In this document: positions 1 through 64,000 of the stretch, in pieces | Position numbering within the stretch: position 1 is the stretch's first letter | Layout: every line of letters starts with the position of its first letter | DNA from: an uncultured Bacteroidales bacterium | GTDB taxonomy: Bacteria; Bacteroidota; Bacteroidia; Bacteroidales; Muribaculaceae | Length of the DNA: 64,000 nucleotides | NCBI GenBank assembly: GCA_902782465.1 | Contig: CACZNH010000009.1 | Coordinates: 59,062-123,061 of the forward strand | Direction: 5' to 3' | Program-made: the position numbers and the translations under genes | Notes under the pieces: generated by a model | Seen by the model: only the letters and a program-made list of their open reading frames with translations | Told to the model about the DNA's origin: nothing | Database searches by the model: none

Positions 1-141
1 AAGCCCGAGAAAGTCGCCCGCCAAATCGTCCGCGCCATCAAGAACAAACGCCACATCCAGGTCATCGACTGGCGCTACGCCATCCTGACCGCCCTCTGGC
101 GCCGCATCCCCCGCCCCCTCTGGCGCCACTTCAAATTATAA
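1..141 (+). CDS. C-terminal end of a short-chain dehydrogenase/reductase (partial)
   Basis: The window opens inside a plus-strand reading frame that gives 46 residues and stops with TAA at 139-141. The tail contains KPEKVARQIVRAI and IPRPLWRHF. This resembles the C-terminal end of membrane-associated SDR-family NAD(P)-dependent oxidoreductases in Bacteroidetes, where a 'P-E-x-V-A' helix precedes a hydrophobic/basic tail. The Rossmann fold and the catalytic Tyr-Lys pair lie upstream of the window, so the family call rests on the tail alone and the substrate is unknown. The fragment is rich in Arg and GC, more so than most neighbours. Confidence 0.5.
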   Translation, partial: KPEKVARQIVRAIKNKRHIQVIDWRYAILTALWRRIPRPLWRHFKL

Positions 142-173
142 AACGCAAAAACCGCAAAGTCAAATCTTTTTAC

Positions 174-181
174 TAACTTTG
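174..181 (+). promoter_or_regulatory. Bacteroidetes -7 promoter element for gpmI
   Basis: TAACTTTG matches the Bacteroidetes sigma-ABfr -7 consensus TAnnTTTG. It lies 48 bases before the gpmI start and after the stop of the upstream SDR gene, so gpmI probably has its own transcription start near 187. No clear -33 TTTG is visible at the usual spacing. Confidence 0.55.
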
Positions 182-229
182 CAGCCCAAAATCAGGTTTA
201 TACTTAAAAACAGGTAAAATTCTATACTT

Positions 230-1753
230 ATGGCAAAGAAAGCAATATTGATTATATTAGATGGTTGGGGCGAGGGTCCCAAGGGTCACAGCAACGCGAT
301 CTACAGCACGCCGACGCCTTATCTGGACTTCCTGCGCGCCGCTTATCCGCACAGCACGCTCAAGGCGTGTGGCGAAGACGTTGGTTTGCCCGACGGTCAG
401 ATGGGTAACAGCGAGGTGGGTCACCTGAACATTGGTGGCGGCCGCGTGGTCTATCAGGACCTGGTGAAAATCAACAAGAGCATCGCTGATGGCTCCATCC
501 TCAAGAACCCCGAAATCGTGAACGCCTACACCTATGCCAAGGAAAATGGCAAGTCCCTGCACATCATGGGTCTGACGAGCACAGGCGGCGTTCACAGCTC
601 GCAGGAACACCTGATGGCATTATGTGACATCGCCAAGCAGTACGGTCTGGAGAAGGTGTACGTTCATTGCTTTATGGACGGCCGTGACACCGACCCTGAG
701 AGCGGCAAGGGCTTTGTGAACACCGTAGTGGAACACTGCAAAGAAAGTGCTGGAACCGTGGCAACGGTTATCGGACGCTACTATGCGATGGACCGCAACA
801 ACAACTGGGACCGTATCAAAGTGGCCTACGATATGCTGACCGCCGGTGTCGGCAAGCAGAGTGACGACATGGTGAAAGCCATCCAGGAATCCTATGACGA
901 GGGCGTGACTGACGAGTTCATCAAGCCCATCGTCAACTCGACCGTTGACGGCCGTATCCAGGAGGGTGATGTGGTCATCTTCTTCAACTTCCGTAACGAC
1001 CGCGCCAAGCAGATTACCATCGCCCTGACACAGGAGGATAAGCCCGAGGACGGCATGAAGGTCATCCCCAATCTGCAATACTACTGCATGACGCCCTACG
1101 ACCCGACCTTCAAGGGTATGCACATCCTGTTCCCCAAGGAAAATGTCAACAATACCATGTCGGAGTATCTTTCCTCGCTGGGCTTGAAGCAGCTGCACAT
1201 CGCCGAGACCGAGAAATATGCCCATGTGACTTTCTTCTTCAGCGGTGGCAGGGAACAGCCCTTCGAGAACGAGGACCGCATCCTGGTGCCGTCACCCGAC
1301 GTGGCAACCTACGACCTGAAGCCCGAAATGAGCGCCTTTGAGGTTCGCGACAAGCTCGTTGCCGCCATCCGCGAAGACAAGTATGACTTCATTGTGGTGA
1401 ATTATGCCAACGGCGACATGGTGGGTCACACGGGTGTGTATGATGCCATCACCCAAGCTGTCAAGGCTGTTGACCGCTGTGTACATGACACGGTTGAGGC
1501 TGCCCGCGCCACGGGCTACGAGGCCATCATCATTGCTGACCACGGCAATGCCGACCACGCCATCAACAGCGACGGCACGCCCAACACAGCCCACTCGTTG
1601 AATCCCGTGCCTGTCATCTACGTCACCGAGAATCCCGAACTCATCATCAACACGGGACGCCTGGCTGATGTGGCTCCCTCGATACTTCAAATCATGGGTC
1701 TGCCGCAGCCTAAGGAAATGACCGGCCACGGCCTCATTGACGTGACGAAATAA
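230..1753 (+). CDS. gpmI: 2,3-bisphosphoglycerate-independent phosphoglycerate mutase
   Basis: Interconverts 3-phosphoglycerate and 2-phosphoglycerate in cytosolic glycolysis/gluconeogenesis, using two Mn2+ ions and a phosphoserine intermediate. The 507-residue length is normal for iPGM. The metal-binding start [10 protein letters not shown] (Asp11) and the phosphorylated serine motif [17 protein letters not shown] (Ser61) are both present. Later alkaline-phosphatase-superfamily metal ligands appear in [12 protein letters not shown] and [10 protein letters not shown]. The ATG at 230 lies after a TAnnTTTG promoter. The gene is monocistronic and convergent with the protease gene that follows. 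It acts two steps below triose phosphate, next to the Pgk step encoded at 27-28 kb. Confidence 0.97.
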
Positions 1754-1800
1754 GATTTAAGCAATTTATAAATAAGACTTGAACTCAGTTCCACAGGTTC

Positions 1801-4059
1801 TTAACTTGCGGAACTTAGCATTATATCAATCAATGCTACCAAATCACCAACGTCAATCATGCCATTCTGGTCCAAGTCGGCAGCTAGTTTGTCAAAACCA
1901 ATGGCTTCAGGATTATCACCGACGAGATAGTCAATCATGTCAACGAGGTCACCCATATTGATGGCTCCATCCATATTGACATCACCGATATAATAATTCA
2001 TGCGCCTAAGAATCAGTTTCATGCCTGCCAAGGCATCGATTTTACCATATGCACCGAAATGTGCAGCATTTGGCCCACTGGTATACATGTCCCTGATTGC
2101 TGTCTGAGCCATGATATCCTTAGCTTCGGCAATCGACAAATCCGGCTTGGCCTGCAGCCATTGAGCCAAAATTCCGGCAACCGTGGGAGCCGCCATCGAG
2201 GTTCCGCTCATCGCGCCCCAATAATGGCCGTCGCTGGTTTTCATGACTGTCAATGTGTTGCTATTGTGCGCATAGGAAGAATAACGGCTCACAGCGGATA
2301 TCACATAGCATCCAGGAGCACAAATTGTCGGCAAAGCCTTGCCTGTCGGTCCCGCCCCCTGCGCCTGATAGCTGGAAAATGGCGCAATATCTCCAATGGT
2401 TAATGAGTTATCAGTAATTGTTTTACCCTTGAACAGGGAATAATAGCTATTACGTGAAACGTAGGCTCCAGCCGAGAAAATCGAGTCGCACACGGCATAG
2501 GAATTGATTGAACAAGAGCTATTGGCTGGTGTATAGAAATTATACGCTATTCCACCATCCATGGTAATTATCGCGGAATTCCATTGAGAAAAGCCGGTGC
2601 CCGAATTACTTGTCCAAGCGTCAATATAAGATATTCTGTCATCACTAGGCCAGATGCTAACGCCAATTGCATAACGGCCTCGCTTGACATTGCCCGAGAC
2701 GGTATATTTCTTGTTCACCAAGTTGCGCACTGTAAGAATCAGTTCATACTTCTTGCCGTAGACCGAATATGTGACCTGCCCCCTAAGATAACCTGTGGTG
2801 TCCACACTGTTGTCAAGGGTGAAATATTCGCTGATTTCAGGTAACTCAATCCTCGATGACCCCGAGAAGACATCAGATTGCCATACTATCATACCCGTCT
2901 GCTGATCAAGGAAATGAAATCTGTAATTGAAATTCCACCCCGAGGACCTCATCCAGAGATCAGCCATACAAATGCGGTAGTAATAAGTGGAATCTACCGA
3001 CGTGTTTCCGTTGTTGTATTTAAAAAGCAGATTCAAGGGATTGGCGGAACTGGCTTCTTTGGATGAATAAATGCGCACATCACCGTTATTACCTGCAGCA
3101 AACACAAAAAAACGGCCAGGACCCATCAGCTGGGAAACGACATTCGAGAGATAGTCCTGTCCATCATGAGCACCACTGAAGGCACTCACGCTCATACTAA
3201 CCACGTAGGGCTGGGCCACACTATCGGCATAGCTGTCAACATAGCGCAGGCAATTGGCAAGCTCGGTGGCAGAAATTGTGCCGTCGAGGACACTGAGCGC
3301 GCACAATACAATGTCCGCACCAGGGGCCATGCCACCATATCCGCCCACATGGCCACCAGCAGCAATGCTGGCAGTGTGGGTGCCGTGTGTACTGTTACTG
3401 TCATCGGTGGTCAGGCCATAAATCTCGTCATCCATAAAGACCGACCCCGGCAGACGGATTCTTTTGTTGTAACGGGCGGGATGGCCAGACCTGTCGGTCG
3501 TACTGTAGACCCTCTTGATGCGAGTCAGCGAGGTATTGTCACTACGCCTGAAGGCAAGATGCTGATAGTCATAGCCCACATCCATGATTGCTACAATTAC
3601 GCCAGTTCCGTCGTAGGATTGAGGCAACCCGTTATGAATGCCGTCGAGAACCTGAGCCGCATGTGTCACGCTCAATGTGGAATCGGTACACAGCATCATC
3701 CTGCCGCTGATTTCCACATCGGTGACACAAGGCATCATCGACACCGTGACAAGGTCGTCAACCGGAATCTGAGCGGTCACAAAGCCGTCAAAACAGCAGT
3801 TGACGATAACACCTGCTGCCTGCAGTTTTCCAATAGCATCATCTCCATTAACGGCAATGAATGCATCAACCATTTCCTTGCCGTCAACCATGCGGGGAGG
3901 GAAGAACCGCATAAACCGCTCGGTTGCACCGACGTTCAAAGCCCGCTCGTCAAGAAATTGCCTGACAGTAACAGGCAGGATGCGCTGGGCTTGCGCATCC
4001 CATGTTGCCAGCATCATCAAGCAAACGCTGGCAAAAATGATAACTTTTTTCAACTTCAT
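1801..4059 (-). CDS. Secreted S8 (subtilisin-like) serine protease with C-terminal dockerin-like domain
   Basis: A 752-residue exported protease. A signal peptide (about residues 1-25, ending DAQAQ) is followed by a propeptide-like region containing PRMVDGKEMVDAF. The S8 domain then shows the full triad: Asp160 in IVAIMDVGYD, His225 in STHGTHTA and Ser621 in SGTSMAAPTVAG. A long beta-rich insert of about 250 residues separates the His and Ser blocks. The end carries two Ca-binding-loop-like repeats, GDVNMDGAINMGDLVDMIDYL and DLDQNGMIDVGDLVALID, typical of dockerin type I. The gene is last in a run behind a paralogous S8 protease (39-bp gap) and a GH53 galactanase. Its target is unknown; it could process surface proteins or dietary protein. 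Confidence 0.9.
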   Translation of the reverse strand: MKLKKVIIFASVCLMMLATWDAQAQRILPVTVRQFLDERALNVGATERFMRFFPPRMVDGKEMVDAFIAVNGDDAIGKLQAAGVIVNCCFDGFVTAQIPVDDLVTVSMMPCVTDVEISGRMMLCTDSTLSVTHAAQVLDGIHNGLPQSYDGTGVIVAIMDVGYDYQHLAFRRSDNTSLTRIKRVYSTTDRSGHPARYNKRIRLPGSVFMDDEIYGLTTDDSNSTHGTHTASIAAGGHVGGYGGMAPGADIVLCALSVLDGTISATELANCLRYVDSYADSVAQPYVVSMSVSAFSGAHDGQDYLSNVVSQLMGPGRFFVFAAGNNGDVRIYSSKEASSANPLNLLFKYNNGNTSVDSTYYYRICMADLWMRSSGWNFNYRFHFLDQQTGMIVWQSDVFSGSSRIELPEISEYFTLDNSVDTTGYLRGQVTYSVYGKKYELILTVRNLVNKKYTVSGNVKRGRYAIGVSIWPSDDRISYIDAWTSNSGTGFSQWNSAIITMDGGIAYNFYTPANSSCSINSYAVCDSIFSAGAYVSRNSYYSLFKGKTITDNSLTIGDIAPFSSYQAQGAGPTGKALPTICAPGCYVISAVSRYSSYAHNSNTLTVMKTSDGHYWGAMSGTSMAAPTVAGILAQWLQAKPDLSIAEAKDIMAQTAIRDMYTSGPNAAHFGAYGKIDALAGMKLILRRMNYYIGDVNMDGAINMGDLVDMIDYLVGDNPEAIGFDKLAADLDQNGMIDVGDLVALIDIMLSSAS

Positions 4060-4098
4060 AGCCCTAACTCATGTCGTTTATAAACAGCAATCTGTTAA

Positions 4099-6420
4099 TT
4101 AATCAATGCGTCCAAGAATGAAGTCAATCGCGTAAGAGATATCGACGACATCAAAGGTTCCATCCATGTTGATATCCAGTGCAGGCTCATTAACATAAAA
4201 GCCATCGCCAATCACAAAGTCTATCCCGTTAAGCAAACAATCAATCATCAGCGTCATGTCTACAACATCAATTGCTCCATCATTGTTCACATCGCCAAAA
4301 TGCACACTGCGCTCCAGAATGTATAAGGCACCAGCCATGGCGTCAATCTTTCCATTGGGGCCATAGCGTGCGCCATCAATGGCCGACATGGTGAATTCAT
4401 CTTTAATAGCGGTAGCGGCAATCACTTTCTTGATGTCACCCGGTGAGAGATTCGGATTAATCTGCAACCATTCTGCGATAATACCTGCCACTGTAGGAGC
4501 GGCCATCGAAGTGCCAGTCAATACCGCATAGTTGTGGTTGCCGGGAAGGCGCAAAACAGTCGAGGGACCATTCACAGCATAGTTATTGTATCGACTCACG
4601 GCAGATACGACATCAAAGCCAGGAGCCATTACAGTAGGCAACGCTTTTCCAGTAGGACCATATCCCAAACCTTCAAAACTTGTGGTTTTGTAGAACGAAC
4701 CGATTACATATGAATCATTCCAGGTTGTTGTGCCCAGATTATAGGAATAATAATAGTTGCGTGCCACAAATCCACCAGCCGAAATAATGGAATCAGCGAC
4801 AGCATAGGTACCAATCGAAGCCATATCCGAAGGCGCGCTGAAGTAATCTGACACGGCACGTGTTACGGTATCGCCATTTTCTGTAACCTCATCCACATAA
4901 ACTACACCGGAATATCTGGTACGCTGTCCGTTGCCAGTGTACATCCACGAGTCAATATAGCAACTGTCGGGCTGTCTGGGATTCATCACATGGGGCGGGA
5001 ATACAGCAACTCCAATCTGATAGCGGCTGGTACGGTACCCGTCAGCGTCAACGGTGTAAGATTTAGACCTCAAATTATGTATTGTACTTGAGAGGCAGAA
5101 TTTGTTGTTATTGGGATTAAGTGCCACCATTGCCTCCAAATAACCATCCCCCGAAGAGCCGGATTCATAATAATCGCTGATTTCAGATGCATCTATTTGT
5201 TGATACAGGTTACAGTATTCTGAACGCCAAACTATTCGCTGGGTTTGTTTGTCAAAAATAAAAAACTGGTTGATTGGACGCGTACTTTTCGCACGAGCCC
5301 AAGAGTCAATCTGTAAATGGTCATAATAATATCCGTGGTTATAGGATGTACTATAACAGCCGAGCAACATATTCATGCGGTTATCGGTTTCAGTGGCCGG
5401 ACCAAAGGAATACTGGTATTTGGTGGCATTGTTGCCTGCGGCAATGACAAATACACGGCCAGGCCCGACGAGTTGGCTCACTGCCTTGGAAACCCTATCA
5501 TTGCCGTCATGCGAGCCAAATGATGTGCTCACGCTCATGCTGATGACACAGGGCTTGTTCACACTGTCGGCGTAGGAGAAGATGTACTTGATACAATTGA
5601 CGACTTCACTTTCCAGAAAACCCCACTTGAAGGTTGCAGGGGCACACATCACGATATCTGCACCGGGAGCCATACCTCCATAGCCATTATAATGGGTGCC
5701 CGCTGCAAGGCATGAAGTGTGTGTGCCGTGATAACCCGAGGGGTCATCAGTAGTCATCGTGTCCAGTTGAGCGCCCATAAATACAGAACCGGCTACTTGA
5801 TTACCGCCGATTATCACTGGATGGCCGGTAGTGTCAGCGGTATTATACACTCGCTTGATGCGATTGGTCACACCGTCAGCCTTTTTAAACGCAATATGCT
5901 GGAAATCAAAGCCATAGTCAATGATTCCAATGACGACACCAGTGCCATCGTACATCCTGGGCAAACCATATTCCTTGCCTTTTAGCACTTGACCCGCATG
6001 AGTCACACGCAAGGTGCTGTCAGAGCACAATTCAACGACTCGGCTGATTTCGACATTGGTAACACCGGGAATCAGGTGAATCTGCTCTAGCTGGTGCATA
6101 GGGATTTGAGCCGTGACAAAACCCTTAAACTCGCAATTCACCTTCACTCCAGCAGCCTTTAACAAGGGGATGACTTCACTATTGGCGATGTCGATAAAGG
6201 CATCAATCATTTCTGTGCCGTCAACCATGCGGGGCTGTGCAAAACTGGGTCTCGGACCTGACCAATTTGAGAATGAAGATTTAATGGTCAAACCATTCAT
6301 ATTCTCAAATGCTGACCTCTCGAGGTAGTACTGCTGCACTGACCCTGGCAGATTTTTCTTGAATTGACCGCTGGCGGCCAACGCCAGCAAAACACTGGCC
6401 ACAAAAAGTAATTTCTTCAT
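4099..6420 (-). CDS. Secreted S8 (subtilisin-like) serine protease with C-terminal dockerin-like domain
   Basis: A 773-residue paralogue of the downstream protease. I chose the ATG at 6420 because it begins a clean signal peptide (MKKLLFVASVLLALAASGQ). An in-frame ATG at 6450 would add ten charged residues and overlap the preceding gene. The triad is visible at Asp168 (GIIDYGFDFQ), His231 (YHGTHTSC) and Ser638 (TGTSMAAPTVAG). The propeptide region shares PRMVDGTEMIDAFI and FVTAQIP with its neighbour. Residues of roughly 709-773 form a dockerin-like pair, FGDVNNDGAIDVVDMTLMID and DINMDGTFDVVDISYAID. It lies 22 bp behind the galactanase gene, so co-transcription is likely. The pair looks like an old tandem duplication, clearly diverged. 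Confidence 0.9.
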   Translation of the reverse strand: MKKLLFVASVLLALAASGQFKKNLPGSVQQYYLERSAFENMNGLTIKSSFSNWSGPRPSFAQPRMVDGTEMIDAFIDIANSEVIPLLKAAGVKVNCEFKGFVTAQIPMHQLEQIHLIPGVTNVEISRVVELCSDSTLRVTHAGQVLKGKEYGLPRMYDGTGVVIGIIDYGFDFQHIAFKKADGVTNRIKRVYNTADTTGHPVIIGGNQVAGSVFMGAQLDTMTTDDPSGYHGTHTSCLAAGTHYNGYGGMAPGADIVMCAPATFKWGFLESEVVNCIKYIFSYADSVNKPCVISMSVSTSFGSHDGNDRVSKAVSQLVGPGRVFVIAAGNNATKYQYSFGPATETDNRMNMLLGCYSTSYNHGYYYDHLQIDSWARAKSTRPINQFFIFDKQTQRIVWRSEYCNLYQQIDASEISDYYESGSSGDGYLEAMVALNPNNNKFCLSSTIHNLRSKSYTVDADGYRTSRYQIGVAVFPPHVMNPRQPDSCYIDSWMYTGNGQRTRYSGVVYVDEVTENGDTVTRAVSDYFSAPSDMASIGTYAVADSIISAGGFVARNYYYSYNLGTTTWNDSYVIGSFYKTTSFEGLGYGPTGKALPTVMAPGFDVVSAVSRYNNYAVNGPSTVLRLPGNHNYAVLTGTSMAAPTVAGIIAEWLQINPNLSPGDIKKVIAATAIKDEFTMSAIDGARYGPNGKIDAMAGALYILERSVHFGDVNNDGAIDVVDMTLMIDCLLNGIDFVIGDGFYVNEPALDINMDGTFDVVDISYAIDFILGRID

Positions 6421-6442
6421 TAGTTCTATCTTTTTTTGTTTT

Positions 6443-8125
6443 TTATCCATTCAAAACCATGTCGATGACAAGCGTTATATCTGAGATATCAATTGTTCCG
6501 TTCTGGTCGGCATCGGCATTCAGGATGTTGAAATTAGTGGCTACACCATTCAGGATATAGTCAATCAATGTAGTTACATCGACTATCCCGACCATGCCGT
6601 CACCATTCACATCACCTGGCATGACAACAGGTTGCGGCTCAATGACGTCAAGACAGAAAGTGAGGTCATCAATGTTGAAGGTCACCAGGTAATCACTGCC
6701 GTCGCCCGTGAAGTAATAAGAGAAATCATTGTTACGCTTGGCTGTGGCATACACAGTTCCGGTTGTGATAGTTGTTGTGGAGGTGGGACCATAACGGTAG
6801 GTACTGTTAAAGGCCGTCCAGTTGTTGTCCCAGGCATCGGGACCACCATCGGCAAACACGAAATAAATCGGGGCACTGACAGTCAACGTGTCCACATAGG
6901 TGCCGTTACCCAAGTTGGTCATCTTGCCCATGGGCTCGGTAAGGCTCCAAGTGCCTTCGCCACCCACGATGTAGATGCTCGCGCTGTCGGTAGGCTCTAC
7001 GGGATCGTCACCGCTACCATCCAGGAAACCGGCCATCTCGAACAGGGCATCCATCACCTGACCGTTAGCATTGTCCCACCAGCCGCAGTTATACCAGTCG
7101 GTAGTGACAGCATTGGTATAGTTGATGCCATATTCGTTGGCCTCGGGGAACCACCAATACAAGCCATTGACGTTGCTGTGGGCATTCAATGTTGCAACCA
7201 ACTGCTGGGCAAAAGCCTTTTGCCCGGCTTCGGTGGCAGGCCAGGTCGACTGCAAGTCATAGCTGGCTGCAGTGGGGTAGTAGGCATGGGGATATCCGGT
7301 CTCAACAATCTGGATTTTCTTGGTGGGGTAGGTGGATTCAAGTGTCGTCAACAAGCCATCAAGAACACTCAGGTCACCATGCCAATAAGGGTAGTAGCTC
7401 AGTCCGATGATGTCATAGTCATCGGTATAATTGCGGAGCGACTGATAAAACGAGGTCACATTGCTAACACGGCTCATCTCTGTGTGCACGATAATTTTGG
7501 CTGCAGGGCACACCTCGCGGCAAGCCTGGATTCCTCGCTTGAGGTAGTTGGCGAAATTGGCAAATGTGCCGTTGCCATAGTTGGCGCCACTGGGATAACA
7601 GTGTCCTGTGGGCCACAGCATGCCGTATGTCACCTCATTGCCCACCTGGATAAAATCGGGTGTGGCTCCTGAAGCAATCATGGCATTGAGTACACGACGG
7701 GTATAGTAATATACGCTGTCGCCAAGAGCATTGGTCACGGTCCATGACGATGGCGTGCTGTGCTGGCCTGGGTCGGTCCAGGTATCACTGTAGTGGATAT
7801 CCAGCAGCAGATTGAAGCCTTCGGCCTTGATGCGTTGACCCAGGGCGATGACAAACGGTAAATCCTGGCACACGCCTTCTCCCTGGTCCTCGGCGCCCGC
7901 CTGTGACGGGTCCACAAACAGACGCACGCGCATGGCATTCATACTATTGGACTTGAGGTAACCAAGTACATCGGTGATTCGGGCACCGTTCTCGTCAAAA
8001 TAGCGGGCTCCACGCTCCTCATATTTGGTTAACAGCGAGATATCACCGCCTACATACTTGGCAGCAGCTTGACCAAACAGAGAGGTCAGCATAATGAAGG
8101 CTAAAAAGATAAATATTTTTCTCAT
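6443..8125 (-). CDS. Secreted GH53 endo-beta-1,4-galactanase with beta-rich module and dockerin-like domain
   Basis: Hydrolyses beta-1,4-galactan side chains of pectin (arabinogalactan type I) outside the cytoplasm. The protein has 560 residues. A signal peptide ends near residue 22, then GH53 starts at YVGGDISLL. The acid/base is Glu164 (FIQVGNEVTYGMLWP) and the nucleophile is Glu275 (KIQIVETGYPH). DIHYSDTWTDPGQ is also typical. A linker with DDPVEPTDS leads into a beta-rich module of about 105 residues (SIYIVGGEGTWSL to DYLVTFNIDDL) similar to SusE/SusF-type carbohydrate-binding modules. A two-repeat dockerin-like domain closes it (GDVNGDGMVGIVDVTTLIDYIL). It is first of three same-strand genes. 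Released galactose could feed galK-galM at 29-31 kb. No SusC/SusD pair is next to it. Confidence 0.94.
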   Translation of the reverse strand: MRKIFIFLAFIMLTSLFGQAAAKYVGGDISLLTKYEERGARYFDENGARITDVLGYLKSNSMNAMRVRLFVDPSQAGAEDQGEGVCQDLPFVIALGQRIKAEGFNLLLDIHYSDTWTDPGQHSTPSSWTVTNALGDSVYYYTRRVLNAMIASGATPDFIQVGNEVTYGMLWPTGHCYPSGANYGNGTFANFANYLKRGIQACREVCPAAKIIVHTEMSRVSNVTSFYQSLRNYTDDYDIIGLSYYPYWHGDLSVLDGLLTTLESTYPTKKIQIVETGYPHAYYPTAASYDLQSTWPATEAGQKAFAQQLVATLNAHSNVNGLYWWFPEANEYGINYTNAVTTDWYNCGWWDNANGQVMDALFEMAGFLDGSGDDPVEPTDSASIYIVGGEGTWSLTEPMGKMTNLGNGTYVDTLTVSAPIYFVFADGGPDAWDNNWTAFNSTYRYGPTSTTTITTGTVYATAKRNNDFSYYFTGDGSDYLVTFNIDDLTFCLDVIEPQPVVMPGDVNGDGMVGIVDVTTLIDYILNGVATNFNILNADADQNGTIDISDITLVIDMVLNG

Positions 8126-8129
8126 AGTG

Positions 8130-8218
8130 TTTACTGTTGATTGATTTGCTGCAAAAGTAATGAAATATCATCAAAAAAGCAGCATTTTCTGCCACTTTTT
8201 CGATTAATCAACAGTAAA
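8130..8218. repeat. Inverted repeat upstream of the galactanase operon
   Basis: Perfect 13-bp arms, TTTACTGTTGATT at 8130-8142 and its complement at 8206-8218, are separated by 63 bases that hold the candidate promoter. It could be an operator pair or an extended hairpin. It differs from the other intergenic hairpins in having a long AT-rich loop. Confidence 0.5.
8152..8159 (-). promoter_or_regulatory. Candidate -7 element of the GH53-protease operon
   Basis: On the minus strand this reads TACTTTTG, matching TAnnTTTG, 26 bases before the GH53 start. No -33 element is seen at proper spacing. It lies within the loop of the 8130-8218 inverted repeat. Confidence 0.4.
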
Positions 8219-8243
8219 TTTTGAATATTGAATTCCCCTTTAA

Positions 8244-8271
8244 GCCTAACGCCTAGAGCCTAATGCCTAAA
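8244..8271. repeat. Four tandem GCCTAAN heptamers downstream of holA
   Basis: GCCTAAC, GCCTAGA, GCCTAAT and GCCTAAA follow each other without gaps, just beyond the holA stop codon. The short-word build resembles the arms of the intergenic inverted repeats elsewhere in the window, but I see no complementary arm here. Confidence 0.5.
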
Positions 8272-8276
8272 ACCAA

Positions 8277-9323
8277 CTATGCATGCAGAATTTTATAGAC
8301 TAGTTCCTTAAGCAGTGCATATTGGTCCTGACGGGAGCCGATGCCCTTGCTGCGGGTGTCACACTCGCGCAGGTATCCGATGATGTTAACCAGCGAGCGC
8401 GTGTTGTACATCCGCGTTGTCTCGAGGAACTTGCGGGCACGCCATGCGCTGCGGGTGCCAACAGCAGCCATGATGCCCTCGGGCGACTTGTCACTGGCTG
8501 TCGAGGCCAGCAATACACCAGAGAAGAAGGAAAACAGCATCGACACGCTCACCATTGTGGGATTATTCTTCGGATTGCGCTCAAAATAATCGACAATACG
8601 GAAGGCTTTAAGGGCATCGCGACGGCTCAAGGCATCCTCCAACTCAAAAATGTTGAAATCCTTGCTGATGCCGATGTTCTGCTCAATCAGCAGCGGTGTG
8701 ATGTTCTTGTCTTCTGCAAGAATTGACAATTTATCCAATTCAGTGTACAAGCGGGCGATGTCGGTGCCGATGTGGTCTGCCAGCATACTGGTAGCCTTAT
8801 GGTCGATATTGCAGCCCAGCGAGTTGGCGTAGCCCGTAATCATCGCCTCCAGGTCACGCCCCTCACGCACTTTGTTGGAGTCGAAGGTAATGCCGCTCTT
8901 GGCAGCCTTCAGGGCATCCATGAAGGGTTTACTCTTCAACGCACCTTCCTTGTGGCAGATGACCAGCACGGTCGAGGGTAGGGGACGCTCAGCATATGAC
9001 GCAAACAGGTCCAGGTCATTCTTATGGCCCGGCTGCTTGGCAATGAGCTGCGCCTCGCGCACGACAACAACCTTGCGCTCGGCAAAGGTGGGATACTGCT
9101 TGCAGGTGCTGATAACCTCACGCACATTGGCGTTGTTGCCATAGAACACCGACAGGTTAAAGTCGCGCTGATCCTCATCAAGCGCCGTTTCTATGATAAG
9201 TTCCTGCAGGCGGTCAATGAAGTAAGGTTCCTCGCCCTGCAGGACGTAGATATTCCTGAAAGTGCCGCCCTTAATCTCCTTCTGCAACGCGGCAAATGTC
9301 ATCGTTTCTTTCTTAACTGCCAT
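8277..9323 (-). CDS. holA: DNA polymerase III subunit delta
   Basis: Clamp-loader subunit that opens the beta sliding clamp during replication; cytosolic. The 348-residue length is standard. Recognisable stretches are the N-terminal LQKEIKGGTFRNIYVLQGEEPYFIDRL, shortened here to its key LQGEEPYFID, followed by DLFASYAERPLPSTVLVICHKEG and the C-terminal CDTRSKGIGS, which is typical of the HolA collar domain. The start ATG at 9323 gives MAVKKETMTF. It stands alone on the minus strand between the galactanase operon and the GxxExxY gene. No odd features are visible in the coding region. Confidence 0.92.
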   Translation of the reverse strand: MAVKKETMTFAALQKEIKGGTFRNIYVLQGEEPYFIDRLQELIIETALDEDQRDFNLSVFYGNNANVREVISTCKQYPTFAERKVVVVREAQLIAKQPGHKNDLDLFASYAERPLPSTVLVICHKEGALKSKPFMDALKAAKSGITFDSNKVREGRDLEAMITGYANSLGCNIDHKATSMLADHIGTDIARLYTELDKLSILAEDKNITPLLIEQNIGISKDFNIFELEDALSRRDALKAFRIVDYFERNPKNNPTMVSVSMLFSFFSGVLLASTASDKSPEGIMAAVGTRSAWRARKFLETTRMYNTRSLVNIIGYLRECDTRSKGIGSRQDQYALLKELVYKILHA

Positions 9324-9355
9324 ATCTTCTTAACTACGAATATTTGTTTTTTATT

Positions 9356-9438
9356 GTCCACAGATTAAACGGATTAATGGGATTTTTGGCATCCGCGCCA
9401 TCAATTAATAATATGTTTAATCTGTGTAATCCGTGGAC
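9356..9438. repeat. Long imperfect inverted repeat with GGCATCCGC loop
   Basis: The arms are 23 bp: 9356-9378 and 9416-9438. They match except at a few positions and both are built from GATTA/TAATC words bounded by GTCCAC. The loop holds GGCATCCGC at 9388-9396 inside a small TGGC...GCCA stem. The right arm runs into the coding end of the GxxExxY gene: its stop codon at 9417-9419 and last six codons (STDYTD) are repeat sequence. A 13-mer, GATTAATGGGATT (9372-9384), recurs on the other strand at 36321-36333. Confidence 0.85.
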
Positions 9439-9836
9439 TTTATATTGTCCCATTTTGAGTTACGAATTATGCGTTTGTATTCTAGAGATTTTTTACCGAA
9501 GTTAATCAGGAGACCTAATTCCATTCCAGTTGCTTTCAGATAATTGCAAATTTGTGCATAGTGTTCATCTGTTAAATCTGAAACCGCCTTTAATTCAACG
9601 ATGACTTTATCATAACACACAAAATCAGGCCTAAAGACTTTTTCTAACAATTTATCTTTATAGGTTACCTGAAAAGTCTTTTTTCTAGAATATGGGATTT
9701 TCCTCAAACGCAACTCTTCCTCAAAAGCCTCTTGATAAAGCGGCTCAGTAAATCCACAACCGATGATACTGTGAACTTCCATAGCTGCGCCGATGATGCC
9801 GAAGGTCAGATCTTGATATTTAATCTTACTCTCCAT
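9417..9836 (-). CDS. GxxExxY family protein (PD-(D/E)XK nuclease fold)
   Basis: A 139-residue protein of the GxxExxY family, which has a PD-(D/E)XK nuclease-like fold and no firmly established role. The naming motif is GFTEPLY (Gly28, Glu31, Tyr34). The nuclease-like core is FRPDFVCYDKVIVELKAV, giving the Asp...Glu-x-Lys pattern. I start at the ATG at 9836 (MESKIKYQDL). The upstream TTG at 9842 adds only two residues. The C-terminal STDYTD is encoded by the arm of a dispersed repeat, and an exact 24-bp copy of that arm sits just upstream of the gene at 9856-9879. The gene therefore lies between direct repeats 441 bp apart. Such genes may be mobile passengers or repeat-associated nucleases; this is inference. 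Confidence 0.85.
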   Translation of the reverse strand: MESKIKYQDLTFGIIGAAMEVHSIIGCGFTEPLYQEAFEEELRLRKIPYSRKKTFQVTYKDKLLEKVFRPDFVCYDKVIVELKAVSDLTDEHYAQICNYLKATGMELGLLINFGKKSLEYKRIIRNSKWDNIKSTDYTD

Positions 9837-9855
9837 ATACAAAGATTATAAATCC

Positions 9856-9879
9856 GTTTAATCTGTGTAATCCGTGGAC
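9856..9879. repeat. Direct repeat copy flanking the GxxExxY gene
   Basis: These 24 bases are identical to 9415-9438 on the same strand, placing the nuclease-fold gene between two direct repeats. The key words are TTTAATC, GTGTAATCC and GTGGAC. This copy lies between the gene start and the stop of the downstream LRR gene. Confidence 0.9.
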
Positions 9880-9887
9880 AAGATAAG

Positions 9888-12308
9888 TTAGTTTAGGAGG
9901 AGGTCGATGAGGTCTACAAGGTCACCCAGGTCAACTCGACCGTTGCCGTTCAAGTCAGCACCAGCGTCACTGAAAGGCGCTACCTCTTTACCCAACAAAT
10001 AATCGATCGTATCGGTTATATCACCAATATTAAACACTCCATCAATGTTAGCATCTCCCTTCAAATCCATCTCCACAATCTGCCCAAAATACGGATACCA
10101 ATTTTCATCCACCTGATAAGCCTCAACCGACCCCACCGGCACATGAAGAGTGCGATTAGAATAGTCATTGGTATAAAGATTGAAAACAGAACTTCCCATG
10201 GAAACACTAGCTAAATCTATGATATAACAATACACATCATTAAGGTTGAAACAATAATTAAACACCTCGTTACCGATTACGGTGACAGAGCTAGGGATGG
10301 TGACTCTCGTCAAGTCAGAATTGGCGAATGCTTCATCGCCGATTGTAGTGACAGAGTAGGGTATAGTAACTTCGTTTAGACCTGACCATGCGAAAGCTTG
10401 ACTACCGATGATGGTGACGGATTTGGGAATGTCGATACTCGACAGCCATGAGCACCAATAAAATGCCCCGCTGCCAATTGTTGTGACAGAGTTGGGGATT
10501 TTAACATCGTACAGGCTGGTGCAAGCAGAGAACAAGCCGCCACTAATAGTAGTAATAGACTCTGGGATAGTGACACTCATCAAACTGGTGCAGCTTGAAA
10601 AAGCACTATAACCAATTGTTGTGACGGAGTTGGGGATGTCAATACTTGTAAAATCACAACATGAAAACGCGTCGTCGCCAATAGAGATAACAGAGTTGGG
10701 AATGTTGATGCTCGTCAGGCTGCAGCCAAAGAACGCGCCAGAGCCGATGGAGGTGACCGAGTTGCCGATGGTCACGCTCGTCAGGCCACTGCAGCATTCG
10801 AACGCCCATTCGCCGATGGAGGTGACGGAGTTGGGGATGGTCACGCTCGTCAGGCCACTGCACTCATAAAACGCATAACTGCCGATGGAGGTGACGGAGT
10901 TGGGGATGGTCACGCTCGTCAGGCTGCTGCACTCATAAAACGCATAGTTGCCGATGGAGGTGACGGAGTTGCCGATGACAGTATTCTTACAGCCTGTAAT
11001 CAATGTGCTGGAAGCCGTTTCAATAATGGCATTGCAATTATTTCGTGAATCATATTTCGGGTTTCCGCTTGCGACAGTAATGCTCGTCAGGCCGCTGCAG
11101 CCAGAGAACGCATAGTTGCCGATGGAGGTGACGGAGTTGGGGATGGTCACGTTCGTAATTCTTGAGCCATTAACAAAACTATCAGGAATCAACTCAACTT
11201 CATCACCAATTGTTACCAACTCTATATTTGATGTTGACATATTACCTCTTGAACTGCAATTCTTCGCATTCCATGTTAATTGCTGTAGGTTATTGCAGCC
11301 AGAGAACGCATAGTTGCCGATGGAGGTGACGGAGTTGCCGATGGTGACGCTCGTCAGGCCGCTGCAGCCATAAAACGCATAGTTGCCGATGGAGGTGACG
11401 GAGTTGGGGATGTCGATGCTCGTCAGGCCGCTGCAGCCATAAAACGCCCTTTCGCCGATGGAGGTGACGGAGTTGGGGATGTCGATGCTCGTCAGGCCGC
11501 TGCAGTCAGAGAACGCAGAGGCGCCGATGGAGGTGACGGAGTTGGGGATGGTCACGCTCGTCAGGCCGCTACAGCCATAGAACGCGCCAGAGCCGATGGA
11601 GGTGACGGAGTTGGGGATGGTCACACTCGTCAGGCCGCTACAGCCAGAGAACGCCCATTCGCCGATGGAGGTGACGGAGTTGCCGATGGTCACACTCGTC
11701 AGGCCGCTGCAGTCAGAGAACGCAGATCTGCCGATGGAGGTGACGGAGTTGGGAATCGTCACGCTCGTCAAGCCGCTGCAGCCATAGAACGCATAGTTAC
11801 CGATGGAGGTGACGGAGTTGGGGATGTCGATGCTCGTCAGGCCGCTGCTGCGAGAGAACGCATAACTGCCGATGGAGGTGACGGAGTTGCCGATGGTCAC
11901 ACTCGTCAGGCCGCTGCAGTTTGAGAACGCAGAGTCGCCGATGGAGATGACGGAGTTGGGGATGGTCACGCTCGTCAGGCCGCTGCAGCCATAGAACGCA
12001 CAATCGCCGATGGAGGTGACAGAGTTGGGGATGGTGACGCTCGTCAGGCCGCTGCAGCCATAGAACGCATAGTTACCGATGGAGGTGACGGAGTAAGTTG
12101 TGCCGTTATAGGCAACAGTGGAGGGGATGTTAACAGAGCCTGAATAGGTGTTATGATTCCAGGAACTTGTACCCTTGTAGGTTACTGCGGCTTCATTGCC
12201 GTCGTGGATGTTGTAGTAGATGCCGTCGACTTCGAAGTCGTGGGCTAGGGCAGTGGCTGGTAGCATGAGGGCTAACAGCAGGAGTGTGGATTGGATAAGA
12301 TGTTTCAT
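9888..12308 (-). CDS. Secreted BspA-like leucine-rich repeat protein with dockerin-like tail
   Basis: An 806-residue exported surface-type protein. The ATG at 12308 starts a signal peptide ([22 protein letters not shown]); longer in-frame starts would lie upstream of the promoter at 12341. After a short module [14 protein letters not shown] come roughly 24 TpLRR repeats of 23 residues of the form [18 protein letters not shown] cap ([11 protein letters not shown]...W.PYF) and a two-repeat dockerin-like domain ([19 protein letters not shown] and [18 protein letters not shown]) follow. BspA-type LRRs commonly mediate adhesion to host or bacterial surfaces. The DNA is itself repetitive (69-bp units). 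It is the first of a block of three similar genes; the ligand is unknown. Confidence 0.92.
11316..12095. repeat. Array of twelve 69-bp units inside the LRR gene
   Basis: The word GCCGATGGAGGTGAC starts at 11316 and then every 69 bases (11385, 11454 and so on to 12075), with only a few base changes between units (one unit has GGAGATGAC). Five further copies lie between 10740 and 11120 with broken spacing. Each unit codes for one 23-residue LRR. The high DNA identity suggests recent unit duplication or gene conversion and makes the array prone to copy-number change. Confidence 0.9.
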
Positions 12309-12340
12309 AGTCGTATGGGATTTAGTTGTTAATGATGTCG

Positions 12341-12371
12341 CAAAGTTAGGGGAAATCAAGAAGACAAGCAA
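12341..12371 (-). promoter_or_regulatory. Bacteroidetes promoter of the LRR gene 9888-12308
   Basis: On the minus strand a -33 TTG (12369-12371) is followed after 20 bases by the -7 element TAACTTTG (12341-12348). The start codon lies 32 bases downstream, which supports the ATG at 12308. Confidence 0.7.
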
Positions 12372-12471
12372 GTAATTCAACTACTAATTACGCAAATACC
12401 TCTTAATACACAAAGTTAAGGAAAACAATAAGTACAATAAATACTATATTTGTTGTGGTGGGGATAAAAAT

Positions 12472-12548
12472 AACGACAACTTGGTCAACTTTAACAGCAT
12501 TCATCACGGTGATGATAAAGAGTTGTTAGAGTTGTCCAAGTTGTCGTT
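12472..12548. repeat. Long inverted repeat between LRR genes
   Basis: The arms of 25 bp (12472-12496 and 12524-12548) differ at two positions and are made of CAACTT/GTTGT-type words. The 27-base loop contains its own palindrome, TCATCACGGTGATGA. It has the same architecture as the GGCATCCGC-loop hairpins but a different tip. It lies just beyond the stop of the 12616-15042 gene and could also end its transcript. Confidence 0.8.
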
Positions 12549-12615
12549 TAGTCAACTGGCTACGTGCTGGATAGAATGATTGTTTTCTTTCCAGACGTTG
12601 TCGTTGTTGGGTGTT

Positions 12616-15042
12616 TTAGAAAGGGAAGAGGAGCAGGATATCGGTGATGGCGGTGACGTCAGCGATGCTGATGATGCCGTCGCCGTCCACATCGGCGTTA
12701 ACGGTGTTGATTTCGGTCGTGTTGTCGCTGATCAGGTAGTCGATGAGAGCTACTGCATCGCTGATACCGATGAAATTGTTGCCGTCCACGTCAGCCTTCA
12801 TGAGGTCATCGACGATGTACTCGAAGAATGGATACCAGTCCTTGTCGGCTTTGTACAGGTGAGCGATGCCGTAAGGCACATGTAGGGTGCGGCCAGAATA
12901 ATCACCTTCTTCAGTAGAGAGGATATCAGTGCTACCAAAGAAATTACTTTCTTTCACTTTGGAGGGGTCGGGGATGTTGCAATATACATCCGTCAGGCCA
13001 GTGCATTCTTCCAGAGCGCCATAGGCCAAGGTCGTGACAGAGCTGGGAATCGTGATGGTCTCAAGAGCCTTGCAGCCATAGAAGGCCAACTCATTAATGG
13101 TGGTGACTGAGCGGGGAATGATGACACTCGTCAGGCTTGCGCAGTTGCCGAACGCCATTTCACCAATAGTGGCCACAGTATTGGGGATGGTGATGCTCTC
13201 CAAACTACTGCAGTTCATGAACAACATGGCAGCAATGTTAGTGACGGAAATTGGGATATTGATATTTGTCAAGTTTGTGCACTTTTCGAATGCCGCACCA
13301 CCGATGGTTGTAACAGAGTTTGGAATGCTCATGCTCGTCAGTCCAGTGCATTCCTCAAAAGCGCTGACGCCAATCGTGGTGACGGAGTTGGGGATGATCA
13401 AACCCGTCAGACTGCTACAGCCGTAGAATGCATTGACCCCGATTGAGGTGACTGTGTTGGGAATGATAGTGTTTTTGCACCCCACAATCAAAGAATTGCT
13501 TGCCGTCCTGATAATGGCATTGCAATTGTTGCGGGAATCGAATCTCGTGTTTCCGCTTTCCACAGTGATGCTCGTCAGGCCAGGGCATCCCCTGAACGCA
13601 TAGTTCTCGATAGCAGTAACAGAGTTGGGAATGGTGATGCTCTCCAGACTGCTGCAAAAATAGAACGAGTAAGCACCGATGGAAGTGACTGAGTTGGGGA
13701 TAGTGACACTCTCCAGTCCCGAACAGCCATAAAACAAACCATTGGCAATTGACGTGATGGAGTTGGGAAGTACCATACTCGTCAGATTAATACAATACAT
13801 GAACGCTTCAGCGCCAATCGAAGTGACTGAATTGGGGATGCTCACGCTCGTCAGACCGCGACAATTCATGAACGCTTCTTCGCCGATGGTAATAGAGTTG
13901 GGAATGCTGATGTCCGTCAAGCCACTACAGTCGGAGAATGCGTTTTGTGCAATACCTGTAGTGCCGTCGTTAATGATGATGCTCGTGTCAGCGGGCATCG
14001 TGCCTTTGTATTTATAAGCAATCAATCCGGTATACACCAGGCCGTCTGGCTGGTTGTTATACCATGGCGTGTTATCAAACGCATATTCACCAATGGTATT
14101 CACGGTGTTGGGAATGCTGATATCCGACAGACTCGTGCACCCGCTAAACGCACCTTCGCCAATAGTGGTAACGGAATTGGGAATGTCGATACTCGTCAGA
14201 TTGGTACAGCCATAGAACGCCCAACGGCCTATGCCAATGACGGTGTTAGGAATGGATATATCCGACAGACCTGCGCAACTGCTGAACGCATTTTCAGCAA
14301 TAGCGACCGTACAATCGTCAAGCGTTATGCTGGTGCCTTCGGGCATCTCACCCTTGTATTTATAGGCGACTAATCCCGCATACACAAGTCCATCAGGCTG
14401 GTTGTCGAACCATGCGGTATTTGCGAATGCATAAGCGCCAAGGCTGGTGACAGAATTCGGCAAGTAGATGTCCGTCAGGTTATTGCACCCGTTGAAAGCA
14501 GAGTGACCAATCGAGGTGACGGAGCTGCCCATAGTGACACGCTCTAGGTTTATGCAATTCTGGAACGCACCACTAGCGATTCTTTTTACTGAATTAGGAA
14601 TATCCATGCCTTTCAGACCATTACACTCTTCAAACGCATACGGACCAATAGTAGTTATGGAGTTACCGAAATTCACACTGGCTAAATGATAGCATTTGCT
14701 GAATGACATGTGCCTGATTTCAGTGACGGTGTTGGGGATGGTCACACTCGTCACTGTAGCACAATGATTAAACGCAAAGTCTCCAATAGTGGTGACTGGA
14801 TAGGTGATTCCGTCATGGGTTACCGAGGATGGAATCACTACATCTCCAGAATAATCACTATAATAGTCAGGAACTGCACCTGCGTCAAAATAGAAGATAT
14901 TCTTGTAGGTAACAGATGCCTCATCGCCATTGATGTCGTAATAGATGCCGTCTACTTCAAAGTCATAGGCAGCAGCTGCCATTGGCAACAGCAAGGTCAG
15001 CAACAAGAGTGTGGAGGAGAGGAGGTTTTTCATTTTCGTCAT
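12616..15042 (-). CDS. Secreted BspA-like leucine-rich repeat protein with dockerin-like tail
   Basis: An 808-residue exported protein. I use the ATG at 15042 (MTKMKNLLSS); another ATG at 15033 is possible and an in-frame TTG lies at 15051. A signal peptide ends near PMAAA, followed by [23 protein letters not shown], whose key stretch [11 protein letters not shown] is shared with the neighbouring LRR gene. About 26 TpLRR repeats follow, less uniform in DNA than those of the 9888 gene. Two inserts with DGLVYxGLxAYKYKG interrupt them. The C-terminus has the LHVPYG...W.PFFEYI cap and a dockerin-like pair (DVDGNNFIGISDAVALIDYL and DVDGDGIISIADVTAITDIL). It is a likely adhesin or matrix-binding surface protein; the partner is unknown. 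Confidence 0.9.
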   Translation of the reverse strand: MTKMKNLLSSTLLLLTLLLPMAAAAYDFEVDGIYYDINGDEASVTYKNIFYFDAGAVPDYYSDYSGDVVIPSSVTHDGITYPVTTIGDFAFNHCATVTSVTIPNTVTEIRHMSFSKCYHLASVNFGNSITTIGPYAFEECNGLKGMDIPNSVKRIASGAFQNCINLERVTMGSSVTSIGHSAFNGCNNLTDIYLPNSVTSLGAYAFANTAWFDNQPDGLVYAGLVAYKYKGEMPEGTSITLDDCTVAIAENAFSSCAGLSDISIPNTVIGIGRWAFYGCTNLTSIDIPNSVTTIGEGAFSGCTSLSDISIPNTVNTIGEYAFDNTPWYNNQPDGLVYTGLIAYKYKGTMPADTSIIINDGTTGIAQNAFSDCSGLTDISIPNSITIGEEAFMNCRGLTSVSIPNSVTSIGAEAFMYCINLTSMVLPNSITSIANGLFYGCSGLESVTIPNSVTSIGAYSFYFCSSLESITIPNSVTAIENYAFRGCPGLTSITVESGNTRFDSRNNCNAIIRTASNSLIVGCKNTIIPNTVTSIGVNAFYGCSSLTGLIIPNSVTTIGVSAFEECTGLTSMSIPNSVTTIGGAAFEKCTNLTNINIPISVTNIAAMLFMNCSSLESITIPNTVATIGEMAFGNCASLTSVIIPRSVTTINELAFYGCKALETITIPSSVTTLAYGALEECTGLTDVYCNIPDPSKVKESNFFGSTDILSTEEGDYSGRTLHVPYGIAHLYKADKDWYPFFEYIVDDLMKADVDGNNFIGISDAVALIDYLISDNTTEINTVNADVDGDGIISIADVTAITDILLLFPF

Positions 15043-15085
15043 GGTTTTCAATGAGTATTGGTTTTAGTTAAAGTTAATAAAGTTA

Positions 15086-15116
15086 CAAAATTAATACAAG
15101 TTACAATGGTGACAAA
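15086..15116 (-). promoter_or_regulatory. Bacteroidetes promoter of the LRR gene 12616-15042
   Basis: On the minus strand -33 TTTG (15113-15116) and -7 TAATTTTG (15086-15093) are separated by 19 bases, a good match to the Bacteroidetes consensus. The start codon follows 43 bases later. Confidence 0.72.
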
Positions 15117-15223
15117 AGATTTGACAAAGAATTATTCAATCTAGTGTTTTTATTTATCGCCTTCTTCCACATTATCATTCCATGTTCATCTATGCAATCA
15201 GTGGACTATTTTTGTCATCTGGA

Positions 15224-15255
15224 TTTGAGGATTTGTTTTTTATTTTATACATTTG
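15224..15255 (+). promoter_or_regulatory. Bacteroidetes promoter of the LRR gene 15314-17014
   Basis: The -33 TTTG (15224-15227) and -7 TACATTTG (15248-15255) have a 20-base spacer. The gene starts 58 bases downstream. It is divergent from the 15086-15116 promoter, so two LRR genes are fired in opposite directions from one intergenic region. Confidence 0.72.
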
Positions 15256-15313
15256 CCAAATAATTACAACCAAATGATGAATTGTCTAACCTAATATCAA
15301 TATTTCCTGAATT

Positions 15314-17014
15314 ATGAAAAAGAATCCATTACCTTTAAAACTGTTATGTTTGATGGTCCTTTTGGCCATTGCAGGCACCCTCACGCTATCGGCTGCCGAC
15401 TTTGATGTTGACGGCTTCTGCTTCAACATCATCGGCGATAATGAGGTAGAGGTGACGAGCCGTGACACGGACAAGTACGCCGGCGAAGTGTTCATTCCAT
15501 CGACTGTCATCAACAATGGCACGACCTATCAGGTCACGCGCATCGGCTTGCGGGCATTTTATGGTTGTAGAGACGTCACCGTGGTTGATATTCCCGAAGG
15601 TATCACTTCAATCGGTAGAGCGGCTTTCAACAGTTGTGTCAATCTCGAGAATGTCGATTTGCCTAACTCGCTCGTTTCAATTGAAGAATCGGCTTTTTCT
15701 TACTGCCATGCCATCACGTCCTTTCATGTTCCTCGCAACCTGGCCTCGTTAGGGGAGCAGGTATTCATGGGAAGCAGCCAAATCCAGTTTTTCTCTTGCA
15801 GTTCCCTCAACCAGCACTTCAAGGCAGTCAACGGCGTGCTTTATTCCAAGGACATGACCGAGTTGTATTGTTATCCTGTTAAGGCCACTGCGGCAACCTA
15901 CGAGGTCCCCAGCCCTGTTGCCCGAATACACGAGTACTGTTTTGCCAACAACCAGAGCCTGACTCATGTGACCTTCCCCGAAACACTGCGTTGGATTGAC
16001 ATGAACATCTTCAGGGATTGTAAAGGAATTGAAACCTGCTATATCCCTGATAGCGTGTACCACATGGGCGTTACGGTGTTTGGCGGCTGCAGCAACCTGA
16101 CCAGTGTGCATCTTCCTGCCAACCTCGACTCGCTCCAAAACAGTATGTTCATGATGTGTGACAAATTGACCGAGGTCTTTATCCCACGCAACGTGAAATA
16201 CATCGGCAGTTATGCCTTTTATCGCTCGGGCGTTAAGACGGTGACCATCGAGGAGGGCAGTCAGCTGGAAACGATATTCGATCATGCGTTTTCCGAAAGC
16301 TACTATCTGGAATCACTTGACATGCCCAACACTGTCAAGACGCTAGGAAGCAGTGCGTTTTATAGATGTGATCAGCTGAAGTCTGTTCACATGAGTGAAG
16401 CGCTCACCAGCATCGGCATTTCGACGTTCTGCTACTGCCCGTTATTGACCGAAGGGTATATTCCCGGAGGGGTTACCAATGTAAAGAATGCTTATGCCAG
16501 GTGTGAAAACATTAAGCGAATGAGAATCGGCAGCAAAGATTCGGCTCCAGGCGTCACCACGATTGAGAACTGCGGCATTGTTTATTGTGAACAGATTGAG
16601 TATCTTGAATTAGGCGCCAACGTTGACTCGCTGGATTCCCACGGGTTGGTGGATCTTGATAACCTCAAGGTGCTCATCAGCTGGGCTGCCGTTCCTCCTC
16701 GATGCGATGGTTATTGGCACAGCTTTGACCCGTATTCAGTGTACACCGACGTAAACTTGTATGTCCCCAGGGCATCACTGGAAGCCTATCGTAACGCCGC
16801 TGATTGGAAGAACTTCAGAAACATTACGGCTATCGAGGACGTGGGTGATGTCGATGGCAACGGTATAATTGACATTGTCGACATCACTGAGCTGATTGAC
16901 AAAATGCTGAATGGTGGTGAGATGAACGCTGCCCGTTGTGATGTGGACCTCAACGGCACGGTGGGTATCGGCGATATCACAGCACTTATCGACAAAATTC
17001 TGAATGGGAACTGA
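15314..17014 (+). CDS. Secreted BspA-like leucine-rich repeat protein with dockerin-like tail
   Basis: A 566-residue exported protein on the plus strand, divergent from the 12616 gene. A signal peptide (LKLLCLMVLLAIAGTLTLSA) leads to DFDVDGFCFNIIGDNEVEVT, the same N-terminal module as the other LRR proteins. About 15 irregular TpLRR repeats follow (for example VTVVDIPEGITSIGRAAF). The repeats are far more diverged than those at 9888-12308. The end has the cap LYVPRASLEAYRNAADWKNF and a dockerin-like pair, GDVDGNGIIDIVDITELID and DVDLNGTVGIGDITALID. A bidirectional terminator-like hairpin follows at 17039. The role is probably surface binding; the ligand is not predictable. Confidence 0.9.
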   Translation: MKKNPLPLKLLCLMVLLAIAGTLTLSAADFDVDGFCFNIIGDNEVEVTSRDTDKYAGEVFIPSTVINNGTTYQVTRIGLRAFYGCRDVTVVDIPEGITSIGRAAFNSCVNLENVDLPNSLVSIEESAFSYCHAITSFHVPRNLASLGEQVFMGSSQIQFFSCSSLNQHFKAVNGVLYSKDMTELYCYPVKATAATYEVPSPVARIHEYCFANNQSLTHVTFPETLRWIDMNIFRDCKGIETCYIPDSVYHMGVTVFGGCSNLTSVHLPANLDSLQNSMFMMCDKLTEVFIPRNVKYIGSYAFYRSGVKTVTIEEGSQLETIFDHAFSESYYLESLDMPNTVKTLGSSAFYRCDQLKSVHMSEALTSIGISTFCYCPLLTEGYIPGGVTNVKNAYARCENIKRMRIGSKDSAPGVTTIENCGIVYCEQIEYLELGANVDSLDSHGLVDLDNLKVLISWAAVPPRCDGYWHSFDPYSVYTDVNLYVPRASLEAYRNAADWKNFRNITAIEDVGDVDGNGIIDIVDITELIDKMLNGGEMNAARCDVDLNGTVGIGDITALIDKILNGN

Positions 17015-17038
17015 TTCCCAGACCTGATTACCAATAAT

Positions 17039-17070
17039 AAAAGAGGCGCAAATTGATTTGCGTCTCTTTT
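17039..17070. terminator. Bidirectional rho-independent terminator
   Basis: A 15-bp stem with one mismatch (AAAAGAGGCGCAAAT pairing with ATTTGCGTCTCTTTT) and a tight loop, with T runs in both directions. It lies between the convergent LRR gene and ridA. Confidence 0.85.
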
Positions 17071-17093
17071 TATGTATCGATGCCAAGGGGGCT

Positions 17094-17471
17094 TTACTGT
17101 GCCTCGGCGATGAGTTCGATTTCTACCAGGGCGCCCTTGGGCAGATCCTTCACGGCGAACGCGCAACGAGCGGGGTAGGGTGCGGTGAAGTACTCGGCAT
17201 ATACCTCGTTCATGGGACCGAAGTTAGCGATGTCACTCAGGAAAACAGTGGTCTTCACCACGTCCTTGAGGTCAAGGCCCTCGCTCTGCAGGATGGCACG
17301 AGCGTTCTTGAGGCTCTGGTGAGTCTGTTCCTGTACGCCTCCCTCGGGGAATGCTCCCGTCTCGGGGATAATGGGCAGCTGGCCCGAAACGAACACGAGA
17401 TTGCCAGTGCGGATGGCCTGGCTGTAAGGACCGATGGCAGCAGGTGCCTTGTCAGTGTTTAATGCTTTCAT
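17094..17471 (-). CDS. ridA: RidA family enamine/imine deaminase
   Basis: Hydrolyses reactive 2-aminoacrylate-type enamines and imines released by PLP enzymes, protecting them from damage; cytosolic homotrimer. The 125-residue length is standard. Typical blocks are DKAPAAIGPYSQAI, VFVSGQLPI, KTTVFLSDIANFGPMNEVY and the conserved active-site end PARCAFAVKDLPKGALVEIELIA, whose key Arg follows YPA. It stands alone on the minus strand between an LRR gene (shared terminator) and the secreted peptidase, with a perfect 18-bp hairpin upstream. Confidence 0.95.
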   Translation of the reverse strand: MKALNTDKAPAAIGPYSQAIRTGNLVFVSGQLPIIPETGAFPEGGVQEQTHQSLKNARAILQSEGLDLKDVVKTTVFLSDIANFGPMNEVYAEYFTAPYPARCAFAVKDLPKGALVEIELIAEAQ

Positions 17472-17507
17472 CTGTTATTAGATAATCGTTAATTATAGAT
17501 TTATAAA

Positions 17508-17562
17508 AGATAATAGATATTAGATGTTTGTTGAGAAACCTATTATCTAATATCTATTATCT
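17508..17562. repeat. Perfect 18-bp inverted repeat
   Basis: The arms 17508-17525 and 17545-17562 are exact complements built of AGATAATAGATATTAGAT, with a 19-base loop. It sits between the peptidase stop and the ridA start, both on the minus strand. There is no GC-rich base to the stem and no T-run beyond it, so it is not a classical terminator. It has the word-repeat architecture of the other intergenic hairpins but lacks the GGCATCCGC loop. Confidence 0.8.
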
Positions 17563-17570
17563 GAAATTGT

Positions 17571-18776
17571 TTACTTCTTGATACCCATCTTCTTGGCAAT
17601 CTTGGCGGGGATGGCATCCTTGTGAACCAGGATGTTCAACGTCTTGGCACGGAAGAAGGCCTCACTGCAGTAGAAGTAGCCCTCATACAGCTGGTTGGTG
17701 TCCCAGCTGTTCTGTACCTTGAAGTACTTGTTGCCCTTCTGGTCAACAGCCTTACCCATGATGACCATACCGTGGTCATCGGTGGTCTCCTTGTTGTCAA
17801 ACATCTCCTGGCGCTGCTCCTGGGTCACCCACTGCTCCTCTACCGGGCCCTTGATGTCCCACAGCTCGGCCTCGCGGTCCTTGTCGCTGAGCTGAGCCCA
17901 ACGGGCCATGTCGGTACCGGCTGCATCGGGAACTTCCTTCTCGATGGGCAGGATGGCGTAACCGTTGCGCCACTTGAATCCCTTCTCGCTCACGTCGGCA
18001 CCCCAAGCGATGCTGTAGCCGTTGTCGATGGCATAGTTGGCAATCTCCATCAGCTCATCGATGGGCACGTTCTGATAGCTGGACCACAGCCAGTTGTCAG
18101 CCACCTCAAGGATGAAGGGCTGATAATAGGGGTGGTGGTTGAACGAGCAGATGGGCACATAGTCGTCCAGGTTGATACCCAGGCTGGCAGCCCAGCTCTG
18201 CGGGGTCCAAGTCTTGCCCTCATACACGAAGGTCTCGGGCATCTTGCCCATATAGCTGTCGAGGATAGCCTGCAGACCGTCCTTCCACGCGGGGGTGAGC
18301 TTCTTGAGGCTACGCTTGTTGATGGTGCCTACATAGCCGCTCAGCAGCGAGGTCAGCTCGCTGGTGTTGAACTTCTTGTCACCATAGGTCATGCCGGTAT
18401 AAACCTCGTTGGGCACCATACCGTAGTTGCGCCATACGTAGGGCACGTCCTCGGCGGCACCACCCTCGGCGAAGTTGATTTCACCATCCATGCGGATGTA
18501 CTTGATGGCCTTGTCATAGTAGCAGTGGTTAACCACGAAGCCCTCGCTCAGGTGAACCTCCTTGCCGGTGAGGCGCAGGATTTCGTTCTCAAAGAACGAG
18601 TTGGTCGAGTAGCACCAGCACGTACCGGACTTGTTCTGGTCCTTGACGGGGGTGTGACGAATTTCCTTGGTGTCGGTGAACTTGAAACCGGTGCTGTCGG
18701 GGATGACAACCTTGTCGTCGGCCATAACGTTGATAGCAACGGCCGAAGCGAGCAATGCAAACAATAATTTCTTCAT
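17571..18776 (-). CDS. Secreted C1B papain-like peptidase (bleomycin hydrolase family)
   Basis: A 401-residue exported cysteine aminopeptidase/endopeptidase. I use the ATG at 18776, which begins a clear signal peptide (MKKLLFALLASAVAINVMA); longer frames run into the promoter. The catalytic residues are Cys in KSGTCWCYSTNSF, His in TDDHGMVIMG and Asn in KVQNSWDTN, and the oxyanion Gln is in VKDQNKSG. Family members are mostly cytosolic in other organisms, whereas Bacteroidetes often export them. It lacks the canonical C-terminal length of eukaryotic enzymes. It is divergent from mutS2 with nearly overlapping promoters. A role in peptide scavenging is likely. Confidence 0.9.
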   Translation of the reverse strand: MKKLLFALLASAVAINVMADDKVVIPDSTGFKFTDTKEIRHTPVKDQNKSGTCWCYSTNSFFENEILRLTGKEVHLSEGFVVNHCYYDKAIKYIRMDGEINFAEGGAAEDVPYVWRNYGMVPNEVYTGMTYGDKKFNTSELTSLLSGYVGTINKRSLKKLTPAWKDGLQAILDSYMGKMPETFVYEGKTWTPQSWAASLGINLDDYVPICSFNHHPYYQPFILEVADNWLWSSYQNVPIDELMEIANYAIDNGYSIAWGADVSEKGFKWRNGYAILPIEKEVPDAAGTDMARWAQLSDKDREAELWDIKGPVEEQWVTQEQRQEMFDNKETTDDHGMVIMGKAVDQKGNKYFKVQNSWDTNQLYEGYFYCSEAFFRAKTLNILVHKDAIPAKIAKKMGIKK

Positions 18777-18831
18777 AAAAAATGATTTAAATATTAATGA
18801 ATAGGTTAATTGAATTCTTGTTAACAATCTG

Positions 18832-18839
18832 CAAAGATA
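18832..18839 (-). promoter_or_regulatory. -7 element of the C1B peptidase gene
   Basis: Minus-strand TATCTTTG matches TAnnTTTG, 56 bases before the start codon. The only TTG upstream is spaced 16 bases, shorter than ideal. It lies 31 bases from the divergent mutS2 -7 element. Confidence 0.55.
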
Positions 18840-18845
18840 TAATAA

Positions 18846-18878
18846 TTTGTTGAATCAAGAAAAAATATATTACCTTTG
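18846..18878 (+). promoter_or_regulatory. mutS2 promoter abutting the start codon
   Basis: TTTG (18846-18849) and TACCTTTG (18871-18878) form a promoter with a 21-base spacer. The mutS2 ATG is only five bases after the -7 element, so the transcript would start at or within a few bases of the ATG. Confidence 0.7.
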
Positions 18879-18882
18879 TGCA

Positions 18883-21336
18883 ATGATTTATCCCGAAAAT
18901 TTTGAGACAAAGATAGGTTTCGATGCCGTCAGGCGAGAATTGGAACGCCATTGCGTGAGTGCGCTGGGTGCTGCCAATGTGCCGCGCCTGCGTTATTCGA
19001 CGCGCCGTGACGAGGTCATCCGCTGGCTCGAGGAAACCAACGAGTTCCTGTCTATCATCCAGACTGGCAAAGAGTTCCCGTTGAGCTACTATTTTGATCT
19101 GCGCGTGGTGCTCAAAGAGGTTTCCACGCCCGGCACCTTCCTGTCCGCAGAGCGGCTATTTGACCTGCAACGCCTGCTCACGACTGTTACACAGGTGGTG
19201 CGCTTCTTTGCCGTCGATAGCGAGCAGGGAACGCCTTATCCGCGCCTGCGGGAGCTCACGGGCGGAATGCAGTCGTTCCCCGAACTGAGTGCCGCCATCG
19301 GACACGTGCTCGACAAGGCCGGTAATATCAAGGATACCGCATCGCCCCAGCTGCGTGACCTGCGTGCCTCCATCGCACGCGTGACCGCCAGCATCAACGG
19401 CACCCTGCGCCGGATCATCACCCAAGGCAAGCAGGACGGCATCCTGGAGGCCGATGTGCAGCCCTCGTTGCGCGACGGCCGACTGGTGCTGCCCGTGAGC
19501 GCCATGAACAAGCGCAAACTGCACGGTATCGTGCATGACGAGAGCGCTACGGGAAAGACCGTGTTCATCGAGCCGGACGCCATCGTCGAGGCCAATAACC
19601 GCATCCGTGAGACCGAGGCCGAAATCGCCCGCGAAATCATCCGTATCCTCACTGAGGTGACCGACCAGATTCGTCCTCATCTCGACGAGTTGGCAGGTGT
19701 GCTGGAAACACTCGGACGGCTGGACTTCATCCGTGCCAAAGCGCTGTTTGCCCAAGACGTGGGCGCACAGATGTGCCATGTGGACCGCAAACCCGTCATC
19801 GAGTGGTACAATGCCATCCATCCAGCACTGATGCTCTCATTGAGGACACAGGGCAAGGAAGTTGTGCCCTTGAACATCGCATTGAACAAACAAGACCGCA
19901 TCCTGGTTATCTCGGGCCCCAATGCCGGCGGTAAGTCGGTGTGCCTGAAGACCGTGGGTGTGGTACAATATATGGTGCAGTGCGGCCTGTTGCCCACGCT
20001 GCGCGACAATTCCCATGTGGGAATCTTCCGTGACATCTTTATCGACATCGGTGACCAGCAGAGCATCGAGAATGACCTGAGCACCTACAGCAGCCATCTG
20101 CAGAATATGAAACTGTTCCTGTCAAAAGGCGGCAAGGAAACGCTCATCCTCATCGACGAAATGGGCAGCGGTACTGAGCCGCAGATTGGAGGTGCCATTG
20201 CCCAAAGCATCCTGGAACAGCTCAACGAGCACCAGGTGATGGGCGTGGTCACGACCCACTACCAGAACCTCAAACATTTTGCCGAGGAGACCGATGGCGT
20301 AGTCAACGGTGCGATGCTGTATGACCGCCAGCGCATGCAGCCGCTGTTCCAGCTGTCGATGGGCTATCCCGGCAGTTCGTTTGCCATCGAGATTGCCCGC
20401 AAGACGGGTATTCCGCAGCAGGTCATCGACAAGGCCAGCGAGATTGTGGGCAGCGACTACATCAACATGGACAAGTACTTGCTTGACATCGTGCGTGACC
20501 GCCGCTACTGGGAAAACAAGCGCCAAGACGTGCGTGCCAAGGAGAAGCGTCTGGACCAGATGATTACCGACTATGAGGAGCGCCTGGACAACATCCGCGC
20601 CGAGCATCGCCAGATTATCCACGATGCCCATGCCGAGGCACAGGAACTGCTGCGCGACAGCAACGCCCAGATTGAGCGCACCATCAAGGAAATCCGTAAC
20701 GAGCAGGCCGAGAAGGAACGCACCAAGGAGTTGCGCCGCCAGCTTGACGAATTCAAGCAGCGCCTCAAGGACCAAGAGCCGGATACCCCGTCACGACTCA
20801 AGGAACTCACGCCCAAGGACAAACCGCGCCACAAGCAACCCAAGAAAAAGGCCCAACAGTTGCCTGCCAAGGAACGTCCCCTGCAGGCAGGCGACAACGT
20901 GGTGCTCAAGGGCACGAAAACCGTGGGCACACTCATCAGCATAGACGAGAAGTATGCCCTGGTGGCTTTCGGCAACATCAAGACGCGCATCGAGGCCGAC
21001 AAGGTGGAGCGCACCATGCGTAAAGAGAAGGCGCCCAAAGTCGAGTCGCTGGGACGCACTACGACCGACGAAATCCGTACGCGCCAGCTGAATTTCAAGC
21101 CCGACATCGACGTGCGTGGCATGCGGGCCGACGAAGCCCTGCAGGCAATTACCTATTTCATCGATGATGCCATCCAGTTCAGTGCCCAACGCGTGCGCAT
21201 CCTGCATGGCACCGGCACAGGAGCATTGAAGGTGGCCATCCGCGAGTACCTGCACACGGTGAGCGGGGTGAAAAGCTACCGCGACGAGCATGTGCAGTTC
21301 GGTGGAGCCGGCATTACCGTCGTGGACCTGGAGTGA
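18883..21336 (+). CDS. mutS2: MutS2 endonuclease/ATPase
   Basis: An 817-residue MutS-family protein that binds branched DNA or collided ribosomes; it suppresses homologous recombination in some bacteria and acts in ribosome rescue in others. I use the ATG at 18883 (MIYPENFETKIGFD), the usual start in this phylum. The ATPase has Walker A GPNAGGKSVCLK and Walker B LILIDEMGSGTEPQIGG. Long coiled coil (about 530-650, rich in E, K and R) is followed by a KOW-like part and a C-terminal Smr domain (DVRGMRADEALQAI and ILHGTGTGALK). The Smr motif here reads DVRG where LDxR is common. It is probably leaderless. It reads away from the C1B peptidase gene. Confidence 0.95.
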   Translation: MIYPENFETKIGFDAVRRELERHCVSALGAANVPRLRYSTRRDEVIRWLEETNEFLSIIQTGKEFPLSYYFDLRVVLKEVSTPGTFLSAERLFDLQRLLTTVTQVVRFFAVDSEQGTPYPRLRELTGGMQSFPELSAAIGHVLDKAGNIKDTASPQLRDLRASIARVTASINGTLRRIITQGKQDGILEADVQPSLRDGRLVLPVSAMNKRKLHGIVHDESATGKTVFIEPDAIVEANNRIRETEAEIAREIIRILTEVTDQIRPHLDELAGVLETLGRLDFIRAKALFAQDVGAQMCHVDRKPVIEWYNAIHPALMLSLRTQGKEVVPLNIALNKQDRILVISGPNAGGKSVCLKTVGVVQYMVQCGLLPTLRDNSHVGIFRDIFIDIGDQQSIENDLSTYSSHLQNMKLFLSKGGKETLILIDEMGSGTEPQIGGAIAQSILEQLNEHQVMGVVTTHYQNLKHFAEETDGVVNGAMLYDRQRMQPLFQLSMGYPGSSFAIEIARKTGIPQQVIDKASEIVGSDYINMDKYLLDIVRDRRYWENKRQDVRAKEKRLDQMITDYEERLDNIRAEHRQIIHDAHAEAQELLRDSNAQIERTIKEIRNEQAEKERTKELRRQLDEFKQRLKDQEPDTPSRLKELTPKDKPRHKQPKKKAQQLPAKERPLQAGDNVVLKGTKTVGTLISIDEKYALVAFGNIKTRIEADKVERTMRKEKAPKVESLGRTTTDEIRTRQLNFKPDIDVRGMRADEALQAITYFIDDAIQFSAQRVRILHGTGTGALKVAIREYLHTVSGVKSYRDEHVQFGGAGITVVDLE

Positions 21337-21367
21337 GTTAGAAGTGAGGAGTGAGGCGGTTGTGTAA

Positions 21368-21386
21368 ACCGAGGCTAAGCCTCGGT
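21368..21386. repeat. Short perfect hairpin after mutS2
   Basis: ACCGAGGCTAAGCCTCGGT folds to an 8-9 bp GC-rich stem with a 1-3 base loop, 32 bases beyond the mutS2 stop. No T-run follows, so a terminator function is uncertain. Confidence 0.6.
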
Positions 21387-21455
21387 CCACGGTGACAGGG
21401 GCTACACTTTGACCTGTGGGACTTGAAAAGACTAAGGACTAAAAACTAAAACAAA

Positions 21456-23510
21456 ATGATTGAGAACAACATATTTCTTAAGCCGTTCAGGACAACAGGC
21501 GGAGCAGTGCCGTTTGACCGCATCACGACGGCCGACTATGAACCGGCCATCCGTGAGGGCATCAAGCAGCATGATGCCGAGGTGAATGCCATTGTCACGA
21601 ATGCCGATGAACCGACATTTGAGAACACCATCGTAGCACTGGACCGTGCCGGAGAAACGCTTAACCGCGTGCTAGGCGTATTCTATCCCATGCTGTCGGC
21701 ATATGCCGATGATGAACTGATGGCTGTCAGCGAACGGATGGCACCCGTGCTGAGCGAACATTTCAACAGTATCACCCTTAACGTGCAGTTGTGGCAGCGT
21801 GTGAAACACGTTCACGACCACTTTGATGCAGCACATCATGACGTGGAGGACCAGATGCTGATGCGCGAGACCTATGACGGCTTTGTGCGCAGTGGAGCCA
21901 ACCTGCAGGGCGAGGACCGTGAGCGCTACCGCCAGCTGTCTAAACGCTTGACTGAGTTGACGCTGAAGTTTGACCAGAATGCCCTCAAGGAGACCCCGCG
22001 ATATGAGTTGTGGCTTACTGCCAGCGACCTTGAAGGCTTGCCCGAGAGTGCCCTTGACACCTATAAACAGGCCGCCAAGGACAAAGGTCGCGAAGAGGAG
22101 TGGCTGGTGACGCTGGACGCGCCCAGCTATGGATCTTTCATGAAATACAGCGACCGTCGCGACCTGCGTGAGAAACTGTACAAGATGTACAACAGCCAGT
22201 GCACCATGGGCGACTACTGCAACCTTGAGGTCTTGCGAAATATTGCCAACACCAGGCTGGAGATTGCTCGACTGATGGGCTGCAAGACGTTTGCCGACCA
22301 CAAACTGAAGCACACGATGGCGCAAGAGCCTGCCAACGTCTATAATATGCTCAACCGCCTGCGTGACGCCTACTTGCCCGTTGAGCGCCGCGAGATGGAA
22401 CGCCTCACCGCATTTGCCTGTGAGCAAGAGGGACATCCAGTAGAAATCATGCCATGGGACTATGCCTACTACAGCAACAAGGAGAAAGACTCGATGTTTG
22501 ACATCAACGACGAGTTGTTGCGACCTTATTTCGAACTGGGCAAGGTGACCCAAGGCGTTTTCGGCTTTGCCAAGCGCATGTACGGTCTGCACTTCACGCC
22601 CAACCACGACGCCCAGGTTTTCCACCCCGAGGTGGAGGTCTATGACGTGACCGATGAGGACGGCAAGGCCGTGGGTATGCTCTATCTAGATTTCTTCCCG
22701 CGTGCCACCAAGCAGAGTGGGGCATGGATGACGAGTTTCCGCGAGCAGTATATGGACGAGAACGGCAACGATGTGCGCCCGCTGGTGACCTTGACGATGA
22801 ATTTCACGCGTCCCACCGAGACCAAGCCGTCGCTGCTCACCGTGCGCGAGGTGGAGACCTTCATGCATGAGTTCGGACATGGCTTGCATCAGCTGTTGAG
22901 CCGCTGCAAGTACCAGTCGCTGTCGGGCACCAACGTCTATCGTGACTTTGTGGAAGTGCCGTCGCAGTTCAACGAGAACTACGTCTATGAACGTGAATTC
23001 CTGGACAGTTTCGCCCGTCACTACCAGACGGGTGAACCCGTGCCACAGGAACTGATTGACCGCCTGATTGCTTCCTCGCAATATGGTGCCGCCTTTGCAT
23101 GCGTGCGCCAGTTGGGCTTCGGCTTCATCGACATGGCATGGCACAGCATCACCGAGCCTTACGAGGGTGATGACTTTGACTTTGAATACGATGCGGTCAA
23201 GGATGTGCAGGCATTTGAACCTGTCGAGGGCTGCATCATGTCAACGCATTTCACCCATATCTTCTCGGGCGGCTATGCGGCCGGCTATTACGGCTACAAG
23301 TGGGCCGAGATGATAGAATGCGACGCTTTCGACAAGTTCAGGCAGGAAGGCATCTTCAACCGCGAGACTGCCCGCTCATGGGTAGAAAACGTTCTCTCAC
23401 GAGGCGGCACTGAGGCACCCATGACCCTCTACAAGCGATTCCGCGGCACCGAACCCGGCATCGAGGCTATGATGCGCCGCGACGGCATCATTCAGACAGA
23501 ACAAAAATGA
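21456..23510 (+). CDS. M3 family metallopeptidase (peptidyl-dipeptidase / oligopeptidase A type)
   Basis: A 684-residue zinc peptidase that cleaves small peptides, in the Dcp/PrlC branch of family M3. The zinc site is MHEFGHGLHQLL (His471, Glu472, His475), with the third ligand region FNENYVYEREFL beyond it. Other family blocks are FFPRATKQSGAW, MNFTRPTETKPSLLT and FSGGYAAGYYGYKWAEM. No signal peptide is visible, so it is probably cytosolic, degrading imported peptides. Its stop overlaps the following GNAT gene by 4 bases (ATGA), so the two form an operon. The length matches the family. Confidence 0.95.
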   Translation: MIENNIFLKPFRTTGGAVPFDRITTADYEPAIREGIKQHDAEVNAIVTNADEPTFENTIVALDRAGETLNRVLGVFYPMLSAYADDELMAVSERMAPVLSEHFNSITLNVQLWQRVKHVHDHFDAAHHDVEDQMLMRETYDGFVRSGANLQGEDRERYRQLSKRLTELTLKFDQNALKETPRYELWLTASDLEGLPESALDTYKQAAKDKGREEEWLVTLDAPSYGSFMKYSDRRDLREKLYKMYNSQCTMGDYCNLEVLRNIANTRLEIARLMGCKTFADHKLKHTMAQEPANVYNMLNRLRDAYLPVERREMERLTAFACEQEGHPVEIMPWDYAYYSNKEKDSMFDINDELLRPYFELGKVTQGVFGFAKRMYGLHFTPNHDAQVFHPEVEVYDVTDEDGKAVGMLYLDFFPRATKQSGAWMTSFREQYMDENGNDVRPLVTLTMNFTRPTETKPSLLTVREVETFMHEFGHGLHQLLSRCKYQSLSGTNVYRDFVEVPSQFNENYVYEREFLDSFARHYQTGEPVPQELIDRLIASSQYGAAFACVRQLGFGFIDMAWHSITEPYEGDDFDFEYDAVKDVQAFEPVEGCIMSTHFTHIFSGGYAAGYYGYKWAEMIECDAFDKFRQEGIFNRETARSWVENVLSRGGTEAPMTLYKRFRGTEPGIEAMMRRDGIIQTEQK

Positions 23511-24001
23511 AAAGGATGATTAGGAAAGCGACCATGGAGGATGTGCCGGTAATCATGCGGCTCATCGACGAGGCGCGTGGCATCATGCGCTCGTGCGGCA
23601 ACATGAACCAGTGGACCGACGGCTATCCCAGCCGCGAGGCCATCGAGAATGACATCCTGGGCGGCCATTGCTACCTGTGCGTGGAGCAGGGTGGGGAAGT
23701 GGTCGCCTCGTTTGCCTTCATCCCTGGCCCAGAGCCCACTTACAAGGAAATCTACGAAGGCGCGTGGCTCGATGACAAGCCCTATTATGTGGTGCACCGC
23801 CTGGCAAGCACTGCCGCCAGTCACAACATCTTCAACGACGTGATGGACTACTGCATGGAAATAGCAGGCACCCTGCGCATCGACACCCACCGCGACAACG
23901 TCATCATGCGCCACGTCATCGATCGCTACGGCTTCACCTACTGCGGCATCATCTACCTGCTCAACGGTGATGAACGCCTCGCCTACCAAAAAGGCATGTA
24001 A
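23507..24001 (+). CDS. GNAT family N-acetyltransferase
   Basis: A 164-residue acyltransferase with the GNAT fold. The N-terminus (IRKATMEDVPVIMRLIDEAR) is a typical first strand and helix. The acetyl-CoA loop region is unusual: LASTAASHNIFNDVMDYC replaces the common Q/RxxGxG/A pattern, followed by LRIDTHRDNVIMRHVIDRYGF, where the conserved N-x-x-M-x-x-x-x-x-x-x-G-F end is intact. The substrate is unknown. The start codon overlaps the stop of the M3 peptidase, so it is translationally coupled. A hairpin terminator follows at 24006. Confidence 0.85.
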   Translation: MKRMIRKATMEDVPVIMRLIDEARGIMRSCGNMNQWTDGYPSREAIENDILGGHCYLCVEQGGEVVASFAFIPGPEPTYKEIYEGAWLDDKPYYVVHRLASTAASHNIFNDVMDYCMEIAGTLRIDTHRDNVIMRHVIDRYGFTYCGIIYLLNGDERLAYQKGM

Positions 24002-24005
24002 AAAA

Positions 24006-24036
24006 CAGGGCTGACCCAACAACTGAGTCAGCCCTG
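24006..24036. terminator. Hairpin terminator between convergent genes
   Basis: CAGGGCTGAC (24006-24015) pairs perfectly with GTCAGCCCTG (24027-24036); A-runs lie before it and AAA after it. It serves the GNAT gene and probably also the convergent LRR gene. Confidence 0.7.
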
Positions 24037-24061
24037 AAATACAGCCACATTGAATTTACTG

Positions 24062-26926
24062 CTATTCGTCGAGTATCGCATTGATAATGGCATTGATGTC
24101 TGAAATGTTGACCACACCGTCGCCATTCACATCATAAACCTCATCGTAATCATTTCCACTATTGAAGATGGCTTCAATCAAGGCATTGACATCAGCTATG
24201 TTTATGGCTCCGTCACCATTCACGTCACCCACATCGAAGTTCACTCCAACAATGTTTTTAAACCACCTCCAATCATCAGCAGTTTTATACTTCTCCAATG
24301 ACTGAATGGGCACATAGAGTGCCGCATTGTCATATTGTTGAGACTCAAATGGGTAAGCTACATCAGGTGGCGTCAAGGCCTTGCACTTAATCTCTTTTAA
24401 TGCCCAGTCCTGTTTGATGACACCGGAACGTAGTTTATACGCTGACTTGCCGATAATGAACGACTCAAGATGAGTGCAATAGGCGAATGCAAAATTGCCT
24501 ATAATCGTGACCGAATCAGGCAGCTTGACATGAGTCAAGGAATAATTATGACCGAAGGCATAGTCGCCAATCGTTTTCAATGACTTGCCGAAAACGACGT
24601 TTTTCAACGCTTGACAGTCGTTAAAAGCGTTCATGCTGATAAAGGTTACCGAATTGGGGAAAACCACTTCGGTCAGCTGCTTGCAATTATCGAAGGCATA
24701 TCGGCCGATACTGTCCACCGAATTACCCAGTTTAAGACTTGACAATGAGACGCAATTCTGGAAAGCGCCTCTCCTGATAGTGGTAGTTGTGTTGGGAATG
24801 TCTATCGCAGTTAATTTGGAACAATCCATAAAGGCGCTGTCACCAATGCTCACGATAGACTGCCCCAAGTCCACATTCTCCAGCGAGGTGCAGTTATAGA
24901 ATGTATGATTGCCCACTTTTACAACATTGTCACCCAAAGTGACGTCAGTCAGGTTGGCACAACTGTAGAAAAGGCGATTACCCATATATTGAGAAGCACT
25001 TGGAATGACCGCACTGGTGAGATTAGGACAGCCCTCGAAGGCTCTATCCCCAATCGTTTCCAAGCCTTCGTTGGTTTCAACAGTTGAGATGCCAGAGCCA
25101 CGAAAGGCACTTTCGCCAATGTTTTTTAATGAATAGCCGACAAGAGATCCTGTCATGTTGGTACATCCGTAATAAGCTTCTTTGCCAATATATTCGATTT
25201 TATCAGGAAGGTCGTAGCATTCCAATTCCGAACACAAACTAAAAGCGTAATCACCTATCGAGGTCAGCGCCTCGTTGTATCTCAAGTTTCTCAATTTCTT
25301 GCAATTGTAGAACATCGATCGGGGTATGACAGGCATCGAGTAACCCAACATGACGTTTTCCAAGCCCCAACATTCGGAAAAGGCTCCTGTACCGATGTTG
25401 ATCACCTTATCAGGAATCTCCAAATTAACAAGCCCATCACAAGCATAAAAAGCACCAGCGCCGATATATTTCAGTCCACTGGGCAGGGTGAAATCCTGAA
25501 GCGCAGCGCATCCTTCAAATGCCATGTCACCGATGGATTCTAATCCATCACCGAATGATACTTCTTTCAGGTTACGACAGACATCAAAAGCACCATCCCC
25601 GATAGTTTTCAATGAATTAGGTAATGTGACGCTTGTGATACCATCAAAACCGACGAAAGCACGCATTCCGATTGACGTCACGCCATCAGGTATGACCACA
25701 TGTGATGATATCTCCTGACCGCCAACGATGAAATGCTTAGCAAAATACAGGGGATTGGATACGTATAAATCAAAATCAACAAAATCAATATTACACCATG
25801 TCTCCAAACTAGGCGTGTAAACGGTCTCCAGGCTGTCGCAACCATAAAAAGCCCTTTCTATAAATGTCACTGAGGCAGGAATTTCAATCTCACGAAGACC
25901 TTCGCACAAAGCGAAAGCACAGTATCCGATACGCTTGACACGTTCCGGCAATCTAATCTCTCTTAATGAACAGCAACCAGCAAAAGTGAAATCATTGATG
26001 CGAGTGATAGCCTCTGGCAGATTGATGCTCTGGAGACGGAAACAATCGCAAAATGCATAATCGCCTATGATATCTACTGTTGTGGGAATATCAACATTCT
26101 GAAGTTGTTCGCAATAGGCGAATGCATAATCAGGGATTATTTCAAGCCCAGTCGGAAGAGTGATATCGGTTAAAGCACCATTGTAGCTGAAGGCTCCAGC
26201 ACCAATCCCTGTCACAGAATTTGGTATTTCTATTTTCGGAATGCCGGAACCATAAAAAGAATGTATGCCGATTGACGTGATGGTTTGCGGCAAATCTATT
26301 CCAGTGAGGTGGGCATAATAGAAAGCGCTGTCACCAATGGCAGTAACGGTATAGGTTTCACCATACATGGTGACGGACTCGGGAATTGTAACATGACCTT
26401 GATAGTAACCAATATTATGGTACCCTTTCCTATAATATGTCACACACACCTCATTGTCATTCAAGATATTGTAACAGATGCCGTCTTTGATAAAGTCGCA
26501 ATTGTCGGAATTGTCAATGTCAATCCTGAAACGCCAATTGACAGGGTCAAACGTAACCAAGTATTTATCACCTCCAGAACTATTGATACGGTAGGAATTC
26601 TTTTTTTCTCCACTGGCTTTTTGAGTGGGAATCCAAGTTCCCTTCTGGATATTTTCAAGTCCACCAGCAGGACCGATTCTCATAGATGCACTGAAGGTGT
26701 CCCAATCTCCATCCTCGGCAAGGTTGTCGGCAAACACAAATTGGAGATTACCGGTAAAGGGCTCACACTTGAGGGTATAAGTGCCGTCAGCGTGTTCTGT
26801 CATGGCTCTGCCCTTATCAGGCGAAAAGCCTTCACCCATTGGTGCGTTACCCACAACGTAATAGGTGGCCTGCGAGGTGAATGCCGAAATCAGCAAAAAA
26901 GCAAATAGCGTAACTCTTTTCATCAT
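24062..26926 (-). CDS. Secreted LRR protein with N-terminal SusE/F-like module and dockerin-like tail
   Basis: A 954-residue exported protein; ATGs at 26926 and 26923 are both possible. A signal peptide (KRVTLFAFLLISAFTSQA) is followed by a beta-rich module of about 115 residues: TYYVVGNAPMGEG, LQFVFADNLAEDGDWDTF and KYLVTFDPVNWRFRID. It closely parallels the module in the GH53 galactanase (YFVFADGGPDAWDNNW and YLVTFNIDDL). Then come the CDFIKDGICYNILNDNE module seen in the other LRR proteins and about 28 diverged TpLRR repeats. The cap LYVPIQSLEKYKTADDW and a dockerin-like pair (GDVNGDGAINIADVNALIEAIF and DVNGDGVVNISDINAIINAIL) end it. It links carbohydrate-type binding to an LRR array. It stands alone on the minus strand. 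Confidence 0.88.
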   Translation of the reverse strand: MMKRVTLFAFLLISAFTSQATYYVVGNAPMGEGFSPDKGRAMTEHADGTYTLKCEPFTGNLQFVFADNLAEDGDWDTFSASMRIGPAGGLENIQKGTWIPTQKASGEKKNSYRINSSGGDKYLVTFDPVNWRFRIDIDNSDNCDFIKDGICYNILNDNEVCVTYYRKGYHNIGYYQGHVTIPESVTMYGETYTVTAIGDSAFYYAHLTGIDLPQTITSIGIHSFYGSGIPKIEIPNSVTGIGAGAFSYNGALTDITLPTGLEIIPDYAFAYCEQLQNVDIPTTVDIIGDYAFCDCFRLQSINLPEAITRINDFTFAGCCSLREIRLPERVKRIGYCAFALCEGLREIEIPASVTFIERAFYGCDSLETVYTPSLETWCNIDFVDFDLYVSNPLYFAKHFIVGGQEISSHVVIPDGVTSIGMRAFVGFDGITSVTLPNSLKTIGDGAFDVCRNLKEVSFGDGLESIGDMAFEGCAALQDFTLPSGLKYIGAGAFYACDGLVNLEIPDKVINIGTGAFSECWGLENVMLGYSMPVIPRSMFYNCKKLRNLRYNEALTSIGDYAFSLCSELECYDLPDKIEYIGKEAYYGCTNMTGSLVGYSLKNIGESAFRGSGISTVETNEGLETIGDRAFEGCPNLTSAVIPSASQYMGNRLFYSCANLTDVTLGDNVVKVGNHTFYNCTSLENVDLGQSIVSIGDSAFMDCSKLTAIDIPNTTTTIRRGAFQNCVSLSSLKLGNSVDSIGRYAFDNCKQLTEVVFPNSVTFISMNAFNDCQALKNVVFGKSLKTIGDYAFGHNYSLTHVKLPDSVTIIGNFAFAYCTHLESFIIGKSAYKLRSGVIKQDWALKEIKCKALTPPDVAYPFESQQYDNAALYVPIQSLEKYKTADDWRWFKNIVGVNFDVGDVNGDGAINIADVNALIEAIFNSGNDYDEVYDVNGDGVVNISDINAIINAILDE

Positions 26927-26957
26927 AATTCAGGTATTAAAGATTCAATTGAATGAA

Positions 26958-27029
26958 AATCTCCCGCTAAGATGCAAAGAGCACGATGATTGATAAAATC
27001 TTAGCGACTTAGCCTCTTAGCGAGAGATT
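26958..27029. repeat. Inverted repeat with CTTAGCG words
   Basis: AATCTCCCGCTAAGA (26958-26972) pairs with 27015-27029 with one mismatch. The right side repeats CTTAGC three times. It lies between the pgk stop and the LRR gene start on the same strand. It belongs to the word-built hairpin class. Confidence 0.7.
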
Positions 27030-27041
27030 GGTAGTAGGGAA

Positions 27042-28295
27042 TTACTCGCCCAGGATGGCAGCCACGCCGGGGAGGATCTTGCCCTCGATGGCTTCGAGCA
27101 TGGCACCGCCGCCTGTCGAGACGTAGGATACCTGGTCAGCAAGGCCGAACTTATTGACGGCTGCTACCGAGTCGCCACCGCCCACAAGTGAGTAGGCTCC
27201 GTTCTGGGTTGCCTCGGCAACATACTTGGCGATTTCGCCAGTACCGTGTGCAAAGTTTTCAAACTCAAACACACCGACGGGACCATTCCACAGGATAGTC
27301 TTGGAATCCATAATAATCTTCTTCCAGTTGGCAAGAGAAGCCTCACTGGCGTCCATGCCCTCCCAACCATCGGGAATGTTGTAGATGTCCACCGTCTGGC
27401 GATTAGCATCGTTGGAGAAGCTGTCGCCTGCAACAGTAGCAACCGAGAGGCTCAGGTTCACACCCTTCTCCTTGGCTGCAGCGATGACGTTGAGTGCTTC
27501 GGGCATCAGGTCGTCCTCATGCAGCGAGTCGCCGATGTGGCCACCCTGTGCCTTGATGAAGGTATAACCCATACCGCCACCGATAATCAGGTTATCTACC
27601 TTGTCGAGCAGGTTCTTGATAACCGACAGCTTGGACGATACCTTGCTGCCGCCGATGATGGCGGTGAAGGGGTGCTGGGCGTTCTTCATCACATTGTCGA
27701 TTGCGGTAACTTCCTTCTCCATGAGCATGCCCAGCATCTTGTGGTCGTCATCAAAGAAGTCAGCGATGACAGCAGTCGAGGCATGACGGCGGTGAGCGGT
27801 ACCGAAGGCGTCGTTCACATACACGTCGGCATAGCTGGCCAGCGTCTTGGCAAACTCGGTCTGACGGACCTTCATCTCCTTCTTGGCGGCGTCATAGTTG
27901 GGATCATCCTTCTCGATGCCCACGGGCTTGCCTTCCTCTTCGGGGTGGAAGCGCAGGTTCTCGAGCAACAGCACCTCACCAGGCATGAGCTTGTCGGCCT
28001 CACCCTTGGCATCGGCACTGTCAGGAGCAAACTTCACAGGCACGCCGAGCGCAGCAGATACGGCATCAGTGATCTGGCTGAGCGAGAGTTTGGGATTGAC
28101 TTTGCCCTTGGGCTTGCCCATGTGCGACATGATGATGAGGGCACCACCGTCGTCAAGAATCTTCTTCAACGTGGGCACAGCTCCGCGGATGCGGGTGTCA
28201 TCGGTGATTTCGCCCTTCTCGTTCAGGGGCACATTAAAGTCAACACGCACGATTGCCTTGTGTCCGGCAAAATTAAAATCATTGATTTTAGTCAT
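27042..28295 (-). CDS. pgk: Phosphoglycerate kinase
   Basis: Transfers phosphate between 1,3-bisphosphoglycerate and ADP in glycolysis; cytosolic monomer. I start at the ATG at 28295 ([13 protein letters not shown]), giving 417 residues, the usual size. The longer frame would include the promoter at 28356. Family blocks are [18 protein letters not shown] (substrate-binding RVDFN), [36 protein letters not shown] and the nucleotide-binding end [16 protein letters not shown] and [19 protein letters not shown]. It is a single gene facing away from the DUF4252-type lipoprotein, and feeds the GpmI step encoded at the start of the window. Confidence 0.98.
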
Positions 28296-28355
28296 TGTTT
28301 TGTAAAAATATGAATTATTGATAATTGGGTTTCTAATTAACACGCAAATGTGAGG

Positions 28356-28386
28356 CAAAGGTAGTGCAAGCCGAGCACAGAACAAA
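28356..28386 (-). promoter_or_regulatory. pgk promoter
   Basis: Minus strand: -33 TTTG (28383-28386), 19-base spacer, -7 TACCTTTG (28356-28363). This is one of the best consensus promoters in the window, consistent with strong expression of a glycolytic gene, and it rules out the longer in-frame pgk start. Confidence 0.8.
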
Positions 28387-28571
28387 AAAAATTTATTATT
28401 TTTTTATGTCGAGGCGCAGCTTACTTTCGCCGACAGGCAAAGTTAGGAAATAATTAGGAAATAATCCGTAACCTTGTGCCGTTTTATGGAAAAAAACAAT
28501 TTTTTATTGTGTTTTTCTACTATTTTGCCATTTTTAAGAATTCACAATAAGTCATAATGGACATTTTGCGC

Positions 28572-28579
28572 TATATTTG
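28572..28579 (+). promoter_or_regulatory. -7 element of the DUF4252-type lipoprotein gene
   Basis: TATATTTG matches TAnnTTTG and lies 28 bases before the ATG at 28608. It falls inside the longest open frame, which argues for the shorter start. No clear -33 box is seen. Confidence 0.6.
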
Positions 28580-28607
28580 TGACCTAAAACCAAAATATGA
28601 TTTTGAT

Positions 28608-29090
28608 ATGAAAAAATTCTTTCTATTCTTGTTAACTACGGTGTTATTGGCATCCTGCGGCATGATGTATCATAATGCCGATGATATTATGAACGACATG
28701 CGTGATGCCAAGCACGCACAGTATTTCAACGTGGGCAGTGGCTTGTTGGGGATTGGCCGTATTTTATCTCCAACACTTGCCGAGGCGAGTCTCGGCATCA
28801 CTTCGGTGCAAGTGCTTGACTTGAGCAAATGCAGCCCCAGCGTTCGCGAGAAATTCCGTAAACGCGTTCAGAATCTGTACAAGGACAAGTCCTATGAGGT
28901 GATTGTGGCCAATCAGAGCGAATATGACACCAAGACCGCTCTTGTGCGCCGTGATGGCCAGTTTGCTAAAGAAATTGTTCTGGCAAACGCTGGCGGAGCA
29001 AACGATATAATGGTCCTTATCTTCGGTCACATCAACCTTGAGAATTTGGAGAAAATCGTAAATGATCAGAGCAATTACCACATCAAATAA
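28608..29090 (+). CDS. DUF4252-like lipoprotein
   Basis: A 160-residue lipoprotein: MKKFFLFLLTTVLLASC is a signal peptide ending in a lipobox with Cys17. The mature part includes VLDLSKCSPSVREKFRKRV, YEVIVANQSEYDTKTALVRR and NDIMVLIFGHINLENLEKIV. This pattern resembles the DUF4252 family, small Bacteroidetes lipoproteins of unknown function. I chose the ATG at 28608 because the longer frame overlaps the promoter and would spoil the signal peptide. It is followed by galK after 71 bases without a terminator, but functional linkage is doubtful. Confidence 0.75.
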   Translation: MKKFFLFLLTTVLLASCGMMYHNADDIMNDMRDAKHAQYFNVGSGLLGIGRILSPTLAEASLGITSVQVLDLSKCSPSVREKFRKRVQNLYKDKSYEVIVANQSEYDTKTALVRRDGQFAKEIVLANAGGANDIMVLIFGHINLENLEKIVNDQSNYHIK

Positions 29091-29161
29091 TGTTTGCTGT
29101 TAGCTTTTAGGCATCTAATTAAAGATAGAACAATTATTCAACTACTGATAAATCAATTACA

Positions 29162-30298
29162 ATGAAACAGCAGATTAAAGAAGAATTCAAGAAACGTTTT
29201 GGCACCGATGGCGTCATCTATGCATCGGCAGGGCGAATCAACCTGATTGGTGAGCACACTGACTATAACGGCGGATTTGTGTTCCCCGGAGCCATCGACA
29301 AGTACATCATGGCCGAAATCAACATCAACGGTACCGACAAGGTGAGGGTTTACAGCATCGACATGGATGCCTACTGTGAGTTCGGCCTCAACGAGGAGGA
29401 CGCACCCCAGGAGCAGTGGGCACGCTATATCTTTGGCGTTTGCCGCGAGACTATCAAGCGCGGCGGCACGGTCAAGGGCTTTGACACCGTTTTTGCTGGC
29501 AACGTTCCCCTGGGTGCAGGTCTCTCGTCCTCGGCAGCGCTGGAATCCTGCTTTGCCTTTGCACTCAACGATATGTTCAACGAGAACAGAATCGATAAGT
29601 TTGAGCTGGCAAAGATTGGCCAAAGCACCGAGCACAACTACTGCGGCGTGAACTGCGGCATCATGGACCAGTTCGCCAGCGTCTTTGGCAAGAAGGACTG
29701 CCTGATGCGTCTGGACTGCCGTTCGCTGGAGCATGCCTACTTCCCCTTCCATCCCGAGGGCTACAAGCTGGTGCTGCTCAACAGCAAGGTGAAACACGAG
29801 CTGGTTGACTCGCCCTACAACAAGCGCCGCGAGTCGTGCGAGCGTGTGGCCGCAACCTTGGGCCTGGATACCCTGCGCGACGCTACCTTCACGATGCTGG
29901 CCGACGTGCGTGACAAAATCAACGACGAGGACTATCGCCGTGCCCGTTTTGTCATTGGTGAAAAGCAGCGCGTGCTCGACGTGTGCGACGCCCTGGAGCG
30001 CGGTGACTACGAGACCGTTGGCCGTTGCATGTACGAGACCCACGACGGACTGTCGCGTGACTACGAGGTGAGCTGCGAGGAGCTGGACTACCTTAACGAT
30101 GTCGCCCGCGAGTGCGGTGTGACAGGTTCACGCATCATGGGCGGCGGCTTCGGCGGCTGCACCATCAACCTGGTCAAGGAAGACCGCTATGACAACTTCA
30201 TTGCTACAGCCAAGGAGAAATTCAACAAGAAATACGGACATGAGCCCGAGGTCATCAACGTGATTATCAGCGACGGAGCTCACAGAGTGGAGGATTGA
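29162..30298 (+). CDS. galK: Galactokinase
   Basis: Phosphorylates alpha-D-galactose to galactose-1-phosphate, the first committed step of the Leloir pathway; cytosolic GHMP-family kinase. It has 378 residues. Motifs are the galactokinase signature GRINLIGEHTDYNGG, the GHMP ATP loop VPLGAGLSSSAALE, the catalytic Asp region NCGIMDQFAS and the C-terminal GSRIMGGGFGGCTINLV. The galM start lies 4 bases after its stop, so the two are co-transcribed. The ATP and sugar sites look complete. Confidence 0.97.
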   Translation: MKQQIKEEFKKRFGTDGVIYASAGRINLIGEHTDYNGGFVFPGAIDKYIMAEININGTDKVRVYSIDMDAYCEFGLNEEDAPQEQWARYIFGVCRETIKRGGTVKGFDTVFAGNVPLGAGLSSSAALESCFAFALNDMFNENRIDKFELAKIGQSTEHNYCGVNCGIMDQFASVFGKKDCLMRLDCRSLEHAYFPFHPEGYKLVLLNSKVKHELVDSPYNKRRESCERVAATLGLDTLRDATFTMLADVRDKINDEDYRRARFVIGEKQRVLDVCDALERGDYETVGRCMYETHDGLSRDYEVSCEELDYLNDVARECGVTGSRIMGGGFGGCTINLVKEDRYDNFIATAKEKFNKKYGHEPEVINVIISDGAHRVED

Positions 30299-30302
30299 AA
30301 TC

Positions 30303-31355
30303 ATGAAAAGTATTCGTATCGACACTCATGAGACCGAGCGTGGCGAAATCACCACTTACGAACTCATCAATGCCAGCGGCGCCAGTGTGAAGCTCTCATC
30401 ATTAGGCGCTGGCATCCTGGAAATCAAGGTCCCCGACCGTGACGGTAATCTCGCCGACGTGGTGCTGGGCTACAAGGATTTGAACGACTATTTCTTTGAC
30501 GGCCCATGTGCCGGCAAGGTGCCCGGCCGCTTTGCCAACCGCATCTGCAAGGGACACTTCGAAATTGACGGCAAGGCTTACCAGCTTAATTGCAACCATC
30601 AGGGCAAACACCACCTGCATGGCGGCAATGTGGGCTTCCAGAACAAGATTTGGGACTGTGAGATGGATGGTGATACCGTCGTGTTCTCGCTCGAGAGCCC
30701 CGATGGTGACGAGAACTATCCCGGCAACCTCACTGCACGCGTAGCCTACACCTGGAGTGACGACAACGTGTTGAAAATTGAGCTGGGTGCTGTAACCGAT
30801 GCACCCACAGCCCTCAACCTGACCAACCACAGCTATTTCAATATGGCAGGAGAGGATAGGGAAGGGACTGCCCTCGATCAGGTGCTGCAACTCAATTGCT
30901 CACGCTTTCTGGTTACCGACGAGGACATCATCCCAACTGGCGAGATGGCACCTGTTGCCGGAACGCCGATGGATTTCACCCAGCCCAAGGTGGTCGGCAA
31001 GGACATCAAACAGGATTTCCCCGCTCTGAACATCGGCAAGGGCTATGACAGCTGCTGGGTCATCGACGGATATGAGGACGGTGACCTGCACCTGGCAGCA
31101 GTCCTCTGTGACGAGAAATCGGGCCGCATAGTGGAAATCAGCACCGACCAGCCTGGTGTACAGATTTATACCGGCAACTGGCTTGAGGGTTGCCCCATGA
31201 GCAAGAGCGGCAAGCAGTATCACGACTATGACGGCGTGGCCATCGAGTGCCAAGGCATGCCCGACGCTCCCAACCACGACAATTTCAAGTCAGCGATTCT
31301 TCGTCCCGACGAGGAATACCGCCGCACCATCATCTTCGACTTCAAAACCATCTAA
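30303..31355 (+). CDS. galM: Aldose 1-epimerase (galactose mutarotase)
   Basis: Converts beta-D-galactose into the alpha anomer needed by galactokinase. It has 350 residues. Family blocks are KVPGRFANRICKGHFEIDGK, the substrate His in CNHQGKHHLHGG, LNLTNHSYFNMAG (second His) and the catalytic Glu in DGVAIECQGMPDAPN. No signal peptide is seen, so it is cytosolic. It directly follows galK (4-bp gap). An inverted repeat at 31363-31439 separates it from the next gene. Confidence 0.97.
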   Translation: MKSIRIDTHETERGEITTYELINASGASVKLSSLGAGILEIKVPDRDGNLADVVLGYKDLNDYFFDGPCAGKVPGRFANRICKGHFEIDGKAYQLNCNHQGKHHLHGGNVGFQNKIWDCEMDGDTVVFSLESPDGDENYPGNLTARVAYTWSDDNVLKIELGAVTDAPTALNLTNHSYFNMAGEDREGTALDQVLQLNCSRFLVTDEDIIPTGEMAPVAGTPMDFTQPKVVGKDIKQDFPALNIGKGYDSCWVIDGYEDGDLHLAAVLCDEKSGRIVEISTDQPGVQIYTGNWLEGCPMSKSGKQYHDYDGVAIECQGMPDAPNHDNFKSAILRPDEEYRRTIIFDFKTI

Positions 31356-31362
31356 AAACTGA

Positions 31363-31439
31363 AAACTACGAATTACGCGAATTACACTAACAGATAAAGT
31401 AAGGTTTATATTTAGTGATATTAGCGTAATTCGTAGTTT
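31363..31439. repeat. Long inverted repeat with ATTACG words
   Basis: The arms of 28 bp (31363-31390 and 31412-31439) differ at three positions and are built from ACTACGAATTACGC-like words. The 21-base loop lacks GGCATCCGC. It lies between galM and the nucleotidyltransferase gene and has no T-run. Confidence 0.85.
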
Positions 31440-31463
31440 AATAAAAAACTTAAAACTCACTTA

Positions 31464-32369
31464 ATGAAACCGACATTATTTGTACTGGCTGCTGGTATGG
31501 GAAGCCGCTATGGCGGCCTCAAGCAGCTCGACGGTCTTGGCCCCCATGGCGAGACCATCATGGACTATTCGATTTATGATGCCATCCAGAGTGGATTCGG
31601 CAAGGTGGTCTTTGTGATTCGCAAGGACTTCGAGGCCGATTTCCGCGAGAAGATCTTATCAAAATATGAGGGTCACATTCCCGTTGAACTGGTCTTCCAG
31701 GGACTGAACGACCTGCCCGAGGGCTTTACCTGTCCCGAGGAGCGCGTGAAACCCTGGGGCACCAACCATGCTCTGCTGATGGGTAAGAATGTCATCCGTG
31801 AGCCGTTCGCCATCATCAATGCCGATGACTACTATGGCCGCAACAGCTTTGAAGTAATGGCACAGGAACTCTCGTCATTGCCCGAGGGCAGCAAGAGTCA
31901 CTACAGCATGGTGGGCTTCAAGGTGGGCAACACCATGAGCGAGAGCGGAACAGTGGCTCGTGGCGTGTGTGAGACCTGTGACGGTATTCTTGTCGGCGTG
32001 GTAGAGCGCACCGACATCGGCTATGATGCTGACCACAACATCACCTTTACCGACGAGAACGGCGATGTGCAGCACCTGGCATTCGACACACCCGTATCGA
32101 TGAACTTCTGGGGATTTACCCCCGACTACTTTGAGCACAGCGAGAAGTGCTTCGTCGATTTCCTCCAGGAGAACATCGACAAGCCCAAGGCAGAATTCTT
32201 CATCCCCACCGTGGTCAATGAGATGGTAACCGCAGGCACCGCTCAAGTCAAGGTACTCACTACCGAAAGCAAGTGGTTCGGTGTGACCTATGCCGCCGAC
32301 CGCCAGGGCGTTGTGGACAAATTTGCCGAGTTGCATGCCGCCGGCGTATATCCCGACAAAATGTTCTAA
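31464..32369 (+). CDS. Sugar nucleotidyltransferase family protein
   Basis: A 301-residue protein of the nucleotide-diphospho-sugar transferase fold. It begins with the nucleotide-binding signature LFVLAAGMGSRYGGLKQLD, and has Asp pairs for Mg2+ in FAIINADDYYGRN. GVVERTDIGYD and NFWGFTPDYFEH occur in the Bacteroidetes family commonly found next to galK/galM. It may make an NDP-sugar from galactose-1-P or glucose-1-P, which would close a Leloir pathway lacking GalT here. That role is inferred from position; the substrate is not known. It is cytosolic and follows galM after a hairpin. Confidence 0.82.
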   Translation: MKPTLFVLAAGMGSRYGGLKQLDGLGPHGETIMDYSIYDAIQSGFGKVVFVIRKDFEADFREKILSKYEGHIPVELVFQGLNDLPEGFTCPEERVKPWGTNHALLMGKNVIREPFAIINADDYYGRNSFEVMAQELSSLPEGSKSHYSMVGFKVGNTMSESGTVARGVCETCDGILVGVVERTDIGYDADHNITFTDENGDVQHLAFDTPVSMNFWGFTPDYFEHSEKCFVDFLQENIDKPKAEFFIPTVVNEMVTAGTAQVKVLTTESKWFGVTYAADRQGVVDKFAELHAAGVYPDKMF

Positions 32370-32460
32370 AATCCTGACTGATTTTCAAGCACTGCCTACC
32401 ATTTATGTGATATAAAGTTGATTTTTTTCAGAAAAAAACATCAAATATGAAATTATTGCC

Positions 32461-32468
32461 TATATTTG
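32461..32468 (+). promoter_or_regulatory. -7 element of the OmpA-family gene
   Basis: TATATTTG matches TAnnTTTG, 62 bases before the start codon. No well-spaced -33 box is visible. Confidence 0.55.
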
Positions 32469-32530
32469 CATATTGAAACGAAAAGTAACCAATTTTATTA
32501 ATCCATTAATACATTAATTATTTAAGAGAA

Positions 32531-33220
32531 ATGAAAAAGACATTATGCTTATTGTTGAGCGTTCTTTTGATGCTCGGTGTTGAGGGTTGTGGTTCCTTGA
32601 ACAATACTGCTAAGGGCGGTCTGATTGGTACTGGTGGCGGTGCAGCTATCGGTGCAGGTATCGGTGCTCTCATCGGTAAGGGCAAGGGTGCTGCTATCGG
32701 CGGTGCTATCGGTGCTGTTGCTGGCGGTGTTGCCGGAACCCTGATTGGCAAGAAGATGGACAAGCAGGCTCGCGAGCTCGCTCAAATCGCTGGTGCTCAG
32801 GTTGATACCTGCACCGACGTGAACGGCTTTGAGGGCATCAAGGTGACCTTTGACAACGGTATCCTCTTTGGCTTCAACAGCTCCAAGCTGGGTAACGATG
32901 CCAAGGCTTCGCTGAACGAGTTTGCCAAGTCGCTGATCAACAATCCCCAGACTGACGTGCAGATTTACGGCCACACCGACAACATTGGCACCCGCGAAGC
33001 CAACGAGAAGGTGTCCAATGCCCGCGCTACCGAGGTAAAGAACTACCTGTCCAACGCAGGTGTTCCCGGTGCCCGTCTGACCAGCCAGGGTCTGGCTTAT
33101 GACTATCCCGTTGCCAGCAATGACACCGAGGCCGGTCGTGCACAGAACCGCCGCGTCGAGATCTACATCACCGCAAACGAGGATATGATTAAGGCTGCCC
33201 AGGACGGTACGCTCAAGTAA
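32531..33220 (+). CDS. OmpA-family outer-membrane lipoprotein with glycine zipper
   Basis: A 229-residue envelope protein. The signal peptide ends in a lipobox (LLMLGVEGC, Cys20). Residues of about 30-75 form a glycine-zipper region (GGGAAIGAGIGALIG and GGAIGAVAGGVAGTLIG), typical of membrane-inserting YMGG/Gly-zipper segments. The C-terminal OmpA domain binds peptidoglycan: VQIYGHTDNIGTREANEKVS, LSNAGVPGARLTSQG and AGRAQNRRVEIYI. It resembles E. coli YiaD. It has its own promoter and a terminator hairpin after it, so it is monocistronic. It likely anchors the outer membrane to the cell wall. Confidence 0.92.
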   Translation: MKKTLCLLLSVLLMLGVEGCGSLNNTAKGGLIGTGGGAAIGAGIGALIGKGKGAAIGGAIGAVAGGVAGTLIGKKMDKQARELAQIAGAQVDTCTDVNGFEGIKVTFDNGILFGFNSSKLGNDAKASLNEFAKSLINNPQTDVQIYGHTDNIGTREANEKVSNARATEVKNYLSNAGVPGARLTSQGLAYDYPVASNDTEAGRAQNRRVEIYITANEDMIKAAQDGTLK

Positions 33221-33251
33221 TCAAAGCCTCTTTTTTCGGAAAAAACCATTT

Positions 33252-33287
33252 GAAGGGTGTCCTCTTTATGGGGATACCCTTCTTGTT
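33252..33287 (+). terminator. Terminator of the OmpA-family gene
   Basis: GAAGGGTGTCC (33252-33262) pairs with GGATACCCTTC (33272-33282) with one mismatch, followed by TTGTTG. It lies 31 bases beyond the stop codon. Confidence 0.7.
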
Positions 33288-33335
33288 GTCAAGTAGTTTA
33301 TTTTGAGATATTTTTAACTTTACTTTGTTTACGTT

Positions 33336-33412
33336 TTGGAAAACTTTTTCGATATCATGAAAAATTAAATTATTAATTTTCAGTATATTAAAAAATTTAT
33401 TGGAAAACTTTA
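33336..33412. repeat. 12-mer direct repeat upstream of the nrdJ promoter
   Basis: TTGGAAAACTTT occurs exactly at 33336-33347 and 33401-33412, 65 bases apart, immediately upstream of the -33 box. The spacing is about six helical turns, so it could bind a regulator at both sites on one face of the DNA. Confidence 0.55.
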
Positions 33413-33429
33413 AAAAATTTGCTAAAAAT

Positions 33430-33460
33430 TTTGTTGTTCAAAATAATCATATTACCTTTG
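33430..33460 (+). promoter_or_regulatory. nrdJ promoter
   Basis: The -33 TTTG (33430-33433) and -7 TACCTTTG (33453-33460) have a 19-base spacer, a near-consensus Bacteroidetes promoter. The predicted start near 33466 leaves a leader of roughly 70 bases. Confidence 0.78.
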
Positions 33461-33461
33461 C

Positions 33462-33491
33462 GAGGTTTTTCGCATGAATAACGAAAACCTC
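33462..33491 (+). promoter_or_regulatory. Hairpin at the 5' end of the nrdJ leader
   Basis: GAGGTTTTTCG (33462-33472) pairs with CGAAAACCTC (33482-33491) with one bulge and a 9-base loop. It would form at the very 5' end of the transcript and may stabilise it or regulate it. Confidence 0.5.
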
Positions 33492-33534
33492 CAAGTATTT
33501 TCCTTTGAAATAACCGAATTACAACAAGATAGCA

Positions 33535-36108
33535 ATGGAAGGAAACACGTACACTTACCAACAGGCTTACGAAGCCTCGTTGAAGTACTTTGACGGCGAT
33601 GAACTGGCCGCCAGGGTATGGGCAACCAAGTATGCCCTGAAAGACTCTTTTGGTAATCTCTTTGAATTGACTCCCGACGACATGCACCGTCGCATTGCGC
33701 GCGAAATTGCACGCATCGAGAACAAGTATCCTAATCCTCTTAGCGAAGACCGCCTGTTGGAGCTGATGAGCCATTTCCGCTACATCGTGCCTCAGGGCAG
33801 CCCCATGGCCGGTATCGGTAACAATTTCCAGGTGGGTTCACTGAGCAACTGCTTTGTAGTAGGCCTCGATGGCGAGCCTGACAGCTACGGCGGCATTCTC
33901 AAGATTGATGAGGAGCAGGTGCAGCTCATGAAACGTCGTGGTGGCGTGGGACATGACCTGTCACACATCCGCCCCAAGGGCTCACCCGTGAAGAACAGCG
34001 CTTTGACCTCGACTGGCCTGGTGCCCTTCATGGTGCGCTACAGCAACAGCACCCGCGAGGTGGCTCAGGACGGCCGCCGTGGCGCCCTGATGCTCACCGT
34101 CAGCATCAAGCATCCCGATGCCGAGTCGTTTATCGATGCTAAGATGGAAGAGGGCAAGGTAACCGGCGCCAATGTTTCGGTGCGCATCGATGACGCCTTC
34201 ATGCAGGCCGCTGTCGATGGCAAACCTTATCGCCAGCAGTATCCCGTTGACAGCGACAAGCCAGTCTATGAGAAGGAGACCGACGCTGCCCGCCTGTGGG
34301 CCAAGATTGTCCACAACGCATGGAAGAGCGCCGAACCTGGCATCCTGTTCTGGGACACCATCACCCGCGAGTCGGTACCCGACTGCTATGCCGACCTGGG
34401 CTTCAAGACCATCTCGACCAATCCCTGCGGCGAGATCCCCCTGTGTCCCTACGACAGCTGCCGCCTGATTGCCATCAACCTGTACAGCTATGTGCAGAAG
34501 CCCTTCACGCCTGAGGCATACTTTGACTTTGACCTGTTTGCCGAGCACGTGGCTTGTGCCCAGCGCATGATGGACGACATCATCGACCTGGAGATGGAGA
34601 AAATCGAGAAGATTCTCGAGAAGATCCAGTCCGATCCCGAGACCAAGGAGGTGAAGACCACCGAGCTCAACCTGTGGAACAAAATCCGCACCAAGACCCT
34701 CAAGGGCCGCCGTACCGGTGTGGGCACCACTGGCGAGGGCGACATGATTGCCGCCATGGGACTGCGCTACGGTACGCCCGAGGCTACCGAGTTCTCGGTA
34801 AGTGTACACCGTGCATTGGCACTGGCAGCCTACGGTTCCTCGGTACAGATGGCCAAAGAACGTGGCGCATTTGAAATCTACGATTCCAAGCGCGAGAAGA
34901 ACAATCCCTACATTAACCGCCTGCGCGAAGCAGATCCGAAACTCTACGAAGAAATGATGAAGTATGGTCGCCGCAACATCGCTTGCCTGACCATCGCTCC
35001 CACCGGCACCACGAGCCTGCTGACGCAGACCACATCGGGTATCGAGCCGGTATTTATGCCTGTTTACAAGCGTCGCCGCAAGGTCAACCCCAGCGACAAG
35101 GACGTCCATGTTGACCTCGTTGACGAGAACGGTGATTCCTTCGAGGAATTCATCGTTTATCACCACAAGCTCATCACCTGGATGAATGCCAACAACATCC
35201 CCGTGCGCCGCGACTACACCCAGGAGGAACTCAACGACATCGTCGCCAAGTCACCTTATCACAAAGCCACTGCCAATGATGTGGACTGGATCAACAAGGT
35301 GCGTATGCAGGGCGAGGTGCAGAAGTGGGTGGACCACAGCATCAGCGTGACCATCAACCTGCCCAACGACATCAGCGAGGAAATGGTGGGCAAGCTCTAT
35401 GTCGAGGCGTGGCGCAGCGGCTGCAAGGGCTGTACCGTTTATCGTGACGGCTCACGCACCGGCGTGCTCGTGGCACTGAGCGACAACGACAAGAAGAAGG
35501 AAAAAGAGAAGGAGAAAGCCGCCAACGAGGAGCAGGCCGCCCGCTACATCGCACAGGAAGAGCACATCCTCAAGCGCCCCGTTGAGCTGGAGGCCGACGT
35601 GGTTCGTTTCCAAAACAAGAAGGAGAAGTGGATTGCCTTTATCGGCCTGATTGACAACCGTCCCTACGAAATCTTCACCGGTATTGCCGATGATGACGAG
35701 GGCATCTTCTGTCCCAAATCGGTGACCAAGGGTAAGATTATCAAGGCTGTTGGCGAGGATGGTGTGAAGCGCTACGACTTCCAGTTCATCAACAAGCGTG
35801 GTTTCAAGACCACCATCGAGGGTCTGAGCGAGAAGTTCAACCCCGAGTTCTGGAACTACGCCAAGTTGATTTCCGGTGTGCTGCGCTACGGTATGCCCAT
35901 CCCGCAGGTGCTCAAGCTCGTGAGCAGCCTGGAGCTGGACAGCCAGTCCATCAACACCTGGAAGATGGGTGTGGAACGTGCCCTCAAGCGCTACATCCAC
36001 AACGGCGAGTCAGCTGCCGAGAAGTGCCCCAACTGCGGTCAGGAAACCCTCGTTTATCAAGAGGGCTGCCTCATCTGCACCAACTGCGGCACCTCCCGCT
36101 GCGGCTAA
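33535..36108 (+). CDS. nrdJ: Adenosylcobalamin-dependent (class II) ribonucleotide reductase
   Basis: Reduces ribonucleotides to deoxyribonucleotides with a radical made from coenzyme B12, which needs neither oxygen nor a glycyl radical. It has 857 residues. N-terminal substrate blocks are GSPMAGIGNNFQVGSLSNCF and KRRGGVGHDLSHIRPKGS. The finger-loop region is NPCGEIPLCPYDSC. The phosphate-binding part is ACLTIAPTGTTSLLTQTTSG. The C-terminal tail ends in a zinc-ribbon-like set of cysteines (CPNCGQ ... CLICTNCG) that helps re-reduction. An insert rich in K and E (about 646-670) precedes a 190-residue C-terminal extension. A strong promoter and leader hairpin lie upstream, and a terminator follows. 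Confidence 0.95.
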   Translation: MEGNTYTYQQAYEASLKYFDGDELAARVWATKYALKDSFGNLFELTPDDMHRRIAREIARIENKYPNPLSEDRLLELMSHFRYIVPQGSPMAGIGNNFQVGSLSNCFVVGLDGEPDSYGGILKIDEEQVQLMKRRGGVGHDLSHIRPKGSPVKNSALTSTGLVPFMVRYSNSTREVAQDGRRGALMLTVSIKHPDAESFIDAKMEEGKVTGANVSVRIDDAFMQAAVDGKPYRQQYPVDSDKPVYEKETDAARLWAKIVHNAWKSAEPGILFWDTITRESVPDCYADLGFKTISTNPCGEIPLCPYDSCRLIAINLYSYVQKPFTPEAYFDFDLFAEHVACAQRMMDDIIDLEMEKIEKILEKIQSDPETKEVKTTELNLWNKIRTKTLKGRRTGVGTTGEGDMIAAMGLRYGTPEATEFSVSVHRALALAAYGSSVQMAKERGAFEIYDSKREKNNPYINRLREADPKLYEEMMKYGRRNIACLTIAPTGTTSLLTQTTSGIEPVFMPVYKRRRKVNPSDKDVHVDLVDENGDSFEEFIVYHHKLITWMNANNIPVRRDYTQEELNDIVAKSPYHKATANDVDWINKVRMQGEVQKWVDHSISVTINLPNDISEEMVGKLYVEAWRSGCKGCTVYRDGSRTGVLVALSDNDKKKEKEKEKAANEEQAARYIAQEEHILKRPVELEADVVRFQNKKEKWIAFIGLIDNRPYEIFTGIADDDEGIFCPKSVTKGKIIKAVGEDGVKRYDFQFINKRGFKTTIEGLSEKFNPEFWNYAKLISGVLRYGMPIPQVLKLVSSLELDSQSINTWKMGVERALKRYIHNGESAAEKCPNCGQETLVYQEGCLICTNCGTSRCG

Positions 36109-36232
36109 CCCTTCAACCGACGACTGCCTTTTATCAGAACAACCTGAACAACATACAAACAACTTTTGTAACAATTGGTTCAACGAGAGGTTGAATTATA
36201 GTGTTAATTAAAAAGGCAAAAGTCAGTTTATT

Positions 36233-36273
36233 AAGCGTGCATTGCACCACCCGGTGACAATGCACGCTTTTTA
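36233..36273 (+). terminator. Rho-independent terminator of nrdJ
   Basis: AAGCGTGCATTG (36233-36244) pairs perfectly with 36258-36269, with a 13-base loop containing CACC/GGTG, then TTT. It is a strong stem. Confidence 0.88.
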
Positions 36274-36285
36274 ATATATAACTGG

Positions 36286-36347
36286 CGGCGGATTATGGGG
36301 ATTTATTGGATTACAAAAACAATCCCATTAATCAGTATAATCCGCCG
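36286..36347. repeat. Inverted repeat with TAATCC words
   Basis: Perfect 11-bp outer arms CGGCGGATTAT / ATAATCCGCCG (36286-36296 and 36337-36347) enclose inner partly matching GGATTA words. GATTAATGGGATT on the minus strand (36321-36333) is identical to 9372-9384, which ties this repeat to the one beside the GxxExxY gene. Confidence 0.8.
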
Positions 36348-36357
36348 ACAATAAATA

Positions 36358-36433
36358 GTCCACGAATTAACCAAATTTTACGAAATATGGATGGCGGATG
36401 CCTAAATTCGTAAAATTCGATTAATTCGTGGGC
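36358..36433. repeat. Long inverted repeat with GGCATCCGC loop
   Basis: The arms of 27 bp (36358-36384 and 36407-36433) differ at three positions and use CGAATT/AAATTTTACG words. The loop on the minus strand contains GGCATCCGC (36394-36402), within GGC-ATCC-GCC. It ends 18 bases from the stop of the DUF1963 gene. Confidence 0.85.
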
Positions 36434-36451
36434 AAAATTTCGTAGGCTGGT

Positions 36452-37288
36452 TTAGCCGCAGTCCCAAGTGTAGTAGGTGCGTGAGAAGTCGCGGTTTGCG
36501 AGGTCATCGCGGTTGATGAAGATGAAGCCGCTGCCCATGTCGCCCCACATGACAAGTTCACTGCGGTCAACCGTGGAGAATTGGGAGTCCAGTTGGAACA
36601 GGAGCGTGTCATGAAACTGGATGTCGCGGCGCGCTTCCTCTTGCGAATAGACGGGATAGCCGAGCATCTGGTGATGGGGGCGCTTCATGCCCAGGTTTTT
36701 CTCAAAATAGAGGCAATCATCATTATCGAGGTAGGAATACCACATCTTGTCGCTATGGTCCTCGCCCGTGATTTCCTTGACAATCTCAAAGAACAGGTCG
36801 TTGAAATGGCCATCGCTAACGCCCATGGCGGTCTGCTCGGGCACGAAGTCAATGGCGAACTCGCGCTTGACAGGTGTGAGCATCTCGTCAACAGTGTCGT
36901 GAGCGGGCGCGTCAGGATAAGTAGTGTCGCCCTCGATGCTTTCATGGTAAACGATACGGAAACCCTCGCCGTCCTCGTCAAAATTACCCTGACAGCCGTA
37001 CATCTTATCGGGATTGAGGCTGATGAACCACTGCAACATGCCTTGCTCGGGTAGGGGAGCCTGCAGTCCGGCCTGGGCACAGTTGATTTGCATAAGCATC
37101 AGCATGGGATTGCCGTCAGCGTCCGTAGGATATTCCTTATCAGCAGGCCAATAGGGTTTGCCTCCGATTTTACTGTCGGTGATGGCTGGTTGACGTTCCT
37201 CGTTGAGCACAAGACGGTAATGCTCGGTTGACGTGCGCCGTGTAATCTCCTCGGCAATACGCATAGCGCGTTCACTTGCTTGTTCCAT
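36452..37288 (-). CDS. DUF1963 (YwqG-like) protein
   Basis: A 278-residue cytosolic protein of the YwqG/DUF1963 family, whose function is unknown. Typical elements are DSKIGGKPYWPADKEYPTD, LMLMQINCAQAG, GMLQWFISL and the C-terminal LLFQLDS and GDMGSGFIFI. No signal peptide or membrane segment is visible. It lies upstream of the GH29 gene on the other side of a word-built hairpin, but the direction (minus strand, after the GH29 start order) makes it the downstream-most gene of the 36-42 kb minus-strand run. Whether it is co-transcribed is unclear. Confidence 0.82.
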   Translation of the reverse strand: MEQASERAMRIAEEITRRTSTEHYRLVLNEERQPAITDSKIGGKPYWPADKEYPTDADGNPMLMLMQINCAQAGLQAPLPEQGMLQWFISLNPDKMYGCQGNFDEDGEGFRIVYHESIEGDTTYPDAPAHDTVDEMLTPVKREFAIDFVPEQTAMGVSDGHFNDLFFEIVKEITGEDHSDKMWYSYLDNDDCLYFEKNLGMKRPHHQMLGYPVYSQEEARRDIQFHDTLLFQLDSQFSTVDRSELVMWGDMGSGFIFINRDDLANRDFSRTYYTWDCG

Positions 37289-37306
37289 ATTTTTCTCTGT
37301 GTTTTG

Positions 37307-37367
37307 GAAGACAAGAAGGACAAATTTTATTATTTATGAAATAGTCTTTGTTGTCTTTCTTGTCTTC
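37307..37367. repeat. Inverted repeat with GAAGACAAGAA words
   Basis: 37307-37324 and 37347-37367 are near-complementary (18 and 21 bases, differing by one mismatch and a 3-base insertion). It lies between the fucosidase stop and the DUF1963 gene start and belongs to the word-built hairpin class without GGCATCCGC. Confidence 0.65.
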
Positions 37368-38824
37368 TAATCAGTAGTGTAGTAGCCCTCGATGTTGTTG
37401 ATGCAGGGGCAGGCGCGGCTGTCGAGGATGCGGATGCGCCACTCGCTGGCAGTCTTCTCGTGGAAGCGGACGATGCGCTTGTAACCGATGGTCGTCGTCT
37501 CCTCGTCGGCCAACACGGGAACCCACTTGCCGCAGCAGGTCTTGTACTCAATGACAAACTCCTTGACACGTTGTCCCAGGGGGATGTACTCCTGCAGCAT
37601 GATACGATTGAGGGTAATTTCGTCTTTGGTCTTGATGACGATATCGGCAGCGGTGACGCCATCACTGGCAGCCCAATAGGTGTCCCAATCACCGTCACCC
37701 ATCAAGGCGGCGCCAAATTGCTTGTTGCGGGTATCGCTGGCGCTGAACTTGGCACTGGCAAGCAGATTGGTGCCCAATTCGCGGTCCAGACGCTCACGCC
37801 ACTGGCAAATGGTGGCCGAGTCGGTGGGATGAATCAGCCCCTCGCGGTTCACGGGGAAATTGAGCAGGAATGTGCCGTTGTGACCCACGCTGCGGTAGTA
37901 GAGTTCGGTCAAGTCGTCCACACTCTTGACCATCTCGTCCTCGTTTTCATGATAGAACCATCCCGGACGGATGCTGGTGTCGCACTCGCTGGCACACCAG
38001 GCGTCTCCGTCGGCATGGCCCGACTGCAGTTCCTCGTATTGCGGATAGCCAGGATAGACCTCCTTGATGCGCAGGAAGGACCAGTTCGTGGGATTGGCAT
38101 AGCCTTTCTCATTACCCACCCAGCGGCAGCCGGGACCGCCGTCCGAGAAGATAATGGCATCAGGCTGCAAGCGGTTCACAATGCCCCATGCCTTGGGATA
38201 GTTATAGTAAGTGCTGCGGTCAATCTGACGTTTCTCGCTGGCTCCGCCATACCATCCGTCTCCACCGTTGGCTCCGTCAAACCACACCTCAAACACATCG
38301 CCATACTGCGTCATCAGTTCCTCGAGCTGGTTGTAGTAGTAGGTGACATATTCAGGAGTGCCGTAGCTGGCCTGGTGCCTGTCCCACGGCGAGAGGTACA
38401 TGCCCATGCGTATGCCATACTTCTTGCAGGCGTCGGCCAACTCACGCACCACATCGCCCTTGCCGCCACGCCATGGCGAGGCCGCCACGCTGTAATCGGT
38501 GTATTTGCTGGGCCACAGGCAGAAGCCGTCATGATGCTTGCAGGTGAGGATAACGCCTTTCATTCCAGCCTTTACTAGGGTCTGTACCCACTGCTCACAA
38601 TCGAGGCGGGTGGGGTTGAATACCTCAGGTGACGTGTCGCCATAGCCCCACTCCTTGTCGGTAAACGTGTTGGGGCCAAAGTGGATAAAAGCATAGGTTT
38701 CCAGCTGTTGCCATGCCACCTGCTGGGGCGTGGGCACTGGAAAACACGGCTCTGGCGCTTGGCTGTTGTCAGCCATAGCAATCGCCGCAATCCACAGCAA
38801 TATAAATACTATTCTAAATCTCAT
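37367..38824 (-). CDS. Secreted GH29 alpha-L-fucosidase
   Basis: Releases alpha-L-fucose from glycans outside the cytoplasm. It has 485 residues with a signal peptide (MRFRIVFILLWIAAIAMA). Family blocks are TYAFIHFGPNTFTDKEWGYG, GVILTCKHHDGFCLWPSKYT and the nucleophile in FEVWFDGANGGDGW (Asp183). EWFYHEN-like substrate positions appear as RPGWFYHENEDE. The C-terminal 130 residues look like an F5/8-type discoidin module (ARFSASDTRNKQFGAALMGDGDWDTYWAA, key AALMGDGDWDTYW). The EWGYGDTSPEVFNP pattern fits the subfamily acting on alpha-1,3/1,4-fucosides, but I cannot confirm that. It could target mucin or milk glycans. It shows no dockerin. Confidence 0.93.
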   Translation of the reverse strand: MRFRIVFILLWIAAIAMADNSQAPEPCFPVPTPQQVAWQQLETYAFIHFGPNTFTDKEWGYGDTSPEVFNPTRLDCEQWVQTLVKAGMKGVILTCKHHDGFCLWPSKYTDYSVAASPWRGGKGDVVRELADACKKYGIRMGMYLSPWDRHQASYGTPEYVTYYYNQLEELMTQYGDVFEVWFDGANGGDGWYGGASEKRQIDRSTYYNYPKAWGIVNRLQPDAIIFSDGGPGCRWVGNEKGYANPTNWSFLRIKEVYPGYPQYEELQSGHADGDAWCASECDTSIRPGWFYHENEDEMVKSVDDLTELYYRSVGHNGTFLLNFPVNREGLIHPTDSATICQWRERLDRELGTNLLASAKFSASDTRNKQFGAALMGDGDWDTYWAASDGVTAADIVIKTKDEITLNRIMLQEYIPLGQRVKEFVIEYKTCCGKWVPVLADEETTTIGYKRIVRFHEKTASEWRIRILDSRACPCINNIEGYYTTD

Positions 38825-38840
38825 GGGTCCTTTCTATTTA

Positions 38841-38879
38841 TTCAAGTGCTAAAGCAGAGTGACCACTTTAGCACTTGAA
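38841..38879. repeat. Perfect 14-bp inverted repeat
   Basis: TTCAAGTGCTAAAG (38841-38854) and its complement (38866-38879) with an 11-base loop. It lies between the DPP III stop and the GH29 start on the same strand. It may end the DPP III transcript or belong to the hairpin class. Confidence 0.75.
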
Positions 38880-38913
38880 GATGAGTGTGAAGAGAGAATT
38901 GGTGAGTAATAAC

Positions 38914-40914
38914 TTAATGAGTCAGGGGAGAGTAGTCCTGACCGTAGCGCAGCATCTGGTCGATGTAGTTCTCGGTATAAGAAATCTTAACGTCAATGAG
39001 CTTGCCGTTCTTGTCATAGACGGGAGTGTAGATGGGATTGACAAAGCCCTTGTAGGGAGCAATGTTCAGGCCCTCGTAGCGGGAGAGCACTTCCTTGTGG
39101 ATGGCGGGATCAACCTTGACACCGTAAGTCTCCACGAGCAGGCGACCAGCCTCGTAGTCACCCTCGCTCTTGATGCGCTGGATTTCGGCGAGCAACTCAC
39201 CAAACAGGTCACGCAGTTTCACGTAGTCGTTTACCTTGATATAGGTCTTGCCGTCGCGCTTCACATACTCGATGACGTTGTCCTTGAGACCCTTCTGGTA
39301 GCACCACTCGCTGATGAGTTTGCGGTTACGCATGTGGGCCTCCTCGATGTCCTTACCCGGCTCAATGCGGGTCAGCTGTGTCATCAGACCGTTCATGATG
39401 TACTTGTAGTACTCAGCCTTGTAGGTGTCCTTATCCTTGAAGATACCCAATTCGATGAGCTTGGGGTCTGCAAGATAATAGAGGGCGAACAGGTCGGCGC
39501 GTGCCTCCTCGAGGGTTGCACCGTGAGCCTTGAGGGCATCCTGGTCAACACCGGGAAGCAATTGTCCGGAAGCATGACCGAGGCACTCATGCAGGTCGGT
39601 GTGCAGGTTGTCGGCGAGTGCGAGATACTTCTTCATCAACTCGACCTCGACATCGCTGTAGGCAAACTCCTCGTTAAAGCCGGTACCGGCAGCTACTTTA
39701 TTATAGGCATCGGTGATGTTGTCGATGGAAACCGACTTGGAGCCGTGAGCGGCACGAATCCAGTTGCTGTTGGGCAGGTTGATGCCGATGGGCGTCGAGG
39801 GATAGCTGTCACCGGCCAGGATAGCGGCGTTGATAACCTTGGCGCTCACACCTTTCACGTTTTTCTTCTTGAAGCGGTTATCAACAGGTGAATTGCTCTC
39901 GAAGTACTGTGCATTCTCGCTGATGAGTTTGGAGCGGTAGGAGGCAGCCTTGTCCTTAAAGTTGACCATACCCTCCCATGAGCCGGTCATGCCCAGGGGG
40001 TCACCATAGCTCTCAATGAAACCGTTGATGAAATCGACTTCGCTCTTGGTCTCCTCGGCCCACATGATGCTGTAGTCGTCAAAGGTCTTGAGCGAACCGG
40101 TCTGGTAGAACTTGATGAGCTCGTTGATATAGGCACGCTGGCCCTCGTTCTCGGCAACGGTAGCTGCCTTCTGGAGCCAATAGACAATCTTCTCAATGGC
40201 TTTGCTATAGAGGCCGCCCACCTTGTAAGGCTCCTCGACAATCTTGCCGTTCTTTTTCACCACCTTGCAGTTCAGGCCCCAAGAGATGGGGGTGAGGTCG
40301 GTGGTGTCCTTGAGGTTGTTGTAGAAGTCCTCAACTTCCTTCTGGGTCACTCCCTCGTACATGTTGCAAGCCGAGGTAAGAATCAAGTCCTCACCATCAG
40401 CCTGGTTCACGCGCTTAGCCATGAAATCGGGATCAAAGATGACGCGGTCGAGCACCTTCTTCTCGGCAGCACGTTTCTCGGCACCGGGCAGGGCGGCAAA
40501 CTGCTTGTCAAAGAAATCCTTGGAGAATTCGGGCACAAACTTGTCCATCGAGTAGTGATGATGGATACCGTTGCCGAACCACACCTGCTTCAAGTACTTC
40601 TCAAAGGCCTGGAAGTTCTTGTCGTCCTTCTTGCCCTTGTAGTTGCGGTAGATGTCCTCGAGGGTTGTGCGGACCATGAGGTTGTACTTGCAATTCTGGT
40701 CAAACAGGATGTCACGGCCATTGAGTGCAGCCTCGGTGAGGTAATAAACCAGCTCCTTCTGCTGGAGCGAGAGGTCCTCAAAGCCGGGCACCTGGTAACG
40801 CAGCACCTCGATGTCGGCAAAACGGTCAACCGAGTAATTGAAATCTGTATTCTGTGCCATTGCGGTCATAGACAATGCCGCGGTTGCCATAGCGGCTATA
40901 ATCGTTTTCTTCAT
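38914..40914 (-). CDS. Secreted dipeptidyl-peptidase III (M49)
   Basis: A zinc exopeptidase that removes dipeptides from the N-terminus of oligopeptides. It has 666 residues with a signal peptide (MKKTIIAAMATAALSMTAMA). The M49 hallmark HEXXGH is present as HECLGH (His442, Glu443, His447) within LHTDLHECLGHASGQ, and the second motif EECR(A)E/D appears as EEARADLFALYY. A periplasmic or surface location fits Bacteroidetes DPP III. The lipoprotein gene 18 bases upstream on the same strand is probably co-transcribed. Together with the C1B and S8 enzymes it suggests active extracellular peptide use. Confidence 0.93.
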   Translation of the reverse strand: MKKTIIAAMATAALSMTAMAQNTDFNYSVDRFADIEVLRYQVPGFEDLSLQQKELVYYLTEAALNGRDILFDQNCKYNLMVRTTLEDIYRNYKGKKDDKNFQAFEKYLKQVWFGNGIHHHYSMDKFVPEFSKDFFDKQFAALPGAEKRAAEKKVLDRVIFDPDFMAKRVNQADGEDLILTSACNMYEGVTQKEVEDFYNNLKDTTDLTPISWGLNCKVVKKNGKIVEEPYKVGGLYSKAIEKIVYWLQKAATVAENEGQRAYINELIKFYQTGSLKTFDDYSIMWAEETKSEVDFINGFIESYGDPLGMTGSWEGMVNFKDKAASYRSKLISENAQYFESNSPVDNRFKKKNVKGVSAKVINAAILAGDSYPSTPIGINLPNSNWIRAAHGSKSVSIDNITDAYNKVAAGTGFNEEFAYSDVEVELMKKYLALADNLHTDLHECLGHASGQLLPGVDQDALKAHGATLEEARADLFALYYLADPKLIELGIFKDKDTYKAEYYKYIMNGLMTQLTRIEPGKDIEEAHMRNRKLISEWCYQKGLKDNVIEYVKRDGKTYIKVNDYVKLRDLFGELLAEIQRIKSEGDYEAGRLLVETYGVKVDPAIHKEVLSRYEGLNIAPYKGFVNPIYTPVYDKNGKLIDVKISYTENYIDQMLRYGQDYSPLTH

Positions 40915-40932
40915 TTTTCTAATCCTTTAATA

Positions 40933-41403
40933 TCATTTACCGTTGGCGCCGTGGTAGGTAATCTTGTTCTGGTTCATGATGGTGAGTTCCTCACTGCCCG
41001 GAGTCGACTTAATGACACAAACCTGGCCATCAGGACCCTTCATCAGATAGTTGTCCTTTTGCATGACGCACTTCCTGGTCTTCACCTCCTGGTCAGGCTT
41101 GCTTGCCTTGCTTGCACCAGGCTTCCACAACGAGAGACGGAAATTTCCGTCTGCAAGGTTCTCAAGGCGAACCTGATAGTCATCGGTATTGAATTCTGCA
41201 ACAGTGTGGTCCTTGCCGTCAGGCGTCGGCTCGGCTTTCTTGACGTCAATATTCGGTCTCTTGCCAGTCGTGTCCATCAACTGTTCGACCTCGGACTTGT
41301 TTTCGGAAGCCTTTTCACCTTCTGCATTCTTGGCGGGTTTTTCATTACATGCGGTCATGGCCATCATAGCCACAGCAGCAAAAAGAATAAAAAATTTCTT
41401 CAT
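40933..41403 (-). CDS. Lipoprotein of unknown function
   Basis: A 156-residue protein. MKKFFILFAAVAMMAMTAC is a lipoprotein signal with Cys19, followed by a charged linker rich in E and K (NEKPAKNAEGEKASENKSEVE). The rest, including DDYQVRLENLADGNFRLSLWK and KGPDGQVCVIKSTPG, looks beta-rich. I recognise no family. It is 18 bases upstream of DPP III, so the two are probably co-transcribed; it might be an accessory of that peptidase or simply an envelope protein. Confidence 0.75.
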   Translation of the reverse strand: MKKFFILFAAVAMMAMTACNEKPAKNAEGEKASENKSEVEQLMDTTGKRPNIDVKKAEPTPDGKDHTVAEFNTDDYQVRLENLADGNFRLSLWKPGASKASKPDQEVKTRKCVMQKDNYLMKGPDGQVCVIKSTPGSEELTIMNQNKITYHGANGK

Positions 41404-41459
41404 TGTCTTTTAATTGTTAATTTATTAAGTTGTTAGTATTGAGTTCGATGGGTATAGTC

Positions 41460-42647
41460 TTATTCCACATACAGCACCAAACCCTTCAGGTACTCGCCCT
41501 CAGGGTGGTAGATGTTGATGGGATGGTCGGCGGGCTGGGTGAGCTGGTGCAGGATGCGCACCTTGCGGCGCGTTTGGGCAGCTGCACTGAACACCGCCAG
41601 ACGGAATTGTTCCTTGTTCACTGCCTGAGAGCAGGAGAAGGTAAACAGGATACTGCCATGAGGCATTTTTTCCAGCGCCTTGGCATTCAGGCGACGATAT
41701 CCGACCAGCGCATTACGCAAAGCCGTCTTGTGCTTGGCAAAGGCAGGCGGATCAAGGATGACCAGGTCATAGACATCCTTCTCCATATTGTCAAGGAACT
41801 TGAAGGCATCCTCGGCAAAGGATTTGTGGCGACCGTCCTCGGGAGCGAAATTCAGCGCCACATTGTCATCGGTCAAACGCACCGCCTTGGCCGAACTGTC
41901 TACCGAGTGAACAAACTCGGCACCGCCGCGCAGAGCATAAACCGAGAAACCGCCAGTGTAGCAGAACATATTCAGCACTCGTCTTCCACTGCTGTAACGC
42001 TCCAGCAGACGACGGTTTTCGCGCTGGTCCACAAAGAAGCCTGTCTTCTGGCCCTTGAGCCAATCGACATGGAAACGCAGGCCGTTTTCCAGGGCCTCGT
42101 CAGTCTCCATACGCCCGATGATGTAATCGTTCATCGGGTCAAGTTGTGCTTTGTAGGGCAGGGTGGTCTCGCTCTTGTAATATACGTTGCGCACTGTGCC
42201 ACCAGGCAGTTTGGTCAGCGCTTTAGCGATAATGTCACGGGCAAAATGCATTCCGGGCGAATGAGCCTGCATCACTGCTGTAGGGCCATAGATGTCCACC
42301 ACCAGGCCAGGCAGGAAATCACCCTCGCCATGAACCAGGCGGTAAGCGTTATTGTCCTCACGTTGCAGGCCCAAGGCTTGACGCATGCGATAGGCATCGT
42401 TGAGGCGCTGCTCATAGAAAGCCTCATCGATGGCGGTGTCGTCAAAGGTGAGCATTCTCACAGCAATGCTCCCGATTTGGGAGTGACCGTTACCAATGAG
42501 CGTGCCATCGTGGGCATAGACGGTCACCAGGTCGCCTTCCTCAATGGTATCGTCGGCCGCCGCAATGGCCCCCGAGAACACCCAAGGATGAAAGCGCTGC
42601 AACGACTCCTCCTTGCCCCGCTTGAGAGTTACGGTTTTATAGGTCAT
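41460..42647 (-). CDS. rlmI: Class I rRNA methyltransferase (RlmI-like)
   Basis: Probably methylates a cytosine in 23S rRNA (m5C1962 in E. coli). It has 395 residues. An N-terminal PUA-like domain contains RGKEESLQRFHPWVFSGAI and GNGHSQIGSIAVRM. The middle holds VDWLKGQKTGFFVDQRENR. The SAM-binding site is RRVLNMFCYTGGFSVYALRGGA and the catalytic motif IV is YDLVILDPPAFAKHK. A final Cys region reads LFTFSCSQ. It is cytosolic, single on the minus strand, and stands 120 bases beyond the rseP stop across a long inverted repeat. Confidence 0.9.
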   Translation of the reverse strand: MTYKTVTLKRGKEESLQRFHPWVFSGAIAAADDTIEEGDLVTVYAHDGTLIGNGHSQIGSIAVRMLTFDDTAIDEAFYEQRLNDAYRMRQALGLQREDNNAYRLVHGEGDFLPGLVVDIYGPTAVMQAHSPGMHFARDIIAKALTKLPGGTVRNVYYKSETTLPYKAQLDPMNDYIIGRMETDEALENGLRFHVDWLKGQKTGFFVDQRENRRLLERYSSGRRVLNMFCYTGGFSVYALRGGAEFVHSVDSSAKAVRLTDDNVALNFAPEDGRHKSFAEDAFKFLDNMEKDVYDLVILDPPAFAKHKTALRNALVGYRRLNAKALEKMPHGSILFTFSCSQAVNKEQFRLAVFSAAAQTRRKVRILHQLTQPADHPINIYHPEGEYLKGLVLYVE

Positions 42648-42654
42648 GTCTTCT

Positions 42655-42761
42655 AAGTTTTTAGTTTTAAGTATTTAGTTTTAAGTACAATTACTATCGC
42701 CCAAAGAATGTAGAGCATACGGTATTATTACTTAAAACTGACAACTTAAAACTGACAACTT
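42655..42761. repeat. Long inverted repeat with AGTTTTAAGTA words
   Basis: The arms of 33 bp (42655-42687 and 42729-42761) differ at five positions. Each arm holds two copies of AGTTTTAAGT. The 41-base loop lacks GGCATCCGC. It fills nearly the whole gap between the rlmI start and the rseP stop. Confidence 0.8.
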
Positions 42762-42767
42762 TAATAG

Positions 42768-44183
42768 TTATTTAATGAAAAATCTATAGATGTCGTTCAT
42801 ATTAGCATACAGCAACAATGCAATCAACAGGGCCATGCCAACGGTCTGAGCCCGCTCCAGGAATTTAAGGCTTGGCTTACGGCGAGTGATGATTTCATAG
42901 AGCAGGAACAACACGTGGCCACCGTCCAGCGCAGGAATGGGCAACACGTTCATCACGGCAAGGATGACCGAAATGAATGCGGTGATATTCCAGAAGTCGA
43001 GCCAGTTCCAAGTCGAAGGGAAGATGCTGCCGATGGTGCCGAAACCACCTACACTCTGTGCACCCTGAGGGGTGAAAATGAGCTTCAGTTGCTTCACATA
43101 GGTCACCAGTTTGCTCCAGCCCATCTCGATGCCGCGAGGTATCGATTGGAAGATGTTATAGTGCTTTACTGTCGTGTTGTAGATCTTGGTCGGGTCTGTC
43201 AACAGGATTCCCAACTTTCCGTCATTGTCGATAGGCACATCGGCAACAGTCAGGGTCTGTCCGTCGCGCAGATATTGGAGCGTGACGTTTTTGCCCTTAT
43301 TATTTACCAACTCGGCAGTAAACTCAGTATAGGTAGGCGTTGGAACACCATTCACAGCCATTAGGCGGTCGCCCTCTTTCAGGCCCGCTTTTTCAGCACC
43401 CATGCGTGGCTGTGTCTGCGAAATGACCACAGGGAGCCTGTAAGCAATGAAATCCTGTCCGGCCTCTGCATCTTTGTTGGCTTGGAAAATGAAGTCCTTG
43501 GGCAATGTGATAGCCACAGTATCCTTGTGGTTGCGCAGCACAGTCACCGTTTTGGCGGTGAGCATGGCATTCAAGTCCTCGCTGTTGTAGTAGGTCAGCT
43601 TTTTACCATCGGCGGTCAAGGGGATATCACCATCGACAAATCCCACCTTGTGGGCACTGTCACAATACTCCATACCCTCGGTGGCATCAGTGAAATTGAT
43701 GTACCGTTCGCCAACGGCATAGACGATTCCGGCATAGATAATCATGGCCAACAGCAAGTTGAACAGAACGCCACCCAACATAATCAACAGGCGCTGCCAC
43801 GCAGGCTTGCTGCGGAACTCATAAGGTTTAGCAGGCTGTTTCATGGCCTCGGTGTTCATCGACTCGTCAATCATGCCGGCTATAGAACAGTAACCGCCCA
43901 ATGGCAGCCAGCCGACGCCATACTCCGTGGCTCGCCACGACCTCTTATTCTCAGTGGGGTCATTTTCTCCTGCCACGGCCATCTCATTGCCGTGAGAGAA
44001 CCATTTGAGGTATTTACCCGGTTTCCACTTGACAATGGTTAACCAAGGATTAAAGAAGAGGTAAAATTTCTCTACCCACACGCCAAACAAGCGGGAAAAA
44101 CAGTAGTGTCCAAACTCATGAATCATCACCAGGATGCCCAGAGCCAGAATCAGTTCAAGCGTTTTAATCAGTGTTGCACTCAT
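42768..44183 (-). CDS. rseP: RseP-type site-2 intramembrane metalloprotease
   Basis: Cleaves membrane-bound substrates such as anti-sigma factors inside the inner membrane. It has 471 residues. The zinc site is MIHEFGHYCFSRLFG (His22, Glu23, His26) in the first transmembrane segment. A PDZ-like region follows (RMGAEKAGLKEGDRLMAVNG). The second zinc motif is NVLPIPALDGGHVLFLL in a later segment. Several hydrophobic stretches near the start (12-35), 130-150 and 395-460 fit a four-TM topology. The gene follows dxr by 29 bases; the dxr-rseP pairing is common in Bacteroidetes. Confidence 0.95.
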   Translation of the reverse strand: MSATLIKTLELILALGILVMIHEFGHYCFSRLFGVWVEKFYLFFNPWLTIVKWKPGKYLKWFSHGNEMAVAGENDPTENKRSWRATEYGVGWLPLGGYCSIAGMIDESMNTEAMKQPAKPYEFRSKPAWQRLLIMLGGVLFNLLLAMIIYAGIVYAVGERYINFTDATEGMEYCDSAHKVGFVDGDIPLTADGKKLTYYNSEDLNAMLTAKTVTVLRNHKDTVAITLPKDFIFQANKDAEAGQDFIAYRLPVVISQTQPRMGAEKAGLKEGDRLMAVNGVPTPTYTEFTAELVNNKGKNVTLQYLRDGQTLTVADVPIDNDGKLGILLTDPTKIYNTTVKHYNIFQSIPRGIEMGWSKLVTYVKQLKLIFTPQGAQSVGGFGTIGSIFPSTWNWLDFWNITAFISVILAVMNVLPIPALDGGHVLFLLYEIITRRKPSLKFLERAQTVGMALLIALLLYANMNDIYRFFIK

Positions 44184-44212
44184 TATATTTATGTGTCAGT
44201 ATTTTGCGTATT

Positions 44213-45376
44213 TCAGGAATTGATTAATGCAGTAGCACGTGCTCGTGCATCGGCATTGGAAGCCACATAGTCGTCATAGATCGGGTGTTCGACATGCGGT
44301 GACAGTTCCATCGTTTTCTCTATGATTCTATAAATGTCAGTAAACCGGATTTTATCCTGCAAGAATGATGCCACAGCAATCTCGTTGGCGGCATTCATCA
44401 CACAGGGCGCGGTGCCACCTGTTCGAGCAGCTGCATAAGCGGTACCCAGCAGCGGGAACTTCTCAAAGTCAGGACGTTCAAACGTCAGCATTGCCATATC
44501 CTCAAGAGTCATCTTGCGGCAATCACTTGCCAGGCGGCGGTCAGGCAGACCCAGAGCGTAGCGGATGGGCAGGTGCATATCGGGCAGGCCCAACTGAGCC
44601 TTGACCGAACCGTCCTTGAAGGCGACCATCGAGTGGATGATGCTCTGCGGATGGACGAGAATTTCAATGTCATCGGGCATCACGCCAAACAACCAGCGCG
44701 CCTCGATCATCTCAAAGCCCTTGTTCATCATCGTTGCCGAGTCGATGGTGATTTTGGCACCCATCGACCAGTTGGGATGCTTCAATGCGTCGGCTGCAGT
44801 TACCGTCTCGAGCTGTTCCTTGGGCAGCGTGCGGAACGGGCCACCCGACGCTGTAAGCAGTAACTTCTCGATATCCTCGTGGCGCTCGCCGACCAGGCAC
44901 TGGTAAAAAGCACCATGCTCGCTGTCAACAGGATAGAGCACACTGTCAGAGTCTCTCAAGAGGCCGTCTATCAATTCACCGGCAACCACCAGTGTCTCCT
45001 TATTGGCCAGGGCAATGCGTTTGCCCGCTCCGATGGCGGCAATCGTCGATTCCAATCCGCTGTAGCCCACCATAGCAGTCACCACGGTGTCAATCTCGGG
45101 AGCTGTAACAGCCTGAGCAATGGCTGCGCTACCGGTAGCCACCTCGATACCCGTGTCTTCAAGGGCATCCTTAACGTACTCATAGTACTGCTCATCGGCA
45201 ATAATTACCATCTTGGGACGCATCAGCCTCGCCTGAGCAATCAACAGGTCGGCACTGCTACGGGCTACGAGCAGCCAAGCATTGAAAAGGTTGGGGTATT
45301 CAGCAATGATGTCAAGCGTCTGCTTGCCAATCGATCCCGTGCTCCCCAGCACAGCAATATTTCGTTTCTGGTTCAT
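44213..45376 (-). CDS. dxr: 1-deoxy-D-xylulose-5-phosphate reductoisomerase
   Basis: Second step of the MEP isoprenoid pathway: DXP to 2-C-methyl-D-erythritol 4-phosphate with NADPH; cytosolic. I start at the ATG at 45376 (MNQKRNIAVLGSTGSIG), giving 387 residues. An ATG at 45385 is also possible but would be nearly leaderless, and the longest frame begins upstream of the promoter. Blocks are the NADPH loop LGSTGSIGKQTLDII, ANKETLVVAGELI, PVDSEHGAFYQCL (metal ligands D and E), LTASGGPF and HPNWSMGAKITIDSATMMNKG. It forms an operon with rseP. Confidence 0.95.
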   Translation of the reverse strand: MNQKRNIAVLGSTGSIGKQTLDIIAEYPNLFNAWLLVARSSADLLIAQARLMRPKMVIIADEQYYEYVKDALEDTGIEVATGSAAIAQAVTAPEIDTVVTAMVGYSGLESTIAAIGAGKRIALANKETLVVAGELIDGLLRDSDSVLYPVDSEHGAFYQCLVGERHEDIEKLLLTASGGPFRTLPKEQLETVTAADALKHPNWSMGAKITIDSATMMNKGFEMIEARWLFGVMPDDIEILVHPQSIIHSMVAFKDGSVKAQLGLPDMHLPIRYALGLPDRRLASDCRKMTLEDMAMLTFERPDFEKFPLLGTAYAAARTGGTAPCVMNAANEIAVASFLQDKIRFTDIYRIIEKTMELSPHVEHPIYDDYVASNADARARATALINS

Positions 45377-45393
45377 TCTTTCCATCAAAACTG

Positions 45394-45401
45394 CAAAGAT
45401 A
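45394..45401 (-). promoter_or_regulatory. -7 element of the dxr-rseP operon
   Basis: Minus-strand TATCTTTG matches TAnnTTTG, 17 bases before the chosen dxr start. Confidence 0.6.
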
Positions 45402-45528
45402 CATAAATCGCGCGAAATGCAAAATGAAAATCTCGTTTTTATTTTCTTCAGCCTATAATGTGTTACATCAGCACAACCCGCTTGCACAAAAACTCCAAAT
45501 CATCAATGATTATGTGGAAAAAAAGTGC

Positions 45529-45536
45529 TACCTTTG
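45529..45536 (+). promoter_or_regulatory. -7 element of lepA
   Basis: TACCTTTG matches TAnnTTTG and lies 43 bases before the lepA ATG. It is divergent from the dxr promoter, with about 127 bases between. Confidence 0.62.
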
Positions 45537-45579
45537 CAGTTTGAAAAATTAGAAAAGCGACAAGAGACATCATCAAATA

Positions 45580-47367
45580 ATGAAGAATATACGCAACTTC
45601 TGTATCGTGGCTCACATCGACCACGGCAAGAGCACGCTCGCCGACCGATTACTCGAGTACACCAACACTGTGGCTGGCAAGGACATGCAGGACCAGGTGC
45701 TCGACGACATGGACCTGGAACGTGAGCGCGGCATCACTATCAAGAGCCATGCCATCCAGATGGACTACATGAAGGACGGCAGCAAATTCACCCTCAACCT
45801 GATTGACACCCCGGGACACGTGGACTTCTCCTACGAGGTGTCACGCTCGATTGCGGCATGTGAAGGCGCATTGCTGGTGGTGGATGCCACACAAGGCGTT
45901 CAGGCTCAAACCATTTCAAACCTCTATATGGCCATAGACAATGGCTTGGAAATCATCCCTGTCATCAACAAGATTGACATGGATAGCGCTCACCCCGACG
46001 AGGTAGAGGACGAGATTGTCGAACTGCTGGGCTGTGACCCCGGTGACATCATCCGTTGCAGCGCACGCACTGGCGAGGGCGTGCCCGCCATCCTTGATGC
46101 CATCGTAGAGCGTATCCCCGCACCCGAAGGCGACACCGAAGCTCCGCTTCAGGCCTTGATTTTTGACTCGGTGTTCAATTCCTTCAGGGGCATCATTGTC
46201 TATTTCAAGATATTGAACGGCTCGATTGCCAAGGGCGACTTTGTGAAGTTCGTCAATACACAGAAGGAGTATAATGTTGACGAGTTGGGCGTCCTCAAGC
46301 TGCGCCAGCAACCTTGCGACCGACTCTCGGCCGGCAACGTGGGCTATATCATATCGGGCATCAAGAATTCGACCGAGGTGCGTGTCGGCGATACCATTAC
46401 CCACGTGCAGAGGCCTTGCGAAAAGGCTATTGAAGGTTTCCAGGAAGTGAAACCGATGGTGTTTGCAGGTGTTTATCCGATTGACCCCGAAGACTTTGAA
46501 AACCTGCGTGCCTCGTTGGAGAAACTTCAGCTCAACGATGCAGCGTTGACGTTCACGCCCGAATCATCGGTAGCGCTGGGCTTTGGTTTCCGTTGCGGTT
46601 TCCTGGGTCTGCTGCACATGGAAATCGTGCAGGAAAGGTTGAGCCGCGAGTTCAACATGGAAGTGATCACCACAGTCCCCAACGTTTCTTATAAGGTATA
46701 TGACAAGAAGGGTGCGATGACCGAGGTCCACAACCCGGCTGGACTGCCCGATATCGCCATCATCGAGCACATCGAGGAGCCTTACATCCGCGCTTCCATC
46801 ATCACCCAGAGCGACTATATGGGCCCCATCATTACCTTGTGCCTGTCTAAGCGAGGGGAACTTGTGAAACAGGAATACATCTCAGGTAACCGCCTGGAAC
46901 TGACATTTGACATCCCGTTGGGCGAAATCGTCATCGACTTCTATGACAAACTCAAGAGTATCAGCAAGGGTTATGCCTCGTTTGACTACTACATCAACGG
47001 TTATCGGGAGTCAAAGCTCATCAAGTTGGACATCCTGCTCAACGGTCAACCCGTGGATGCCCTGAGCACACTGACGCATGTGGACAACGCCGTCTCACTG
47101 GGGCGCCGCATGTGCGAGAAACTCAAGGAGCTGATTCCGCGTCAGCAGTATGACATCGCCATCCAGGCTGCCATCGGCGCCAAGATTGTCGCACGCGAAA
47201 CAGTGAAGCAGGTGCGCAAGGACGTGACTGCCAAGTGCTACGGCGGTGACGTGAGCCGCAAGCGCAAACTGCTTGAGAAACAGAAGGCCGGTAAGAAGCG
47301 CATGAAGCAAATCGGTACCGTACAGGTTCCGCAAAAGGCATTCCTCGCAGTGCTCAAGCTCGACTAA
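45580..47367 (+). CDS. lepA: Elongation factor 4 (LepA)
   Basis: Ribosome-dependent GTPase linked to ribosome assembly and translation fidelity. The 595-residue length is standard. G motifs are [14 protein letters not shown] (P-loop), RERGITIKS (switch I), DTPGHVDF and NKIDM. LepA-specific C-terminal blocks include [36 protein letters not shown] and [21 protein letters not shown]. It has its own promoter. The following helicase gene begins 27 bases later with a GTG start, so read-through is possible. Confidence 0.98.
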
Positions 47368-47393
47368 AAAACGGTTAATGGAGTGGGGGAGCG

Positions 47394-49484
47394 GTGAGTA
47401 ACATTGACTTGCAGCATATTGACCTCGATAATCCTGAATTTCAGGATGCTTGGAGCGTTTTAACCCACACAAACCGCTCGGTGTTCCTGACGGGCAAAGC
47501 CGGAACAGGAAAGAGCACATTCCTGAAGTACATTCGCGAAAACATCAAGAAGAAAACCGTGGTGCTGGCACCGACGGGCATTGCTGCCGTCAATGTGGGC
47601 GGCCAAACGATGCACTCCTTCTTCAAAATCCCGTTCAAGCCTCTCTTGCCCGATGACCCGGACATTGCCAATATCACACGGTTGCGCAAAATGCTCCGCT
47701 ATACCAAAGAAAAAGTCAAGCTCATCCGTGAACTCGACCTCATCATCATTGATGAGATATCGATGGTCAGAGCCGATATCATCGACTTTGTGGACCGCGT
47801 GCTGCGCGTCTACTCGGGCAATATGCGCGAGCCCTTCGGCGGCAAGCAGTTGCTGCTCGTGGGCGACATCTTCCAGCTGGAACCAGTCGTTACCCACGAC
47901 ATGAGGGACATCCTCAGGCGTTTCTACAAGAATTTCTTCTTTTTCAACGCCAGGGCCTTTGCCCAAATCAACCTGGTAGCAGTTGAACTTCGCAAAATCT
48001 ACCGACAGAGCGACAATGAGTTCATATCGCTGTTGGACCGTGTGAGAATCAACCGCGCATCAAGTGCCGATATCGCCCACATCAACCAGCGCTACAACCC
48101 TGATTACCAAGAGGTCAATGATAATTTCGCCATGACGCTGGCCACTCGTCGCGACACGGTAGATTCCATCAACGACGAGCATATGCAAGCGCTCAAGACA
48201 CGCGAATATGTCTATGAAGGTGTCATTGAAAATGATTTCCCTGAAAACAGCCTTCCTACAGCCAAGAATCTTGTCTTGAAAGTCGGTGCCCAGGTCATCT
48301 TCATCCGCAATGACAAAGAAGGACGGTGGTACAACGGCACCATCGGCAGGGTAACGCGCCTGGAAACCGAACAAGTATATGTCACGCTTGAGGACGGAAG
48401 TGAAATGCATGTTCTTCCCGAGATTTGGGAAAACATGCAATACACCTATAATGAGAAAGAGAAAAAGGTAGAAGAAAAGGTGTTGGGCACTTTCATGCAG
48501 ATACCCATCAAACCAGCATGGGCCCTCACGGTCCACAAGAGTCAAGGCCTGACTTTCAATCATGTTGTCATTGACTTTGTGGGTGGGGCATTCACCGGCG
48601 GACAGGCTTATGTTGCTCTGTCACGATGCACCTCGATGGAGGGTATCACACTTTTGAAACCCTTGAGTGAACGTGACATTATCGTCAACCTGGCTGTAGT
48701 GGATTTCAGCCGCCAGTTCAATAATCGCCAAATCCTTAACGAAGCGATGGAACAAGAGCGCGCCAATCAACTCTATCGACGTGCTGTACATGCTTTTGAC
48801 CATCAAGAGTTCGAGGATTGCGTTAAATATTATGCCGAAGCGGCAAAAATTAAAGATTTCCTTCAAAATGACGCAGTAAAACGTCTAATTTCCAAAAAAT
48901 TAAACTCATTAAAGAGAAAATTTGCTGAAATTGACCGTCTGAAACAAGTCATCGAGAGTCAGAAGAAAACGCTGCGCAGCCTTGCCCTGGAATATGCATC
49001 AATGGGCGACCAGGCACTTGACCTGGACGAGAGTGGGGTAGTGGGAGAGGGTAGTGAACCCTATGGCAAACGTCTGGATGACATTGCTATACGTTCTGCC
49101 CTAGCCAACTACAACAAAGCCTTGCGCATTGTTCCGGATTGCGTCGAGGCAATGATTGGCAAAGCCCGACTCTTGATGGCACTGGACCAACTCAAAGCCG
49201 CCGAACAGGAATTGAAGAATGCGCTGGTTATTGACAAGGATAACTATCTGGCACACATGATAATGGGAGAGCTGATGGAAACTCATCGGGATATGCCCAT
49301 GGCCATCAAGTCCTATAAGAAAGCCATCAAAGCAGACAAGAAGCGTCCCGAGCCTCATGACCGGCTACAAGCCATCTACGAGAAAGTGGGACTTGACGAT
49401 TTGGCCGAGGAGGAACAGGAAATCGCTAACCGTCTGCGCAAGGCGCTTTACAAGAAGACCACCAAACGAAAAAGAAACAATTAG
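47394..49484 (+). CDS. Pif1/RecD-like helicase with C-terminal TPR repeats
   Basis: A 696-residue SF1B 5'-3' DNA helicase. Walker A is LTGKAGTGKSTFLKYI, and the next motif, VVLAPTGIAAVNVGGQTMHSFF, is Pif1-like. Walker B is LIIDEISMVRADIIDFVDRV, followed by KQLLLVGDIFQLEPV. Motifs V and VI appear as WALTVHKSQGLTFNHV and GQAYVALSRCTSMEGI. After residue 440 comes an unusual tail: a helical part, a coiled coil (EIDRLKQVIESQKKTLRSL) and TPR-like repeats (DNYLAHMIMGELMETHRDM). The start is GTG at 47394, since no usable ATG lies nearby. The TPRs suggest a protein partner; a role in replication or G4 resolution is inference. Confidence 0.88.
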   Translation: MSNIDLQHIDLDNPEFQDAWSVLTHTNRSVFLTGKAGTGKSTFLKYIRENIKKKTVVLAPTGIAAVNVGGQTMHSFFKIPFKPLLPDDPDIANITRLRKMLRYTKEKVKLIRELDLIIIDEISMVRADIIDFVDRVLRVYSGNMREPFGGKQLLLVGDIFQLEPVVTHDMRDILRRFYKNFFFFNARAFAQINLVAVELRKIYRQSDNEFISLLDRVRINRASSADIAHINQRYNPDYQEVNDNFAMTLATRRDTVDSINDEHMQALKTREYVYEGVIENDFPENSLPTAKNLVLKVGAQVIFIRNDKEGRWYNGTIGRVTRLETEQVYVTLEDGSEMHVLPEIWENMQYTYNEKEKKVEEKVLGTFMQIPIKPAWALTVHKSQGLTFNHVVIDFVGGAFTGGQAYVALSRCTSMEGITLLKPLSERDIIVNLAVVDFSRQFNNRQILNEAMEQERANQLYRRAVHAFDHQEFEDCVKYYAEAAKIKDFLQNDAVKRLISKKLNSLKRKFAEIDRLKQVIESQKKTLRSLALEYASMGDQALDLDESGVVGEGSEPYGKRLDDIAIRSALANYNKALRIVPDCVEAMIGKARLLMALDQLKAAEQELKNALVIDKDNYLAHMIMGELMETHRDMPMAIKSYKKAIKADKKRPEPHDRLQAIYEKVGLDDLAEEEQEIANRLRKALYKKTTKRKRNN

Positions 49485-49510
49485 CAATAAATAATAATGT
49501 ATATATAACT

Positions 49511-50314
49511 ATGAAAAAGAATCTGATCAGCATGTTAGCCATTCTTTTGGCTTTCACTACAGTAACGGGATGCAAGGGCAAAGCCACTGGACCTCAATCC
49601 GTTAAAGGCACATTGGAAGAGCATTTCAGTGCAGACAGCATTCACAAAGCAGTCTCAGCAGTGCTCAATGTCACCGAGAAAACACCTGGTGATGAGCGAT
49701 TTGAGTCCATTATGGAAGACAAGGACCACGGAATCACTGTGTGGGGCTTAATGAAGCTCAATGAAGAAAAATCGTCTGAGGGCTATGGCATCACAGTCAT
49801 CAGAGATGGAGTAGAGACCGACTTTGCCGATATCCGCCACGGAAACAATCCCAAAGCCTACTTCAGCAATGCCAGACTGTGGTTTGTGGGTACTGCAATG
49901 GAAGGTACTGGCGTTCACACCGAACAGCCTTATCTGATGCTCTTTGACAAAGACAGGAACGCGCACATCATTGCCACCATCGACCCGTATGACATGCAGC
50001 AGGAACTCTGCAAGAGAGTAGCTTATTCTATTGAAGGAAAGAACATTACGTTATATGCCGATGGCAAGCCGCTGACCACCGTAACCAGCAAGACCGAGGA
50101 CATGGGCGAATTTTACGATGACCCGATTTGGATTGGTGAGCAGTTCACTTATCTGCCTGGCTCGAGGAAATTAACCCTTTGCTTCACGCCTGGAGTTACC
50201 TTCGTTACCGGCAAAGTGTTGATTTACGACGACATGCCGACATTGGCCGCAACAGTAGAACTTGATGAAAAGGGGTTCAAGGTGAGCGATATTCGCTTAG
50301 TGGGATCCAACTGA
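49511..50314 (+). CDS. Lipoprotein of unknown function
   Basis: A 267-residue protein. A signal peptide with lipobox (AFTTVTGC, Cys21) is followed by KGKATGPQSVKGTLEEHFSADS. The body, with TVWGLMKLNEEKSSEGYGITVIRDG and RKLTLCFTPGVTFVTGKV, is beta-rich and does not match a family I know. It sits 26 bases after the helicase gene and ends before a hairpin terminator. It is probably envelope-anchored; its role cannot be predicted. Confidence 0.72.
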   Translation: MKKNLISMLAILLAFTTVTGCKGKATGPQSVKGTLEEHFSADSIHKAVSAVLNVTEKTPGDERFESIMEDKDHGITVWGLMKLNEEKSSEGYGITVIRDGVETDFADIRHGNNPKAYFSNARLWFVGTAMEGTGVHTEQPYLMLFDKDRNAHIIATIDPYDMQQELCKRVAYSIEGKNITLYADGKPLTTVTSKTEDMGEFYDDPIWIGEQFTYLPGSRKLTLCFTPGVTFVTGKVLIYDDMPTLAATVELDEKGFKVSDIRLVGSN

Positions 50315-50348
50315 TTTTACTGACATTATATTATATCCACCTATATGT

Positions 50349-50381
50349 GTGCCACTCCCTCCATTGGCGATGGGGTGGCAC
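50349..50381 (+). terminator. Terminator-like hairpin after the lipoprotein gene
   Basis: GTGCCAC (50349-50355) pairs with GTGGCAC (50375-50381), extended by CCC/GGG, 35 bases after the stop. The following CTTCATTT is only weakly T-rich. Confidence 0.6.
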
Positions 50382-50566
50382 CTTCATTTACTATAACAAT
50401 ACTGAGGATGTGTTTATTTTACATAATATCAATTCTTATTTTAATTATGGTTTCAATTCACTTATAGTCAAATGACAGTTAACTCAAAATCCTTGCGTTA
50501 TTTGAAACGACATTCGGATATCCATAAAAAAATCAAATTTATGATTAAATAATTGATAATTGTTTG

Positions 50567-50574
50567 TAAATTTG
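50567..50574 (+). promoter_or_regulatory. -7 element of the ABC exporter operon
   Basis: TAAATTTG matches TAnnTTTG and lies 30 bases before the ATG at 50605. Being inside the longer TTG-started frame, it supports the shorter start. About 190 bases upstream of it, back to the terminator, show no other feature. Confidence 0.6.
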
Positions 50575-50604
50575 TGGTTCAAACTTCATACATCCAAAAT
50601 CAAG

Positions 50605-52371
50605 ATGTTTAAAACACTTCTCAAACAAGTTAAGCAGTACAAGAAGGCATCATTGTTGACTCCGGTCTTCATTATGCTTGAGGTTGTGCTTGACGTGCTG
50701 ATTCCATATGTCACGGCTAAACTCATTGACAATGGAATCAACGCGGGCCACATGCCCAGCGTATATAAATATGGTCTTATTATGCTGGTAATGGCATTCC
50801 TGAGCATGATGGCTGCAATCATGGCAGGCCGATACGCCTCCTACGCGTCATCGGGCTTTGCCTGCAATTTGCGTGATGCGATGTACAAAAACATCCAGCG
50901 GTTTGCCTTCAGTGACATTGACAAGTACAGCACCTCAGGCCTCGTGACGCGCATGACCACCGATGTGACCAACCTGCAGAATGCCTATCAGCAGATTATC
51001 CGCACCTCGGTACGCGCCCCGTTCAACCTGCTGTCCAGCATTGTCATGTGCTTTGTCATCAGCCCTCAGTTAAGCCTCATTTTCATCATCGCCAGCGTGG
51101 TGCTTGGTGTGATTTTAGCGCTGATTATCAGCAAGGTATCTAAGATGTTTGCTTTGGTTTTCAAGCAGTATGACGTGCTGAACGGCGTCGTGCAGGAGAA
51201 CGTCTCTGGCATCCGTGTCGTCAAGGCCTTTGTGCGTGAGGACCATGAGAACGCCAAGTTCTGGAATGCCGCCAAGCGCCTCTACGACCTCAATGTCAAG
51301 GCCGAGAGCCTGATGGCACTGAACCGCCCGCTGATGAACATGGTAGTCTACGGCTGCATCATCGCCATATCATGGTTCGGAGCCCAATTCATTGTCGCCG
51401 GCAACCTGACCACGGGCCAGCTGACCTCGTTGTTCACCTACGTGATGACCATCCTGATGTCCTTGATGATGTTGAGTATGATTTTTGTAACCATTACTCA
51501 AAGTTTGGCTAGTGGACAACGTGTGGCTCAGGTAATTGACGAAATTCCAGACATTGTTAATCCCGAGGATGCCGTAACCGAAATCCCTGACGGACGCATC
51601 GATTTCAATCATGTCTTTTTTGCCTACAAAGGCGGCAGCGGTGAGTACGCTCTAAACGATATCGACATGCACATCGCCAGTGGTGAATCCATCGGCGTGA
51701 TTGGTGGCACTGGTAGCGGCAAGTCGTCACTCATCAATCTGGTGAGCCGCCTCTATGACGCCTCCAAGGGCGAGGTACTCGTCGGCGGCAACAATGTGAA
51801 CACCTACGACCTTGAATCACTGCGAAATAATGTTTCTGTTGTGCTGCAGAAGAACGTACTCTTCACGGGCACAATCCTCGACAATCTGCGTTGGGGCGAT
51901 GAGAGTGCAACACTGGAACAATGCCGGGAAGCGTGCCGCGTGGCTTGTGCCGACGAGTTCATCAACGAAATGCCTGATGGCTATGAAACCCGCATCGAGC
52001 AAGGCGGCAGCAATGTGTCTGGCGGTCAAAAACAACGCCTGTGCATCGCACGTGCATTATTAAAGAAACCTAAGATTATGGTGCTTGATGACAGCACCAG
52101 CGCCTGTGACAACACAACCGATGCCCGCATCCGTGCCGCATTGCGCAACAATCTACCCGAAATGACCAAAATCATCATATCACAGCGCATCAGCAGTCTT
52201 AAGGACTGTGACCGAATCCTGGTGCTTGACAACGGTAGAATGGTTGGATTTGATTCGCATGACAACCTGCTCAAAACATGCAAAATCTATCAGGAAATCT
52301 GTGCTATCCAGGAGGATGACGGAGGCGACTTTGACAAACCCCAAGACAACAGAAAGGAGGTGCAATCATGA
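50605..52371 (+). CDS. ABC exporter half-transporter, degenerate-site subunit
   Basis: A 588-residue membrane protein with an N-terminal six-helix transmembrane domain (about 1-320) and a C-terminal ATPase. Walker A is IGGTGSGKSSLINLV, the signature NVSGGQKQRLCIARALL and Walker B KIMVLDDSTSACD. The residue after the Walker B Asp is Asp, not the catalytic Glu, as in the degenerate site of heterodimeric exporters. The next gene encodes the partner with a canonical Glu, overlapping by four bases (ATGA). I start at the ATG at 50605 because longer frames need a TTG and run through the promoter. The substrate is unknown (drug, lipid or peptide). Confidence 0.93.
   Translation: MFKTLLKQVKQYKKASLLTPVFIMLEVVLDVLIPYVTAKLIDNGINAGHMPSVYKYGLIMLVMAFLSMMAAIMAGRYASYASSGFACNLRDAMYKNIQRFAFSDIDKYSTSGLVTRMTTDVTNLQNAYQQIIRTSVRAPFNLLSSIVMCFVISPQLSLIFIIASVVLGVILALIISKVSKMFALVFKQYDVLNGVVQENVSGIRVVKAFVREDHENAKFWNAAKRLYDLNVKAESLMALNRPLMNMVVYGCIIAISWFGAQFIVAGNLTTGQLTSLFTYVMTILMSLMMLSMIFVTITQSLASGQRVAQVIDEIPDIVNPEDAVTEIPDGRIDFNHVFFAYKGGSGEYALNDIDMHIASGESIGVIGGTGSGKSSLINLVSRLYDASKGEVLVGGNNVNTYDLESLRNNVSVVLQKNVLFTGTILDNLRWGDESATLEQCREACRVACADEFINEMPDGYETRIEQGGSNVSGGQKQRLCIARALLKKPKIMVLDDSTSACDNTTDARIRAALRNNLPEMTKIIISQRISSLKDCDRILVLDNGRMVGFDSHDNLLKTCKIYQEICAIQEDDGGDFDKPQDNRKEVQS
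52355..52360 (+). promoter_or_regulatory. Strong Shine-Dalgarno before the second ABC gene
   Basis: AGGAGG lies seven bases before the ATG at 52368, inside the end of the first ABC gene. Most genes here lack such a site, so it suggests tight coupling and balanced synthesis of the two halves. Confidence 0.65.
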
Positions 52372-54275
52372 GAATGCCCGGAGGACCCAGCAACCGCCAT
52401 GTCGTCGTGGATACCACTGGCGTGAACAAGCGCAGCACATTGTGGCGCCTGTTCAAGATTGTGATGAAACATTACAAGTTCTCGTTCCTGGCTGTAGCAG
52501 TCTGTATCGTAGTGACAGCATGCACTACCCTAGCCTCTACCCTATTCACCCGCACCCTCATCGACGATTACATCACGCCCATGATTGGCCAAGCGCACCC
52601 CGATTACGGGCCACTTGCCGACACGTTGGTTAAATTGGGCATCGTACTTGCCTTCGGTGCCTTGTGCTCCTATCTGCATAGCCGTCTGATGATTAACGTG
52701 ACCCAAGGAACGATGCTGAAGCTGCGCAAAGGCATGTTTGAGCATATGCAGACGCTGCCCATCAAGTACTTTGACACCCATGCACATGGCAACGTGATGT
52801 CATCCTATACTAATGATGTGGACACCCTGCGTCAGATGATTTCAAACAGTTTGCCGCAGGCCTTCAACTCATTGATTACCTTGGGCATCACATTTGCCAG
52901 CATGATTGTGATGAGTGTGCCCATGACCATCCTGTCGATAGTCATGGCGCTGGTCATGGCATGGTCCACCACCTATCTAGGCAAGCGCTCACGCAAACAC
53001 TTCCGCGTGCAACAGCAGAAACTTGCCGAGGTGAACGGTTTTATCGAAGAAATGATGACCGGCCAAAAGGTGGTAAAGGTCTTCTGCCACGAAGACAAGG
53101 CCATTAAGCAGTTTGAAGTCATCAACGAGGAATTGCGCAGCAACACCTACGATGCAAACCGCATCAGCAACATCGTTATGCCCGTCAACGGCAATCTGGG
53201 TCATCTGAGTTATGTCCTCATGGGTGTGCTGGGAGCTGCACTCATCCTGAACGGACACACAGGAATGACACTGGGTACACTGGTGGCATTCCTCACGTTG
53301 AACAAGAGCTTTGCCCGTCCCATTGCCAGTATCAGCCAGGAAATCAACAGCGTGTTGAACGCATCGGTGGGTGCCGACCGCATCTTTAAGATTCTCGATG
53401 AGCAGGTTGAGCCTGATGCCGGCAAGGTGCGACTGGTTAACGCCAAGCGCGGCTTGGACGGCTTGCTGCATCCCTGCAACCACCACACGGGCATTTGGGC
53501 TTGGAAGATTCCTAAAGAAGATGGTAAGTTCCGATATATCAAGGTATCTGGTGGCGTCAAGTTCAACGATGTGGATTTCGGCTACAACGAGGACAAGCAG
53601 GTGCTCTTTGACATAGACATTGACGCTATGCCTGACCAGAAAATTGCCTTTGTAGGCGGCACCGGTGCGGGCAAAACGACCATTACCAACCTGATTAACC
53701 GTTTCTACGATATCCAGGACGGCAAAATACTGCTGGACGGAATCAATGTCAATGACATCAGCAAGCGCGACTTGCGTCATAGCTTGGGAATGGTGTTGCA
53801 GGAAACTCGCCTGTTCACTGGCACGGTGCTTGACAACATCCGCTACGGCAGGCTTGAAGCCACCGACCAGGAATGCATTGAGGCAGCCAAATTGGTCAAT
53901 GCCGACAACTTTATCCGTCGCTTGAGCGATGGCTACCACACTGTCCTCAATGCCGACGGCGGCAACCTCAGTCAAGGTGAACGCCAGCTGTTGGCCATTG
54001 CCCGCGCTGCTGTAGCCGATCCGCCCATGCTCATTCTCGACGAGGCTACCAGCAGCATCGACACCCGCACCGAGACTCTGGTCCAGCGCGGTATGGACTC
54101 CCTGATGAAGGGTCGCACGACCTTTGTCATCGCCCACCGTCTGTCAACGGTGCGTAACAGCGACTGCATCATTGTCCTTGAGCATGGCCGCATCATCGAG
54201 CGCGGTACCCATGAACAACTACTTGCCGCTAAGGGTAAGTATTACCAACTCTATACTGGAGGTGAAATCACTTAA
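52368..54275 (+). CDS. ABC exporter half-transporter, catalytic-site subunit
   Basis: A 635-residue partner of the preceding gene, with six predicted helices and an ATPase domain. Walker A is FVGGTGAGKTTITNL. The signature is NLSQGERQLLAIARA and Walker B is PPMLILDEATSSID, with the catalytic Glu intact. An insertion of about 35 residues (NAKRGLDGLLHPCNHHTGIW) separates the TM domain from the ATPase and is typical of the YheH-like half in Bacteroidetes and Firmicutes. Translation is coupled by the ATGA overlap and a strong SD. The transglutaminase-like gene follows after 10 bases, so it is part of the same operon. Confidence 0.93.
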   Translation: MRMPGGPSNRHVVVDTTGVNKRSTLWRLFKIVMKHYKFSFLAVAVCIVVTACTTLASTLFTRTLIDDYITPMIGQAHPDYGPLADTLVKLGIVLAFGALCSYLHSRLMINVTQGTMLKLRKGMFEHMQTLPIKYFDTHAHGNVMSSYTNDVDTLRQMISNSLPQAFNSLITLGITFASMIVMSVPMTILSIVMALVMAWSTTYLGKRSRKHFRVQQQKLAEVNGFIEEMMTGQKVVKVFCHEDKAIKQFEVINEELRSNTYDANRISNIVMPVNGNLGHLSYVLMGVLGAALILNGHTGMTLGTLVAFLTLNKSFARPIASISQEINSVLNASVGADRIFKILDEQVEPDAGKVRLVNAKRGLDGLLHPCNHHTGIWAWKIPKEDGKFRYIKVSGGVKFNDVDFGYNEDKQVLFDIDIDAMPDQKIAFVGGTGAGKTTITNLINRFYDIQDGKILLDGINVNDISKRDLRHSLGMVLQETRLFTGTVLDNIRYGRLEATDQECIEAAKLVNADNFIRRLSDGYHTVLNADGGNLSQGERQLLAIARAAVADPPMLILDEATSSIDTRTETLVQRGMDSLMKGRTTFVIAHRLSTVRNSDCIIVLEHGRIIERGTHEQLLAAKGKYYQLYTGGEIT

Positions 54276-54285
54276 CATCACTACA

Positions 54286-56859
54286 ATGAAGAGAATACTG
54301 ACAACCGTTGTATCATTATTGGCCTTTACATGCATCTTGAATGCTGCGTCTATCGAGCAGTTGAGAACACCTGACGTTTCTCAACTGAACGTGAATCCAC
54401 AGGAAAAGGAGGCGCTGCAATTCCTGTATGCCTACATGCCACTAGCAGACATTACCGATTATTCAGTTGAGTTCCACCTGCAAAACATACGTGCCACCTT
54501 CGAAGCCCGCGAGCAGATGCCATGGGGCCATCGAGTGCCGGAATTGCTGTTCAAGCACTTCGTGTTGCCCCTGCGTGTCAACAACGAGGCGTTGGACATG
54601 TCACGACCTGTGTTTTTCAACGAATTGAAAGAACGCGTACGTGGCATGAGCATGGAGGAAGCCATCCTGGAAGTCAATCACTGGTGCCACGAACATGTGA
54701 CCTACCAGCCAAGCGATTCCCGCACCCTGTCACCATTGGCATGCATGAAAACCGCTATTGGCCGTTGCGGCGAGGAATCCACGTTCACCGTTGCCGCCTT
54801 GCGCTCCATCGGCATCCCCTCACGCCAAGTCTATACCCCGCGCTGGGCCCACACCGATGACAACCATGCCTGGGTCGAAGCGTGGGCCGACGGCAAGTGG
54901 CACTTCATGGGAGCCTGTGAACCCGAGGCCGTGCTGGACCTGGGTTGGTTCAACGCCCCGGCATCCAGGGCGTTGCTGATGCACACACGAGCTTTTGGTG
55001 ACTACAACGGACCAGAAGAGGTAATGTCACGCACCCGCAATTTCACTGAAATCAATCTTATCGGCAATTACGCCGCTACCGCATCAATTCAGGTGCAGGT
55101 GCTCGACAATGCCAACAATCCTGTCAAGGGTGCCAAGGTTGAATTTCGCATCTATAACTATGGCGAGTTCTATCCCGCCGCCACCAAGTATTCTGATAGC
55201 CAGGGCAAAGCCTCACTTACTGCAGGAATGGGTGATATGCTTGTGTGGGCAAGTAAAGATGGAAGGTATGGATACCGTAAAGTGTCCTTCGGCAAAGACG
55301 AAACCATTGAAGTAGTTCTCAACCGTAATAACAATCTCATAGCTGGACCGACCTATGAAACCTTTGACATCGTCCCACCAGTCGAGAATGCTGTGATGCC
55401 CAAGGTGACTCCCGAACAAGCAGCCGAGAACAAACTACGCTTTGCCCGCGAGGATTCCATCCGCAAAGCTTATGAGGCTACATTTCTTGATACTGAAAAA
55501 GCCACGGCCCTCTGCCCTGCCATTGCCGATTTCCTCGTTAAATCACGTGGCAACTGGCAAACGATATTGGAGTTTGCAAACAGCCATAGAGAGAATATGG
55601 ACCGTGTCGTCGGCGTTCTTAACGGACTGAATGACAAAGACATGCGTGACGTTTCGACGGCAATTCTCGAGGATGCATTCATTGCGCGAAGCGACCAATT
55701 GGCGCAACGAGTGGAATATGAGATGATTACATCGCCGTTCAAATGCGAGTTACAACAAGTTTTTGATGTCGAAACCACTGCCCGATATCAAAGTAATCCA
55801 GCATTACTTGCCCGCTGGGTGAAAGAAAACATCAGTATCCAACCTGAGGAAAATGCGCTGCACATTGCACAGACCCCTATGGGCGTGTGGCGCTACCGTG
55901 TTGCCGACAATCGTGGTCGCGACATTTTCTTTGTGGACCTTGCCCGCTCTCTGAACATCGATGCCCGCAAGGACCCCGTTACCGGAAAGGTTCAATATCG
56001 CACCAACGGCGACTGGCAGGATGTGAACTTTGAAGCAGTGAAACAGCAGAATGCAGAAACTGGCATCCTCAAACTGCAATACACCCCCACCCCACTACTG
56101 GATGACCCGAAATATTATCACCATTTCTCCATCTCTAGAATCCTTGACGAAGGCACGACCCAACTGCTGAACTATGACGAGGGAGATTCAGGCCTTGAGG
56201 AGGGCTCTTCCTGGAGCAACACGTTCCAGAACGGTACGACGCTTGATGCAGGCACTTACATGCTTACCAGCGGCACCCGCGCTGCCAGCGGCAAGGTGCT
56301 CGTTGCCAACTGCATTTTCAAGGTCAATCCAAACGAGACCACGACCGTGGATTTGACGATGCGCCAGAGTGATGACATGGTAGCGGTTATCGGCAATTTC
56401 AATTCCGAATCCAAATTCCAATTGCTCGACAACCAACTGAATCCCGTCAACAGTGATGCCGTCAGCATCCTGTCACAAACCGGGCGCGGCTACTTTATCG
56501 TGGGTGTGTTGGGCGTCGGCCAAGAGCCCACCAACCACGCCATGCGTGACATAGCCAAAATGAACAATGCCTTGGATTCTTGGGGACGCCCCATAGTGCT
56601 GCTGTTTGAAAACGAAACCGAGGCCGCTAAATACCGTCATGAGAACTTCGGCACATTGCCCAAGAATATCATTTACGGTATCGACACCGACGGCGCCATC
56701 CGTGACCAGATTGTCCAGGAGATGAAACTGCAAAGCAAGACACAATTGCCGATTTTCATCCTTGCTGACACATTTAACCGCGTGATGTTCTGTTCACAGG
56801 GCTATACCATTGGCCTGGGCGAGCAGTTCAATAAGGTCATCAACAACCTGGACCGATAA
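54286..56859 (+). CDS. Secreted transglutaminase-like protein
   Basis: An 857-residue exported protein. The ATG at 54286 starts a signal peptide (MKRILTTVVSLLAFTCILNA); the longer frame lies inside the ABC gene. A transglutaminase core follows with the triad Cys161 in GRCGEESTF, His in DDNHAWVEAW and Asp/Glu region HFMGACEPEA. After it comes an Ig-like carboxypeptidase-regulatory module (VQVLDNANNPVKGAKVEFRIYNYGE), a helical middle and a C-terminal thioredoxin-like-looking end (GRPIVLLFENETEAAKY). The last part has no CxxC. Bacterial relatives are mostly peptidases or of unknown activity. It is co-transcribed with an ABC exporter, and might act on peptides moved by it. A terminator hairpin follows. 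Confidence 0.88.
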   Translation: MKRILTTVVSLLAFTCILNAASIEQLRTPDVSQLNVNPQEKEALQFLYAYMPLADITDYSVEFHLQNIRATFEAREQMPWGHRVPELLFKHFVLPLRVNNEALDMSRPVFFNELKERVRGMSMEEAILEVNHWCHEHVTYQPSDSRTLSPLACMKTAIGRCGEESTFTVAALRSIGIPSRQVYTPRWAHTDDNHAWVEAWADGKWHFMGACEPEAVLDLGWFNAPASRALLMHTRAFGDYNGPEEVMSRTRNFTEINLIGNYAATASIQVQVLDNANNPVKGAKVEFRIYNYGEFYPAATKYSDSQGKASLTAGMGDMLVWASKDGRYGYRKVSFGKDETIEVVLNRNNNLIAGPTYETFDIVPPVENAVMPKVTPEQAAENKLRFAREDSIRKAYEATFLDTEKATALCPAIADFLVKSRGNWQTILEFANSHRENMDRVVGVLNGLNDKDMRDVSTAILEDAFIARSDQLAQRVEYEMITSPFKCELQQVFDVETTARYQSNPALLARWVKENISIQPEENALHIAQTPMGVWRYRVADNRGRDIFFVDLARSLNIDARKDPVTGKVQYRTNGDWQDVNFEAVKQQNAETGILKLQYTPTPLLDDPKYYHHFSISRILDEGTTQLLNYDEGDSGLEEGSSWSNTFQNGTTLDAGTYMLTSGTRAASGKVLVANCIFKVNPNETTTVDLTMRQSDDMVAVIGNFNSESKFQLLDNQLNPVNSDAVSILSQTGRGYFIVGVLGVGQEPTNHAMRDIAKMNNALDSWGRPIVLLFENETEAAKYRHENFGTLPKNIIYGIDTDGAIRDQIVQEMKLQSKTQLPIFILADTFNRVMFCSQGYTIGLGEQFNKVINNLDR

Positions 56860-56870
56860 ATCGAGTTTTC

Positions 56871-56903
56871 ACCTGCGTTTCTTCAATTACAAGAAACGCA
56901 GGT
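56871..56903 (+). terminator. Terminator of the ABC-transglutaminase operon
   Basis: ACCTGCGTTTCTT (56871-56883) pairs perfectly with AAGAAACGCAGGT (56891-56903) over a 7-base loop, 12 bases after the stop codon, followed by TCTCTATT. Confidence 0.8.
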
Positions 56904-57008
56904 TCTCTATTACCTACACTTTCGATAAAAATCAACCGAGTCGAGGGATTGCCCAAATAAAAATTTATTTTTTATTTGGCACTCCGCTCGAGTTGTGCAT
57001 TTTTTTTG

Positions 57009-57016
57009 TAATTTTG
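57009..57016 (+). promoter_or_regulatory. -7 element of the mce operon
   Basis: TAATTTTG matches TAnnTTTG, 60 bases before the mce start. The upstream stretch has an 11-bp AT palindrome (CCAAATAAAAA at 56953-56963, complement at 56969-56979). No well-spaced -33 box is visible. Confidence 0.55.
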
Positions 57017-57075
57017 TGCGTTATTTTGAAAATTCACTAATTTACATTATATAATCATTTAAAAACCAAAAAGTT

Positions 57076-57495
57076 ATGAACATTTCGCACATCGAACACG
57101 TGGGAATCGCCGTTACCTCGCTTGAGGAGGCTATTCCTTTCTACGAGAAAATGCTGGGCTTCAAGTGCTTTGCCATTGAAGAAGTAGCTGACCAGAAGGT
57201 AAAGACCGCCTTCTTCCAGGTGGGTCAGACCAAGATTGAGCTCCTCGAGGGCACTGCCCCTGAGAGCGCTATCTGCAAGTTCATTGAGAAGAATGGTGGC
57301 CGTGGCGGCATCCAGCACATCGCATTTGCCGTTGAGGATGGCGTACAGAATGCACTGAACGAGGTACAGGAGAAGGGTGGCCGCGTTGTTGACGCACAGC
57401 CCCGCAAGGGTGCCGAGGGCCTGAATATCGCCTTCCTGCATCCCAAGACCACCTGTGGCGCACTTGTAGAACTCTGCGAAAATCCCAACAAGTAA
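57076..57495 (+). CDS. mce: Methylmalonyl-CoA epimerase
   Basis: Interconverts (R)- and (S)-methylmalonyl-CoA, linking the mutase product to the decarboxylase. The 139-residue length is standard for this vicinal-oxygen-chelate enzyme. Metal ligands come from HIEHVGIAV, ELLEGTAPES and HIAFAV, with the final NIAFLHPKTTCGALVELCE. It is the first gene of a five-gene propionate module. The next gene, mmdA, begins 91 bases later across a hairpin. Confidence 0.96.
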   Translation: MNISHIEHVGIAVTSLEEAIPFYEKMLGFKCFAIEEVADQKVKTAFFQVGQTKIELLEGTAPESAICKFIEKNGGRGGIQHIAFAVEDGVQNALNEVQEKGGRVVDAQPRKGAEGLNIAFLHPKTTCGALVELCENPNK

Positions 57496-57507
57496 TAAAT
57501 AGTCGTA

Positions 57508-57582
57508 AGTTTTCAGTTTCCTGTTGTCCGCGGCATCCGCATTCAACTGAAAACTGAAAACTGAAAACTGAAAACTGAAAAA
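57508..57582. repeat. Inverted repeat with GGCATCCGC loop and CTGAAAA heptamers
   Basis: The left arm 57508-57526 pairs with 57544-57562 over 17 of 19 bases. The tip is GCGG-CAT-CCGC containing GGCATCCGC (57532-57540). The right side continues as five tandem CTGAAAA-type heptamers up to 57582, five bases before the mmdA ATG. It lies inside the mce operon. Confidence 0.85.
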
Positions 57583-57586
57583 TAAA

Positions 57587-59200
57587 ATGGGAAAACAACT
57601 TGATAAGATTCAAGAGCTGATCGAGCGTCGCGAGAAAGCGCGCCTGGGCGGTGGCGAAAAGGCTATTGCCAAGCAGCACGAGAAGGGCAAATTCACTGCC
57701 CGTGAGCGCATCAATATGCTCCTTGACGAGGGCAGCTTCGAGGAACTGGACATGTTCGTTCAGCACCGCTGCACCAACTTCGGCATGGAGAAGAAGGCCT
57801 ATGACGGCGACGGCGTTGTTACCGGTTTCGGCACCGTTGGCGGTCGTCTGGTTTACGTCTTTGCTCAGGACGCAACCGTCATCGGCGGTTCGCTGGGCGA
57901 GACCATGGCTTTGAAGATGTGTAAGGTGATGGACCTCGCTATGAAGCAGGGCGCACCTGTCGTTGGTCTGAATGACTCGGGCGGTGCCCGCATCCAGGAG
58001 AGCGTTAACGCCCTCGCAGGCTATGCCGAGATTTTCCAGCGCAACATCAACGCATCGGGCGTCATTCCCCAGATCAGTGCTATCCTTGGCCCCTGTGCCG
58101 GTGGTGCTGTTTACTCCCCTGCCCTGACTGACTTCATCATCATGGCCAAGGGCATTTCCTTCATGTTCCTTACCGGTCCCAAGGTGGTTAAGACCGTTAC
58201 CGGCGAAAACGTGACCCAGGAACAGCTGGGTGGTGCAGGTGTACATGCCAGCAAGAGCGGCGTGGCACACTTCGCTGCCGAGACCGAGGAAGAGGCTATC
58301 GCCATCATCCGCCAGCTGTTGAGCTACATGCCCAGCAACAACATGGAAGAGACTCCCCGTGTGGAGTGCACCGACCCCATCGACCGCGTGGAGGATGCCC
58401 TGAACAACATCATCCCCGAGAGCGCCAACGACCCCTACGACATGTATCAGGTCATCAGCGCTATCGTCGATAACGGTGAGTTCCTCGAGGTTCACAAAGA
58501 CTTCGCCAAGAACATCATCGTAGGTTTTGCACGCTTCAACGGCCAGGCCGTGGGTGTTGTCGCCAACCAGCCCAACTGCATGGCAGGTGTGCTTGACGTG
58601 AACGCATCCAAGAAGGGCGGCCGCTTCGTCCGCTTCTGCGACGCCTTCAACATTCCTCTGGTAACCCTCGTTGACGTGCCCGGCTTCCTGCCCGGTACCG
58701 GCCAAGAGTATAACGCTGTCATCATGAACGGTGCCAAGTTGCTGTACGCATACGGCGAGGCAACCGTGCCCAAGGTGACCGTTACCCTGCGCAAGAGTTA
58801 CGGCGGTTCGCACATCGTGATGAGCTGCAAGCAGCTGCGCGGTGACTTGAACTACGCATGGCCCAGTGCCGAAATCGCCGTTATGGGCGCTGCCGGTGCT
58901 GCCGAGATTCTCTATGCCAAGGACAGCAAGAACTTTAAGGCCCAGGCCGAGGAGGCCAAGGCTGCCGGCGACGAAGCCAAGGCCAAGGAACTCACCGAAG
59001 CTGGCAAGAAGTTCATCCAGGAGAAGGAGGACGAGTACAACAACCTCTTCTGCACGCCTTACAATGCAGCCCGTTATGGCTACATCGATGACGTGATTGA
59101 GCCGCGCAATACCCGCTTCCGCGTGATTCGCGCTCTGGAGGTTCTCCGCACCAAGAAGTTGACCAACCCTGCCAAGAAGCACGGTAATATCCCCCTGTAA
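57587..59200 (+). CDS. mmdA: Methylmalonyl-CoA decarboxylase, carboxyltransferase subunit alpha
   Basis: Transfers the carboxyl group of methylmalonyl-CoA to biotin, giving propionyl-CoA; propionyl-CoA carboxylase beta chains are close relatives and the two cannot be separated fully by sequence. It has 537 residues. Blocks are the acyl-CoA carboxylase N-terminal GKFTARERINMLLDEGSF, GLNDSGGARIQESVNALAGY, IPQISAILGPCAGGAVYSPAL and the C-terminal TLVDVPGFLPGTGQE and RKSYGGSHIVMS. An insert rich in A, K and E near 440-475 (QAEEAKAAGDEAKAKELTEA) is typical of Bacteroidetes MmdA. The gamma, biotin-carrier and beta subunits follow. Confidence 0.95.
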   Translation: MGKQLDKIQELIERREKARLGGGEKAIAKQHEKGKFTARERINMLLDEGSFEELDMFVQHRCTNFGMEKKAYDGDGVVTGFGTVGGRLVYVFAQDATVIGGSLGETMALKMCKVMDLAMKQGAPVVGLNDSGGARIQESVNALAGYAEIFQRNINASGVIPQISAILGPCAGGAVYSPALTDFIIMAKGISFMFLTGPKVVKTVTGENVTQEQLGGAGVHASKSGVAHFAAETEEEAIAIIRQLLSYMPSNNMEETPRVECTDPIDRVEDALNNIIPESANDPYDMYQVISAIVDNGEFLEVHKDFAKNIIVGFARFNGQAVGVVANQPNCMAGVLDVNASKKGGRFVRFCDAFNIPLVTLVDVPGFLPGTGQEYNAVIMNGAKLLYAYGEATVPKVTVTLRKSYGGSHIVMSCKQLRGDLNYAWPSAEIAVMGAAGAAEILYAKDSKNFKAQAEEAKAAGDEAKAKELTEAGKKFIQEKEDEYNNLFCTPYNAARYGYIDDVIEPRNTRFRVIRALEVLRTKKLTNPAKKHGNIPL

Positions 59201-59202
59201 TC

Positions 59203-60207
59203 ATGAGTAAAAGAGCTTTGACACTCATGCTGCTGTGCGCCATCCTCGCACTGCCCACGCTTGCTCAACGCAAGAACGTGCGCATCAACGAGGTGATGGT
59301 GCAGCAGGACACTACGGGCGGCAACGGCTGGATTGAGTTCTACAACTCATCCTATAGCACCGTCGCCGTCGAGAAGATGTTTATCACCACACTGAGCCGC
59401 GACGAGGTCAAGAACCACATCAAGGCGGTGACCGACACTTCCAAAATGAAACCCAACAAGGTGATGATTGAGTGGTGCAAAGAGCGTCCCATGGACATCT
59501 ACGAGATTCCCCGTGGCGACGAGCGCAACACCAAAATCAAACCCCGCGCCCACTTTGTTATGGAAACCGATGGTGACATCAAGGCTGGAACTTTCCACCT
59601 TCCTTTCACCCTCAAGGCTGGCCAGGACAACTATGTGGCACTCTATGACGTGAATGGTGACCTGGTTGACGACGTGACGATTCCCGCATCGCTCAAGCCC
59701 GGTGAGACCTACGCTATCAAGGCCGAAGGCCGTCTGCCCAGCGAGCTGGAAGACGGTCAGACCGAATGGATTGTAAAGGACGGCAAAACGCTGGAGACCG
59801 CTATCACCAGGGGGAACTACAACATCCGCGAGGTGAACGAGAACATCGAGGCCTTCCACGAGAAAGACCCCCATGGCTACTGGATTGCCCTGCTGGCCAT
59901 GTCGGTCGTTTTCAGCGCCCTCGCCATTCTGTACATCTGCTTCAAGCTCTTCGGTGTCGTCAGCAAGAAGACCGCCGGTAAGGAAGAGGAACCTGTTGTA
60001 GCAAGCGCTCCTGCAGCCCAGGCTGCAGCGGTGCCCGCCAGTGGCGACCTCGACGGCGAGAAGATGGCAGCCATCTGCTTCGCCCTGTATCAGCACCTGA
60101 ATGCCCATGACCAGGAGAGCGGTGTGCTGACACTGACTCCGCGTGACGGTTCAACTTGGGCCACCAAGGCCGGTCTGATGCGTGAATTACCAGTTATCAA
60201 GAAATAA
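59203..60207 (+). CDS. OadG-family gamma subunit with N-terminal extracytoplasmic domain
   Basis: Gamma subunit of a sodium-pumping decarboxylase, here 334 residues although bare OadG is about 80-90. A signal peptide (MSKRALTLMLLCAILALPTLAQ) leads to a lamin-tail-like domain of about 170 residues (VRINEVMVQQDTTGGNGWIEFYNSS). The single membrane segment is at about 225-247 (YWIALLAMSVVFSALAILYICF). A cytoplasmic linker with an Ala/Pro-rich stretch follows, then MAAICFALYQHLNAHDQESGVLTL. It lies 2 bases after mmdA. The periplasmic domain is common to the Bacteroidetes version; its role is unknown. Confidence 0.88.
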   Translation: MSKRALTLMLLCAILALPTLAQRKNVRINEVMVQQDTTGGNGWIEFYNSSYSTVAVEKMFITTLSRDEVKNHIKAVTDTSKMKPNKVMIEWCKERPMDIYEIPRGDERNTKIKPRAHFVMETDGDIKAGTFHLPFTLKAGQDNYVALYDVNGDLVDDVTIPASLKPGETYAIKAEGRLPSELEDGQTEWIVKDGKTLETAITRGNYNIREVNENIEAFHEKDPHGYWIALLAMSVVFSALAILYICFKLFGVVSKKTAGKEEEPVVASAPAAQAAAVPASGDLDGEKMAAICFALYQHLNAHDQESGVLTLTPRDGSTWATKAGLMRELPVIKK

Positions 60208-60229
60208 TTATCACTAAAAACATTCACTC

Positions 60230-60661
60230 ATGAAGGAATATAAATATAAAATCAATGGCAACGAGTACACGGTTGCTGTCGATAACATTGAGGGCAACAT
60301 CGCCCATATCCAGCTCAACGGCGTGGCCTATGACGTTGAGTTGCCCGAGCAGCCCAAGGCCGCTCCCGCCGTTAAGCGCGTTGCCGTGAGCGATGCACCC
60401 GCAGCCGCTCCCAAGCCCGCAGCCCGCAAGGCTGCTCCCGCCGCTGGCGGTCACGTCATTGAATCGCCGCTTCCCGGTGTCATCAAGGACATCTTTGTTA
60501 AGGTTGGCCAGCAAGTGAAGGCCGACGACGTGGTATGCATCCTCGAAGCCATGAAGATGGGTAACGAGATTCATGCCGGCGTTGACGGTACTGTCAAGAG
60601 CATCGAGGTATCGAAGGAGGATTCGGTACTCGAGGGTAACACAATCATGGTAATCGGATAA
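60230..60661 (+). CDS. Biotin carrier subunit of the methylmalonyl-CoA decarboxylase
   Basis: A 143-residue biotinyl protein that ferries CO2 from the carboxyltransferase to the membrane decarboxylase. The N-terminal part (YKYKINGNEYTVAVDNI) is followed by an Ala/Pro-rich flexible linker (AAPKPAARKAAPAAGG). The C-terminal biotinyl domain carries the biotinylation site EAMKMGNEI with Lys at about 108. It acts at the inner face of the cytoplasmic membrane together with mmdA and the beta subunit. It is 22 bases after oadG. A GGCATCCGC-loop hairpin separates it from the beta-subunit gene. Confidence 0.95.
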   Translation: MKEYKYKINGNEYTVAVDNIEGNIAHIQLNGVAYDVELPEQPKAAPAVKRVAVSDAPAAAPKPAARKAAPAAGGHVIESPLPGVIKDIFVKVGQQVKADDVVCILEAMKMGNEIHAGVDGTVKSIEVSKEDSVLEGNTIMVIG

Positions 60662-60665
60662 AATC

Positions 60666-60736
60666 CAGTTGTCAGTTCTAAGTTTTCAGTTGTCAGCGGC
60701 ATCCGCACACAACTGAAGACTGAAAACTGAAAACTG
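60666..60736. repeat. Inverted repeat with GGCATCCGC loop and CTGAAAA heptamers
   Basis: The 28-bp arms (60666-60693 and 60709-60736) match at 24 positions. The tip is GCGG-CAT-CCGC, with GGCATCCGC at 60698-60706, and CTGAAAA words continue to about 60746. It is a near-copy of the 57508-57582 repeat and sits five genes into the same operon, just before the beta subunit. Confidence 0.85.
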
Positions 60737-60752
60737 AAAACTGAAAGAAAAC

Positions 60753-61907
60753 ATGTTACTGCTTGACAATTTCCTGTTCAATAAGTTGTTGGATTTCTGG
60801 CACTTCACCGGATTCTACAACTTTGACTACACTAACCTGATCATGATTCTGGTGGGTCTGTTCTTCATCTACCTCGCCATTAAGCATGATTTTGAGCCTA
60901 TGCTGCTCGTCCCCATCGGCTTCGGTATCCTGATTGGTAACATTCCCTTCCAGCCGGGCAACGAGATTGGCATCTATGAGGAGGGCTCCGTGCTCAACAT
61001 CCTATATCAAGGTGTGCGCAACGGATGGTACCCGCCACTCATCTTCCTGGGCATCGGTGCGATGACCGACTTCGGTGCGCTCATCGCCAACCCCAAGCTG
61101 ATGCTTGTGGGTGCATCTGCCCAGTTCGGTATCTTCGGTGCATATATGATTGCATTGGCTCTCGGCTTCATGCCCGACCAGGCTGGTGCTATCGCCATCA
61201 TCGGCGGTGCCGATGGTCCTACCGCTATCTTCCTGTCGTCCAAACTGGCTCCCAACCTGATGGGGGCGATTGCCGTGAGTGCCTACAGCTACATGGCCCT
61301 CGTGCCGGTAATCCAGCCGCCCATCATGCGCCTGCTGACGACCAAGAAGGAGCGCCTCATGCGCATGAAACCCGCCCGCAAGGTGAGCCAGAACGAGAAG
61401 ATTCTCTTCCCCATCTTCGGCTTGCTTCTCACCTGCTTTGTAGTGCCCTCGGCTATCCCCCTGCTGGGTATGCTGTTCTTCGGCAACCTGCTGCGTGAGA
61501 GCGGCGTGACTAAGCGTCTGGCCCATACCGCCAGCAACGCCATGACCGACATCGTGACCATCCTTCTGGGTATGACCGTGGGTGCCTCGACTCAGGCATC
61601 GCAGTTCCTTACCAAGGAGACCGTGTTCATTTTCTTCCTCGGTTTCTGCGCGTTTGTCATCGCCACTTGCTCGGGTGTATTGTTCGTGAAGATTTTCAAC
61701 CTCATCTTGCCGAAGAGCAAGAAGTTGAACCCACTGATTGGCAATGCAGGTGTATCTGCCGTTCCTATGGCAGCACGCATCAGCAACGACCAGGGCCTCA
61801 AGGCCGACCCCAGCAACTACCTGCTCATGCACGCTATGGGTCCCAACGTGGCCGGTGTGATTGGCTCGGCAGTTGCCGCTGGTGTTCTCCTGGGCTTCCT
61901 CGGATAA
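60753..61907 (+). CDS. mmdB: Sodium-pumping decarboxylase subunit beta
   Basis: A 384-residue integral membrane protein that decarboxylates carboxybiotin and exports Na+. About nine to eleven transmembrane segments are visible. Family hallmarks are GVRNGWYPPLIFLGIGAMTDFG, AAIAIIGGADGPTAIFLSS-like IIGGADGPTAIFLSSKLAP (the conserved Asp of the sodium path) and GNAGVSAVPMAARISNDQG. The subunit may be called OadB, GcdB or MmdB; the methylmalonyl-CoA context makes MmdB the best name. It is the last gene of the module, which ends in a rho-independent terminator. Confidence 0.95.
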   Translation: MLLLDNFLFNKLLDFWHFTGFYNFDYTNLIMILVGLFFIYLAIKHDFEPMLLVPIGFGILIGNIPFQPGNEIGIYEEGSVLNILYQGVRNGWYPPLIFLGIGAMTDFGALIANPKLMLVGASAQFGIFGAYMIALALGFMPDQAGAIAIIGGADGPTAIFLSSKLAPNLMGAIAVSAYSYMALVPVIQPPIMRLLTTKKERLMRMKPARKVSQNEKILFPIFGLLLTCFVVPSAIPLLGMLFFGNLLRESGVTKRLAHTASNAMTDIVTILLGMTVGASTQASQFLTKETVFIFFLGFCAFVIATCSGVLFVKIFNLILPKSKKLNPLIGNAGVSAVPMAARISNDQGLKADPSNYLLMHAMGPNVAGVIGSAVAAGVLLGFLG

Positions 61908-61934
61908 GCACTACACAACTAACCATGCAATATC

Positions 61935-61969
61935 AAAGGGCGACCCACTTCGGGCCGCCCTTTGTTTTT
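61935..61969 (+). terminator. Terminator of the methylmalonyl-CoA decarboxylase operon
   Basis: AAAGGGCGACCC (61935-61946) pairs with GGGCCGCCCTTT (61952-61963) with one mismatch and a 5-base loop, followed by GTTTTT. A classical terminator. Confidence 0.92.
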
Positions 61970-61990
61970 CAACACACAACCACTAAAAAT

Positions 61991-62008
61991 GAGTATTACT
62001 TAATACTC
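61991..62008. repeat. Small palindrome upstream of the last gene
   Basis: GAGTATTACTTAATACTC is a perfect 8-bp inverted repeat with a 2-base centre, 40 bases upstream of the -7 element. It could be an operator. A second pair, AGTGTTG/CAACACT, is at 62021-62048. Confidence 0.5.
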
Positions 62009-62024
62009 TTATTCAATTTGAGTG

Positions 62025-62055
62025 TTGCGAGTTTGAGAATTCAACACTAATTTTG
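62025..62055 (+). promoter_or_regulatory. Promoter of the secreted repeat protein
   Basis: A -33 TTG (62025-62027) and the -7 element TAATTTTG (62048-62055), 20 bases apart; the ATG follows at 62083. Confidence 0.65.
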
Positions 62056-62082
62056 CAAAATAGAAACAATCATCATAATGTC

Positions 62083-63840
62083 ATGAAGAAGATTACATTT
62101 TATTCAATTTTTCTGCTGCTGGCATGGTTCATGCCGCTGGATGCCTTTGCAGCAAACACGACTGGTGACGTGAATGGCGATGGTGTAGTAAACATCAGCG
62201 ATATCAACCACGTCATCAGCATTATCCTCTCAGGAGGCTTCGATTCCAATGACGATGTCAACAACGACGGCGCAGTCAACATTGCCGACATCAATGCCGT
62301 CATCAACATCATCCTTAACCCTGCCGCAGTGGAAGAGCAAGAGTGGGTTGACCTGGGTCTGCCCAGCGGCACGCTGTGGGCTACGTGCAATGTCGGCGCC
62401 AACGCTCCCGAGGAATATGGCGACTATTTCGCTTGGGGCGAGACCGAGCCCAAGCAGACCTATGAATGGAGCAACTACAAATGGGGAGACCCTTATACCC
62501 AAGGACACTTTTCGAAGTACGTCACAGAAAGACAATACGGCACGATTGACTACAAGACGGAATTGGAGCCTGAAGACGATGCCGCCAGTGTGAATTGGGG
62601 ACCGAAGTGGCGCATTCCGTCCCGTGAACAACTGGAAGAACTTTGTACTGAATGCTCTTGGGAATGGACCTCAATGAACGAAAAAAAGGGGAATCTGGTC
62701 ACCGGCCCGAACGGAAACACTTTATTCTTGCCCTCTCCAGGCTATTATGAGGGGAGTTCCCTCTACTACGAGGGCGATTACGGCGAGTATTGGTCTCGCA
62801 CGCTCCGTAAGGACCTCGCCCTTCAAGCTCATACAATCTACTACTTTGGGCGGCCTGGGAGCAACATGTTTGAAAGGACACGTCAGAACGGTATCAGCGT
62901 TCGTGCAGTGCGCGTGTCACCTGATGACCTCTACATTGAGCAGCAGAGCCTTGACTTGGGTGTTGTGCCCGTCGGAGAAACTTGCACGGGTGACTTGACC
63001 ATCGTCAATTGCACCAATAAGTCCATGACCTTGACAATCACTGCCGATGTGCCCTTCTCGTTTAATCATGAAGAAGGCAATGCTTCGAGTATCACCGTTG
63101 TGGTTCCGGGCAACACCCGCAACATGGTGACGGTGATGTTCACGGCGACCACACCTGGCGAGTTCAACGGCAATGTGACCATCCAAAACTCAGCATTTGA
63201 TGGAGACCAGAAGGTTATTCCGGTCCATGCCCAAGCCTTCACCGATGATTTTGCTCAACACGAGTATGTTGACCTGGGTCTGCCCAGCGGCACGCTGTGG
63301 GCGACCTGCAACATCGGCGCCAGCAGTCCCGAGGAATACGGCGACTACTTTGCATGGGGTGAGATTGAGCCCAAGGAGGTCTATACGTGGGACACCTACA
63401 AGTGGTGTGATGGCACCTTAACCTCGATGACAAAATACTGCCTCGATAGTTACTACGGTCAGGTTGACCACAAGTTTGAACTGGAGCCTGCCGATGATGC
63501 CGCCTACATGAACTGGGGTCCGTCATGGCGCACTCCGAACGTGGAGCAGATGCGTGAGTTGGGTCAATATTGCACATGGCAGTCCGCCTCAATCAACGAC
63601 ATATCGGGTTATCTGGTTACTGGGCCCAACGGGAATACGTTGTTCTTCCCTAAAGGGGGCATGTGTGACGGCAGTTTGAACAACCTTGCAGGTTTCTTCA
63701 GTTTCTACTGGTCGCGCATGCTTCATGGTTACAGTTACTGCAATGCATGCAGTACTTACAGCATGGACGTTACGGGGGAAAGGAGCCGATATCGATACAT
63801 TGGGCTGAGTGTGCGTGCTGTGCGTGTCGCCCAGGATTAG
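62083..63840 (+). CDS. Secreted protein with N-terminal dockerin-like domain and two 'VDLGLPSGTLWA' domains
   Basis: A 585-residue exported protein. I use the ATG at 62083 because the longer frame needs a TTG inside the promoter. The signal peptide (KITFYSIFLLLAWFMPLDAFA) is followed at once by a dockerin-like pair (GDVNGDGVVNISDINHVIS and DVNNDGAVNIADINAVIN). A first domain of about 190 residues begins WVDLGLPSGTLWATCNVGA and has GDYFAWGETEP and WRIPSREQLEEL. An Ig-like/abnormal-spindle-type domain (LDLGVVPVGETCTGDLTIVN) separates it from a second copy (YVDLGLPSGTLWATCNIGA, GDYFAWGEIEP, WRTPNVEQMREL). The domain resembles Fibrobacter/Bacteroidetes major-paralogous repeats of unknown function. 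Here the dockerin is N-terminal, unlike the other seven. Confidence 0.85.
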   Translation: MKKITFYSIFLLLAWFMPLDAFAANTTGDVNGDGVVNISDINHVISIILSGGFDSNDDVNNDGAVNIADINAVINIILNPAAVEEQEWVDLGLPSGTLWATCNVGANAPEEYGDYFAWGETEPKQTYEWSNYKWGDPYTQGHFSKYVTERQYGTIDYKTELEPEDDAASVNWGPKWRIPSREQLEELCTECSWEWTSMNEKKGNLVTGPNGNTLFLPSPGYYEGSSLYYEGDYGEYWSRTLRKDLALQAHTIYYFGRPGSNMFERTRQNGISVRAVRVSPDDLYIEQQSLDLGVVPVGETCTGDLTIVNCTNKSMTLTITADVPFSFNHEEGNASSITVVVPGNTRNMVTVMFTATTPGEFNGNVTIQNSAFDGDQKVIPVHAQAFTDDFAQHEYVDLGLPSGTLWATCNIGASSPEEYGDYFAWGEIEPKEVYTWDTYKWCDGTLTSMTKYCLDSYYGQVDHKFELEPADDAAYMNWGPSWRTPNVEQMRELGQYCTWQSASINDISGYLVTGPNGNTLFFPKGGMCDGSLNNLAGFFSFYWSRMLHGYSYCNACSTYSMDVTGERSRYRYIGLSVRAVRVAQD

Positions 63841-63938
63841 CCATCGATAATCCATCCAAAAAGAAGGGAAAAAACGAATTAACGTTATCTTAACAGCATC
63901 AAAGCTGCCGTGTCATAATTCAATTGCAAGGATTATAA

Positions 63939-63953
63939 CCGCCCTGCGGGCGG
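63939..63953. repeat. GC-rich hairpin near the end of the window
   Basis: CCGCCCTGCGGGCGG is a perfect 6-bp stem with a 3-base loop, about 100 bases after the last stop. It is not followed by a T-run. The remaining bases to 64000 are AT-rich and show no gene. Confidence 0.5.
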
Positions 63954-64000
63954 GAAATTAAGCAAATTAATTATAAAATTTTTATTATTATACATATAAT

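Follow-up and report, generated by a model that had tools for sequence, protein, structure and literature searches.

MITEs are small, non-coding and multi-copy, they are present or absent at orthologous gaps, and they are defined by terminal inverted repeats and target site duplication. In Neisseria, a DNA uptake word is known, while the cyanobacterial STRR are intergenic heptamer arrays comparable to the TAACTGA arrays considered below. REP elements of the GTAG/CGTC families are short intergenic palindromes occurring in many copies, according to Di Nocera 2013 (PMC3733652). The TAACTGA heptamer arrays, as presented in MacGregor 2015 (PMC4679880), consist of seven-base tandem words which are intergenic, often precede start codons, are patchily distributed and have no evident mover. 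For such heptamer-type repeats in Beggiatoaceae, Cyanobacteria and Bacteroidetes, the same paper reports no evident transfer mechanism.

Here, we analyzed a window of 64,000 nucleotides (the whole stretch of DNA under study), in which a first-pass annotation had described four hairpins with the same nine-base tip, GGCATCCGC, on differing stems. All four copies are exact and lie where they had been placed (9388, 57532 and 60698 on the plus strand, 36394-36402 on the minus strand), compared with 0.82 copies expected from dinucleotide shuffles and a maximum of three over 100 shuffles. Each copy forms the apex of a significant hairpin, and the four folds, calculated as single-stranded DNA, beat each of 200 shuffles. 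The hairpin at 9356-9438 (plus strand, half apex at 9388-9396, z = -3.6) is built from GGATTA/AGATTA words; the inverted repeat annotated there does form a hairpin, but its stem is interrupted, with 13 pairs followed by short inner helices. The hairpin at 36358-36433 (minus strand, half apex at 36394-36402, z = -7.7) possesses ACGAATT word arms with 25 unbroken outer pairs. TTTTCAG/CTGAAAA heptad arms form the remaining two, located in the gap between the epimerase and mmdA-like ORFs (57508-57582, plus strand, half apex at 57532-57540, z = -5.5) and in the gap before the beta subunit ORF (60666-60745, plus strand, half apex at 60698-60706, z = -6.5 for 60666-60736). The stem words differ as annotated. 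The tip, which had been assigned to the loop, does occupy the apex, but at 57508 and 60666 it is closed as GCGG-CAT-CCGC and leaves no open loop. When hairpins were collected regardless of GGCATCCGC, 13 were found in the window, four with the tip and nine without it. The hairpin at 31363-31439 (plus strand, z = -9.1) has ACGAATT word arms of the same stem family as 36358; its tip is missing, and it holds neither of the two apex modules described here.

A count over the genome to which the window belongs (own genome; 3.13 Mb, 45 contigs), which had been suggested at first pass, gave 203 copies of GGCATCCGC compared with 26 for the reversed pattern serving as control. Stem scores were calculated for the 60 copies that had sufficient flanking sequence in 340 kb of own-genome stretches picked for containing listed copies, and coding status was set by a simple long-ORF rule. 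The 39 non-coding copies showed a mean stem score of 18.5 compared with 11.1 after shuffling, and 31 of them scored at least 12. In contrast, the 21 coding copies reached a mean of only 11.3 compared with 11.0 after shuffling (at least 12 in 10 copies). In the window, which was not picked for copies, all four are non-coding.

The tip might be read in transcripts by a protein or an RNA, with the hairpin stabilizing or regulating the mRNA, and such an RNA element would be in line with the many copies located between same-direction genes, for example in the mmd operon, and with the A-rich right arm that often reaches the start codon. However, when 52 elements were compared with their flanking genes by a rough ORF rule, 22 ran with both genes, 15 against both, 9 lay in convergent and 6 in divergent gaps; by this rough count, the strand of the elements shows no tie to transcription. 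Furthermore, 13 of 29 genomes lack an insert in the gap before mmdB, and Rfam gave no match reaching the gathering score in the four sources scanned (the window, L033, L044 and L049). We consider an RNA element unlikely.

The first-pass picture of one tip on private stems holds in part: several stem families carry the tip, far above chance, but the stems are not private, since the main families recur. At least five word families are represented in the stems of the non-coding copies from the own-genome stretches. With word classes defined by simple patterns, which leave many arms unclassed, 25 of 43 non-coding copies (own stretches and window) have arms of the same family (TTCAG 14, TTAGG 10, GGATTA 1), two have unlike arms, 12 have a single classed arm (TTAGTC/CTAG, TTAGG, GAATT, TTAAG, TTCAG or AACAACT) and four have none. 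Matched arms prevail in the 39 copies of the own stretches alone (22 matched, 2 unlike, 11 with one arm classed, 4 with none), suggesting that arm exchange is not frequent there. The 12 copies from relatives comprise no matched, 4 unlike, 7 single-classed and 1 unclassed pair of arms. Most arms are heptads pointing to the apex (AGTYNNN, TTAGGNN), and ACGAATT, GGATTA and other words also occur. A heptad frame like AGTYNNN is common to the TTCAG, TTAGTC/CTAG and TTAAG families, which may thus be related; the frame does not extend to GGATTA and GAATT. Within one word family, the stems are alike and have similar extended tips. In the relative G024, tandem units ending in GGCATCCGC were observed, of about 76 bases in L302 (6388-7000, with a single opposite arm downstream) and about 54 bases in L306 (13474-13988). 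In 200 kb of G084, a low-clade genome, 14 hairpins and one GGCATCCGC copy were found, and no word-arm hairpin was recognized by eye.

Stem arms had been expected to change in a compensating manner, and comparison of a few orthologous copies (types A and B) revealed no such change. Among the four CTAG-type copies, C replaces T at one and the same heptad position of three right-arm repeats in G067 and of two in G024, without a matching change in the left arm in either case; G076, of the TTCAG type, shows a similar doubled change within an arm. In this small sample, the repeated changes at one heptad position look like homogenization within an arm rather than compensation across arms.

At some loci, GCGGATGCC or GCGGATGTC lies a short distance beyond GGCATCCGC. 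The tip forms the left half of an extended apex palindrome with about 14 pairs, GGCATCCGC-RYYCC-loop-GGRRY-GCGGATGCC, which is new relative to the first-pass annotation. As expected of a left half, the non-coding half copies of the own genome keep RYYC after GGCATCCGC, with C at +4 in 32 of 43. The search pattern GCATCCGC-N6-30-GCGGATG, in which the bases between the fixed ends are free to vary, matched in 32 of 61 same-genus genomes (4 matches in the own genome), while the control pattern gave 1 match over all. When the clade was defined by MmdA identity instead of a genome tree, with at least 97% counted as near-identical, the pattern was present in all 28 genomes of the clade (own included) and in 4 of the 33 others. 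Copies of GGCATCCGC itself were counted in 36 same-genus genomes and numbered 53-186 (median 138) in the 17 with at least 97% MmdA identity, 7-82 (median 36) in the 16 with at most 89% and 21-35 in the three without an MmdA match, compared with 6-50 for the reversed-pattern controls. In 24 genomes of other families, 1-52 copies were found, 11 of these genomes lying above twice their own control; examples are G044 (52 compared with 19), G058 (37 compared with 8) and G059 (24 compared with 3).

Pairing inside the palindrome was assessed on the 86 distinct palindromes among the matches listed, 84 of which were long enough, against 2000 shuffles. Watson-Crick pairs were present at inner position 1 in 64 of 84 (32.7 shuffled, maximum 46), at position 5 in 57 (36.5 shuffled, maximum 48) and at position 6 in 37 (21.5 shuffled, maximum 35), whereas the counts at positions 2, 3 and 4 of these 84 stayed within the shuffled range. 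Clear covariation was seen only within this extended palindrome, at some of its inner pairs.

A T run follows some full palindromes (L035, L020 and L050 of the own genome), as would suit intrinsic terminators in which one stem word is favoured; an uptake word like that of Neisseria belongs to the same group of explanations. Among 32 full palindromes in relatives, four have TTTT no further than 10 nt away on one or both sides. However, the other 28 have no such run, the coding copies show no stem excess, and divergent gaps hold 6 of 52 copies. We regard terminators or uptake words as most improbable, and the intrinsic terminator, a G+C stem and then a T run, was rejected. In L035, more than 200 bases after the full palindrome recur almost identically (at about 156 on the minus strand and at 7613), upstream of different genes. 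A separate multi-copy palindrome around GAGACGCAAAATNTTGCGTCTC occurs at L305 19200-19273, L304 2182-2264 and L047 7820-7903, and also inside the epimerase-mmdA gap of G006. A possible complementarity of GGCATCCGC to 23S rRNA was considered and dropped as probably fortuitous. Among the PMC matches listed for GGCATCCGC or its complement, no title concerned such a repeat.

A second apex module, ATTACYATYGCCT, behaves like the GGCATCCGC module. It has 14 copies in the own genome compared with 0 for the control, and it is present in 33 of 61 genus genomes with at most 14 copies each. In the window, it is represented by ATTACTATCGCCC (42690-42702), one mismatch from ATTACYATYGCCT, in a hairpin with TTTTAAG heptad arms at 42655-42761 (plus strand, z = -3.2), for which 1 of 200 shuffles was equally stable. 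Fourteen near matches in the own stretches were sorted by eye; 11 adjoin word arms and three do not. Five of these 11, the window hairpin among them, possess matching arms plus the right half of the second apex or a remnant of it, another five are half copies whose left arm is TTAAG or TTCAG and whose right arm belongs to a different family, and one has no right arm. Half copies of the second apex join arms of different families.

The two TTTTCAG hairpins lie in an operon with the order epimerase, mmdA-like, 334-aa protein, biotin carrier and beta subunit. The methylmalonyl-CoA epimerase ORF (57076-57495) and the sodium-pump decarboxylase beta subunit ORF (60753-61907) pass the NCBIfam cut-off, while the matches of the mmdA-like ORF (57587-59200), the biotin carrier and the 334-aa protein are below it. 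For the 384-aa protein at 60753, the nearest named record listed, with 96% identity, comes from the uncultured Bacteroidales bacterium RUG13812; records very near the own genome may be missing from this listing. Over 32 genomes, most readable operon gaps are either short (2-33 bases) or filled by an insert with word arms, about 58-155 bases long; two are of intermediate length (39 and 49), and four are not properly readable. Sister species often have the orthologous gap empty where the own genome has a hairpin, and the epimerase-mmdA gap measures 12-18 nt in several of them.

The gap before mmdB, the beta subunit gene, is filled in 16 of 29 readable genomes by at least four hairpin types, comprising six with TTCAG arms (own included), four with CTAG arms, one with TTAGC arms and five in which TTGTAAG arms enclose the second apex, save for RUG13812 with an uncertain apex. 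GGCATCCGC is exact in six of the ten TTCAG or CTAG copies and one base off in three, and one tip is found here on two arm types. On the operon-gene tree, in which 11 of 29 inner branches are well supported and three genomes with an unreadable gap (G034, G075 and G020) were labelled empty by default, the types are scattered, and neither their scatter nor their clustering exceeds that of shuffled labels. This patchiness may be due to ordinary recombination or old polymorphism. In the gap preceding the biotin carrier, the outer arms align across G036, G035, G078, G083, RUG13812 and G017, while the apex is GGCATCCGC in G036, one base off in G035, a decayed tip in G078 and the second apex in G083, RUG13812 and G017. 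We read this as probably one insertion whose apex was replaced, although the similar outer arms could partly reflect convergence on A-rich sequence before the start codon.

The evidence for modularity includes one apex on several arm families, half apices between arms of different families, differing apices on similar outer arms at one orthologous gap, and the presence or absence of elements at gaps between related species. Our preferred explanation, which may be correct but is put forward tentatively, is that these are small intergenic DNA elements of interchangeable parts, in which two word arms surround an exchangeable apex module. We infer that arms and apices would be exchanged as DNA; the simplest route would be template switching or strand exchange at an apex hairpin in its single-stranded state. 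The half apices left at the joint would be scars of such exchange, the word arrays would then homogenize inside an arm by slippage, and the apex would persist because a copying or joining step needs it. It is conceivable, albeit rather doubtful, that a dedicated single-strand enzyme reads a few apex modules as joints and exchanges arms of arbitrary words. On that assumption, the tip would be what is recognized, and the stem would be replaceable. No enzyme for element movement was found among the candidates considered below.

The main rival of this modular exchange is a mini-element seeking apices, in which the palindrome is the mobile unit that inserts into the tips of existing hairpins and half copies are deletion remnants. 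It would explain why one arm family can be found both with the tip (36358) and lacking it (31363) in the window, why the palindrome is nearly confined to one clade when word arms occur elsewhere in the genus, for example beside four-helix-bundle genes, and why differing apices sit on similar outer arms at one gap. However, half copies within a word family have the same extended tip context, suggesting that arm and half apex multiplied as one unit, at least there, and no full palindrome was caught beside its empty hairpin counterpart in the sequences compared. We consider this mini-element possible, though with some scepticism. Modular exchange and the mini-element both predict intermediate states among strains of one species. 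A conserved apex with exchangeable arms offers a concrete handle, as it shows which site may be recognized, and the exchange is testable in strains.

With regard to candidate movers, Y1_Tnp matches in 55 of 61 genus genomes would be compatible with mobilization of ordinary REP elements by REP-associated tyrosine transposases (RAYT). However, neither GTAG, GTGG nor CGTC was found within 7 nt of the palindrome foot on either strand in 32 full palindromes, and none of 13 Y1 loci contains an exact GGCATCCGC. Furthermore, Y1 is frequent where the palindrome is absent, and no Y1 match was found in G076 and G081, which bear the palindrome. REP elements of this type are very improbable here, and without tag, linkage or a matching distribution the Y1 transposase was rejected as the mover. 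The inverted-repeat score of the flanks at the 13 Y1 loci is high (mean 38.7, 6 of 13 above the 95% level of mismatched loci), which reflects repeats of the Y1 genes themselves. One broken Y1 transposase gene, at about 1126-1960 in L087, lies with its own repeats between TTAGGAG and CCTAATG word arms. Neither REP tags nor RAYT linkage nor terminator structure explains the GGCATCCGC hairpins. A reverse transcriptase was likewise rejected as mover, as the own genome (94.8% complete) yielded no RVT_1 match.

Four-helix-bundle proteins are matched in 55 of 61 genus genomes, the six without a match all lying outside the clade, and many of their genes lie between inverted word arms in the genus, among the matches listed. 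Their flanks show a mean inverted-repeat score of 27.0 compared with 13.3 for the direct-orientation control; for mismatched loci, which have words in common, the mean is 18.3, and their 95% level is exceeded by only 1 of 32 real loci. With one mismatch allowed, GGCATCCGC is not enriched beside these genes (6 of 33 loci compared with 10 of 33 in the control), and these proteins were therefore rejected as the mover. In L051, L052, L054 and L089-L117, PF05635 (23S_rRNA_IVP) genes often lie between inverted arms of repeated words, and what seems to be the same gene slot contains different words in different genomes (L092, L096 and L097).

Compared with known systems, the elements resemble the REP elements of PMC3733652 in being short intergenic palindromes of many copies, but they possess no GTAG/CGTC tag and no RAYT linkage, and the apex is conserved instead of the whole stem. 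The 23S rRNA intervening sequences, in which an S23 (four-helix-bundle) gene lies in a hairpin inside 23S rRNA (PMC4990558), resemble the many four-helix-bundle genes set between inverted word arms in this genus, each like a gene in a hairpin loop, but GGCATCCGC is not enriched beside those genes; the window contains no rRNA match, and the genome's four PF05635 matches are on other contigs than the window hairpins. MITEs are alike in size, non-coding nature, copy number and presence or absence at orthologous gaps, but neither a terminal repeat common to the copies nor a target duplication could be identified here; when filled and empty operon gaps were compared, the ends were too diverged for precise ends and target duplications to be read, because the gaps diverge too fast. 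The TTCAG, TTAGG, TTAAG and CTAG arms consist of tandem seven-base intergenic words, and the CTGAAAA arms are of the same kind as the heptamer arrays in the available portion of PMC4679880. The TAACTGA arrays presented there are one-sided and direct, with one inverted case. In contrast, the elements described here possess inverted pairs of arms flanking a conserved apex, and the words vary while the apex stays.
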